64,000 bases of DNA, taken from Trichobilharzia szidati. Lineage: Eukaryota; Platyhelminthes; Trematoda; Strigeidida; Schistosomatidae. The notes beneath the pieces are model-generated. The model worked only from the letters and a program-made list of their open reading frames with translations, was not told where the DNA came from and did no database searches. Positions 1-64,000 of the stretch are shown piece by piece. The stretch spans positions 91,401,256 to 91,465,255 of the forward strand of contig OX235271.1 of the NCBI GenBank assembly GCA_944472155.2, read 5' to 3'. The position numbers and the translations under genes were made by a program. The stretch's first letter is position 1. Each line of letters begins with the position of its first letter.

Positions 1-1212
1 GAAAAGTGAATTACGTTTCCTCAAGGACGAGAATTCGCGTTTGTCGACACAAGTCACTGAACTTAAGGCGCAACTTGATGCTCTGCAGAATAAGTGAGGC
101 ATCTGGTGATAGAGTGAAACCTTCAAGAACTGTTCTTCAGTGCAAAAATGTACTTTTCAGAATGTAAACCTTCATAGGGGAATATTTATTGGTACTTCTT
201 TCTCTTAAAAACTAAGAAAATTATTTCCACCCCACGGACTATGTGATAATGTTTGTTACTGGCCCGATCACCAGTAATGCTTTTCTTTCTTTAGAAATTA
301 TTATTATTATTATTATTATTGTCATTATTCGAATGGTAAACTTACTTGACAATAATTACAACAGTATTCTTCTGACTATTCTCTATGCTACTCCCATTAT
401 GTGTTTATTGTACATTTTGTGACACAATAGAGACTAGATTTGTATTCTGTTAGATTCATGATGTAGTGAATTCGAGGGCGAATACTGCAGATGCAGCGCT
501 GATGTCGTCGTTCAGCTCCCAGGTAAAACAACATGGTGAAATGAGGAACTATGTTGCATAGCAATATATAAGTTGCTGGCAAATAGAAGTCAACTAGAGA
601 GTTTATTGAAATTAGCTACTTCAGCAGTTGCAACTTATTTATGATTTGAAATTGATCCTTACGACATATGCATATAAATGTTTCATTACGGAATGTGTCA
701 GATATTAACTTGAGGTACTAAATATGAACAGTGAGTCAACTAGTAAGGTAAAATGATGATGCATAATCATTAATTTTTAGAATAAAATTTTTATTATTGG
801 TTGGGATTTTGGCTATATGCCAGGACTACCAAGTACAAAAACTCCACAATACCTTATCTGGCACAGCTGTTATGTGATGAGAAATCCGTTAGGCATGACA
901 CGATCAACTTACTGCGGCACTCTAACAAATAGTTCCCATTAGCTTTTGTTCTCCTCTCTTTGTTACTATTATATTGTTGCTCACATATTCTATTACACAC
1001 TAATTTTATATTTCATATCCTGTGGTGCATTGTTTAAATATGTGAATGCAATGCTGTTCTTTTTTTATTTCTTTTATTTATCTTTTTTCTTTTTGTTGTT
1101 GTTGCTTTTTATTTTTAAAATCTTATAAAAATTAATGAGGTAATTAGATGCAATATTGTAATGCACGCTGAAAATTCCATACCTGTACCACAAATACTGT
1201 TTGGAATAAAGC

Positions 1213-1247
<35 letters not shown>

Positions 1248-1521
1248 GTGCATTTACTGGCTATTTGTATTCTAATATTCATGGATATATTACTGTATAG
1301 CCTGAAGTTGTTGAAATTAGTTGTTCACGCAAAAATCATCTTGTTCTGATTATATTATAGGGATATTTAGAGCGATATTTTGTGTCGCTATTTAAAATGT
1401 GTGCTATTTTGTCGACACAAATTGTTGCGGATCGAAGGAAGTATGTCTGACTGAATGTCAGTATAACATTGAAATATAATAATATTTACAGAGAATCAAC
1501 CTGTGTTTAAATAAATTTCAG

Positions 1522-1593
1522 GTTGATAAAGAACGCATACTTGTCGAACAAACGGTCGTTAAACAGAATGAGAAAATCAAAGAATTAAGATGA
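1522..1593 (+). pseudogene. Coiled-coil exon fragment in spacer (one per unit)
   Basis: It follows an acceptor-like 'aaatttcag' and encodes 23 residues rich in Glu, Lys, Val and Ile (begins VDKERILVEQ, ends KIKELR), then TGA. It has no start codon and no GT donor at its 3' end. It plausibly preceded the zipper exon in a parent gene. Copies start at 1522, 3881, 6279, 7969, 10322, 12666, 15010, 17354, 19731, 22069, 24413, 26724, 29068, 31412, 33747, 36091, 38429 and 40778. The acceptor AG is mutated to GG at 7969, 12666 and 15010, so those copies could not be spliced the same way. Confidence 0.6.
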
Positions 1594-2177
1594 CGCTTGA
1601 ATAATATGCCTGCAAAGCTTGCGTCTTTACTTGTAAATTATAAATGACCTTAAAATGTTCGCCCTCTAATATAATTAGCAATATTTTGTAACATAGTTCC
1701 TCATTTCACCATGTTGTTTTACCTGGGAGCTGAACGACGACATCAGCGCTGCATCTGCAGTATTCGCCCTCGAATTCACTACATCATGACTCTATTCTAA
1801 CTTTGAAATTGACAAGCATTTCATCACACAGAATAGAAATCTAGTCTCTATTGTGTCACAAAATGTACAATAAACACATAATGGGAGTAGCATAGAGAAT
1901 AGTCAGAAGAATACTGTTGTAATTATTGTCAAGTAAGTTTACCATTCGAATAATGACAATAATAATAATAATAATAATTTCTAAAGAAAGAAAAGCATTA
2001 CTGGTGATCGGGCCAGTAACAAACATTATCACATAGTCCGTGGGGTGGAAATAATTTTCTTAGTTTTTAAGAGAAAGAAGTACCAATAAATATTCCCCTA
2101 TGAAGGTTTACATTCTGAAAAGTACATTTTTGCACTGAAGAACAGTTCTTGAAGGTTTCACTCTATCACCAGATGCC

Positions 2178-2303
2178 TCACTTATTCTGCAGAGCATCAA
2201 GTTGCGCCTTAAGTTCAGTGACTTGTGTAGACAAACGCGAATTCTCGTCCTTGAGGAAACGTAATTCACTTTTCAGGTTGAGTTGGTTATGGCTAAGTTC
2301 TGT
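2178..2303 (-). pseudogene. Leucine-zipper exon fragment, antisense copy in left arm
   Basis: Mirror copy of the right-arm zipper piece on the minus strand, so each palindrome has two divergent copies. It differs from the right-arm copy by one Asn/Thr replacement near residue 6 (cataac versus catact). In the first left arms there is also a synonymous change in a Ser codon (tgtagaca versus tgtcgaca). It keeps the same stop codon. Confidence 0.68.
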
Positions 2304-2308
2304 TATCT

Positions 2309-4667
2309 ATCCTCTACTGAACGAGCTTAGATAACAGAACTTAGCCATACTCAACTCAACCTGAAAAGTGAATTACGTTTCCTCAAGGACGAGAATTCGC
2401 GTTTGTCGACACAAGTCACTGAACTTAAGGCGCAACTTGATGCTCTGCAGAATAAGTGAGGCATCTGGTGATAGAGTGAAACCTTCAAGAACTGTTCTTC
2501 AGTGCAAAAATGTACTTTTCAGAATGTAAACCTTCATAGGGGAATATTTATTGGTACTTCTTTCTCTTAAAAACTAAGAAAATTATTTCCACCCCACGGA
2601 CTATGTGATAATGTTTGTTACTGGCCCGATCACCAGTAATGCTTTTCTTTCTTTAGAAATTATTATTATTATTATTATTATTATTGTCATTATTCGAATG
2701 GTAAACTTACTTGACAATAATTACAACAGTATTCTTCTGACTATTCTCTATGCTACTCCCATTATGTGTTTATTGTACATTTTGTGACACAATAGAGACT
2801 AGATTTGTATTCTGTTAGATTCATGATGTAGTGAATTCGAGGGCGAATACTGCAGATGCAGCGCTGATGTCGTCGTTCAGCTCCCAGGTAAAACAACATG
2901 GTGAAATGGGGAACTATGTTGCATAGCAATATATAAGTTGCTGGCAAATAGAAGTCAACTAGAGAGTTTATTGAAATTAGCTACTTCAGCAGTTGCAACT
3001 TATTTATGATTTGAAATTGATCCTTACGACATATGCATATAAATGTTTCATTACGGAATGTGTCAGATATTAACTTGAGGTACTAAATATGAACAGTGAG
3101 TCAACTAGTAAGGTAAAATGATGATGCATAATCATTAATTTTTAGAATAAAATTTTTATTATTGGTTGGGATTTTGGCTATATGCCAGGACTACCAAGTA
3201 CAAAAACTCCACAATACCTTATCTGGCACAGCTGTTATGTGATGAGAAATCCGTTAGGCATGACACGATCAACTTACTGCGGCACTCTAACAAATAGTTC
3301 CCATTAGCTTTTGTTCTCCTTTCTTTGTTACTATTATATTGTTGCTCACATATTCGATTACACACTAATTTTATATTTCATATCCTGTGGTGCATTGTTT
3401 AAATATGTGAATGCAATGCTGTTCTTTTTTTATTTCTTTTATTTATCTTTTTTCTTTTTGTTGTTGTTGCTTTTTATTTTTAAAATCTTATAAAAATTAA
3501 TGAGGTAATTAGATGCAATATTGTAATGCACGCTGAAAATTCCATACCTGTACCACAAATACTGTTTGGAATAAAGCTATTATTATTATTATTATTATTA
3601 TTATTAGTGCATTTACTGGCTATTTGTATTCTAATATTCATGGATATATTACTGTATAGCCTGAAGTTGTTGAAATTAGTTGTTCACGCAAAAATCATCT
3701 TGTTCTGATTATATTATAGGGATATTTAGAGCGATATTTTGTGTCGCTATTTAAAATGTGTGCTATTTTGTCGACACAAATTGTTGCGGATCGAAGGAAG
3801 TATGTCTGACTGAATGTCAGTATAACATTGAAATATAATAATATTTACAGAGAATCAACCTGTGTTTAAATAAATTTCAGGTTGATAAAGAACGCATACT
3901 TGTCGAACAAACGGTCGTTAAACAGAATGAGAAAATCAAAGAATTAAGATGACGCTTGAATAATATGCCTGCAAAGCTTGCGTCTTTACTTGTAAATTAT
4001 AAATGACCTTAAAATGTTCGCCCTCTAATATAATTAGCAATATTTTGTAACATAGTTCCTCATTTCACCATGTTGTTTTACCTGGGAGCTGAACGACGAC
4101 ATCAGCGCTGCATCTGCAGTATTCGCCCTCGAATTCACTACATCATGACTCTATTCTAACTTTGAAATTGACAAGCATTTCATCACACAGAATAGAAATC
4201 TAGTCTCTATTGTGTCACAAAATGTACAATAAACACATAATGGGAGTAGCATAGAGAATAGTCAGAAGAATACTGTTGTAATTATTGTCAAGTAAGTTTA
4301 CCATTCGAATAATGACAATAATAATAATAATAATAATTTCTAAAGAAAGAAAAGCATTACTGGTGATCGGGCCAGTAACAAACATTATCACATAGTCCGT
4401 GGGGTGGAAATAATTTTCTTAGTTTTTAAGAGAAAGAAGTACCAATAAATATTCCCCTATGAAGGTTTACATTCTGAAAAGTACATTTTTGCACTGAAGA
4501 ACAGTTCTTGAAGGTTTCACTCTATCACCAGATGCCTCACTTATTCTGCAGAGCATCAAGTTGCGCCTTAAGTTCAGTGACTTGTGTAGACAAACGCGAA
4601 TTCTCGTCCTTGAGGAAACGTAATTCACTTTTCAGGTTGAGTTGGTTATGGCTAAGTTCTGTTATCT
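2309..4667 (+). repeat. Array unit 1 (2359 bp)
   Basis: Subtype A: spacer markers 'aggcatgacacg' and 'attttgtcgacac', with long uninterrupted TTA/TAA runs. Right arm short form, left arm long form. Confidence 0.95.
2334..2459 (+). pseudogene. Leucine-zipper C-terminal exon fragment in right arm (copy in every unit)
   Basis: An open frame of 41 codons plus TGA. Leucines stand at residues 3, 10, 17, 24, 31 and 38, an uninterrupted heptad series. The intervening a-type positions are L14, N21, V28 and L35; a buried Asn at such a position is typical of bZIP-style dimeric zippers. The piece has no start codon and is preceded by an acceptor-like 'ataacag', so it looks like the last exon of a coiled-coil or bZIP-like protein rather than a whole gene. 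The reading frame is preserved in every copy I read. The parent gene is not in this window and I cannot name it. Transcription is unproven. Confidence 0.7.
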
Positions 4668-5966
4668 ATCCTCTACTGAACGAGCTTAGATAACAGAACT
4701 TAGCCATACTCAACTCAACCTGAAAAGTGAATTACGTTTCCTCAAGGACGAGAATTCGCGTTTGTCGACACAAGTCACTGAACTTAAGGCGCAACTTGAT
4801 GCTCTGCAGAATAAGTGAGGCATCTGGTGATAGAGTGAAACCTTCAAGAACTGTTCTTCAGTGCAAAAATGTACTTTTCAGAATGTAAACCTTCATAGGG
4901 GAATATTTATTGGTACTTCTTTCTCTTAAAAACTAAGAAAATTATTTCCACCCCACGGACTATGTGATAATGTTTGTTACTGGCCCGATCACCAGTAATG
5001 CTTTTCTTTCTTTAGAAATTATTATTATTATTATTATTATTGTCATTATTCGAATGGTAAACTTACTTGACAATAATTACAACAGTATTCTTCTGACTAT
5101 TCTCTATGCTACTCCCATTATGTGTTTATTGTACATTTTGTGACACAATAGAGACTAGATTTCTATTCTGTGTGATGAAATGCTTGTCAATTTCAAAGTT
5201 AGAATAGAGTCATGATGTAGTGAATTCGAGGGCGAATACTGCAGATGCAGCGCTGATGTCGTCGTTCAGCTCCCAGGTAAAACAACATGGTGAAATGAGG
5301 AACTATGTTGCATAGCAATATATAAGTTGCTGGCAAATAGAAGTCAACTAGAGAGTTTATTGAAATTAGCTACTTCAGCAGTTGCAACTTATTTATGATT
5401 TGAAATTGATCCTTACGACATATGCATATAAATGTTTCATTACGGAATGTGTCAGATATTAACTTGAGGTACTAAATATGAACAGTGAGTCAACTAGTAA
5501 GGTAAAATGATGATGCATAATCATTAATTTTTAGAATAAAATTTTTATTATTGGTTGGGATTTTGGCTATATGCCAGGACTACCAAGTACAAAAACTCCA
5601 CAATACCTTATCTGGCACAGCTGTTATGTGATGAGAAATCCGTTAGGCATGACACGATCAACTTACTGCGGCACTCTAACAAATAGTTCCCATTAGCTTT
5701 TGTTCTCCTTTCTTTGTTACTATTATATTGTTGCTCACATATTCGATTACACACTAATTTTATATTTCATATCCTGTGGTGCATTGTTTAAATATGTGAA
5801 TGCAATGCTGTTCTTTTTTTATTTCTTTTATTTATCTTTTTTCTTTTTGTTGTTGTTGCTTTTTATTTTTAAAATCTTATAAAAATTAATGAGGTAATTA
5901 GATGCAATATTGTAATGCACGCTGAAAATTCCATACCTGTACCACAAATACTGTTTGGAATAAAGC

Positions 5967-6004
<38 letters not shown>

Positions 6005-7065
6005 GTGCATTTACTGGCTATTTGTATTCTAATATTCATGGATATATTACTGTATAGCCTGAAGTTGTTGAAATTAGTTGTTCACGCAAAAATCATCTTG
6101 TTCTGATTATATTATAGGGATATTTAGAGCGATATTTTGTGTCGCTATTTAAAATGTGTGCTATTTTGTCGACACAAATTGTTGCGGATCGAAGGAAGTA
6201 TGTCTGACTGAATGTCAGTATAACATTGAAATATAATAATATTTACAGAGAATCAACCTGTGTTTAAATAAATTTCAGGTTGATAAAGAACGCATACTTG
6301 TCGAACAAACGGTCGTTAAACAGAATGAGAAAATCAAAGAATTAAGATGACGCTTGAATAATATGCCTGCAAAGCTTGCGTCTTTACTTGTAAATTATAA
6401 ATGACCTTAAAATGTTCGCCCTCTAATATAATTAGCAATATTTTGTAACATAGTTCCTCATTTCACCATGTTGTTTTACCTGGGAGCTGAACGACGACAT
6501 CAGCGCTGCATCTGCAGTATTCGCCCTCGAATTCACTACATCATGACTCTATTCTAACTTTGAAATTGACAAGCATTTCATCACACAGAATAGAAATCTA
6601 GTCTCTATTGTGTCACAAAATGTACAATAAACACATAATGGGAGTAGCATAGAGAATAGTCAGAAGAATACTGTTGTAATTATTGTCAAGTAAGTTTACC
6701 ATTCGAATAATGACAATAATAATAATAATAATAATTTCTAAAGAAAGAAAAGCATTACTGGTGATCGGGCCAGTAACAAACATTATCACATAGTCCGTGG
6801 GGTGGAAATAATTTTCTTAGTTTTTAAGAGAAAGAAGTACCAATAAATATTCCCCTATGAAGGTTTACATTCTGAAAAGTACATTTTTGCACTGAAGAAC
6901 AGTTCTTGAAGGTTTCACTCTATCACCAGATGCCTCACTTATTCTGCAGAGCATCAAGTTGCGCCTTAAGTTCAGTGACTTGTGTCGACAAACGCGAATT
7001 CTCGTCCTTGAGGAAACGTAATTCACTTTTCAGGTTGAGTTGGTTATGGCTAAGTTCTGTTATCT
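4668..7065 (+). repeat. Array unit 2 (2398 bp, longest unit)
   Basis: Subtype A. Its right arm has the long form of the 33-bp indel (about 5160-5216), matching the left arm across the loop. The TTA run near 5968-6004 is the longest in the array, which accounts for part of the extra length. Confidence 0.95.
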
Positions 7066-8755
7066 ATCCTCTACTGAACGAGCTTGGATAACAGAACTTA
7101 GCCATACTCAACTCAACCTGAAAAGTGAATTACGTTTCCTCAAGGACGAGAATTCGCGTTTGTCGACACAAGTCACTGAACTTAAGGCGCAACTTGATGC
7201 TCTGCAGAATAAGTGAGGCATCTGGTGATAGAGTGAAACCTTCAAGAACTGTTCTTCAGTGCAAAAATGTACTTTTCAGAATGTAAACCTTCATAGGGGA
7301 ATATTTATTGGTACTTCTTTCTCTTAAAAACTAAGAAAATTATTTCCACCCCACGGACTATGTGATAATGTTTGTTACTGGCCCGATCACCAGTAATGCT
7401 TTTCTTTCTTTAGAAATTATTATTATTATTATTATTATTGTCATTATTCNNNNNNNNNNNNNNNNNNNNNNNNNNNNNNNNNNNNNNNNNNNNNNNNNNN
7501 NNNNNNNNNNNNNNNNNNNNNNNNNNNNNNNNNNNNNNNNNNNNNNNNNNNNNNNNNNNNNNNNNNNNNNNNNNNNNNNNNNNNNNNNNNNNNNNNNNNN
7601 NNNNNNNNNNNNNNNNNNNNNNNNNNNNNNNNNNNNNNNNNNNNNNNNNNNNNNNNNNNNNNNNNNNNNNNNNNNNNNNNNNNNNNNNNNNNNNNNNNNN
7701 NNNNNNNNNNNNNNNNNNNNNNNNNNNNNNNNNNNNNNNNNNNNNNNNNNNNNNNNNNNNNNNNNNNNNNNNNNNNNNNNNNNNNNNNNNNNNNNNNNNN
7801 NNNNNNNNNNNNNNNNNNNNNNNNNNNNNNNNNNNNNNNNNNNNNNNNNNNNNNNNNNNNNNNNNNNNNNNNNNNNNNNNNNNNNNNNNNNNNNNNNNNN
7901 NNNNNNNNNNNNNNNNNNNNNNNNNNNNNNNNNNNNNNNNNNNNNNNNNGTGTTTAAATAAATTTCGGGTTGATAAAGAACGCATACTTGTCGAACAAAC
8001 GGTCGTTAAACAGAATGAGAAAATCAAAGAATTAAGATGACGCTTGAATAATATGCCTGCAAAGCTTGCGTCTTTACTTGTAAATTATAAATGACCTTAA
8101 AATGTTCGCCCTCTAATATAATTAGCAATATTTTGTAACACAGTTCCTCATTTCACCATGTTGTTTTACCTGGGAGCTGAACGACGACATCAGCGCTGCA
8201 TCTGCAGTATTCGCCCTCGAATTCACTACATCATGACTCTATTCTAACTTTGAAATTGACAAGCATTTCATCACACAGAATAGAAATCTAGTCTCTATTG
8301 TGTCACAAAATGTACAATAAACACATAATGGGAGTAGCATAGAGAATAGTCAGAAGAATACTGTTGTAATTATTGTCAAGTAAGTTTACCATTCGAATAA
8401 TGACAATAATAATAACAATAATAATTTCTAAAGAAAGAAAAGCATTACTGGTGATCGGGCCAGTAACAAACATTATCACATAGTCCGTGGGGTGGAAATA
8501 ATTTTCTTAGTTTTTAAGAGAAAGAAGTACCAATAAATATTCCCCTATGAAGGTTTACATTCTGAAAAGTACATTTTTGCACTGAAGAACAGTTCTTGAA
8601 GGTTTCACTCTATCACCAGATGCCTCACTTATTCTGCAGAGCATCAAGTTGCGCCTTAAGTTCAGTGACTTGTGTCGACAAACGCGAATTCTCGTCCTTG
8701 AGGAAACGTAATTCACTTTTCAGGTTGAGTTGGTTATGGCTAAGTTCTGTTATCT
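7066..8755 (+). repeat. Array unit 3, interrupted by assembly gap
   Basis: Apparent length is only 1690 bp because 500 Ns replace sequence. The left side of the gap matches subtype A and the right side subtype B. The splice-acceptor-like AG before the spacer coding piece is GG here (about 7967). Confidence 0.9.
7450..7949. other. Assembly gap of 500 N
   Basis: Exactly 500 Ns, a conventional placeholder length. In the complete unit beginning at 11109 the same two flanking sequences are 1157 bases apart (11490-12646), so about 650 bases more than the placeholder are missing, if the join is right at all. Confidence 0.98.
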
Positions 8756-11108
8756 ATCCTCTACTGAACGAGCTTAGATTACAGAACTTAGCCATACTCA
8801 ACTCAACCTGAAAAGTGAATTACGTTTCCTCAAGGACGAGAATTCGCGTTTGTCGACACAAGTCACTGAACTTAAGGCGCAACTTGATGCTCTGCAGAAT
8901 AAGTGAGGCATCTGGTGATAGAGTGAAACCTTCAAGAACTGTTCTTCAGTGCAAAAATGTACTTTTCAGAATGTAAACCTTCATAGGGGAATATTTATTG
9001 GTACTTCTTTCTCTTAAAAACTAAGAAAATTATTTCCACCCCACGGACTATGTGATAATGTTTGTTACTGGCCCGATCACCAGTAATGCTTTTCTTTCTT
9101 TAGAAATTATTATTGTTATTATTATTGTCATTATTCGAATGGTAAACTTACTTGACAATAATTACAACAGTATTCTTCTGACTATTCTCTATGCTACTCC
9201 CATTATGTGTTTATTGTACATTTTGTGACACAATAGAGACTAGATTTCTATTCTGTTAGATTCATGATGTAGTGAATTCGAGGGCGAATACTGCAGATGC
9301 AGCGCTGATGTCGTCGTTCAGCTCCCAGGTAAAACAACATGGTGAAATGAGGAACTATGTTGCATAGCAATATATAAGTTGCTGGCAAATAGAAGTCAAC
9401 TAGAGAGTTTATTGAAATTAGCTACTTCAGCAGTTGCAACTTATTTATGATTTGAAATTGATCCTTACGACATATGCATATAAATGTTTCATTACGGAAT
9501 GTGTCAGATATTAACTTGAGGTACTAAATATGAACAGTGAGTCAACTAGTAAGGTAAAATGATGATGCATAATCATTAATTTTTAGAATAAAATTATTAT
9601 TATTATTATTATTGGTTGGGATTTTGGCTATATGCCAGGACTACCAAGTACAAAAACTCCACAATACCTTATCTGGCACAGCTGTTATGTGATGAGAAAT
9701 CCGTTAGGTATGACACGATCAACTTACTGCGGCACTCTAACAAATGGTTCCCATTAGCTTTTGTTCTCCTTTCTTTGTTACTATTATATTGTTGCTCACA
9801 TATTCTATTACACACTAATTTTATATTTCATATCCTGTGGTGCATTGTTTAAATATGTGAATGCAATGCTGTTCTTTTTTTATTTCTTTTATTTATCTTT
9901 TTTCTTTTTGTTGTTGTTGCTTTTTATTTTTAAAATCTTATAAAAATTAATGAGGTAATTAGATGCAATATTGTAATGCACGCTGAAAATTCCATACCTG
10001 TACCACAAATACTGTTTGGAATAAAGCTATTATTATTATTATCATTAGTGCATTTACTGGCTATTTGTATTCTAATATTCATGGATATATTACTGTATAG
10101 CCTGAAGTTGTTGAAATTAGTTGTTCACGCAAAAATCATCTTGTTCTGATTATATTATAGGGATATTTAGAGCGATATTTTGTGTCGCTATTTAAAATGT
10201 GTGCTATTTTCTCGACACAAATTGTTGCGGATCGAAGGAAGTATGTCTGACTGAATGTCAGTATAACATTGAAATATAATAATATTTACAGAGAATCAAC
10301 CTGTGTTTAAATAAATTTCAGGTTGATAAAGAACGCATACTTGTCGAACAAACGGTCGTTAAACAGAATGAGAAAATCAAAGAATTAAGATGACGCTTGA
10401 ATAATATGCCTGCAAAGCTTGCGTCTTTACTTGTAAATTATAAATGACCTTAAAATGTTCGCCCTCTAATATAATTAGCAATATTTTGTAACATAGTTCC
10501 TCATTTCACCATGTTGTTTTACCTGGGAGCTGAACGACGACATCAGCGCTGCATCTGCAGTATTCGCCCTCGAATTCACTACATCATGACTCTATTCTAA
10601 CTTTGAAATTGACAAGCATTTCATCACACAGAATAGAAATCTAGTCTCTATTGTGTCACAAAATGTACAATAAACACATAATGGGAGTAGCATAGAGAAT
10701 AGTCAGAAGAATACTGTTGTAATTATTGTCAAGTAAGTTTACCATTCGAATAATGACAATAATAATAATAATAATAATTTCTAAAGAAAGAAAAGCATTA
10801 CTGGTGATCGGGCCAGTAACAAACATTATCACATAGTCCGTGGGGTGGAAATAATTTTCTTAGTTTTTAAGAGAAAGAAGTACCAATAAATATTCCCCTA
10901 TGAAGGTTTACATTCTGAAAAGTACATTTTTGCACTGAAGAACAGTTCTTGAAGGTTTCACTCTATCACCAGATGCCTCACTTATTCTGCAGAGCATCAA
11001 GTTGCGCCTTAAGTTCAGTGACTTGTGTCGACAAACGCGAATTCTCGTCCTTGAGGAAACGTAATTCACTTTTCAGGTTGAGTTGGTTATGGCTAAGTTC
11101 TGTTATCT
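8756..11108 (+). repeat. Array unit 4 (2353 bp)
   Basis: First complete subtype B unit: 'aggtatgacacg' and 'attttctcgacac'. Its right arm has the interrupted TTA run. It has an extra TTA expansion at about 9594-9613 and the 'aaatggttccc' variant near 9743. Confidence 0.95.
9703..10048 (+). mobile_element. Retroelement-like 3' tail inside array spacer (representative unit 4)
   Basis: This spacer segment matches a diverged copy outside the array at 52759-53093 along ~335 bp, and more weakly 62280-62480. It ends in 'ggaataaagc' followed by a (TTA)n run, a layout typical of the 3' ends of RTE-type non-LTR retrotransposons and of SINEs that use them. No reverse transcriptase is attached. Every unit carries a copy; TTA number differs between units and is longest in units 0-2. 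Confidence 0.65.
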
Positions 11109-13452
11109 ATCCTCTACTGAACGAGCTTAGATTACAGAACTTAGCCATACTCAACTCAACCTGAAAAGTGAATTACGTTTCCTCAAGGACGAGAATTCGC
11201 GTTTGTCGACACAAGTCACTGAACTTAAGGCGCAACTTGATGCTCTGCAGAATAAGTGAGGCATCTGGTGATAGAGTGAAACCTTCAAGAACTGTTCTTC
11301 AGTGCAAAAATGTACTTTTCAGAATGTAAACCTTCATAGGGGAATATTTATTGGTACTTCTTTCTCTTAAAAACTAAGAAAATTATTTCCACCCCACGGA
11401 CTATGTGATAATGTTTGTTACTGGCCCGATCACCAGTAATGCTTTTCTTTCTTTAGAAATTATTATTGTTATTATTATTGTCATTATTCGAATGGTAAAC
11501 TTACTTGACAATAATTACAACAGTATTCTTCTGACTATTCTCTATGCTACTCCCATTATGTGTTTATTGTACATTTTGTGACACAATAGAGACTAGATTT
11601 CTATTCTGTTAGATTCATGATGTAGTGAATTCGAGGGCGAATACTGCAGATGCAGCGCTGATGTCGTCGTTCAGCTCCCAGGTAAAACAACATGGTGAAA
11701 TGGGGAACTATGTTGCATAGCAATATATAAGTTGCTGGCAAATAGAAGTCAACTAGAGAGTTTATTGAAATTAGCTACTTCAGCAGTTGCAACTTATTTA
11801 TGATTTGAAATTGATCCTTACGACATATGCATATAAATGTTTCATTACGGAATGTGTCAGATATTAACTTGAGGTACTAAATATGAACAGTGAGTCAACT
11901 AGTAAGGTAAAATGATGATGCATAATCATTAATTTTTAGAATAAAATTTTTATTATTGGTTGGGATTTTGGCTATATGCCAGGACTACCAAGTACAAAAA
12001 CTCCACAATACCTTATCTGGCACAGCTGTTATGTGATGAGAAATCCGTTAGGTATGACACGATCAACTTACTGCGGCACTCTAACAAATAGTTCCCATTA
12101 GCTTTTGTTCTCCTTTCTTTGTTACTATTATATTGTTGCTCACATATTCTATTACACACTAATTTTATATTTCATATCCTGTGGTGCATTGTTTAAATAT
12201 GTGAATGCAATGCTGTTCTTTTTTTATTTCTTTTATTTATCTTTTTTCTTTTTGTTGTTGTTGCTTTTTATTTTTAAAATCTTATAAAAATTAATGAGGT
12301 AATTAGATGCAATATTGTAATGCACGCTGAAAATTCCATACCTGTACCACAAATACTGTTTGGAATAAAGCTATTATTATTATTATCATTAGTGCATTTA
12401 CTGGCTATTTGTATTCTAATATTCATGGATATATTACTGTATAGCCTGAAGTTGTTGAAATTAGTTGTTCACGCAAAAATCATCTTGTTCTGATTATATT
12501 ATAGGGATATTTAGAGCGATATTTTGTGTCGCTATTTAAAATGTGTGCTATTTTCTCGACACAAATTGTTGCGGATCGAAGGAAGTATGTCTGACTGAAT
12601 GTCAGTATAACATTGAAATATAATAATATTTACAGAGAATCAACCTGTGTTTAAATAAATTTCGGGTTGATAAAGAACGCATACTTGTCGAACAAACGGT
12701 CGTTAAACAGAATGAGAAAATCAAAGAATTAAGATGACGCTTGAATAATATGCCTGCAAAGCTTGCGTCTTTACTTGTAAATTATAAATGACCTTAAAAT
12801 GTTCGCCCTCTAATATAATTAGCAATATTTTGTAACATAGTTCCTCATTTCACCATGTTGTTTTACCTGGGAGCTGAACGACGACATCAGCGCTGCATCT
12901 GCAGTATTCGCCCTCGAATTCACTACATCATGACTCTATTCTAACTTTGAAATTGACAAGCATTTCATCACACAGAATAGAAATCTAGTCTCTATTGTGT
13001 CACAAAATGTACAATAAACACATAATGGGAGTAGCATAGAGAATAGTCAGAAGAATACTGTTGTAATTATTGTCAAGTAAGTTTACCATTCGAATAATGA
13101 CAATAATAATAACAATAATAATTTCTAAAGAAAGAAAAGCATTACTGGTGATCGGGCCAGTAACAAACATTATCACATAGTCCGTGGGGTGGAAATAATT
13201 TTCTTAGTTTTTAAGAGAAAGAAGTACCAATAAATATTCCCCTATGAAGGTTTACATTCTGAAAAGTACATTTTTGCACTGAAGAACAGTTCTTGAAGGT
13301 TTCACTCTATCACCAGATGCCTCACTTATTCTGCAGAGCATCAAGTTGCGCCTTAAGTTCAGTGACTTGTGTCGACAAACGCGAATTCTCGTCCTTGAGG
13401 AAACGTAATTCACTTTTCAGGTTGAGTTGGTTATGGCTAAGTTCTGTTATCT
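11109..13452 (+). repeat. Array unit 5 (2344 bp)
   Basis: Subtype B of modal length. The left arm before its loop still has an uninterrupted TAA run (about 10756-10780) while the right arm is interrupted, so the arms differ at this marker. The acceptor-like AG is GG at about 12664. Confidence 0.95.
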
Positions 13453-15796
13453 ATCCTCTACTGAACGAGCTTAGATTACAGAACTTAGCCATACTCAACT
13501 CAACCTGAAAAGTGAATTACGTTTCCTCAAGGACGAGAATTCGCGTTTGTCGACACAAGTCACTGAACTTAAGGCGCAACTTGATGCTCTGCAGAATAAG
13601 TGAGGCATCTGGTGATAGAGTGAAACCTTCAAGAACTGTTCTTCAGTGCAAAAATGTACTTTTCAGAATGTAAACCTTCATAGGGGAATATTTATTGGTA
13701 CTTCTTTCTCTTAAAAACTAAGAAAATTATTTCCACCCCACGGACTATGTGATAATGTTTGTTACTGGCCCGATCACCAGTAATGCTTTTCTTTCTTTAG
13801 AAATTATTATTGTTATTATTATTGTCATTATTCGAATGGTAAACTTACTTGACAATAATTACAACAGTATTCTTCTGACTATTCTCTATGCTACTCCCAT
13901 TATGTGTTTATTGTACATTTTGTGACACAATAGAGACTAGATTTCTATTCTGTTAGATTCATGATGTAGTGAATTCGAGGGCGAATACTGCAGATGCAGC
14001 GCTGATGTCGTCGTTCAGCTCCCAGGTAAAACAACATGGTGAAATGAGGAACTATGTTGCATAGCAATATATAAGTTGCTGGCAAATAGAAGTCAACTAG
14101 AGAGTTTATTGAAATTAGCTACTTCAGCAGTTGCAACTTATTTATGATTTGAAATTGATCCTTACGACATATGCATATAAATGTTTCATTACGGAATGTG
14201 TCAGATATTAACTTGAGGTACTAAATATGAACAGTGAGTCAACTAGTAAGGTAAAATGATGATGCATAATCATTAATTTTTAGAATAAAATTTTTATTAT
14301 TGGTTGGGATTTTGGCTATATGCCAGGACTACCAAGTACAAAAACTCCACAATACCTTATCTGGCACAGCTGTTATGTGATGAGAAATCCGTTAGGTATG
14401 ACACGATCAACTTACTGCGGCACTCTAACAAATAGTTCCCATTAGCTTTTGTTCTCCTTTCTTTGTTACTATTATATTGTTGCTCACATATTCTATTACA
14501 CACTAATTTTATATTTCATATCCTGTGGTGCATTGTTTAAATATGTGAATGCAATGCTGTTCTTTTTTTATTTCTTTTATTTATCTTTTTTCTTTTTGTT
14601 GTTGTTGCTTTTTATTTTTAAAATCTTATAAAAATTAATGAGGTAATTAGATGCAATATTGTAATGCACGCTGAAAATTCCATACCTGTACCACAAATAC
14701 TGTTTGGAATAAAGCTATTATTATTATTATCATTAGTGCATTTACTGGCTATTTGTATTCTAATATTCATGGATATATTACTGTATAGCCTGAAGTTGTT
14801 GAAATTAGTTGTTCACGCAAAAATCATCTTGTTCTGATTATATTATAGGGATATTTAGAGCGATATTTTGTGTCGCTATTTAAAATGTGTGCTATTTTCT
14901 CGACACAAATTGTTGCGGATCGAAGGAAGTATGTCTGACTGAATGTCAGTATAACATTGAAATATAATAATATTTACAGAGAATCAACCTGTGTTTAAAT
15001 AAATTTCGGGTTGATAAAGAACGCATACTTGTCGAACAAACGGTCGTTAAACAGAATGAGAAAATCAAAGAATTAAGATGACGCTTGAATAATATGCCTG
15101 CAAAGCTTGCGTCTTTACTTGTAAATTATAAATGACCTTAAAATGTTCGCCCTCTAATATAATTAGCAATATTTTGTAACATAGTTCCTCATTTCACCAT
15201 GTTGTTTTACCTGGGAGCTGAACGACGACATCAGCGCTGCATCTGCAGTATTCGCCCTCGAATTCACTACATCATGACTCTATTCTAACTTTGAAATTGA
15301 CAAGCATTTCATCACACAGAATAGAAATCTAGTCTCTATTGTGTCACAAAATGTACAATAAACACATAATGGGAGTGGCATAGAGAATAGTCAGAAGAAT
15401 ACTGTTGTAATTATTGTCCAGTAAGTTTACCATTCGAATAATGACAATAATAATAACAATAATAATTTCTAAAGAAAGAAAAGCATTACTGGTGATCGGG
15501 CCAGTAACAAACATTATCACATAGTCCGTGGGGTGGAAATAATTTTCTTAGTTTTTAAGAGAAAGAAGTACCAATAAATATTCCCCTATGAAGGTTTACA
15601 TTCTGAAAAGTACATTTTTGCACTGAAGAACAGTTCTTGAAGGTTTCACTCTATCACCAGATGCCTCACTTATTCTGCAGAGCATCAAGTTGCGCCTTAA
15701 GTTCAGTGACTTGTGTCGACAAACGCGAATTCTCGTCCTTGAGGAAACGTAATTCACTTTTCAGGTTGAGTTGATTATGGCTAAGTTCTGTTATCT
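13453..15796 (+). repeat. Array unit 6 (2344 bp)
   Basis: Subtype B of modal length. The acceptor-like AG is GG at about 15008. Private changes occur in the left arm near 15377 and 15419. Confidence 0.95.
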
Positions 15797-18140
15797 ATCC
15801 TCTACTGAACGAGCTTAGATTACAGAACTTAGCCATACTCAACTCAACCTGAAAAGTGAATTACGTTTCCTCAAGGACGAGAATTCGCGTTTGTCGACAC
15901 AAGTCACTGAACTTAAGGCGCAACTTGATGCTCTGCAGAATAAGTGAGGCATCTGGTGATAGAGTGAAACCTTCAAGAACTGTTCTTCAGTGCAAAAATG
16001 TACTTTTCAGAATGTAAACCTTCATAGGGGAATATTTATTGGTACTTCTTTCTCTTAAAAACTAAGAAAATTATTTCCACCCCACGGACTATGTGATAAT
16101 GTTTGTTACTGGCCCGATCACCAGTAATGCTTTTCTTTCTTTAGAAATTATTATTGTTATTATTATTGTCATTATTCGAATGGTAAACTTACTTGACAAT
16201 AATTACAACAGTATTCTTCTGACTATTCTCTATGCTACTCCCATTATGTGTTTATTGTACATTTTGTGACACAATAGAAACTAGATTTGTATTCTGTTAG
16301 ATTCATGATGTAGTGAATTCGAGGGCGAATACTGCAGATGCAGCGCTGATGTCGTCGTTCAGCTCCCAGGTAAAAGAACATGGTGAAATGAGGAACTATG
16401 TTGCATAGCAATATATAAGTTGCTGGCAAATAGAAGTCAACTAGAGAGGTTATTGAAATTAGCTACTTCAGCAGTTGCAACTTATTTATGATTTGAAATT
16501 GATCCTTACGACATATGCATATAAATGTTTCATTACGGAATGTGTCAGATATTAACTTGAGGTACTAAATATGAACAGTGAGTCAACTAGTAAGGTAAAA
16601 TGATGATGCATAATCATTAATTTTTAGAATAAAATTTTTATTATTGGTTGGGATTTTGGCTATATGCCAGGACTACCAAGTACAAAAACTCCACAATACC
16701 TTATCTGGCACAGCTGTTATGTGATGAGAAATCCGTTAGGTATGACACGATCAACTTACTGCGGCACTCTAACAAATAGTTCCCATTAGCTTTTGTTCTC
16801 CTTTCTTTGTTACTATTATATTGTTGCTCACATATTCTATTACACACTAATTTTATATTTCATATCCTGTGGTGCATTGTTTAAATATGTGAATGCAATG
16901 CTGTTCTTTTTTTATTTCTTTTATTTATCTTTTTTCTTTTTGTTGTTGTTGCTTTTTATTTTTAAAATCTTATAAAAATTAATGAGGTAATTAGATGCAA
17001 TATTGTAATGCACGCTGAAAATTCCATACCTGTACCACAAATACTGTTTGGAATAAAGCTATTATTATTATTATCATTAGTGCATTTACTGGCTATTTGT
17101 ATTCTAATATTCATGGATATATTACTGTATAGCCTGAAGTTGTTGAAATTAGTTGTTCACGCAAAAATCATCTTGTTCTGATTATATTATAGGGATATTT
17201 AGAGCGATATTTTGTGTCGCTATTTAAAATGTGTGCTATTTTCTCGACACAAATTGTTGCGGATCGAAGGAAGTATGTCTGACTGAATGTCAGTATAACA
17301 TTGAAATATAATAATATTTACAGAGAATCAACCTGTGTTTAAATAAATTTCAGGTTGATAAAGAACGCATACTTGTCGAACAAACGGTCGTTAAACAGAA
17401 TGAGAAAATCAAAGAATTAAGATGACGCTTGAATAATATGCCTGCAAAGCTTGCGTCTTTACTTGTAAATTATAAATGACCTTAAAATGTTCGCCCTCTA
17501 ATATAATTAGCAATATTTTGTAACATAGTTCCTCATTTCACCATGTTGTTTTACCTGGGAGCTGAACGACGACATCAGCGCTGCATCTGCAGTATTCGCC
17601 CTCGAATTCACTACATCATGACTCTATTCTAACTTTGAAATTGACAAGCATTTCATCACACAGAATAGAAATCTAGTCTCTATTGTGTCACAAAATGTAC
17701 AATAAACACATAATGGGAGTAGCATAGAGAATAGTCAGAAGAATACTGTTGTAATTATTGTCAAGTAAGTTTACCATTCGAATAATGACAATAATAATAA
17801 CAATAATAATTTCTAAAGAAAGAAAAGCATTACTGGTGATCGGGCCAGTAACAAACATTATCACATAGTCCGTGGGGTGGAAATAATTTTCTTAGTTTTT
17901 AAGAGAAAGAAGTACCAATAAATATTCCCCTATGAAGGTTTACATTCTGAAAAGTACATTTTTGCACTGAAGAACAGTTCTTGAAGGTTTCACTCTATCA
18001 CCAGATGCCTCACTTATTCTGCAGAGCATCAAGTTGCGCCTTAAGTTCAGTGACTTGTGTCGACAAACGCGAATTCTCGTCCTTGAGGAAACGTAATTCA
18101 CTTTTCAGGTTGAGTTGGTTATGGCTAAGTTCTGTTATCT
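15797..18140 (+). repeat. Array unit 7 (2344 bp)
   Basis: Subtype B of modal length. Private right-arm and spacer changes occur at about 16279 (gaaact), 16376 (aaaagaac) and 16449 (gaggtt). Confidence 0.95.
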
Positions 18141-20511
18141 ATCCTCTACTGAACGAGCTTAGATTACAGAACTTAGCCATACTCAACTCAACCTGAAAAG
18201 TGAATTACGTTTCCTCAAGGACGAGAATTCGCGTTTGTCGACACAAGTCACTGAACTTAAGGCGCAACTTGATGCTCTGCAGAATAAGTGAGGCATCTGG
18301 TGATAGAGTGAAACCTTCAAGAACTGTTCTTCAGTGCAAAAATGTACTTTTCAGAATGTAAACCTTCATAGGGGAATATTTATTGGTACTTCTTTCTCTT
18401 AAAAACTAAGAAAATTATTTCCACCCCACGGACTATGTGATAATGTTTGTTACTGGCCCGATCACCAGTAATGCTTTTCTTTCTTTAGAAATTATTATTG
18501 TTATTATTATTGTCATTATTCGAATGGTAAACTTACTTGACAATAATTACAACAGTATTCTTCTGACTATTCTCTATGCTACTCCCATTATGTGTTTATT
18601 GTACATTTTGTGACACAATAGAGACTAGATTTCTATTCTGTGTGATGAAATGCTTGTCAATTTCAAAGTTAGAATAGAGTCATGATGTAGTGAATTCGAG
18701 GGCGAATACTGCAGATGCAGCGCTGATGTCGTCGTTCAGCTCCCAGGTAAAACAACATGGTGAAATGAGGAACTATGTTGCATAGCAATATATAAGTTGC
18801 TGGCAAATAGAAGTCAACTAGAGAGTTTATTGAAATTAGCTACTTCAGCAGTTGCAACTTATTTATGATTTGAAATTGATCCTTACGACATATGCATATA
18901 AATGTTTCATTACGGAATGTGTCAGATATTAACTTGAGGTACTAAATATGAACAGTGAGTCAACTAGTAAGGTAAAATGATGATGCATAATCATTAATTT
19001 TTAGAATAAAATTTTTATTATTGGTTGGGATTTTGGCTATATGCCAGGACTACCAAGTACAAAAACTCCACAATACCTTATCTGGCACAGCTGTTATGTG
19101 ATGAGAAATCCGTTAGGTATGACACGATCAACTTACTGCGGCACTCTAACAAATAGTTCCCATTAGCTTTTGTTCTCCTTTCTTTGTTACTATTATATTG
19201 TTGCTCACATATTCTATTACACACTAATTTTATATTTCATATCCTGTGGTGCATTGTTTAAATATGTGAATGCAATGCTGTTCTTTTTTTATTTCTTTTA
19301 TTTATCTTTTTTCTTTTTGTTGTTGTTGCTTTTTATTTTTAAAATCTTATAAAAATTAATGAGGTAATTAGATGCAATATTGTAATGCACGCTGAAAATT
19401 CCATACCTGTACCACAAATACTGTTTGGAATAAAGCTATTATTATTATTATCATTAGTGCATTTACTGGCTATTTGTATTCTAATATTCATGGATATATT
19501 ACTGTATAGCCTGAAGTTGTTGAAATTAGTTGTTCACGCAAAAATCATCTTGTTCTGATTATATTATAGGGATATTTAGAGCGATATTTTGTGTCGCTAT
19601 TTAAAATGTGTGCTATTTTCTCGACACAAATTGTTGCGGATCGAAGGAAGTATGTCTGACTGAATGTCAGTATAACATTGAAATATAATAATATTTACAG
19701 AGAATCAACCTGTGTTTAAATAAATTTCAGGTTGATAAAGAACGCATACTTGTCGAACAAACGGTCGTTAAACAGAATGAGAAAATCAAAGAATTAAGAT
19801 GACGCTTGAATAATATGCCTGCAAAGCTTGCGTCTTTACTTGTAAATTATAAATGACCTTAAAATGTTCGCCCTCTAATATAATTAGCAATATTTTGTAA
19901 CATAGTTCCTCATTTCACCATGTTGTTTTACCTGGGAGCTGAACGACGACATCAGCGCTGCATCTGCAGTATTCGCCCTCGAATTCACTACATCATGACT
20001 CTATTCTAACTTTGAAATTGACAAGCATTTCATCACACAGAATAGAAATCTAGTCTCTATTGTGTCACAAAATGTACAATAAACACATAATGGGAGTAGC
20101 ATAGAGAATAGTCAGAAGAATACTGTTGTAATTATTGTCAAGTAAGTTTACCATTCGAATAATGACAATAATAATAATAATTTCTAAAGAAAGAAAAGCA
20201 TTACTGGTGATCGGGCCAGTAACAAACATTATCACATAGTCCGTGGGGTGGAAATAATTTTCTTAGTTTTTAAGAGAAAGAAGTACCAATAAATATTCCC
20301 CTATGAAGGTTTACATTCTGAAAAGTACATTTTTGCACTGAAGAACAGTTCTTGAAGGTTTCACTCTATCACCAGATGCCTCACTTATTCTGCAGAGCAT
20401 CAAGTTGCGCCTTAAGTTCAGTGACTTGTGTCGACAAACGCGAATTCTCGTCCTTGAGGAAACGTAATTCACTTTTCAGGTTGAGTTGAGTATGGCTAAG
20501 TTCTGTTATCT
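18141..20511 (+). repeat. Array unit 8 (2371 bp)
   Basis: Subtype B. The right arm has the long indel form (about 18630-18682), the same as the left arm across the loop. Confidence 0.95.
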
Positions 20512-22855
20512 ATCCTCTACTGAACGAGCTTAGATAACAGAACTTAGCCATACTCAACTCAACCTGAAAAGTGAATTACGTTTCCTCAAGGACGAGAATT
20601 CGCGTTTGTCGACACAAGTCACTGAACTTAAGGCGCAACTTGATGCTCTGCAGAATAAGTGAGGCATCTGGTGATAGAGTGAAACCTTCAAGAACTGTTC
20701 TTCAGTGCAAAAATGTACTTTTCAGAATGTAAACCTTCATAGGGGAATATTTATTGGTACTTCTTTCTCTTAAAAACTAAGAAAATTATTTCCACCCCAC
20801 GGACTATGTGATAATGTTTGTTACTGGCCCGATCACCAGTAATGCTTTTCTTTCTTTAGAAATTATTATTGTTATTATTATTGTCATTATTCGAATGGTA
20901 AACTTACTTGACAATAATTACAACAGTATTCTTCTGACTATTCTCTATGCTACTCCCATTATGTGTTTATTGTACATTTTGTGACACAATAGAGACTAGA
21001 TTTGTATTCTGTTAGATTCATGATGTAGTGAATTCGAGGGCGAATACTGCAGATGCAGCGCTGATGTCGTCGTTCAGCTCCCAGGTAAAACAACATGGTG
21101 AAATGAGGAACTATGTTGCATAGCAATATATAAGTTGCTGGCAAATAGAAGTCAACTAGAGAGTTTATTGAAATTAGCTACTTCAGCAGTTGCAACTTAT
21201 TTATGATTTGAAATTGATCCTTACGACATATGCATATAAATGTTTCATTACGGAATGTGTCAGATATTAACTTGAGGTACTAAATATGAACAGTGAGTCA
21301 ACTAGTAAGGTAAAATGATGATGCATAATCATTAATTTTTAGAATAAAATTTTTATTATTGGTTGGGATTTTGGCTATATGCCAGGACTACCAAGTACAA
21401 AAACTCCACAATACCTTATCTGGCACAGCTGTTATGTGATGAGAAATCCGTTAGGTATGACACGATCAACTTACTGCGGCACTCTAACAAATGGTTCCCA
21501 TTAGCTTTTGTTCTCCTTTCTTTGTTACTATTATATTGTTGCTCACATATTCTATTACACACTAATTTTATATTTCATATCCTGTGGTGCATTGTTTAAA
21601 TATGTGAATGCAATGCTGTTCTTTTTTTATTTCTTTTATTTATCTTTTTTCTTTTTGTTGTTGTTGCTTTTTATTTTTAAAATCTTATAAAAATTAATGA
21701 GGTAATTAGATGCAATATTGTAATGCACGCTGAAAATTCCATACCTGTACCACAAATACTGTTTGGAATAAAGCTATTATTATTATTATCATTAGTGCAT
21801 TTACTGGCTATTTGTATTCTAATATTCATGGATATATTACTGTATAGCCTGAAGTTGTTGAAATTAGTTGTTCACGCAAAAATCATCTTGTTCTGATTAT
21901 ATTATAGGGATATTTAGAGCGATATTTTGTGTCGCTATTTAAAATGTGTGCTATTTTCTCGACACAAATTGTTGCGGATCGAAGGAAGTATGTCTGACTG
22001 AATGTCAGTATAACATTGAAATATAATAATATTTACAGAGAATCAACCTGTGTTTAAATAAATTTCAGGTTGATAAAGAACGCATACTTGTCGAACAAAC
22101 GGTCGTTAAACAGAATGAGAAAATCAAAGAATTAAGATGACGCTTGAATAATATGCCTGCAAAGCTTGCGTCTTTACTTGTAAATTATAAATGACCTTAA
22201 AATGTTCGCCCTCTAATATAATTAGCAATATTTTGTAACATAGTTCCTCATTTCACCATGTTGTTTTACCTGGGAGCTGAACGACGACATCAGCGCTGCA
22301 TCTGCAGTATTCGCCCTCGAATTCACTACATCATGACTCTATTCTAACTTTGAAATTGACAAGCATTTCATCACACAGAATAGAAATCTAGTCTCTATTG
22401 TGTCACAAAATGTACAATAAACACATAATGGGAGTAGCATAGAGAATAGTCAGAAGAATACTGTTGTAATTATTGTCAAGTAAGTTTACCATTCGAATAA
22501 TGACAATAATAATAACAATAATAATTTCTAAAGAAAGAAAAGCATTACTGGTGATCGGGCCAGTAACAAACATTATCACATAGTCCGTGGGGTGGAAATA
22601 ATTTTCTTAGTTTTTAAGAGAAAGAAGTACCAATAAATATTCCCCTATGAAGGTTTACATTCTGAAAAGTACATTTTTGCACTGAAGAACAGTTCTTGAA
22701 GGTTTCACTCTATCACCAGATGCCTCACTTATTCTGCAGAGCATCAAGTTGCGCCTTAAGTTCAGTGACTTGTGTCGACAAACGCGAATTCTCGTCCTTG
22801 AGGAAACGTAATTCACTTTTCAGGTTGAGTTGGTTATGGCTAAGTTCTGTTATCT
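20512..22855 (+). repeat. Array unit 9 (2344 bp)
   Basis: Subtype B. At its loop both arms have the same 'ttgagtatgg' flank, so the inner palindrome is more symmetrical than usual. Like unit 4 it has the 'aaatggttccc' variant, near 21493. Confidence 0.95.
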
Positions 22856-25166
22856 ATCCTCTACTGAACGAGCTTAGATTACAGAACTTAGCCATACTCA
22901 ACTCAACCTGAAAAGTGAATTACGTTTCCTCAAGGACGAGAATTCGCGTTTGTCGACACAAGTCACTGAACTTAAGGCGCAACTTGATGCTCTGCAGAAT
23001 AAGTGAGGCATCTGGTGATAGAGTGAAACCTTCAAGAACTGTTCTTCAGTGCAAAAATGTACTTTTCAGAATGTAAACCTTCATAGGGGAATATTTATTG
23101 GTACTTCTTTCTCTTAAAAACTAAGAAAATTATTTCCACCCCACGGACTATGTGATAATGTTTGTTACTGGCCCGATCACCAGTAATGCTTTTCTTTCTT
23201 TAGAAATTATTATTGTTATTATTATTGTCATTATTCGAATGGTAAACTTACTTGACAATAATTACAACAGTATTCTTCTGACTATTCTCTATGCTACTCC
23301 CATTATGTGTTTATTGTACATTTTGTGACACAATAGAGACTAGATTTGTATTCTGTTAGATTCATGATGTAGTGAATTCGAGGGCGAATACTGCAGATGC
23401 AGCGCTGATGTCGTCGTTCAGCTCCCAGGTAAAACAACATGGTGAAATGAGGAACTATGTTGCATAGCAATATATAAGTTGCTGGCAAATAGAAGTCAAC
23501 TAGAGAGTTTATTGAAATTAGCTACTTCAGCAGTTGCAACTTATTTATGATTTGAAATTGATCCTTACGACATATGCATATAAATGTTTCATTACGGAAT
23601 GTGTCAGATATTAACTTGAGGTACTAAATATGAACAGTGAGTCAACTAGTAAGGTAAAATGATGATGCATAATCATTAATTTTTAGAATAAAATTTTTAT
23701 TATTGGTTGGGATTTTGGCTATATGCCAGGACTACCAAGTACAAAAACTCCACAATACCTTATCTGGCACAGCTGTTATGTGATGAGAAATCCGTTAGGT
23801 ATGACACGATCAACTTACTGCGGCACTCTAACAAATAGTTCCCATTAGCTTTTGTTCTCCTTTCTTTGTTACTATTATATTGTTGCTCACATATTCTATT
23901 ACACACTAATTTTATATTTCATATCCTGTGGTGCATTGTTTAAATATGTGAATGCAATGCTGTTCTTTTTTTATTTCTTTTATTTATCTTTTTTCTTTTT
24001 GTTGTTGTTGCTTTTTATTTTTAAAATCTTATAAAAATTAATGAGGTAATTAGATGCAATATTGTAATGCACGCTGAAAATTCGATACCTGTACCACAAA
24101 TACTGTTTGGAATAAAGCTATTATTATTATTATCATTAGTGCATTTACTGGCTATTTGTATTCTAATATTCATGGATATATTACTGTATAGCCTGAAGTT
24201 GTTGAAATTAGTTGTTCACGCAAAAATCATCTTGTTCTGATTATATTATAGGGATATTTAGAGCGATATTTTGTGTCGCTATTTAAAATGTGTGCTATTT
24301 TCTCGACACAAATTGTTGCGGATCGAAGGAAGTATGTCTGACTGAATGTCAGTATAACATTGAAATATAATAATATTTACAGAGAATCAACCTGTGTTTA
24401 AATAAATTTCAGGTTGATAAAGAACGCATACTTGTCGAACAAACGGTCGTTAAACAGAATGAGAAAATCAAAGAATTAAGATGACGCTTGAATAATATGC
24501 CTGCAAAGCTTGCGTCTTTACTTGTAAATTATAAATGACCTTAAAATGTTCGCCCTCTAATATAATTAGCAATATTTTGTAACATAGTTCCTCATTTCAC
24601 CATGTTGTTTTACCTGGGAGCTGAACGACGACATCAGCGCTGCATCTGCAGTATTCGCCCTCGAATTCACTACATCATGAATCTAACAGAATAGAAATCT
24701 AGTCTCTATTGTGTCACAAAATGTACAATAAACACATAATGGGAGTAGCATAGAGAATAGTCAGAAGAATACTGTTGTAATTATTGTCAAGTAAGTTTAC
24801 CATTCGAATAATGACAATAATAATAACAATAATAATTTCTAAAGAAAGAAAAGCATTACTGGTGATCGGGCCAGTAACAAACATTATCACATAGTCCGTG
24901 GGGTGGAAATAATTTTCTTAGTTTTTAAGAGAAAGAAGTACCAATAAATATTCCCCTATGAAGGTTTACATTCTGAAAAGTACATTTTTGCACTGAAGAA
25001 CAGTTCTTGAAGGTTTCACTCTATCACCAGATGCCTCACTTATTCTGCAGAGCATCAAGTTGCGCCTTAAGTTCAGTGACTTGTGTCGACAAACGCGAAT
25101 TCTCGTCCTTGAGGAAACGTAATTCACTTTTCAGGTTGAGTTGAGTATGGCTAAGTTCTGTAATCT
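22856..25166 (+). repeat. Array unit 10 (2311 bp)
   Basis: Subtype B. It is the only unit whose left arm has the short indel form (about 24676-24693), which explains the 33-bp shorter length. It leads into an inverted loop. Confidence 0.95.
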
Positions 25167-27510
25167 AAGCTCGTTCAGTAGAGGATAGATAACAGAACTT
25201 AGCCATAACCAACTCAACCTGAAAAGTGAATTACGTTTCCTCAAGGACGAGAATTCGCGTTTGTCGACACAAGTCACTGAACTTAAGGCGCAACTTGATG
25301 CTCTGCAGAATAAGTGAGGCATCTGGTGATAGAGTGAAACCTTCAAGAACTGTTCTTCAGTGCAAAAATGTACTTTTCAGAATGTAAACCTTCATAGGGG
25401 AATATTTATTGGTACTTCTTTCTCTTAAAAACTAAGAAAATTATTTCCACCCCACGGACTATGTGATAATGTTTGTTACTGGCCCGATCACCAGTAATGC
25501 TTTTCTTTCTTTAGAAATTATTATTGTTATTATTATTGTCATTATTCGAATGGTAAACTTACTTGACAATAATTACAACAGTATTCTTCTGACTATTCTC
25601 TATGCTACTCCCATTATGTGTTTATTGTACATTTTGTGACACAATAGAGACTAGATTTCTATTCTGTTAGATTCATGATGTAGTGAATTCGAGGGCGAAT
25701 ACTGCAGATGCAGCGCTGATGTCGTCGTTCAGCTCCCAGGTAAAACAACATGGTGAAATGAGGAACTATGTTGCATAGCAATATATAAGTTGCTGGCAAA
25801 TAGAAGTCAACTAGAGAGTTTATTGAAATTAGCTACTTCAGCAGTTGCAACTTATTTATGATTTGAAATTGATCCTTACGACATATGCATATAAATGTTT
25901 CATTACGGAATGTGTCAGATATTAACTTGAGGTACTAAATATGAACAGTGAGTCAACTAGTAAGGTAAAATGATGATGCATAATCATTAATTTTTAGAAT
26001 AAAATTTTTATTATTGGTTGGGATTTTGGCTATATGCCAGGACTACCAAGTACAAAAACTCCACAATACCTTATCTGGCACAGCTGTTATGTGATGAGAA
26101 ATCCGTTAGGTATGACACGATCAACTTACTGCGGCACTCTAACAAATAGTTCCCATTAGCTTTTGTTCTCCTTTCTTTGTTACTATTATATTGTTGCTCA
26201 CATATTCTATTACACACTAATTTTATATTTCATATCCTGTGGTGCATTGTTTAAATATGTGAATGCAATGCTGTTCTTTTTTTATTTCTTTTATTTATCT
26301 TTTTTCTTTTTGTTGTTGTTGCTTTTTATTTTTAAAATCTTATAAAAATTAATGAGGTAATTAGATGCAATATTGTAATGCACGCTGAAAATTCCATACC
26401 TGTACCACAAATACTGTTTGGAATAAAGCTATTATTATTATTATCATTAGTGCATTTACTGGCTATTTGTATTCTAATATTCATGGATATATTACTGTAT
26501 AGCCTGAAGTTGTTGAAATTAGTTGTTCACGCAAAAATCATCTTGTTCTGATTATATTATAGGGATATTTAGAGCGATATTTTGTGTCGCTATTTAAAAT
26601 GTGTGCTATTTTCTCGACACAAATTGTTGCGGATCGAAGGAAGTATGTCTGACTGAATGTCAGTATAACATTGAAATATAATAATATTTACAGAGAATCA
26701 ACCTGTGTTTAAATAAATTTCAGGTTGATAAAGAACGCATACTTGTCGAACAAACGGTCGTTAAACAGAATGAGAAAATCAAAGAATTAAGATGACGCTT
26801 GAATAATATGCCTGCAAAGCTTGCGTCTTTACTTGTAAATTATAAATGACCTTAAAATGTTCGCCCTCTAATATAATTAGCAATATTTTGTAACATAGTT
26901 CCTCATTTCACCATGTTGTTTTACCTGGGAGCTGAACGACGACATCAGCGCTGCATCTGCAGTATTCGCCCTCGAATTCACTACATCATGACTCTATTCT
27001 AACTTTGAAATTGACAAGCATTTCATCACACAGAATAGAAATCTAGTCTCTATTGTGTCACAAAATGTACAATAAACACATAATGGGAGTAGCATAGAGA
27101 ATAGTCAGAAGAATACTGTTGTAATTATTGTCAAGTAAGTTTACCATTCGAATAATGACAATAATAATAACAATAATAATTTCTAAAGAAAGAAAAGCAT
27201 TACTGGTGATCGGGCCAGTAACAAACATTATCACATAGTCCGTGGGGTGGAAATAATTTTCTTAGTTTTTAAGAGAAAGAAGTACCAATAAATATTCCCC
27301 TATGAAGGTTTACATTCTGAAAAGTACATTTTTGCACTGAAGAACAGTTCTTGAAGGTTTCACTCTATCACCAGATGCCTCACTTATTCTGCAGAGCATC
27401 AAGTTGCGCCTTAAGTTCAGTGACTTGTGTCGACAAACGCGAATTCTCGTCCTTGAGGAAACGTAATTCACTTTTCAGGTTGAGTTGGTTATGGCTAAGT
27501 TCTGTTATCT
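25167..27510 (+). repeat. Array unit 11 (2344 bp, inverted loop)
   Basis: The loop at 25167-25186 is the reverse complement of the standard loop. The arm-specific flanks are also swapped (ttgagtatgg on the left, cataaccaac on the right). The right arm is short form. Confidence 0.95.
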
Positions 27511-29854
27511 ATCCTCTACTGAACGAGCTTAGATTACAGAACTTAGCCATACTCAACTCAACCTGAAAAGTGAATTACGTTTCCTCAAGGACGAGAATTC
27601 GCGTTTGTCGACACAAGTCACTGAACTTAAGGCGCAACTTGATGCTCTGCAGAATAAGTGAGGCATCTGGTGATAGAGTGAAACCTTCAAGAACTGTTCT
27701 TCAGTGCAAAAATGTACTTTTCAGAATGTAAACCTTCATAGGGGAATATTTATTGGTACTTCTTTCTCTTAAAAACTAAGAAAATTATTTCCACCCCACG
27801 GACTATGTGATAATGTTTGTTACTGGCCCGATCACCAGTAATGCTTTTCTTTCTTTAGAAATTATTATTGTTATTATTATTGTCATTATTCGAATGGTAA
27901 ACTTACTTGACAATAATTACAACAGTATTCTTCTGACTATTCTCTATGCTACTCCCATTATGTGTTTATTGTACATTTTGTGACACAATAGAGACTAGAT
28001 TTCTATTCTGTTAGATTCATGATGTAGTGAATTCGAGGGCGAATACTGCAGATGCAGCGCTGATGTCGTCGTTCAGCTCCCAGGTAAAACAACATGGTGA
28101 AATGAGGAACTATGTTGCATAGCAATATATAAGTTGCTGGCAAATAGAAGTCAACTAGAGAGTTTATTGAAATTAGCTACTTCAGCAGTTGCAACTTATT
28201 TATGATTTGAAATTGATCCTTACGACATATGCATATAAATGTTTCATTACGGAATGTGTCAGATATTAACTTGAGGTACTAAATATGAACAGTGAGTCAA
28301 CTAGTAAGGTAAAATGATGATGCATAATCATTAATTTTTAGAATAAAATTTTTATTATTGGTTGGGATTTTGGCTATATGCCAGGACTACCAAGTACAAA
28401 AACTCCACAATACCTTATCTGGCACAGCTGTTATGTGATGAGAAATCCGTTAGGTATGACACGATCAACTTACTGCGGCACTCTAACAAATAGTTCCCAT
28501 TAGCTTTTGTTCTCCTTTCTTTGTTACTATTATATTGTTGCTCACATATTCTATTACACACTAATTTTATATTTCATATCCTGTGGTGCATTGTTTAAAT
28601 ATGTGAATGCAATGCTGTTCTTTTTTTATTTCTTTTATTTATCTTTTTTCTTTTTGTTGTTGTTGCTTTTTATTTTTAAAATCTTATAAAAATTAATGAG
28701 GTAATTAGATGCAATATTGTAATGCACGCTGAAAATTCCATACCTGTACCACAAATACTGTTTGGAATAAAGCTATTATTATTATTATCATTAGTGCATT
28801 TACTGGCTATTTGTATTCTAATATTCATGGATATATTACTGTATAGCCTGAAGTTGTTGAAATTAGTTGTTCACGCAAAAATCATCTTGTTCTGATTATA
28901 TTATAGGGATATTTAGAGCGATATTTTGTGTCGCTATTTAAAATGTGTGCTATTTTCTCGACACAAATTGTTGCGGATCGAAGGAAGTATGTCTGACTGA
29001 ATGTCAGTATAACATTGAAATATAATAATATTTACAGAGAATCAACCTGTGTTTAAATAAATTTCAGGTTGATAAAGAACGCATACTTGTCGAACAAACG
29101 GTCGTTAAACAGAATGAGAAAATCAAAGAATTAAGATGACGCTTGAATAATATGCCTGCAAAGCTTGCGTCTTTACTTGTAAATTATAAATGACCTTAAA
29201 ATGTTCGCCCTCTAATATAATTAGCAATATTTTGTAACATAGTTCCTCATTTCACCATGTTGTTTTACCTGGGAGCTGAACGACGACATCAGCGCTGCAT
29301 CTGCAGTATTCGCCCTCGAATTCACTACATCATGACTCTATTCTAACTTTGAAATTGACAAGCATTTCATCACACAGAATAGAAATCTAGTCTCTATTGT
29401 GTCACAAAATGTACAATAAACACATAATGGGAGTAGCATAGAGAATAGTCAGAAGAATACTGTTGTAATTATTGTCAAGTAAGTTTACCATTCGAATAAT
29501 GACAATAATAATAACAATAATAATTTCTAAAGAAAGAAAAGCATTACTGGTGATCGGGCCAGTAACAAACATTATCACATAGTCCGTGGGGTGGAAATAA
29601 TTTTCTTAGTTTTTAAGAGAAAGAAGTACCAATAAATATTCCCCTATGAAGGTTTACATTCTGAAAAGTACATTTTTGCACTGAAGAACAGTTCTTGAAG
29701 GTTTCACTCTATCACCAGATGCCTCACTTATTCTGCAGAGCATCAAGTTGCGCCTTAAGTTCAGTGACTTGTGTCGACAAACGCGAATTCTCGTCCTTGA
29801 GGAAACGTAATTCACTTTTCAGGTTGAGTTGGTTATGGCTAAGTTCTGTTATCT
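27511..29854 (+). repeat. Array unit 12 (2344 bp)
   Basis: Subtype B, modal length, standard loop. Confidence 0.95.
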
Positions 29855-32198
29855 ATCCTCTACTGAACGAGCTTAGATTACAGAACTTAGCCATACTCAA
29901 CTCAACCTGAAAAGTGAATTACGTTTCCTCAAGGACGAGAATTCGCGTTTGTCGACACAAGTCACTGAACTTAAGGCGCAACTTGATGCTCTGCAGAATA
30001 AGTGAGGCATCTGGTGATAGAGTGAAACCTTCAAGAACTGTTCTTCAGTGCAAAAATGTACTTTTCAGAATGTAAACCTTCATAGGGGAATATTTATTGG
30101 TACTTCTTTCTCTTAAAAACTAAGAAAATTATTTCCACCCCACGGACTATGTGATAATGTTTGTTACTGGCCCGATCACCAGTAATGCTTTTCTTTCTTT
30201 AGAAATTATTATTGTTATTATTATTGTCATTATTCGAATGGTAAACTTACTTGACAATAATTACAACAGTATTCTTCTGACTATTCTCTATGCTACTCCC
30301 ATTATGTGTTTATTGTACATTTTGTGACACAATAGAGACTAGATTTCTATTCTGTTAGATTCATGATGTAGTGAATTCGAGGGCGAATACTGCAGATGCA
30401 GCGCTGATGTCGTCGTTCAGCTCCCAGGTAAAACAACATGGTGAAATGGGGAACTATGTTGCATAGCAATATATAAGTTGCTGGCAAATAGAAGTCAACT
30501 AGAGAGTTTATTGAAATTAGCTACTTCAGCAGTTGCAACTTATTTATGATTTGAAATTGATCCTTACGACATATGCATATAAATGTTTCATTACGGAATG
30601 TGTCAGATATTAACTTGAGGTACTAAATATGAACAGTGAGTCAACTAGTAAGGTAAAATGATGATGCATAATCATTAATTTTTAGAATAAAATTTTTATT
30701 ATTGGTTGGGATTTTGGCTATATGCCAGGACTACCAAGTACAAAAACTCCACAATACCTTATCTGGCACAGCTGTTATGTGATGAGAAATCCGTTAGGTA
30801 TGACACGATCAACTTACTGCGGCACTCTAACAAATAGTTCCCATTAGCTTTTGTTCTCCTTTCTTTGTTACTATTATATTGTTGCTCACATATTCTATTA
30901 CACACTAATTTTATATTTCATATCCTGTGGTGCATTGTTTAAATATGTGAATGCAATGCTGTTCTTTTTTTATTTCTTTTATTTATCTTTTTTCTTTTTG
31001 TTGTTGTTGCTTTTTATTTTTAAAATCTTATAAAAATTAATGAGGTAATTAGATGCAATATTGTAATGCACGCTGAAAATTCCATACCTGTACCACAAAT
31101 ACTGTTTGGAATAAAGCTATTATTATTATTATCATTAGTGCATTTACTGGCTATTTGTATTCTAATATTCATGGATATATTACTGTATAGCCTGAAGTTG
31201 TTGAAATTAGTTGTTCACGCAAAAATCATCTTGTTCTGATTATATTATAGGGATATTTAGAGCGATATTTTGTGTCGCTATTTAAAATGTGTGCTATTTT
31301 CTCGACACAAATTGTTGCGGATCGAAGGAAGTATGTCTGACTGAATGTCAGTATAACATTGAAATATAATAATATTTACAGAGAATCAACCTGTGTTTAA
31401 ATAAATTTCAGGTTGATAAAGAACGCATACTTGTCGAACAAACGGTCGTTAAACAGAATGAGAAAATCAAAGAATTAAGATGACGCTTGAATAATATGCC
31501 TGCAAAGCTTGCGTCTTTACTTGTAAATTATAAATGACCTTAAAATGTTCGCCCTCTAATATAATTAGCAATATTTTGTAACATAGTTCCTCATTTCACC
31601 ATGTTGTTTTACCTGGGAGCTGAACGACGACATCAGCGCTGCATCTGCAGTATTCGCCCTCGAATTCACTACATCATGACTCTATTCTAACTTTGAAATT
31701 GACAAGCATTTCATCACACAGAATAGAAATCTAGTCTCTATTGTGTCACAAAATGTACAATAAACACATAATGGGAGTAGCATAGAGAATAGTCAGAAGA
31801 ATACTGTTGTAATTATTGTCAAGTAAGTTTACCATTCGAATAATGACAATAATAATAACAATAATAATTTCTAAAGAAAGAAAAGCATTACTGGTGATCG
31901 GGCCAGTAACAAACATTATCACATAGTCCGTGGGGTGGAAATAATTTTCTTAGTTTTTAAGAGAAAGAAGTACCAATAAATATTCCCCTATGAAGGTTTA
32001 CATTCTGAAAAGTACATTTTTGCACTGAAGAACAGTTCTTGAAGGTTTCACTCTATCACCAGATGCCTCACTTATTCTGCAGAGCATCAAGTTGCGCCTT
32101 AAGTTCAGTGACTTGTGTCGACAAACGCGAATTCTCGTCCTTGAGGAAACGTAATTCACTTTTCAGGTTGAGTTGGTTATGGCTAAGTTCTGTTATCT
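29855..32198 (+). repeat. Array unit 13 (2344 bp)
   Basis: Subtype B, modal length. Carries the 'gaaatgggg' variant in the right arm (about 30445), shared with units 1, 5 and 16. Confidence 0.95.
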
Positions 32199-34533
32199 AT
32201 CCTCTACTGAACGAGCTTAGATTACAGAACTTAGCCATACTCAACTCAACCTGAAAAGTGAATTACGTTTCCTCAAGGACGAGAATTCGCGTTTGTCGAC
32301 ACAAGTCACTGAACTTAAGGCGCAACTTGATGCTCTGCAGAATAAGTGAGGCATCTGGTGATAGAGTGAAACCTTCAAGAACTGTTCTTCAGTGCAAAAA
32401 TGTACTTTTCAGAATGTAAACCTTCATAGGGGAATATTTATTGGTACTTCTTTCTCTTAAAAACTAAGAAAATTATTTCCACCCCACGGACTATGTGATA
32501 ATGTTTGTTACTGGCCCGATCACCAGTAATGCTTTTCTTTCTTTAGAAATTATTATTGTTATTATTATTCGAATGGTAAACTTACTTGACAATAATTACA
32601 ACAGTATTCTTCTGACTATTCTCTATGCTACTCCCATTATGTGTTTATTGTACATTTTGTGACACAATAGAGACTAGATTTCTATTCTGTTAGATTCATG
32701 ATGTAGTGAATTCGAGGGCGAATACTGCAGATGCAGCGCTGATGTCGTCGTTCAGCTCCCAGGTAAAACAACATGGTGAAATGAGGAACTATGTTGCATA
32801 GCAATATATAAGTTGCTGGCAAATAGAAGTCAACTAGAGAGTTTATTGAAATTAGCTACTTCAGCAGTTGCAACTTATTTATGATTTGAAATTGATCCTT
32901 ACGACATATGCATATAAATGTTTCATTACGGAATGTGTCAGATATTAACTTGAGGTACTAAATATGAACAGTGAGTCAACTAGTAAGGTAAAATGATGAT
33001 GCATAATCATTAATTTTTAGAATAAAATTTTTATTATTGGTTGGGATTTTGGCTATATGCCAGGACTACCAAGTACAAAAACTCCACAATACCTTATCTG
33101 GCACAGCTGTTATGTGATGAGAAATCCGTTAGGTATGACACGATCAACTTACTGCGGCACTCTAACAAATAGTTCCCATTAGCTTTTGTTCTCCTTTCTT
33201 TGTTACTATTATATTGTTGCTCACATATTCTATTACACACTAATTTTATATTTCATATCCTGTGGTGCATTGTTTAAATATGTGAATGCAATGCTGTTCT
33301 TTTTTTATTTCTTTTATTTATCTTTTTTCTTTTTGTTGTTGTTGCTTTTTATTTTTAAAATCTTATAAAAATTAATGAGGTAATTAGATGCAATATTGTA
33401 ATGCACGCTGAAAATTCCATACCTGTACCACAAATACTGTTTGGAATAAAGCTATTATTATTATTATCATTAGTGCATTTACTGGCTATTTGTATTCTAA
33501 TATTCATGGATATATTACTGTATAGCCTGAAGTTGTTGAAATTAGTTGTTCACGCAAAAATCATCTTGTTCTGATTATATTATAGGGATATTTAGAGCGA
33601 TATTTTGTGTCGCTATTTAAAATGTGTGCTATTTTCTCGACACAAATTGTTGCGGATCGAAGGAAGTATGTCTGACTGAATGTCAGTATAACATTGAAAT
33701 ATAATAATATTTACAGAGAATCAACCTGTGTTTAAATAAATTTCAGGTTGATAAAGAACGCATACTTGTCGAACAAACGGTCGTTAAACAGAATGAGAAA
33801 ATCAAAGAATTAAGATGACGCTTGAATAATATGCCTGCAAAGCTTGCGTCTTTACTTGTAAATTATAAATGACCTTAAAATGTTCGCCCTCTAATATAAT
33901 TAGCAATATTTTGTAACATAGTTCCTCATTTCACCATGTTGTTTTACCTGGGAGCTGAACGACGACATCAGCGCTGCATCTGCAGTATTCGCCCTCGAAT
34001 TCACTACATCATGACTCTATTCTAACTTTGAAATTGACAAGCATTTCATCACACAGAATAGAAATCTAGTCTCTATTGTGTCACAAAATGTACAATAAAC
34101 ACATAATGGGAGTAGCATAGAGAATAGTCAGAAGAATACTGTTGTAATTATTGTCAAGTAAGTTTACCATTCGAATAATGACAATAATAATAACAATAAT
34201 AATTTCTAAAGAAAGAAAAGCATTACTGGTGATCGGGCCAGTAACAAACATTATCACATAGTCCGTGGGGTGGAAATAATTTTCTTAGTTTTTAAGAGAA
34301 AGAAGTACCAATAAATATTCCCCTATGAAGGTTTACATTCTGAAAAGTACATTTTTGCACTGAAGAACAGTTCTTGAAGGTTTCACTCTATCACCAGATG
34401 CCTCACTTATTCTGCAGAGCATCAAGTTGCGCCTTAAGTTCAGTGACTTGTGTCGACAAACGCGAATTCTCGTCCTTGAGGAAACGTAATTCACTTTTCA
34501 GGTTGAGTTGGTTATGGCTAAGTTCTGTTATCT
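32199..34533 (+). repeat. Array unit 14 (2335 bp)
   Basis: Subtype B with a 9-bp deletion at the end of the right-arm TTA run (about 32570), removing the usual 'gtcattatt' block. Confidence 0.95.
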
Positions 34534-36877
34534 ATCCTCTACTGAACGAGCTTAGATAACAGAACTTAGCCATACTCAACTCAACCTGAAAAGTGAATTA
34601 CGTTTCCTCAAGGACGAGAATTCGCGTTTGTCGACACAAGTCACTGAACTTAAGGCGCAACTTGATGCTCTGCAGAATAAGTGAGGCATCTGGTGATAGA
34701 GTGAAACCTTCAAGAACTGTTCTTCAGTGCAAAAATGTACTTTTCAGAATGTAAACCTTCATAGGGGAATATTTATTGGTACTTCTTTCTCTTAAAAACT
34801 AAGAAAATTATTTCCACCCCACGGACTATGTGATAATGTTTGTTACTGGCCCGATCACCAGTAATGCTTTTCTTTCTTTAGAAATTATTATTGTTATTAT
34901 TATTGTCATTATTCGAATGGTAAACTTACTTGACAATAATTACAACAGTATTCTTCTGACTATTCTCTATGCTACTCCCATTATGTGTTTATTGTACATT
35001 TTGTGACACAATAGAGACTAGATTTCTATTCTGTTAGATTCATGATGTAGTGAATTCGAGGGCGAATACTGCAGATGCAGCGCTGATGTCGTCGTTCAGC
35101 TCCCAGGTAAAACAACATGGTGAAATGAGGAACTATGTTGCATAGCAATATATAAGTTGCTGGCAAATAGAAGTCAACTAGAGAGTTTATTGAAATTAGC
35201 TACTTCAGCAGTTGCAACTTATTTATGATTTGAAATTGATCCTTACGACATATGCATATAAATGTTTCATTACGGAATGTGTCAGATATTAACTTGAGGT
35301 ACTAAATATGAACAGTGAGTCAACTAGTAAGGTAAAATGATGATGCATAATCATTAATTTTTAGAATAAAATTTTTATTATTGGTTGGGATTTTGGCTAT
35401 ATGCCAGGACTACCAAGTACAAAAACTCCACAATACCTTATCTGGCACAGCTGTTATGTGATGAGAAATCCGTTAGGTATGACACGATCAACTTACTGCG
35501 GCACTCTAACAAATAGTTCCCATTAGCTTTTGTTCTCCTTTCTTTGTTACTATTATATTGTTGCTCACATATTCTATTACACACTAATTTTATATTTCAT
35601 ATCCTGTGGTGCATTGTTTAAATATGTGAATGCAATGCTGTTCTTTTTTTATTTCTTTTATTTATCTTTTTTCTTTTTGTTGTTGTTGCTTTTTATTTTT
35701 AAAATCTTATAAAAATTAATGAGGTAATTAGATGCAATATTGTAATGCACGCTGAAAATTCCATACCTGTACCACAAATACTGTTTGGAATAAAGCTATT
35801 ATTATTATTATCATTAGTGCATTTACTGGCTATTTGTATTCTAATATTCATGGATATATTACTGTATAGCCTGAAGTTGTTGAAATTAGTTGTTCACGCA
35901 AAAATCATCTTGTTCTGATTATATTATAGGGATATTTAGAGCGATATTTTGTGTCGCTATTTAAAATGTGTGCTATTTTCTCGACACAAATTGTTGCGGA
36001 TCGAAGGAAGTATGTCTGACTGAATGTCAGTATAACATTGAAATATAATAATATTTACAGAGAATCAACCTGTGTTTAAATAAATTTCAGGTTGATAAAG
36101 AACGCATACTTGTCGAACAAACGGTCGTTAAACAGAATGAGAAAATCAAAGAATTAAGATGACGCTTGAATAATATGCCTGCAAAGCTTGCGTCTTTACT
36201 TGTAAATTATAAATGACCTTAAAATGTTCGCCCTCTAATATAATTAGCAATATTTTGTAACATAGTTCCTCATTTCACCATGTTGTTTTACCTGGGAGCT
36301 GAACGACGACATCAGCGCTGCATCTGCAGTATTCGCCCTCGAATTCACTACATCATGACTCTATTCTAACTTTGAAATTGACAAGCATTTCATCACACAG
36401 AATAGAAATCTAGTCTCTATTGTGTCACAAAATGTACAATAAACACATAATGGGAGTAGCATAGAGAATAGTCAGAAGAATACTGTTGTAATTATTGTCA
36501 AGTAAGTTTACCATTCGAATAATGACAATAATAATAACAATAATAATTTCTAAAGAAAGAAAAGCATTACTGGTGATCGGGCCAGTAACAAACATTATCA
36601 CATAGTCCGTGGGGTGGAAATAATTTTCTTAGTTTTTAAGAGAAAGAAGTACCAATAAATATTCCCCTATGAAGGTTTACATTCTGAAAAGTACATTTTT
36701 GCACTGAAGAACAGTTCTTGAAGGTTTCACTCTATCACCAGATGCCTCACTTATTCTGCAGAGCATCAAGTTGCGCCTTAAGTTCAGTGACTTGTGTCGA
36801 CAAACGCGAATTCTCGTCCTTGAGGAAACGTAATTCACTTTTCAGGTTGAGTTGGTTATGGCTAAGTTCTGTTATCT
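34534..36877 (+). repeat. Array unit 15 (2344 bp)
   Basis: Subtype B, modal length, with the fully symmetrical 'agataac' side of the loop. Confidence 0.95.
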
Positions 36878-39215
36878 ATCCTCTACTGAACGAGCTTAGA
36901 TAACAGAACTTAGCCATACTCAACTCAACCTGAAAAGTGAATTACGTTTCCTCAAGGACGAGAATTCGCGTTTGTCGACACAAGTCACTGAACTTAAGGC
37001 GCAACTTGATGCTCTGCAGAATAAGTGAGGCATCTGGTGATAGAGTGAAACCTTCAAGAACTGTTCTTCAGTGCAAAAATGTACTTTTCAGAATGTAAAC
37101 CTTCATAGGGGAATATTTATTGGTACTTCTTTCTCTTAAAAACTAAGAAAATTATTTCCACCCCACGGACTATGTGATAATGTTTGTTACTGGCCCGATC
37201 ACCAGTAATGCTTTTCTTTCTTTAGAAATTATTATTATTATTGTCATTATTCGAATGGTAAACTTACTTGACAATAATTACAACAGTATTCTTCTGACTA
37301 TTCTCTATGCTACTCCCATTATGTGTTTATTGTACATTTTGTGACACAATAGAGACTAGATTTCTATTCTGTTAGATTCATGATGTAGTGAATTCGAGGG
37401 CGAATACTGCAGATGCAGCGCTGATGTCGTCGTTCAGCTCCCAGGTAAAACAACATGGTGAAATGGGGAACTATGTTGCATAGCAATATATAAGTTGCTG
37501 GCAAATAGAAGTCAACTAGAGAGTTTATTGAAATTAGCTACTTCAGCAGTTGCAACTTATTTATGATTTGAAATTGATCCTTACGACATATGCATATAAA
37601 TGTTTCATTACGGAATGTGTCAGATATTAACTTGAGGTACTAAATATGAACAGTGAGTCAACTAGTAAGGTAAAATGATGATGCATAATCATTAATTTTT
37701 AGAATAAAATTTTTATTATTGGTTGGGATTTTGGCTATATGCCAGGACTACCAAGTACAAAAACTCCACAATACCTTATCTGGCACAGCTGTTATGTGAT
37801 GAGAAATCCGTTAGGTATGACACGATCAACTTACTGCGGCACTCTAACAAATAGTTCCCATTAGCTTTTGTTCTCCTTTCTTTGTTACTATTATATTGTT
37901 GCTCACATATTCTATTACACACTAATTTTATATTTCATATCCTGTGGTGCATTGTTTAAATATGTGAATGCAATGCTGTTCTTTTTTTATTTCTTTTATT
38001 TATCTTTTTTCTTTTTGTTGTTGTTGCTTTTTATTTTTAAAATCTTATAAAAATTAATGAGGTAATTAGATGCAATATTGTAATGCACGCTGAAAATTCC
38101 ATACCTGTACCACAAATACTGTTTGGAATAAAGCTATTATTATTATTATCATTAGTGCATTTACTGGCTATTTGTATTCTAATATTCATGGATATATTAC
38201 TGTATAGCCTGAAGTTGTTGAAATTAGTTGTTCACGCAAAAATCATCTTGTTCTGATTATATTATAGGGATATTTAGAGCGATATTTTGTGTCGCTATTT
38301 AAAATGTGTGCTATTTTCTCGACACAAATTGTTGCGGATCGAAGGAAGTATGTCTGACTGAATGTCAGTATAACATTGAAATATAATAATATTTACAGAG
38401 AATCAACCTGTGTTTAAATAAATTTCAGGTTGATAAAGAACGCATACTTGTCGAACAAACGGTCGTTAAACAGAATGAGAAAATCAAAGAATTAAGATGA
38501 CGCTTGAATAATATGCCTGCAAAGCTTGCGTCTTTACTTGTAAATTATAAATGACCTTAAAATGTTCGCCCTCTAATATAATTAGCAATATTTTGTAACA
38601 TAGTTCCTCATTTCACCATGTTGTTTTACCTGGGAGCTGAACGACGACATCAGCGCTGCATCTGCAGTATTCGCCCTCGAATTCACTACATCATGACTCT
38701 ATTCTAACTTTGAAATTGACAAGCATTTCATCACACAGAATAGAAATCTAGTCTCTATTGTGTCACAAAATGTACAATAAACACATAATGGGAGTAGCAT
38801 AGAGAATAGTCAGAAGAATACTGTTGTAATTATTGTCAAGTAAGTTTACCATTCGAATAATGACAATAATAATAACAATAATAATTTCTAAAGAAAGAAA
38901 AGCATTACTGGTGATCGGGCCAGTAACAAACATTATCACATAGTCCGTGGGGTGGAAATAATTTTCTTAGTTTTTAAGAGAAAGAAGTACCAATAAATAT
39001 TCCCCTATGAAGGTTTACATTCTGAAAAGTACATTTTTGCACTGAAGAACAGTTCTTGAAGGTTTCACTCTATCACCAGATGCCTCACTTATTCTGCAGA
39101 GCATCAAGTTGCGCCTTAAGTTCAGTGACTTGTGTCGACAAACGCGAATTCTCGTCCTTGAGGAAACGTAATTCACTTTTCAGGTTGAGTTGATTATGGC
39201 TAAGTTCTGTAATCT
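36878..39215 (+). repeat. Array unit 16 (2338 bp)
   Basis: Subtype B with a short uninterrupted right-arm TTA run (about 37230-37244). The left arm across the loop is interrupted. Confidence 0.95.
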
Positions 39216-41564
39216 AAGCTCGTTCAGTAGAGGATAGATAACAGAACTTAGCCATACTCAACTCAACCTGAAAAGTGAATTACGTTTCCTCAAGGACGAG
39301 AATTCGCGTTTGTCGACACAAGTCACTGAACTTAAGGCGCAACTTGATGCTCTGCAGAATAAGTGAGGCATCTGGTGATAGAGTGAAACCTTCAAGAACT
39401 GTTCTTCAGTGCAAAAATGTACTTTTCAGAATGTAAACCTTCATAGGGGAATATTTATTGGTACTTCTTTCTCTTAAAAACTAAGAAAATTATTTCCACC
39501 CCACGGACTATGTGATAATGTTTGTTACTGGCCCGATCACCAGTAATGCTTTTCTTTCTTTAGAAATTATTATTGTTATTATTATTGTCATTATTCGAAT
39601 GGTAAACTTACTTGACAATAATTACAACAGTATTCTTCTGACTATTCTCTATGCTACTCCCATTATGTGTTTATTGTACATTTTGTGACACAATAGAGAC
39701 TAGATTTCTATTCTGTTAGATTCATGATGTAGTGAATTCGAGGGCGAATACTGCAGATGCAGCGCTGATGTCGTCGTTTAGCTCCCAGGTAAAACAACAT
39801 GGTGAAATGAGGAACTATGTTGCATAGCAATATATAAGTTGCTGGCAAATAGAAGTCAACTAGAGAGTTTATTGAAATTAGCTACTTCAGCAGTTGCAAC
39901 TTATTTATGATTTGAAATTGATCCTTACGACATATGCATATAAATGTTTCATTACGGAATGTGTTAGATATTAACTTGAGGTACTAAATATGAACAGTGA
40001 GTCAACTAGTAAGGTAAAATGATGATGCATAATCATTAATTTTTAGAATAAAATTTTTATTATTGGTTGGGATTTTGGCTATATGCCAGGACTACCAAGT
40101 ACAAAAACTCCACAATACCTTATCTGGCACAGCTGTTATGTGATGAGAAATCCGTTAGGTATGACACGATCAACTTACTGCGGCACTCTAACAAATAGTT
40201 CCCATTAGCTTTTGTTCTCCTTTCTTTGTTACTATTATATTGTTGCTCACATATTCTATTACACACTAATTTTATATTTCATATCCTGTGGTGCATTGTT
40301 TAAATATGTGAATGCAATGCTGTTCTTTTTTATTTCTTTTATTTATCTTTTTTCTTTTTGTTGTTGTTGCTTTTTATTTTTAAAATCTTATAAAAATTAA
40401 TGAGGTAATTAGATGCAATATTGTAATGCACGCTGAAAATTCCATACCTGTACCACAAATACTGTTTGGAATAAAGCTATTATTATTATTATTATTATCA
40501 TTAGTGCATTTACTGGCTATTTGTATTCTAATATTCATGGATATATTACTGTATAGCCTGAAGTTGTTGAAATTAGTTGTTCACGCAAAAATCATCTTGT
40601 TCTGATTATATTATAGGGATATTTAGAGCGATATTTTGTGTCGCTATTTAAAATGTGTGCTATTTTCTCGACACAAATTGTTGCGGATCGAAGGAAGTAT
40701 GTCTGACTGAATGTCAGTATAACATTGAAATATAATAATATTTACAGAGAATCAACCTGTGTTTAAATAAATTTCAGGTTGATAAAGAACGCATACTTGT
40801 CGAACAAACGGTCGTTAAACAGAATGAGAAAATCAAAGAATTAAGATGACGCTTGAATAATATGCCTGCAAAGCTTGCGTCTTTACTTGTAAATTATAAG
40901 TGACCTTAAAATGTTCGCCCTCTAATATAATTAGCAATATTTTGTAACATAGTTCCTCATTTCACCATGTTGTTTTACCTGGGAGCTGAACGACGACATC
41001 AGCGCTGCATCTGCAGTATTCGCCCTCGAATTCACTACATCATGACTCTATTCTAACTTTGAAATTGACAAGCATTTCATCACACAGAATAGAAATCTAG
41101 TCTCTATTGTGTCACAAAATGTACAATAAACACATAATGGGAGTAGCATAGAGAATAGTCAGAAGAATACTGTTGTAATTATTGTCAAGTAAGTTTACCA
41201 TTCGAATAATGACAATAATAATAACAATAATAATTTCTAAAGAAAGAAAAGCATTACTGGTGATCGGGCCAGTAACAAACATTATCACATAGTCCGTGGG
41301 GTGGAAATAATTTTCTTAGTTTTTAAGAGAAAGAAGTACCAATAAATATTCCCCTATGAAGGTTTACATTCTGAAAAGTACATTTTTGCACTGAAGAACA
41401 GTTCTTGAAGGTTTCACTCTATCACCAGATGCCTCACTTATTCTGCAGAGCATCAAGTTGCGCCTTAAGTTCAGTGACTTGTGTCGACAAACGCGAATTC
41501 TCGTCCTTGAGGAAACGTAATTCACTTTTCAGGTTGAGTTGATTATGGCTAAGTTCTGTTATCT
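39216..41564 (+). repeat. Array unit 17 (2349 bp, inverted loop)
   Basis: The loop at 39216-39235 is inverted but the outer arm markers are not (left ttgattatgg, right catactcaac; left arm long form, right arm short form). The inversion is therefore confined to a few tens of bases round the loop. Confidence 0.95.
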
Positions 41565-42203
41565 ATCCTCTACTGAACGAGCTTAGATTACAGAACTTAG
41601 CCATACTCAACTCAACCTGAAAAGTGAATTACGTTTCCTCAAGGACGAGAATTCGCGTTTGTCGACACAAGTCACTGAACTTAAGGCGCAACTTGATGCT
41701 CTGCAGAATAAGTGAGGCATCTGGTGATAGAGTGAAACCTTCAAGAACTGTTCTTCAGTGCAAAAATGTACTTTTCAGAATGTAAACCTTCATAGGGGAA
41801 TATTTATTGGTACTTCTTTCTCTTAAAAACTAAGAAAATTATTTCCACCCCACGGACTATGTGATAATGTTTGTTACTGGCCCGATCACCAGTAATGCTT
41901 TTCTTTCTTTAGAAATTATTATTATTATTATTATTGTCATTATTCGAATGGTAAACTTACTTGACAATAATTACAACAGTATTCTTCTGACTATTCTCTA
42001 TGCTACTCCCATTATGTGTTTATTGTACATTTTGTGACACAATAGAGACTAGATTTCTATTCTGTGTGATGAAATGCTTGTCAATTTCAAAGTTAGAATA
42101 GAGTCATGATGTAGTGAATTCGAGGGCGAATACTGCAGATGCAGCGCTGATGTCGTCGTTCAGCTCCCAGGTAAAACAACATGGTGAAATGAGGAACTAT
42201 GTT
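41565..42203 (+). repeat. Array unit 18 (terminal right arm only)
   Basis: Last palindrome. The right arm has the long indel form (about 42056-42105). At its end it continues as 'gttacaaaata', the complement of the left-arm outer edge, instead of the usual 'gttgcatagc'. The array stops here and single-copy DNA begins. Confidence 0.93.
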
Positions 42204-43914
42204 ACAAAATACTGTTTGTCGACAGAGATTCTAGTGTTGTAATTATGGAATGTTTAGCTGTTATTTTTGATTTCAACCTGATTGCGAAGCTCAAGGTACA
42301 TATAAATTTTTCAGGTTATTCGAGTGGCGTATGTGTGAATGCTCACTGTTTGTAACTGAGAGAAGACGTTATTAGGAACCAACTGTTGACAGTGAATCAA
42401 ATAATTTGTCAGAATAATTGGTTGTAGGAGCACACATAAGCGTAGTACGTGATTGTTTAGCATTTGGTTTGCGTGTGGGATCAAATTCGAAAACTGTAGA
42501 ACTGGGACGAAAAAGTTATCGACTATTGATTGATTTTGCAATCGTTGTTTTCGTTCAGTGGCGTCAGGTACTCACAGGTAAATGACCGCCTATATTTAAT
42601 TATCTGATCGTACCATGAGATGATTACTGGCCAACAGAGAATACAAAGTGTTGTAGACAGTGTGATGATATGAAAGTATATATATATATATATACGTGAC
42701 CGAAGTCTCAGTGATGAGAATCTACGAATTGCGTGAAAAAAGGTTAAGTAATAGGATGTATGGCTCATAAATTTTACTAATAAAGTTAGTAAAATTTCAT
42801 TTCTTCATGTAAAAGAAAAATATATATGATATTAGTAGTGTTAATATACCACTGATTATTTAAACATTGGAAGTTGAGTTTATAAGCACCTTTCTGACAT
42901 TTGTGTTTTCACACTACAACTGTGCTAATTATAATAATTATTAGCCGTTTGAGCATAAATTCTTGTGAAATTTCTGCTTCTACCAAAGGACATGCGAAAA
43001 AAGAAAAACAACGTTCAACAGAATAAAGAGGATATTGGCTATCCGACAGAATGTGACTTCAGCCATCTGCTTGCAAGAATTAAAATGTCTATCAACAACA
43101 ATTAGTCAGTTTAAAAGAGAGTCTATGAAATAAAAGATAATAATGTGCAGCTTCACTTGTAGTTCGTTATGATATAACCAATTTAACAAAGGGAACGAAC
43201 TGTATAAGATAACGTCGCACTTTTCACATGAGCTGAAGTGTTGTCCATTACTTTTACGGTGCTCTTAAGCTGATGTAATTTCCTAGTTGTAAGGAATTGT
43301 ATGAAAAATCCGTTAAATTTCCGCCTTAATCTTGAACCACACATCTTTTACATCGCTTCATGTACATGCATCAAGTGAAGAATTGAGGGCACATGTCACG
43401 GTTAATGTTACTGCTGTTCAACCTATATTTGGTTTTAACGATAAAATTTTTAGTTCAAAAGTTATTGCATTACAAATAGGTTTGACAAAAGTGAATACAA
43501 ATGAAGTAAAAACAATGCAGAAGTTATTGCATTTCTGTAAACCAAATTTTATTAAACACTCTAAAAAAATTGCATACAAAAATCCAATACAGTGTATACA
43601 TATATTTACACCATTTTTCTCTTTAGAACTAAGAAATGTACTTCATGTATGAAAAACAGCAGCTAACAAAAAAGGATTCAATTGAACTTTTTATGGTCTT
43701 ATTTTAAGGTATAATTCCAGTGATGGGTCAGTTATATGCCATCTTGATGACTCCAAGAAATTGAAAACTTCGTCTAAATCATCTTTGAGGACGATCACAA
43801 GCGGACGACAAGACTTCAGGCTCTAGTGGATGAAAACAGAAATCAGATAAAATTTAAAAACACAATATAAGCAGATGGTAAAACAGCATAGACAAAAAGG
43901 TGGTTCATATAAGA
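42204..43914. other. Single-copy flank right of the array, no recognised gene
   Basis: Leaving the array, the sequence is AT-rich with short open frames only. A possible coding patch at 42247-42291 (MECLAVIFDFNLIAKLK, then a GTACAT donor-like site) is too short to call. Open frames at 42311-42768 (minus) and 43332-43652 (plus) have no recognisable motif and the composition of random AT-rich sequence. A (TA)n run lies at 42677-42694. Confidence 0.5.
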
Positions 43915-44630
43915 ATAAAACTTGAGCACTGAGGTAGAGTGTAAATCCATTATGGGTAAATTTTGTTTTGATAAAGTCTCACAGTGTTATACAGTAATGT
44001 TTACTGATGACAACGTTTCGAGCACAAATTATTTCCACTCATAATCATATCAAGGTAATCACACGACTTCCTAAATTCATTTATATAGTTCCGTTGTTTT
44101 TCACTTGATTTGATTGGTAGTAATTTCCATATTTCGGTTATGAGTGATGAATCATTCCTATTGCATGTGCTGGGTGCAGATTCCATGAACAAGGATTCAG
44201 TGATCAATCTCTCTCTCCACCTACCTAGATTACTTTTTAGAAATTTAACCCTATCCCACCCTATTGTGTGTTAATGCATGCATTTCAAATGCTGAGCTTT
44301 TTTCTAAATTACTTATCTTCTCGGGGTCAACCATTCTTACCTTAGCTAAATTCTGACAATCTGACTACCCCTGACCTATGTAGTTGACCTCACAGTCATT
44401 GCAGGGTATTTTGTAAATTATATTATTTTGTCTAATTGGGTCAACTGGGTCCTTTAACCTACAGAGCTTGTCCCTGAGTGAGTTTGTAGGTTCCTGCTTT
44501 ATTGAGAATCCTATGTAGTGTCTCAGATGTACCCTCTTTATATGGTATAACTGTAGATGATTGTATATTCTTATATATATATATATATATATATATAAAT
44601 TATATATAAAAATAAATAAATTATATTATA

Positions 44631-44685
<55 letters not shown>

Positions 44686-44985
44686 TTATACAATTATACT
44701 TGTAACTGTAGATGACTTATATTCTCTCTTATTTATGTTATTATTACTAGTTTCACAATTTAAAACAGTTAGTCCCTTTTATAAATTTTGATAGCATTAT
44801 TAGAAGACGGAGATAGTTTCACAATTATTTTTATTTTTATTTTGGCCTTTTTCAATCTTTCTAATGAATTTTAAAGGATAGTTATTTAACACCAACACCT
44901 CTTCTATCTGTTTTATTTGATCCGATAGTTGACTTACATGCATTCCATATGTTCTGACAGATGCCTGCCTACCAGTTCTGTGGCA
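43915..44985 (-). mobile_element. Penelope-like retroelement, 3' part (broken)
   Basis: Minus-strand translation gives, in order: a segment with QIKQIEEVLVLNNYPLKFI (about 44930-44870), resembling the linker after the Penelope-type reverse transcriptase; VIPYKEGTSETLHRIL (about 44550-44505); and IIYKIPCNDCEVNYIGQ (about 44420-44370). The last matches the start of the GIY-YIG endonuclease domain that marks Penelope-like elements, including its Cys pair and YIG triplet. A C-terminal stretch at 44207-44001 ends in NNLCSKRCHQ before the stop. Frameshifts, stops and (TA)n runs (44572-44598, 44636-44683) break the frame. The reverse transcriptase core is absent. The last ~130 bp (43915-44045) recur at 53338-53475 and 60716-60938. 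Confidence 0.75.
44572..44683. repeat. (TA)n microsatellite pair
   Basis: Two TA runs (44572-44598 and 44636-44683) separated by an AT-rich spacer. The words 'ctgtagatga' occur on both sides (about 44551 and 44706), suggesting duplication around the expansion inside the Penelope relic. Confidence 0.9.
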
Positions 44986-45530
44986 TACCTCATTTCTTGT
45001 GGATAGCCTCGCAGGTATGACATGATTTTCTTAGGCAGAAAATGAGTCACACTACATGATAGTAATCTGAAGTTGCATATGCCTTTTGGTCAAACGGTGC
45101 TGTTGGGACCAAGAAGGACAGATAAGCACTCAAGCAACTTCTGATATTCTCTGAATACACAATCACTGGCTGTAGGTCGGACGATGAAAAAGCGGAGTAT
45201 CACTAAAAACTCTCTGACTTACTACGGAAAGTCAGACGCGAAATGTGGTCATCGTGAAAAGAGATTTTAATGTACAGGTGTTAAGCTTATCTTTAAGAAA
45301 AAATAGCTTACTGGTATTGTACACATTCTAAAAATTGCTTTTTGGTGAGTCAAAAAAGGGGGTAGTTATATATATCAGGTATTATATCGCCTGATGAATA
45401 TCTGAAGATTATGCTGATAAAGTATGAGTTGTTGGTCGAAATTAATTTTATCCAAACAACTGAATTGACTACTGTATAACAAATGGATTGAAATTTACAT
45501 AAATTATGTTTCGCTACTTTTATCTATTTG
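44986..45530. other. Unassigned AT-rich stretch 3' of the TRNAU1AP-like gene
   Basis: No motif recognised on either strand. It lies between the Penelope relic and the 3' UTR of the minus-strand gene. Confidence 0.4.
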
Positions 45531-45555
45531 AATCCAGTTTATCAACCAAACAATA

Positions 45556-45561
45556 TTTATT
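45556..45561 (-). promoter_or_regulatory. Polyadenylation signal AATAAA of the TRNAU1AP-like gene
   Basis: A canonical hexamer on the minus strand, about 120 bases after the TGA at 45680. It supports the 45997-45680 exon being terminal. Confidence 0.6.
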
Positions 45562-45679
45562 TACTATGAAATATAATTTCTTGCTATTTACTTGTTTGTC
45601 ATATCTTATCTGAATGAGGAGAAATATAAAAACAACAAAAAAGAATATTCTTAGGAGTGCTACTCCACCTAACAGTTTA

Positions 45680-45997
45680 TCACCTACCCGGAGCATATTC
45701 TTGAGAGCCAGTGCCCTGCTGAATAGCTCTAGCATACAAATGTGAAGCAGTAGCATCAACAAATGCGTGTTGTTGTACTGTAGCATCACCTATAAATGCA
45801 CCACCGCCAGCTATTGATGTTATCCCTAAGTTCGCAGTCGCCTTCAGTGGATGAGTCGCCAGAATAAAACTGAGCTGCATATTGAGACGCATAATACTGT
45901 TGGTAGTATTGTTGATAGGCTTGATAATATTCTGCTTGAGCAGCTGAATTTCCAGTCACAGCAACAGCAACTGCAGCAGTGAACGGATCAGCCATGC
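45680..45997 (-). CDS. TRNAU1AP: TRNAU1AP/SECp43-like protein, terminal exon (two overlapping frames)
   Basis: A 'ctttccag' acceptor lies just upstream (minus strand). Joined in phase 1 to the previous exon, the frame reads GMADPFTAAVAVAV, then a Tyr/Gln-rich tract (EYYQAYQQYYQQYYASQYAA). This corresponds to the Tyr/Gln-rich region after RRM2 in vertebrate SECp43. The frame stops at 45786. From about 45860 a second frame, shifted by one base, stays open to 45680 with similar Ala/Gln-rich composition and ends EYAPGR. A one-base insertion in genome or assembly, or alternative splicing, would explain this. SECp43 binds tRNA-Sec and is linked to selenocysteine tRNA modification and selenoprotein synthesis. 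Exon identity is fairly sure; the C-terminal frame is not. Confidence 0.7.
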
Positions 45998-46084
45998 CTG
46001 GAAAGTGTAAAAAAAGCTAACATACTGTACAATATGCAAACTACAGGAAAACACAAATGTAGGTAAAAACAGTATCAAGAAATG

Positions 46085-48185
46085 AATTGCCATTACTTCA
46101 TAGTGGGCTAAGTTACAATAATTCATACCCATACATCAAGTCGAAGGGCACTGAAGAAGTAATTCAGTCGAGGGTCAAACACCAGTATAACACCTCTCTG
46201 ACTGACTGGTTTCAAAATAGAACTTTGCACAGATGTGCAGTACTTCGAGCTGCCACGCTCCCATTACGTTGCACACAAAGCAAGACAAGACAGTAAGAGA
46301 GATTCAAAACAGAGATAATAAACAGAAATATCAGGCATAAAGAATAGTAATATGTGAGAACAATAGAATTTTATTGGATATTATAAATCACAAAGAACCA
46401 ATGCATCTGCACCATCAGTGACAACGACAATTTGGGGCCACATCACCAATTACCTCCAGCCACTGGTTTCTACCATACCCCACCAGTCAAAAAGTTTACA
46501 CCTCCCTACGTGGCTAGTTCAAGCTAACGGCCACAGATTTCATTGACTGATGAAGCGATGTTTTCTTTTGACCACCACTAAATCTTTTCCAACCTGACCC
46601 CATGTCAGCTAACATTGCCCGTCGAGGAAGGCGATGGCTAGTCATACGTAATACATGTCCTAACCATCGGTGTAACTTTACAATATCATCGACTGATTTC
46701 CCACCTCCTTATCTAGCAATAGACGTCTAACTTCAATATTGTTCACCTTATAATACTACTCAACACGTGAGACAGAACGCAGACACTTATGATTAAAGAG
46801 AGCTAACTTTTTCGTGTCTTCAAATTTCAGTGTCCATGTCTCACAGCCAAAAAGGAGGACGGAGCGAACTGTTGAGTAGTACACACGCCCTTAGATCGAC
46901 AGCCGGATATCACATCTACGCCAGAGACGGCGCAAACTTGCCTTTGCGACACTAGTCTTCTGTTTCCGTGCTGAGATTTCGTCAGCGAACAACCCAGAGG
47001 GGCTGGCTAATGCAACTTCCCAAAAAGGTGGGATGGTCAACACGCTCTGCTACTTCACTCCCTATCTTCAAGCTAGGAGTCAATGCAGACCAGTAGTCCT
47101 GTAGCGTCATTTGTTATTTGAAGGGAGCGAATCGCATGCCAAACATTCGAAGATTTCTGCTCCCAAAGGTTCTCAAAAGACTCTGCATTTTGTCAGCGTT
47201 TTCTCCGAGAAGGACCACTATATCTTTGGCATACTCTAGGTTAACGAGACCATCCCCAACCCGGTAACAAGTCAACCCTGGCCTGAGTTGCTGAAGCCAG
47301 TCGGGGTTAAGTCCGTCAGTATATCTATGATGAACTTAAACAGAAATGGGGAAAGTGGCCATCTCTAACGGACACCACTGGTTGTTACCACTTCAGATGG
47401 CAACTCTCCGTAGACTTTTACCTGGCTGACTAAATGAGTTCGTGTAGAGTGCCTTGATCATTGAGATTTATTTTCTCGGCATTCCCTTCAAAACCAAACA
47501 TCACCTTAATACCTCTCGGTCGACAGAATCGAATGACGTTTCCAGGTCAAGAAATATGACGATTGTTGGATGCCGATAAGTATGCTTATGTTCCAGAATC
47601 TGGCGAAGAGTGAAGATATGATCAATACACCCTCTTTCTGGTCTAAAGCCTTTCCGGTTCTTTCGTGTCAGAGCACTGCTTAGTCTACGCATTATTATTG
47701 AGCCTAAAACTCCATATTAGTCAAGTTAATCTCCCAGTGATTATCACAGGAACAATTGTCTTCCTTCTTGTTTATCGAGATAATCAATGAATTACACTAT
47801 CCCGACAGGACTATCTCTGATTCCCAGACTCTGTCTGTTACCTTATTAACTCAGACAGCTAACTGTTTCCACCGTCCTTAAACACCACCTCTGCAGTCAT
47901 TCCATCGGGTCCCACTTCTTTGCCTCGTTTCAGACTACATACAGCTTTTGTAACCTCACTTAAGAACGGAGGACCTGTGTTTATATATTCCATTCAGGGA
48001 AGTGTTGAATGCTGGGTAAGCTGAGCGTGAGTGTAGGCCAACTAAATTATTGCTCAAAGTGTCCTTTCCAACACCGCTCGACCAAAGTAGTAAAACGCTG
48101 CCTACAAGCTAATGCTGACCGTCTGTTATCAGGGTACTGATGGAGTGCGACTATTTGGTCTATGCACTTGCAGTTAGGTTTGCGA
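46085..48185 (-). mobile_element. RTE-type non-LTR retrotransposon, 5'-truncated and broken
   Basis: Minus-strand motifs appear in the order of an RTE ORF2 with frameshifts: KRGKEVGPDGMTAE (about 47930), a fragment from 47692 with GFRPERGCIDHIFTLRQIL and FLDLETSFDSVDREV (palm motif A), PLSPFLFKFIIDIL (about 47325), EYAKDIVVLLGENADKMQSL (about 47240), and near the 3' end RWLGHVLRMTSHRLPRR (about 46660) and GSGWKRFSGGQ. The catalytic YADD is YAKD, so the copy is inactive on this ground alone. The endonuclease domain is missing. The 3' non-coding part runs to about 46085 and is shared with the relic at 58000-58460. It lies in the last intron of the TRNAU1AP-like gene, on the same strand. Confidence 0.85.
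47501..47692 (-). pseudogene. RTE reverse transcriptase fragment (motif A region)
   Basis: A 63-codon open fragment of the RTE reverse transcriptase. It contains the FRPERGCIDHIF block and the FLDL...FDSVDR motif A, whose Asp binds catalytic metal. The usual Lys/Ala-Ala-Phe context is altered (ETSFDS). It is the longest unbroken piece of this element; flanking pieces lie in other frames. Confidence 0.85.
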
Positions 48186-49200
48186 ATATTTGTTGCTATC
48201 TGTTAGAGATTAGACGTAAGATGAATATGGAAACTGGTATTGTAGAGACTATGGTAACTAGACTAATCGCCCCGAGGACATAATATGGAAACTCCCGACG
48301 GTGATATGAAAGAGATTGTGTGAAGAGGAAATGTAAGGTTGTGGATAATCGTGAAGCCGACTAATAAGATGTGCAGAGAATAGTAGGAAACACAGAAGTG
48401 CTGTAGAAGCCCGATATTTTACTCGGAACCCACGGGAATAATGATTAAATAATAAATTATGCTTGCACTTTTTTGTGCTCAAGAGCTTCAGGGAATGGAT
48501 TTCGGTACATGCATTAGTCCTTTCAAACCATTTTTTAAGGAACAGAACAGGTAATACCGTTTAAATAACAGAAATAAGTTACAGACGTTTTCAGAACGAG
48601 TAATGCTGAAACAACTGTTCTTTAAATACTATTTTAATATCTTCAGAGCATATAAATCTCTTCCATTTGTCCTTCACTTGCATGCACAGACCACGGCACT
48701 AGTCACTATTCAAGCAAGTGCTTTGCAGGCAGCAGTCCTCTACTATATCTTTAGGAAGTTAGCATGTGGTGATACAGTCTATTGTTCATCTAAGTTTGTT
48801 GCAGACTACACTTGTGTCTGAAATTAGTACTGTCTAGGAACACATAGTTATCTGAACATATTTGTAATAAAAGACCATTATTATGGAATCTGCGAGTTAG
48901 GACTGTGTAGGTGTTATCTGAAAGCTTTTCCATCTGACGTATACTAAATAGTCATGCATCGAAATTTCCCTATTCAATTTTTTTTACTGAATTAAGAACC
49001 CCAGCAAAAAAGATTAGAAAGATAAGTTTCAACTGTAAATTTCTCATTTTTGTGACCGACTGACGGATTTAACAGCACAGAAGTTCACACAAAACTGAAT
49101 CAACTCACACTATGGAAAATCACAAACAAAGAGAAAGTGTAATGGAATCTAGATGGGATTAATGTGAACGAAAGGATTACAATCCGATATATGCACTTAC
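48186..49200. other. Intron DNA with no recognised feature
   Basis: Between the truncated 5' edge of the RTE element and the second recognised TRNAU1AP-like exon. Short open frames at 48258-48482 (minus) and 48603-48821 (plus) show no motif. Confidence 0.4.
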
Positions 49201-49413
49201 CACTAGGAACTACTGAAGTTGATTCAGATACTGATGTGGTAACAACCAAACTCCCGTCTATGTTATAACGCTTTGGTATAGCCAGACTCACACGAATAGG
49301 TTTATATCCTAGACCACAATAATTTTGCATCTCAATAAGTGCTTTATCCATATCAGACTCTGTTAAGAATCGAACAAATCCATATCCACAGGATTTTCTA
49401 TTTGTCATTACAA
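49201..49413 (-). CDS. TRNAU1AP: TRNAU1AP/SECp43-like protein, exon with C-terminal half of RRM2
   Basis: A 213-base exon, phase 1 on both sides, with acceptor 'cattaacag' and donor 'gtaagt'. It completes the second RNA-recognition motif: the RNP1 block reads CGYGFVRF, followed by a helix (ESDMDKALIEMQNYCGLGYK) and the final strand PIRVSLAIPKRYN. The 'GLG-KP-R-S-AIPK' pattern is diagnostic of SECp43 rather than of generic RRM proteins. A Ser/Thr/Val-rich linker follows (TTSVSESTSVVPS). The phase matches both neighbours and the join to the previous exon restores KVVMTNRKS before RNP1. Confidence 0.88.
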
Positions 49414-49482
49414 CTGTTAATGTGAAAATTTAAAAAAAATATATACATATATATGATGAATTGACATTTATACTGACGTTAC

Positions 49483-49683
49483 CTTTAGCTGATCGACAAG
49501 TAGGATATTTTTTAAAAGCATTAAACAATGCAAGATCATCGACATCTTCTGTTAACTCACCAACAAATAATGAACATTCACTGCTAAAATAATCAGGAGA
49601 TTGTTGATGATTAGAATTATAAAGCATTACATAGAAGTACTGTGTTTTCCATAACTTGCATGATTCAACATGAATCTTCTGGT
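49483..49683 (-). CDS. TRNAU1AP: TRNAU1AP/SECp43-like protein, exon spanning end of RRM1 and start of RRM2
   Basis: A 201-base exon, phase 1 on both sides, with acceptor 'gaatttttcag' and donor 'gtaacg'. The first part corresponds to the end of RRM1 and the inter-domain linker. The second part starts RRM2 with the RNP2 block CSLFVGEL, then TEDVDDLALFNAFKKYPTCR. The EDVDD and YP-CR words follow the SECp43 pattern. Intron length to the next exon is only 69 bases, whereas the introns on either side are over 3 kb and over 14 kb. RRM1 proper (about 80 residues) was not found between 49700 and the window end. Confidence 0.87.
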
Positions 49684-49914
49684 CTGAAAAATTCAATTGT
49701 ATTATAAAAAAAAACAGGATTTAACAATGTTACAAAAATAGAATAAGTTAATTTAGGTTTGACGAACTTATTTTTAGTATTTTAGAGGCTGAAATAATAG
49801 ATATTTCAAAATATGCGTAGTCCTTCAAGTTTTTTTTATTCCTTTACATTTCCAGTGGAACATAGGGCTTCAAGCTATACACTTAAAGTTTCGGTAGCAA
49901 TGGTGTTTATTTTT

Positions 49915-50065
49915 ACGGGAGGGGTTTGCTAGCCTCATGCCCAACCTTATCCCTTTACCAGTTTTATTACTGACTTAGTGAGGTAAAGGAGTGAGTCGGC
50001 CGGGGATGAAACCCCCAACCACAGGTGTGGCTGGCGAGCATTCTACCGCTCTGCCACCGACGCAC
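49915..50065 (-). repeat. SINE-like element with tRNA-Gly-derived head (minus strand)
   Basis: The minus strand from 50065 reads like tRNA-Gly(GCC): an A-box-like GTGGCAGAGCGG, then GTAGAATGCTCGCC, then a B-box-like GGGTTTCATCCCC (head about 49995-50065). The 3' side of the anticodon stem no longer pairs, so it is not a working tRNA. The body that follows (tttacctcactaagtcagt) matches the body of the plus-strand copy at 50187, showing a dispersed family. Confidence 0.7.
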
Positions 50066-50186
50066 AGTCCTTCACACTAACTGAATGTATTACTAAATGA
50101 TCACAGTGGCGAAATCAGAGTGAGTTAAACCATGTGTAAACTCATGTATACGACAACGCTTAGAAGTTTTACTAGTATCACACAAT

Positions 50187-50290
50187 GTATCAGTGGCACA
50201 GAGGTAGAATGATCGCCGACCAGGCATGTGGTCCGGGGTTCGGTCCCCGACCGATGCATTTCTTTGCCTCGCTAAGCCAGTGTAACAACA
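50187..50290 (+). repeat. SINE-like element with tRNA-Gly-derived head (plus strand)
   Basis: The head at 50187-50258 has an A-box-like AGTGGCACAGAGG and a B-box-like GGGGTTCGGTCCCCG with a paired T-arm. The anticodon stem is broken. The body (ctttgcctcgctaagccagt) matches the oppositely oriented copy 120 bases away. The 3' limit is unclear because it runs into the non-coding end of the gypsy fragment. Confidence 0.68.
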
Positions 50291-50572
50291 GAAGGCAAGA
50301 GTCAGGCAACAGATCGTTTATTAAGGAAAATCAACACATATTTATAGATTTTAATATACATTATTGTAGATTAGTGTTAGTAGAAAATACAGTCTTTTGA
50401 TTGGTTGTTTCTCACACAAAGTTAACCTTGCATCTCTTTGTGACTGTGTCAGATCATCTATATGTTAACTGTATCCGCCTACGCAAAGTCTGCTGTCCAT
50501 TTTTGACCTTGTTTTCACATGACTAATATTTGAGACATAAACATTGACCTCAATTACTATCTACCAATTTGG
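50291..50572 (-). other. 3' non-coding region downstream of gypsy pol fragment, possibly LTR remnant
   Basis: It follows the pol stop at 50573 on the minus strand. It contains an AATAAA-like signal (about 50325) and ends close to a 'tgttgttaca' edge at 50281, as an LTR might. No second copy exists in the window to prove LTR status. Confidence 0.3.
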
Positions 50573-50938
50573 CTAGCGACCATCTCTCACCACACTCGTC
50601 CCCCCGTCAAATAGTTTCGCGCGCAGGCGTTCCGACCTTCTGGGTGATGCATCCTCTAGTTGATGATTGTTACAGACCGCCTTGTCCCAATGCACCCATC
50701 GTTGGATCTGACTGGCGTTAACTCGTTTTTGTTTGTCACCTCTTCTGATGGTATATACTTGACCCCGTCTTTTTGTGACTGTGTATGGTCCTTCCCACTT
50801 TGGAAGGAGTTTGCGTGAACCTGGCCCGCATCCAACAGCATATCTTCTGTCTCTACACTTCACTTGGTCCCCGAATGAGAAGGTAATGCACTGAGTCTTT
50901 TCTCTCAGCTGAGACTTCGTGACATCCCTCCGCTGCTT
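50573..50938 (-). pseudogene. Gypsy pol C-terminal domain fragment
   Basis: In the same frame as the integrase piece after the TAG. It includes GDQVKCRDRRY, KWEGPYTV and a basic tail; this small SH3-like region helps bind DNA in gypsy integrases. It ends at the TGA or TAG at 50573-50575. Confidence 0.75.
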
Positions 50939-50941
50939 CTA

Positions 50942-51340
50942 CATTACATTCTTGACGGCTTCTTTCCGTTCTGCTTTTAATTTCGTCGTACTCCACTTTT
51001 GGTGAAGGGGCCAGGTTTCGTTGTGTATCGGTAATCGTGGTTTTCTACCATACATCAGTTGAAAGGGTGACTTTTTCGTTGTTTCCTGGGTGGTGGCACG
51101 ATGTGTTAGTAGGATCAGTGGCAGCTCCGTTTCCCAGTTACCGCCCTTCGAGGCCAGCCACTCCTTCAGCGTACGGTTGTTTCTCTCCGTCAGGCCATTC
51201 GTTTGCGGATGGTATGGGGTCGTTCGGATCCTCCTGATGCCCAGCTGTTGCAAACGGGAAGTAAATTCTACACTTTCAAAACACGGACCTTGGTCTGTCA
51301 GTATTGTCTTTGGTACGCCGTGGTCTGCAACGATGATTAT
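50942..51340 (-). pseudogene. Gypsy integrase core fragment
   Basis: About 133 codons covering the D,D-35-E core from the second Asp onwards. The spacing between TDQG and the TER glutamate fits the family's usual 35 residues. The downstream TAG truncates the protein before its C-terminal domain. Confidence 0.82.
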
Positions 51341-51449
51341 CATTATTTAGTTACGTTAGAACAAGTTTATCCAAGTACTATTCCAATCATAATTCTGTCT
51401 TTTGAATAACTTCGTAACATGGCGTTACCTTCTGGTTTTTAATTACTAA

Positions 51450-51960
51450 GTAAAGGTCGATATCCTTAAGGGTTTCTTGATAAAAAGATTAAATTGTCGC
51501 CAAAGTAAGTAAATATGTTCATATCTAGAAAATACTTCGATTTGAAGTTGTTTTTTTCTACTACCACAACACCAGGTGACTCACCAATTAGTCACTAAAA
51601 TTAGATCTGCCAAAGATAGTGTGCTCCGGACTTCTAGATATCATGAAGGAAGAACTATATCCATAGTTTAATAGGATTAGACGCATGATATCAATTCGAA
51701 ACTAGGTAACTACGATTCGCAGCTATAGAAAACACCACGTTACAATCTATTCCTTTAATCGTGTCAGTCAATGTGACATCACTTAAGACTAGAGAAGGAA
51801 CACCACTGGTTTTCAGAAAATCCATTTGTGTTCCTTAATATAATGTACATTCCGTAATTATAGGCAAACTAGGAAATGCACCAAGTCATTACATATATAC
51901 GAACAATAATTGAGCGTAAAACGGAGGGTCGATTTAAAGGAATGCCTGCTGGATATGGCC
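51450..51960 (+). repeat. Unnamed dispersed repeat D, copy 1
   Basis: It shares ordered blocks with 62830-63210: ctcaccaattagtcacta against ctcactaattgcagtcac; actatatccatagtttaata against gctatatccatagggttata; then tagacgca(g)tgatat, then the 'gtaattatag' block and 'aattgagcg'. Divergence is high and no coding potential is visible. The family is not recognised. Confidence 0.6.
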
Positions 51961-52758
51961 CAGGGTTCACATGAAGGAATGTGTGTAAAGCGTCGCATTT
52001 CGCCAGCCTTTCGTCTACATGACTCAATGATCGGCTTCCATATATAACAAATGCTCAGTCCATGAATTCTACTTCCTCCTGCAGAAATTTTACAAAAAAA
52101 GGATACCGTGCTGGGATGTTGTGCCGTGTTACACTAGAGTTCCTCAGTTTAAAGGTAAATCACACTTAATGATATCAGTATTATCGCTTTTAGTTGAAAT
52201 AGTAATTCGACTGTGTTACTGATGCTTTTGGCTGGATTCCTCGGTAACAAGTATTGTTCCCCATGAGAATGCATTGAAGAAACCGTGCAGGGAGCTATTG
52301 CAGCTTCGTTGAAAATTGAATACAAGCATTTCATTTATACAAGATGTAAACAATAATGAATACACTATTAATTCACTGCGCTGAGCCCTACATTACTCTA
52401 TAAAATTTTCTTGTTTTGAAATGAAATATATATATTGTGTCAGTCACTGCAAATACACATTAACATCTAAATCTCATACGCCTTCCGACTCAGTACTCAA
52501 TATAATAATAGTTAGGTAGTTATTTACGAATGCCATTAGAAGTATTTCATGGACCACGAGTAGCATTTCGTACCAGGCAGAAGTATGGGCACATATTGAA
52601 ATTATTTTCGATAACTAATACGACGAGTTTAGCTTTTTTCAAATATATATGCACCTATAAACGCAGTGGAAAGATAATGACGAATTGTTATCACAAGCAT
52701 TGTATTTACTACGTAGGAAATGTTATTACAGGCAAACTTCACAACAACATGTAGAAGT
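51961..52758. other. Unassigned intergenic or intronic DNA
   Basis: AT-rich, with short open frames only. No motif was recognised on either strand. Confidence 0.4.
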
Positions 52759-53093
52759 ACCGTTACGTATGACACGATCAACTTACTGCGGCACTCAAAA
52801 ATAGTTCCCATTAGCTTTTGTTCTCCTTTCTGTGTTACTATTATAATTTTGCTCACCTCTTCTATTACACACTAATTTTATATTTCGTATCCTGTGGTGC
52901 ATCGTTTAAAATGTGATTGCAACGCTGTTCTTTCTTATTTCTTTTTATTCATCTATTTTTTATTGTTGTTGCTTTTCTTTTTTAAAATCTTGTAAAATTT
53001 ATGAGGTAATTAGATGCAATATTGTAATGCACGCTGAAAATTCCATACCTGTACCACAAATACTGTTTGGAATAAAGCTATTATTATTATTAA
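52759..53093 (+). mobile_element. Dispersed copy of the array's (TTA)n-ended element tail
   Basis: It begins at 'cgtatgacacgatcaactta' and follows the array spacer to 'ggaataaagc' plus five TTA repeats, with scattered substitutions and small indels. It starts within the element relative to the array copy, as expected of a 5'-truncated insertion. It shows that this part of the array unit is a mobile sequence older than or independent of the array. Confidence 0.75.
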
Positions 53094-53337
53094 GTCTTTC
53101 ATTTCATTGCATCAGTGATATAAGCGTACTAATTGAACTACGGCCCGAAGTGAATAATCTCAAGGCGTCATACCAACAACTTTGTGGTAGGTGGATGTAT
53201 TGAAAGACTGCTTGCAGACACATTGTAAGACGACATCTAGTAGAATGTCTACTAAGAGTGACAACCTGCAATGAAGAAGACAAAAATGAAGCAATTAGGA
53301 GACACATAATGCATAAGATAAGTTCTTTTGATATAAG

Positions 53338-53475
53338 TATAGAACTTGGGCACTGTGGTGGAGTATAACTCCATTATAGATTAGATATTATTTTGATAAA
53401 TCACTCAGTGTTGTACAGTAATATTATCTGATGACGTTTCGAGCACAAATTATTGCTCATAGTCATATCATATCA
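53338..53475 (-). mobile_element. Penelope-like element 3' end, short copy
   Basis: It matches the terminal part of the Penelope relic at 43915-44045 in the same orientation, including 'ctgatgacgtttcgagcaca' and the 'cactgtggtggagtataact' end. Only the last codons (NNLCSKR region) and the 3' non-coding part are present. Confidence 0.7.
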
Positions 53476-54481
53476 CACAAATTCTTGCTTCATTTGTTTA
53501 AATGAGTATTTCATTTAAGCGTACTACAGGTTTAAAAAAATTGCCCATCTCATTTACTTCTATTCGCACAATCCGTGTTACTGACTTTTGGTTCATGGTT
53601 TCTTCTTCGGTGCACTTTAGCTGGACAATTTAAGGAATTGGCAAATGCATAGAATACTTAAGAAACTGCAATAATTATTGTGTAAGCCAATTAACACTGG
53701 AGTGAGTTGTGACACTAGGCAGCTATAGTAACCAAGCTGACTGACTGATTTTTAACATGGAACTCAGCAAAGAAGTCCAGCAGTTCGATTTGTTACATGC
53801 CACAATTGAAAAATATTATATTTAGTCGGTAATAACAAAAACATATTTCATAAGGTGTGTTTCGACTTCGCATTTGGGCTACGGGATAAAATAAACTAAC
53901 TCATGAGATTTAACGAGACAGAGTGTGAGAGTTATAATAATAATAATAATTTATATTTTCATATAAGCATAAAGTTACATGAAAATGCATGCCATTTTTA
54001 CAGGCACGATCAAGCATGATATAATATCAAATAGTAGATTGTCTACAAGTCAATAATGTTTCAACAGCTAAATATTTGATATATATATATATATATACAC
54101 TCATTGTCTGACCCAGGCCGTATGATTATTGAATTGTACAGTAGTCCTCCAGGTTGCGCGGGAAAATCGACTCCGTTTCGTTTTCAACCCGTGTTTGTAG
54201 GCATACGATAACCAAACAATATTGAGGTAAGTACAACGTTTAAGAGGGATAGTAACCTGTTTTAGAAAAGTAAAGGTGCTAAGATGAATCATTAAAGTGT
54301 AATGAAATAGGTAAATGTAATGTATCATTAATAGATGCATTCTTAAAGGAAATACAATGGGAGACTATAATCCCTAGGTTGACAAAGTTCATTTGCAATG
54401 TATAATGCTACCCATATAGGTCTTACTATCATGATGTCCACTTTTGGTTTTAATACAATTATCCACAAGCCAATTCTTTTT
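53476..54481. other. Unassigned DNA before the LTR element
   Basis: It contains a TAA run (about 53935-53950) and a (TA)n run (about 54079-54095). A minus-strand open frame at 54101-54340 has a basic C-terminus of unknown origin. Nothing further was recognised. Confidence 0.4.
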
Positions 54482-54485
54482 ACTT

Positions 54486-54837
54486 TTTAGGGGGCTGTAG
54501 GTATCGACGTTCGCGAGTTGTACGGATTATACTAACGCAAGATCTTATACCAACAACTTCTATAGTGTTCGTTCTTCGAGTACCAAATGGTAAAGCAAAA
54601 GACCAGATTTTGTCGTCCAAAGTACGTATTATATTTCGGGACAAAATCGCGGGTAGAGGTGAATGCTTAGCTAGCTAGTAATCGTGCACGCACGTGACAC
54701 GACGAAGCACCAAATGGCGGGGATGCTTGACCGTAAGCCTTCAGCTAAACAAGTCGACTTAAACAGTGATGGTCAGCATCCAATGTTGAGTGATGATTGC
54801 TGTGGTTAATAATTTTGGGGAATTATTTACCGCTACA
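54486..54837 (-). repeat. 3' LTR of the CsRn1-like element
   Basis: Same length and sequence as the 5' LTR except for the three terminal differences. It is preceded on the minus strand by a G-rich polypurine tract (about 54838-54853) and followed by the target duplication. Confidence 0.92.
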
Positions 54838-54870
54838 GCTCACTCCCCCCCTAGTGGGTTTGTGAGGACC

Positions 54871-55152
54871 CTAAGACATGACCAGCCGGAAGTAAAAAAA
54901 TCTCGATGGTTCCCTGATGGGTGAAAAAAATCTTCCGAGCGGCTTGATCGAGAGCCTGCTGGTCTGTCTGCCTATGCTAATAGGGTGTCTGTACATAGCT
55001 TCCTCGATGTTGTTCGTTGGATCCCGTGCTTCGTTTGTTTCCTGTCCAGTGCCCGTTGCACCTGGAAAAGAAAACAAGAATGCTGAGAACCTTGTCAAGA
55101 AAAATGTACCAAATAAGCGTGTTTTTTTTACCAAAATAAATATGACATGCAT
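54871..55152 (-). pseudogene. Open frame after pol in the CsRn1-like element, function unknown
   Basis: About 93 codons between the pol stop and the polypurine tract. The second half follows an acceptor-like 'cttttccag' and reads GATGTGQETNEARDPTNN, then a basic stretch (SIGRQTSRLSIKPLGRFF). There is no signal peptide pattern strong enough to call an env-like gene. It may be a spliced extra exon or a residue of the deleted region. Confidence 0.35.
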
Positions 55153-55292
55153 CTACTATACAGTAAAATAATGTAAAGTTCAAAATATCGGGGGAAAAAT
55201 ATACATCTAATTTAATTTTTTGTACGGTCATAGGAAAAATATCATTTATTTGTGTTAAATGACGCAACATAAAAAATTGATGTGTCACTCAG

Positions 55293-56150
55293 TTATGTGA
55301 AATAGGTGTGAAGGTATTCTGGGAATCTAACGTGACGTCCAGAACGCGTTTTCTTAGGGTGATCGACCGAAGTAGCCAGTGGGCGAATGCCCTGACAGTC
55401 AATAGTGTGACCCAGAAAATCGAGTGAGTCAACGCCTATTTGACACTTCTGTATATTGATGGTAACACCATGTTGGCGTAACCTTTCAAATGCCAAGTCC
55501 AAGTGTCTAAGGTGAGTTTCCTTATCTGGACTGGCAATGAGGCAGTCGTCTAAGTATGCGTATACAAAGTCGAGACCGCGAAATACTTCATCGATGAAGC
55601 GTTGGAATGTTTGGGCCGCATTCCGGAGGCCGAATGGCATACGTAGGAATTCGAAAAGTCCGAAAGGCGTGATGATAGCCGTTTTCGGAATATCTTCCGT
55701 TGCCATCGGGATTTGGTTATATGCTTTAACCAAGTCGATTTTGGAGAACATAGATACTCCAGATAACGTTGCCGTCAAGTCGTGTATGTGAGGCAATGGG
55801 TAGCAATCGGGGGTAGTTTTGGCGTTCACTCGCCGGTAATCACCAGTGGGTCGCCAATCGTTGCTATCCCTTTTCGGTACCATATGCAACGGGGATGCCC
55901 ATGGACTATTCGATGGCCGAATGATGCCAAGGGTGAGCATATGATCGAATTCGTTTCTGGCAATTCTCAGTTTGTCAGGGGTCAGTCGTCGTGCTTTAGA
56001 TGTCACGGGCTGTCCTGAGGTTATGATGTGGTGCATAACATTGCTGGTTATGCACGGGAGATCGTTAGATGGGCAATTGAGTTCCGGATATTTGTCAACA
56101 ATCGGTTGAAATGTTGGATCGAGGATTGCTTTCATCTTAACGATTGACAA
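55293..56150 (-). pseudogene. Reverse transcriptase of the CsRn1-like element, fused in frame to the pol tail
   Basis: About 285 open codons. RT blocks in order: ARRLTPDKL, GIIRPSNSPWASPLHMVPK, DWRPTGDYRRVN, FSKIDLVKAYNQIPM (motif A Asp), TPFGLFEFLRMPFGLRNAAQ, and YAYLDDCLIASP (YLDD catalytic box), then FLGHTI. Directly after GIRPLATSVD the frame joins a basic tail, KKTRSGRHVRFPEYL, of the kind found at the extreme C-terminus of gypsy pol. The thumb, RNase H and integrase are therefore deleted without loss of frame. RT copies the element RNA into DNA; this version lacks RNase H and integrase. Confidence 0.88.
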
Positions 56151-56532
56151 GCTGGGGCTACGTAAGTTATGCCCTTGATAGACAAACTAGTAGTGTTGTC
56201 AATTAATCGTTTACGGCGGACGTCTACGAGCAAATCATGATGATTAAGTAGGTCCGTGCCAATGATGGGCATTGTGACGTCAGCGATTAGGAAAATCCAC
56301 TGAATAGGTTTGCGTAAACCTACGTTCAGATAGACGTATTTCCAACCATAGGTTGCAATTGGTTTTCCATTTGCAGCCTGTAGGTTGAAGTTAGGATCCT
56401 TCTGTCGATCTGCTGCTGTAGCAGGAAGGACGCTGACTTCGGCGCCTGTGTCGACTAAATATCTAGTCTGGCTAATTACATCATGGATGTAAAGTAAGCG
56501 GCTAGTGCCACCGGCGACGGTTGCCGCTAACT
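56141..56532 (-). pseudogene. Aspartic protease domain of the CsRn1-like element
   Basis: The frame is shifted by -1 relative to Gag and opens at the Gag stop. The active site reads LVDTGAEVSVLPA (about 56455-56417), then IGTDLLNHHDLLVD, the second conserved block of retropepsins. The frame ends at a TGA next to the reverse transcriptase start, which lies in another frame. Whether the Gag/protease shift is a natural frameshift or decay cannot be told from one copy. Confidence 0.8.
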
Positions 56533-57345
56533 CGTGCCGGCGGGATAGTTTCCCACAGACTTGGAGGCTTTGCCGAAATCACAAGGTTTTCGACAACATT
56601 TCGCTTCCTTGCCATAGGTGTTGTGATACCAACACCAGTCAGGATTTTTGAGAGAGCGTGTGTTGGACTTAGATCGTCCACGTGCGCTTTGCCGTCGAGG
56701 GGATTTGGAACGACGATAGGAGGAATTGCTAGGCTTGTTTGACCTAAGCATCTGCTGGACGGAGTTGATTAACTCTATCATTGCAGAATCCTTACTCGAA
56801 GTCTGTTCGGTAACAGAGTATACTTCGGTTACTGGCCGTTTCGTTATCTCTAGAATTCTATCTGCAGAGACAGCTAAGTCATCTATGAGAACACTTTGAA
56901 GTGTCACAAGTACAGTCTAAACTGACTGTGGCAGTTTGGATAAAAATAGTTCTCTGAACAGTCCTTCATCGAAATGACTTTGGCCAATGATCTCTTTCAT
57001 TCTTGCCAGCATGTTCACGGCTGACTGATCTCCTAACTCGATGTTACGAAATAACTCATCCAGACGTTGTCGATCTGTGAGAACGTTTCTCTTGAGGAGG
57101 GATGCTTTGAGCAACTCGTAGGAGTTACTTACCGACATCTGCAGAGTTACGCACCTGCTGAATTCCCGCGGTAGGGCGTGAATAACTGAGAGGAACTGTG
57201 AACGTTGATCAGTAATGCCATGTTCACAAAAATCAGACTCAGCAATCTGAAACCACGTTTCAGCATTATCTGGCCAATATGGTACTAGCTGGTTTGTTTT
57301 GGCGGTTGAGCGAATCTGAATAACCTTGGGGCTAGGATCACTCAT
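56527..57345 (-). pseudogene. Gag of the CsRn1-like element (one premature stop)
   Basis: It starts at the ATG of MSDPSPKVIQIR, with typical capsid-like words (YWPDNAETWFQIAE, LFRELFLSKLP). A TAG at 56917-56919 interrupts the frame after about 142 codons. The same frame then continues for about 129 codons through a basic linker to the zinc finger WCWYHNTYGKEAKCC...PC. This CHCC box is the hallmark of CsRn1-clade Gag, in place of the usual CCHC. It packages element RNA. The ATG at 57345 is chosen because the longer frame to 57390 runs through untranslated leader without a better start. Confidence 0.85.
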
Positions 57346-57439
57346 GACGAAAAGTATGCCGATAACAATATAGCACAAGAATAAACACAAAAAGGAACGA
57401 ACTCACCGGGATTATCTGCGTGTAAATTAAAGATGAAGT

Positions 57440-57457
57440 TCGTGGTTGGGCTCACCA
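57440..57457 (-). other. Primer-binding site, tRNA-Trp-like
   Basis: On the minus strand TGGTGAGCCCAACC follows the LTR after one base. It resembles the complement of the tRNA-Trp 3' end (TGGTGACCCCGAC), the primer reported for the CsRn1 clade, with a few mismatches. Confidence 0.55.
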
Positions 57458-57458
57458 G

Positions 57459-57810
57459 TTTAGGGGGTTACAGGTATCGACGTTCGCGAGTTGTACGGAT
57501 TATACTAACGCAAGATCTTATACCAACAACTTCTATAGTGTTCGTTCTTCGAGTACCAAATGGTAAAGCAAAAGACCAGATTTTGTCGTCCAAAGTACGT
57601 ATTATATTTCGGGACAAAATCGCGGGTAGAGGTGAATGCTTAGCTAGCTAGTAATCGTGCACGCACGTGACACGACGAAGCACCAAATGGCGGGGATGCT
57701 TGACCGTAAGCCTTCAGCTAAACAAGTCGACTTAAACAGTGATGGTCAGCATCCAATGTTGAGTGATGATTGCTGTGGTTAATAATTTTGGGGAATTATT
57801 TACCGCTACA
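57459..57810 (-). repeat. 5' LTR of the CsRn1-like element
   Basis: Reads TGTAGCGGTAAATAATTCCC at its 5' end (minus strand) and finishes CCCCCTAAA beside the primer-binding site. It differs from the 3' LTR only at three bases within the last 14 nucleotides of its 3' end, as far as I could compare by eye. Confidence 0.92.
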
Positions 57811-57999
57811 ACTTCATATCTCGGGTAAGAGGAGAAATTATTGTAAGTTAACTCTTTTTTTAGTTAGACAAGAAACAAATGAAAAAATGCGATTATCATT
57901 TGTTGACATTTTACTTATTTTTATCCACGTTTTAGCATTTCATTACACCTGGACTATAGATCATTCTGCCAGACTGACTTTAAACATAGAAGCTTGCAC

Positions 58000-58460
58000 A
58001 CAAGTGCACCCGTTTAGGTTATCACATTCCATGTGGCACACAAGGGTAGAGAAATAAGAAATTAAATGGAACTCTAATGAGTTTTAATGTGATGGAAAAC
58101 GAACAGTGATATGGAAAAAACATAAGGGTCGCACAGATATGTGAGATTACACAGAGTGAATGCATCTGTGTCATTAACAACGTTCGGAGTCACATTTCTA
58201 CTTAACATTAAGCTTAACCCCAATATTACTCACCATATTAGACTACTTGACACATAAGAAATGGCACGGACACTATGATCACAAACCAGTATTCTTTTCA
58301 TATCTTCCAGTTTCAATGGTCACTTCTCACAGCCTAAGTGAACATTATCATCAGCATACACTAAGCTGACGAGATTGTTCCACTATAAGCCCCTAAAGTC
58401 AATGACAGACAATTCTATTAATACACGTATGATGAAAGTGAACTGAAATAAGGACGACAG
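58000..58460 (-). mobile_element. Old, highly decayed RTE relic
   Basis: It aligns by eye with the RTE element at 46085-47340, in the same order and strand. Blocks include: cttcca(g)tttca-tgt(c)acttctcacagcc; 'gcatacactaagctgacgag' against 'gcatactctaggttaacgag' (the YADD region); and 'gatgcattca' near the 3' end. Indels are many and no frame survives. Confidence 0.6.
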
Positions 58461-59454
58461 TTGTAGAAATGAGCCCTGTATTATATCCTTCTTGGAAATA
58501 TCAGTTCCCTCATAGTTAAGTTTCAGTATTAAGTGAATGGAATGCAAGCTACAGATTCATGAAATTCACATACTGATGTACTACTTTTCCAGAATTATAG
58601 TTAATGTCTCCTCAGTAAAGTGAGAAATGGGCATTGTACTTGTGTAAACTCAAAAGGCTGTGAACTGTTGCCAGTGAAAATGACATCAATTCTTGGAATT
58701 ACCAGTTATAATTTTAGCTCGATCGCATGCAACATTCAGAATGGCTACTTGATGAACATCGAATCTATACAGTAAGCACAGAAGATTTAGTACAACATGC
58801 ACACTCCTGATTTCACTGTGAAGCATCCATGCCAAGTGCATTGCTTTAAAGTAATGCATTTAGGGGCCTGCACAGTTCACAAATTAACTCACAACACAGA
58901 AGTGGAAAAACTTATATTTACCTAGCTTAATATAGCGAATCTTGTGAAGTAACTTTCTTATGCAGAAGAGAAGAGCAAGATATTCATAATCTTTTGCTAC
59001 ATATGGAATCGCAGTGAAACTCGATGCGCAACAGTACATACATATAAACTGAAAAACAAAGTAGAATTCACTTGAAAATGAATGAGAGTTAAGTTGATAA
59101 GCTGAGTAGAACTCACTTAAAAAATAAACGAAAATGGAGTTAGCAACAGTCGTCATGAGGGTAGAGATTTAATAGAGGGTGGGGGTAGAAAATAATGCAA
59201 TTAAGAAACAGACAAACAAAGAAGAAAGAGGTAAGACAAAATTACGTATTTGGTGTTGAGATAAATCAGGACCATTGTAGATTTAGTGACTTAACAAACT
59301 TCTTTTGTATGCAGAGTTCAGGATTCAATATGTGAATTGCCATTGCTTCTGCAGTTTGAAGAAGTTTGATTCGTACTCTTTCAGCAAGACTCCCATGTAT
59401 TGTGTAGATAACTGAGAAGTTGTTTTGTTTGAAAAGTTTGAAGTTGTTTGTTTT
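58461..59454. other. Unassigned intergenic or intronic DNA
   Basis: No gene or repeat recognised. A minus-strand open frame at 58884-59156 is Phe/Tyr/Ser-rich without a motif. Confidence 0.4.
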
Positions 59455-59535
59455 GAAAAACGAAGTCCTCCTTATCTTCTGAACAACTTATCCTCATTCC
59501 AGGATAATAAATTTCTTCCACCTATGAGCCTAAGA
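59455..59535 (-). repeat. Unnamed dispersed repeat E, copy 1
   Basis: Its reverse complement matches 63330-63405: 'ttattatcctg', then 'aggataagttgttcagaag', then 'taaggaggac'. The two copies point in opposite directions. Confidence 0.6.
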
Positions 59536-60439
59536 TATGTCCATGAAATCGCACACTGAGGACAGCGGCACAAACGTCTTACGGGGAAGCCGAGCACTTG
59601 AAGGTCACATATGCACATTGTGATTGGTAGATATTCCTTTGCAAAAACTTTGTGTCCAATACGTATTACATGTTACTGAGGCAAGTTTTGAAATAGCATT
59701 AATAAAATCAGGTATACATTATATTTTTCAGCTTAAGGGAGCAAATTAATCAATATGCATAAATTTCACAGATATGACAAGCATTGCACCCACGGCAACA
59801 GTAAAGAATAGACATCAACTTCGGACGACCTTGAGCATAGCCAATAAGATTTTTCTGGGGTGAAAAGTGTATCAAAGATATATATCGGCTGAAATTATCC
59901 CGCATGCTCAAGGTCATTGATGGAGTGAGACGCTCAAAGGTCATTTTCGTCCATGTTAGTCGGTTATGTTGGATCGCAGTTCCGTAGCCGTTCGTTTACA
60001 CATTGGTTTTACGTTCTGTTGGCATTTATAGGTGATTCCCATGTACTGATAGTATTCATTTGTAAAATAGTACTGTTCTTCACACGAAAATAGCCACATT
60101 TTGACGTAGTCTTCATTGGATGACAATATGTCGAAAGCTGCAGCTTATACAAGAAATAAACTATTTGTGTAGATGACATTATCCCCCAACTACCCCATCT
60201 TCTTCATTGTAGAGATGTTTTGACGCATTCAGCATGAAACATTAATCATTACAACCAATATGCTAAGTGTGTCGCAGTCAGATTACATGACGCGGACACC
60301 AACATAACTAGCCAGGAAATGAGAATTCCTATCTATCCAGAAAATATATAACAAAATTTTATGAAAAATTATTGACAAAAAAAATTTGCCGAGAGAAATT
60401 TCAACCAACATGTCGGATAAGTCCAGCCTATATATCAGA
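59536..60439. other. Unassigned DNA
   Basis: No motif recognised. An open frame at 59750-59944 (minus) ends in a Cys-rich stretch (CCRGCNACHIC) but is short, isolated and without splice support. Confidence 0.4.
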
Positions 60440-60715
60440 TTTCAGATTTATTGTTTGTGGGTAGGATGCATTGAGTCTATGTTAATCCTTTTCTGGTAAA
60501 TTTCTGTGATTGTCCAAACCCTTCTTGAATAAATTAGTTGAGGTCATGGACACCAATTCTTCTGGGAGTCGGTTCCAGGAGTTTATGTCAAGGTGTAGGA
60601 TGCAGTACTCAACAGCAATATGATTTCTTCTTGGCTTTTGAACTCTTCTGCTATGTCCTCTAGGCTGTTCTGACCTGGTGGGAAGGAAAAGAGAGCATAG
60701 GTCTGGTCCGTAGTC

Positions 60716-60938
60716 TTATTGATATAGAAATTGGGCACTGTGGTAGAGTATGACTCCATTATAGATAAGATTTTATTTTGATAAATGTCACTGTTACACA
60801 GTAATATTAACTGATGACGTTTCGAGCACAAACTATTATTCATATGATTGTGAGAAATAGTTTGTGCTCGAAACGTCATCAGTTAATACTACTGTGTAAC
60901 AGTGACATTTATCAAAATAAAATCTTACCTATAATGCA
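60716..60938. mobile_element. Inverted pair of Penelope-like 3' ends, nested insertion
   Basis: Two arms of roughly 95 bp, reverse complements of each other, surround a short centre (about 60840-60855). Each arm is the Penelope 3'-end sequence ('ctgatgacgtttcgagcaca'). The flanks 'ggtccgtagtc' (60705-60715) and 'ggtccgcagtc' (60939-60949) form an 11-bp direct repeat with one mismatch. Removing the insertion rejoins the CR1-like C-terminal region. The minus-strand arm encodes NNSLCSKRHQ, like the Penelope C-terminus at 44001. Confidence 0.8.
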
Positions 60939-61659
60939 GGTCCGCAGTCATTATTTATAGATTAAAACACTGTGATTAAATCTCCACTCTAAATACGTTA
61001 TCACAAGCAGGAGAGATTAAACTATCTAGTCTTCCTTCGTATGATAAGTTAGTCATGCTGAGAACCATACGTGTTGCCTTCCTTTGAACCATTTCTAGAA
61101 TATGTGTGTCCACTTTAAGACAAGGACTGGCTGCCTAGATACAGTTTTCTAGCCTTCACCACACCAGGTATGTATATAAGCAGGTAAACATATCTCTGGT
61201 GATTCTTTTAAAGGCTCTGCGAATTGCCCATAAGGATCTGAAACTACGTACAGCCACCGTGCGATAGTGTGCTGCAGTTTTTGAATCGTGACTAACTATA
61301 ACACCTAAATCCAAATGAGACTGTACTTATGGGAGTGTTATTCCCTCTAGTTCGTAGGAGCTGAAACTTGCTTGTCCGATGAGCATGGTTGCACATTTTG
61401 CTACATTGATCGGGAGTATCCATTCTCTTGAAAACTCCGACAATTTGCTGAGGTCCTCTTGAAAGGTGAGCGCATCACTGTTGCCCTTCAGCTCTCTCCA
61501 GATTTTCTAAGTCATTGCGTTTAGGACTATAGAGGAATCGGTGAGCATAGATAACTCATTGATATGCGAAGTAAATAGGAGAGGTCCGAGTACCGTACCT
61601 TGTGGCACTCCGCTTTGCACTGCTGTTCAGGAGGAGAGTTTCAAGTTGATCCTAATCCT

Positions 61660-61926
61660 CTACCTCCTATCTATGAGGAATTCCCTAAGCCAGTTTAGTA
61701 GGCTTCCCTTGATACCAAGACTTTCCAACTTCATGAGTAGTCTTTTGTGAGGAACTTTATCGGAAGCTTCGATGAAGTCCATGAAGACCACGTCAACGGG
61801 TCTTCTGTTGTCCCTTGGTTTGACCCAACGTTCTCTCGCAGTGAGGAGATTTGACAGGCATGAGAGGTCTCGTCGAAAGTCACGCTGTGCTCTGGATGAC
61901 AAATTGTTGTTCTCCAGATATGCCAC
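61660..61926 (-). pseudogene. CR1-like reverse transcriptase fragment
   Basis: Longest unbroken piece of this element, about 88 codons. It covers the LSCLSNLLTARERW block, motif A (VVFMDFIEASDKVPHKRLL) and LGIKGSLLNWLREFLIDRR, where the frame ends. Adjacent blocks lie in the same or shifted frames on both sides. Confidence 0.82.
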
Positions 61927-62279
61927 GATACTTTTCTTGGTGATTCTTTCCAGTGTCTTGATTAAAATGTCGGTGAGACTAATTGGCCTGTAATTTGAAG
62001 GGCTTTATCCTGATCCTCCTTTATGGATGGGGATTACTATGGCGTCTTTCCAATCACGCGGTAACACTCCATTTCGGAGAGATAGCTTGAAGATCTTGGT
62101 CAATGGGTCGGCCATGTGATCTGATAGCTCCTTGAGAAGCCTTGGATGAAGATTATCAGGACCCACTGATTTTCCTGTATCTACTATTTTTTGCCTTTCT
62201 CCTCGCTATGCTATATCAGCAGAAAATTAGATTCAATAATATTTAGCATGCTGAAATTTCCAGACTGAATCGACCATAA

Positions 62280-62485
62280 TGTTTGAAACAAACTCACTGT
62301 TATTATTATATTTATTATTCTCATTTTGCACTTCGAATATTTTTGACTTTATACCATAAATGTGGATTAAATACTGTGGTTAATTTATATTATGAGGAAA
62401 TCAGATGCAATATTGTGACAAATGCTGAGAGTTATATTCTGCATTATAAGTTCTGTTTGTAGAATTTAAGTAGATTATTATTACA
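62280..62485 (+). mobile_element. Diverged copy of the array-type (TTA)n-ended tail
   Basis: Shares 'atgagg.aat.agatgcaatattgt', 'gctgaga.tt' and 'ttctgttt' with the array spacer and 52759-53093 in order, then an ATT-rich end. It is older than the copy at 52759. Confidence 0.5.
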
Positions 62486-62829
62486 CTTTGGTGATTCCAC
62501 TTTATCCTGCTTGACCTGTTCTTCTCGCTTTAATCATGATATTAGCGTGTTTCATAGAATTCATCACACACCGTATCAGCCCTAGATGTACACCAAATGT
62601 AGGCATAATGCTTATGAGCTAGGTATGCGAATCAAAGTGAAAGCTTGAAATTTACATTCATTATTTATAAGATTAACTAGTATGTAAGAACTACGATTTG
62701 ACCAGTTAGATAACGTTTAATATATTTAGACGCAATCAACGTACGCTGCTTACTTCTATGATGCATTACCAACAGCTAAGTAGTTGCCTTAAAACAGTTT
62801 CCACTGAAGGCGGTCCCCTGCAACTACTA
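62486..62829. other. Unassigned DNA
   Basis: No feature recognised on either strand. Confidence 0.4.
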
Positions 62830-63210
62830 CCCTAGTGAGTAACTTCATGATATCTTTGAATTACAAAGTAAAATTGGACATCCTGAGAATCTTCTCTGTA
62901 AAAAGATAGTGTCTTAGTTGAAGAAGTAAATATATTCTAATCTCCACAAAATCGTTTAGAAGTACTTGTCCTATCACTTCAAATGACTCACTAATTGCAG
63001 TCACTTAAAAAGTAAAAATAAATTTACCGAAGACAATGTGCTTATGATTTCTAAATGTTGTAATGCACTATGAGGAAAAAGCTATATCCATAGGGTTATA
63101 ACAGTTAGACGCGCGATATTAAAGTCTTTTTAAATATCGTGGACATCCTGTAATTATAGTCACCGAGGAATTGAAAATATCCGAAAAGTAAGAATTGAGC
63201 GACTTTATTG
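62830..63210 (+). repeat. Unnamed dispersed repeat D, copy 2
   Basis: Same order of blocks as 51450-51960 on the same strand, including 'agctatatccatagggttat', 'ttagacgcgcgatatt' and 'cctgtaattatag'. Confidence 0.6.
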
Positions 63211-63329
63211 CATATGCCCTCAATGACGCTTGTTGCTATGTTGCTATTGGTTTCAAGTGGCCTTGGTTGTGGGGGAAGATTTAACCGATGTAATATTGTG
63301 ATTTCATAGACATAACTCAGGCTCATTCG

Positions 63330-63405
63330 TGAAAGAAAGTTATTATCCTGTAATTAGGATAAGTTGTTCAGAAGGTAAGGAGGACGTTATTTTTCAGTTT
63401 ATTTG
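63330..63405 (+). repeat. Unnamed dispersed repeat E, copy 2
   Basis: Reverse-complement partner of 59455-59535. It includes 'aggataagttgttcagaagg' and 'taaggaggacg'. Confidence 0.6.
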
Positions 63406-64000
63406 TGTAGATACTATCGTGCACCGAGTTGCATTGAGTTCTTAGTGCAACTGCATGTAACTGCATTTACATAAAGTGAAACATTACGAATGCTCCTGTT
63501 TCTAGAATAAAATACATTATTATTATTACCACAAATACCGTTTTGGAAAGTTCCTGATTACAGCCACAAACATTTACTGATGCACTCGTGAACGACAAAT
63601 ATGGACACAAGTGATAAAACGAAGCTCTACAGAAATCATTGAGACGCCACAAACAGGAGGATTTTAGGTGCACCCTATAATTTTCACATGAAACACATTC
63701 TCAAGCATCCTCCTGCACCATAACTGCCTTCAGACAGCTTTTGACAACTATTCTTAACAAAATCAACACAGTTCAAGCCAAATAGAAACCAGAATCACGT
63801 CAAATGCAGCTACCTAGATCAAACGAAACAAATCAGCCAAACTGAAATCAACTAGACCGCGCAAATGTCCTCAAGGTAAGGGTGGAGGCGCCACTTCAAA
63901 TAGGAGATATGCCATATCAACGCCCGGCAAGTTAGGTGGGGGAAAACCTAGTCAAAGAAAAGCAAGGTTATTCATCATTCAGTAAATAAAGAAAGCTTTA
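63406..64000. other. Unassigned right end of window
   Basis: At 63508-63560, 'gaataaaatacattattatt' is followed by 'accacaaataccgttttgga', words that also occur round the (TTA)n tail in the array; the order is permuted, so this may be a fragment. The last bases contain AATAAAG at about 63986. No gene recognised. Confidence 0.35.

Follow-up and report, generated by a model that had tools for sequence, protein, structure and literature searches.

Among the loci described so far, the closest in form are the tandem hairpin RNA (hpRNA) clusters of Drosophila. The hp-CG4068 cluster consists of 20 tandem copies in D. melanogaster and nine in D. simulans, and the hp-tHMG cluster of D. simulans, which is derived from the tHMG2 gene, holds 13 inverted repeats within ~27 kb; such clusters yield Dcr-2-dependent siRNAs (PMC10317233). 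It is held that hpRNAs generally derive from duplications of their targets, and the Nmy and Tmy hpRNAs of D. simulans are inverted repeats that match a target gene family and play a role in drive (PMC10292708). Among blood flukes, Schistosoma japonicum has endo-siRNAs, some of them described as derived from pseudogenes; the main siRNA sources in that account are transposons and trans natural antisense transcripts, with hairpin RNAs appearing as a general class only (PMC3149011). Schistosoma mansoni, in which females are ZW, carries large satellite blocks on its W chromosome (PMC3701142). Here we describe a tandem array of palindromes from another blood fluke, Trichobilharzia szidati; a literature search covering titles and abstract openings returned no description of this array, which does not prove that none exists.

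The window, that is, the whole 64,000-nucleotide stretch of DNA that was analysed (contig OX235271.1), is occupied at positions 1..42203 by a tandem array of ~2344-bp units, each comprising a ~1.2-kb palindrome and a ~1.12-kb spacer. K-mers most often recur at a spacing of 2344 bases, and repetition extends over 1–42 kb of the window, ending near 42.2 kb. The preliminary description of some 18 tandem palindromes with ~0.6-kb arms at a near-constant period of 2344 is borne out, with 18 palindrome centres located in the array. Seventeen palindromes are complete (1192–1261 bp), whereas the remaining one, p03 (centre 7075.5), is cut by a gap. The left arm together with half of the loop measures 629 bp in 16 of the 18 palindromes (623 and 596 bp in the other two), and the right arm is 596 bp long in 11 of the 17 complete ones (587–632 bp in the others), short right arms being mostly due to a 33-bp deletion relative to the left arm. 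Apart from the spacer cut by the gap, the spacers are 1119–1137 bp long (17/18), and the distance between successive left-arm starts is exactly 2344 in seven of the 16 intervals that avoid the gap (range 2311–2398). The centre of the palindrome is an 18-base stretch in which the arms differ at six of the nine facing positions; a search of the window for the 23-base loop sequence gave 17 exact hits (15 on the + strand and two on the − strand), compared to 0.00 expected in shuffles.

The palindromes, initially regarded as perfect, are near-perfect: across the 17 that were measured, the arms are 97.65–98.64% identical over aligned bases, indels apart, and the longest perfect run is 250–596 bp. 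The near-identity of the units, from which recent amplification or continuing homogenisation had been deduced, holds, given that 17 spacers differ by 0.20% on average. The uniform array over 42 kb likewise stands as an array, but an assembly gap of 500 N at 7450..7949, in the right arm of the third palindrome, had been overlooked. As this gap lies inside the array, the copy number is not fixed by the present assembly; the units to its left form a distinct subfamily. Furthermore, the window starts inside a right arm (that of p00), so that the array continues off the left end of the window. At the opposite end, the rightmost palindrome, p18 (40946..42203), forms the array edge and keeps the 33-bp segment in its right arm.

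The repeat had been taken for an unrecognised satellite family, a view superseded by the finding that exons of a single Trichobilharzia gene family account for both arms and for part of the spacer. In a typical palindrome, p06, the left arm (12834..13453, − strand) carries the last exon in antisense with the 3′ region outward, the 18-base central stretch or loop (13454..13471) adjoins the start of the last exon, and the right arm (13472..14058, + strand), with the 33-bp deletion, is in sense orientation. Common to the right arm (sense) and the left arm (antisense) is a 42-codon open stretch with leucine at every seventh residue, which in p06 lies at 13325..13450 on the − strand (42 codons, ITELSHNQLNLKSELRFLKDENSRLSTQVTELKAQLDALQNK, followed by a stop) and at 13475..13600 on the + strand, where this leucine zipper has 36 of its 42 residues as in residues 309–350 of P0001. 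All 36 complete arm exons are open, a count that excludes the right arm of p00, cut by the window edge, and a single residue (threonine or asparagine) is variable among them. One match was obtained when residues 1–38 of the exon served as a protein query: P0001 (E 1.7e-10, 87% identity), an unnamed coiled-coil protein of 350 residues from T. szidati. When P0001 was compared to the window by tblastn, its residues 309–350 were recovered from 18 left arms and 18 right ones, together with a truncated copy where the window begins, and its residues 181–217 from all 18 spacers.

The internal exon in the spacer shares 35 of 37 residues with P0001 181–217. It is preceded by CAG in 15 copies and by CGG in three, and GTAAAT follows it in 18/18. 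An in-frame TGA replaces an arginine codon in every copy; for instance, in the CGG-preceded copy at 15010..15120 (+ strand), which is followed by GTAAAT, the TGA is at 15079–15081. Identity of the spacer exon to T. szidati P0001 is 92–95%, compared to 63–65% for T. regenti P0004 over a shorter matched part, which, on the evidence of the gene family, places the array in a Trichobilharzia close to T. szidati. The exon boundaries coincide with splice signals and, with intron edges present around the exons, the unit represents genomic DNA of one gene rather than a processed copy. The spacer also includes, at 14389..14729 on the + strand, a 3′ tail with ATT repeats and AATAAA at 14708, which is 91.5% identical to a copy at 52760–53092; judging from its form (ATT tail, dispersed copies) rather than from a library match, this tail is of the LINE type. 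The array almost certainly derives from the Trichobilharzia coiled-coil gene.

Several other assignments were considered and rejected. Mediator subunit 4 (MED4) matched the spacer exon with best E values of 0.39 and 0.76, whereas P0001 holds both exons at far better identity. The tblastn comparisons with P0001–P0004 gave no match to MNSESTSK, a candidate first exon in the spacer. For a bZIP or homeobox-associated zipper, 15 Pfam matches were listed per arm version (E up to 1), all below the curated cut-offs. The 42-codon exon matched only generic coiled coils in the PDB (E 0.062 or worse), Rfam and ARAGORN (bacterial code) found nothing, and no exact match to a 57-base arm pattern turned up in viral_contigs or genome_contigs, which are virus and prokaryote collections, may lack the fluke's own genome and carry little weight here.

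A search with P0001, in which candidates were scored up to a limit of 7995, gave at least four proteins, namely, P0001, P0002 and P0003 from T. szidati and P0004 from T. regenti; more remote members may be masked by other coiled-coil proteins. P0001 and P0002 are 350 aa long, P0003 291 aa and P0004 368 aa; identity to P0001 is 79% for P0002, 88% over 74% of the query for P0003 and 42% for P0004. The last exon of the array matches P0001, P0002 and P0004. No Pfam family scored above the cut-off with P0001, the best PDB match had an E value of 0.95, both for P0001 alone and with a piece of it, and a profile of the four members retrieved trichodiene synthase at E 0.035, none of which is convincing. 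A resemblance of the parent protein to Spindly-type dynein adaptors was evaluated using the Spindly motif definition xLF/AxE (PMC11310688) and the dynein adaptor background (PMC9481740, PMC10011603). The motif is present in two of the four members (SLFSE in P0001 and SLFDE in P0004), yet 901 of 2000 shuffled P0001 sequences contain it as well, and the CC1 box AAxxG is found in none of the four, so that a Spindly/BICD-type dynein adaptor is unsupported. Neither Pfam, PDB nor motif evidence points to a function for the protein.

The flank of the array points to its place of origin. An exon-like stretch on the + strand at 43651..43830, 1.5 kb beyond the array edge, includes a segment (43689–43784) that encodes 32 of 32 residues of P0003 243–274, a region of P0003 equivalent in position to the last exons of P0001. 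Frame shifts flank this segment on both sides and show that it belongs to a gene related to P0003 rather than to the annotated copy itself. At the array edge, the right arm of p18, alone among the 18 right-arm ends visible (p00 counted, p03 lost in the gap), extends eight more bases outward in the manner of the left-arm outer end, for which three left arms served as comparison; the other 17 right-arm ends have a common, different junction. Because a stretch matching the end of P0003 sits so close to the edge, the array probably grew in place at a P0003-like gene copy, the downstream exon of which still borders it; our confidence goes no further because the edge match is only eight bases long. 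A dispersed repeat starts at 43904, and with this neighbour the P0003-like stretch may instead be a transposon-borne copy. Retroelement and gene sequence flank the array; among it, at 49.1–49.4 kb, is an exon of a tRNA-selenocysteine-associated protein that is 96% identical to T. regenti P0005. P0005 represents four sequences, and none of the clusters listed bears the name T. szidati.

Individual units bear marks of rearrangement. The loop is inverted in two of the 18 palindromes, p11 (24581..25772) and p17 (38597..39821). In p11, the proximal arms were inverted along with the loop, adjacent arm differences being swapped, and the 33-bp segment is absent from both arms; in p17, the exchange point lies between arm alignment columns 14 and 31. 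Of the left arms, 17/18 have the 33-bp segment, whereas 15/18 right arms lack it (p00 counted, p03 not); p02, p08 and p18 have it in both. As read from the sequence, the loop flips and the moved arm differences are traces of inversion and arm-to-arm exchange. Mean substitution differences amount to 0.30% for the left arms (18 compared) and 0.42% for the right arms (17 compared), versus the 0.20% of the spacers; the arm distances omit the first 12 columns as well as the right arms of p00 (window edge) and p03 (gap), and the spacer distances leave out spacer s04, which is cut by the gap. Left and right arms differ by 0.72% within a palindrome and by 0.70% between palindromes, so that the pairing of arms is not specially maintained. 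Across units, arms of the same side are more alike than left and right arms are, indicating that in-register exchange between units is the stronger force. Similarity of spacers drops with distance along the array (Mantel r 0.53, with none of 2000 shuffles as high, 16 units), also within the right block (r 0.38, 5/2000 shuffles, 14 units), whereas that of arms does not (r 0.07, 561/2000 shuffles); whole units are intermediate (r 0.23, 126/2000 shuffles). Units 3 and 4 were excluded from these tests.

We propose, with a probability of about 0.4, that the array is a gene-derived tandem locus of the hpRNA type making siRNAs against its parent gene family. Its shape and origin closely parallel those of the Drosophila hpRNA clusters, and a silencing function is what we infer from this parallel. 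As the sequence shows, a Trichobilharzia coiled-coil gene was partly rearranged, its last exon and 3′ region becoming a head-to-head inverted duplication; this inverted block, with the upstream internal exon and an intron holding the LINE-type tail, was amplified into ~2344-bp units, and arms have exchanged sequence and loops have flipped. A transcript running through the array would form ~0.6-kb duplexes, which Dicer would cut into siRNAs, and these might silence the full-length paralogues via the matching last exon and 3′ region. The array has the long, highly complementary arms and the several tandem copies of a tandem hpRNA locus, and the source gene of the arms also exists outside the locus, as judged from the proteins P0001, P0002 and P0004. 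The RNA of p08 folds into a single hairpin of −1136.5 kcal/mol, a value for one palindrome without shuffles at that length. Conservation of arms beyond that of the spacer, which selection would lead one to expect but which is not strictly defining, is not observed (0.30–0.42% in arms versus 0.20%). Two further features speak against silencing. On the + strand, the left arm has AATAAA signals at 13013 and 13229, ahead of hairpin closure, and this arrangement is mirrored on the − strand. In addition, the spacer-exon donor and the right-arm-exon acceptor could splice out the left arm, and the hairpin would thereby be removed. Nor do the siRNA sources reported for S. japonicum, chiefly transposons and trans natural antisense transcripts (PMC3149011), favour the silencing reading.

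We regard it as equally probable that the array, of the same origin, is a silent gene-derived satellite, that is, an untranscribed or functionless array of pseudogenes that spread and is kept uniform by unequal exchange and by recombination within the palindromes. The array is long, tandem and homogenised, as satellites are; the stop in all 18 spacer exons, the local homogenisation of spacers but not of arms, and an arm variation at least equal to that of the spacers all speak for such an array. Inverted copies are usually unstable, and their persistence is left unexplained by this reading alone; however, young age would suffice to account for it, and nothing decisive speaks against a silent satellite. 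A satellite of female-specific (W) or centromeric heterochromatin, kept for a chromatin or structural role, is a much less probable alternative. The large satellite blocks on the W chromosome of S. mansoni lend it some appeal, but the main text of that report contains the string ‘palindrom’ 0 times and ‘inverted’ once, about Z/W blocks (PMC3701142), and the retroelement and gene sequence at the array borders, with the tRNA-selenocysteine-associated protein exon, does not fit either. Splicing of the spacer exon to the right-arm exon into many copies of a short coiled-coil protein, in other words an array of coding mini-genes, is very unlikely: although the donor of the former and the acceptor of the latter are both in phase 0 by comparison with P0001, and the 36 complete arm exons are open, the TGA interrupts 18/18 spacer exons, the spacer-exon acceptor reads CGG in 3/18, the AG of the right-arm acceptor is lost in one of 18 (p03) and no start codon was established. 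Least credible of all is a sequencing or assembly artefact, in which fold-back reads would have produced false palindromes, because such an artefact yields identical arms, whereas here arm-specific differences such as the 33-bp segment persist across units, the centre is asymmetric in 18/18 and the units differ among themselves; still, with the 500-N gap within the array and its left end not closed, the assembled copy number may be wrong even if the palindromes are real.

Any RNA made from the array would fold into long hairpins such as serve gene silencing in other animals. Tandem hpRNA clusters made from pieces of target genes are, in the accounts cited, a Drosophila story tied to genomic conflict (PMC10292708, PMC10317233), and the structural parallel in a blood fluke would make the question of hpRNA conflicts outside flies directly testable. 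A bolder and rather unlikely extension is that the array is a flatworm counterpart of the Drosophila clusters that contend over sex-chromosome drive, having arisen in place inside one member of a fast-evolving coiled-coil family of bird schistosomes, with siRNAs that restrain the other members, possibly in the germ line and possibly in a sex-linked manner. Irrespective of function, the array offers a natural record of the behaviour of tandem palindromes, from the inversion of loops and the swapping of arms to the drift of spacers, legible unit by unit.

Sex-chromosome ampliconic palindromes, including those of apes, undergo arm-to-arm gene conversion, and the fluke arms similarly exchange sequence and invert; unlike in ampliconic palindromes, the arms are 0.6 kb long and tandem, and exchange between them is not stronger than that between units. 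Like the W satellites of S. mansoni, the array consists of schistosomatid repeats in a large tandem block, but the W6–W12 entries are 264–1000 long (taken as bases), several being transposon-like, and a word search of the main text of PMC3701142 finds them without palindromes. The Nmy and Tmy hpRNAs share with the array inverted repeats that match a gene family, although they are described as related autosomal loci with inverted repeats rather than as tandem arrays. The resemblance is closest to hp-CG4068 and hp-tHMG, which likewise are tandem inverted repeats in similar number; as with hp-tHMG, the arms come from a protein gene of which full-length paralogues exist. The fluke array differs from these Drosophila clusters in belonging to another phylum, and in that its arms consist of the terminal exon of a coiled-coil gene together with the 3′ region.

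The units of the tandem array that lie to the left of the 500-nt gap (1-7449) make up a subfamily in which the TAT/ATT runs are longer and substitutions are held in common. The scaffold join at this gap (7450-7949) may have placed side by side parts of the array that are far apart.

An LTR retroelement occupies 54486-57813 on the minus strand, where direct repeats of 355 bp each (54486-54840 and 57459-57813; 98.9% identity) flank reading frames for a reverse transcriptase (55293-56186) and a DUF7041 protein (56917-57402). An integrase-like reading frame (50939-51346, minus strand), with a Pfam score under the cut-offs, is perhaps part of a second LTR element. The reverse transcriptase fragment at 61660-62004, also on the minus strand, exceeds the Pfam cut-off and, judged by eye, looks to be of the non-LTR type. 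A 186-bp stretch at 60754-60939 shows a 91% match to the reverse complement of itself, and dispersed copies related to it are found at 43904-44052 and 53328-53470.

Two adjacent RRM-like reading frames are located on the minus strand at 49100-49720, one scoring over the Pfam cut-off and the other under it. Across 67 residues, the frame at 49100-49429 shares 96% identity with the tRNA-selenocysteine-associated protein of T. regenti (P0005).
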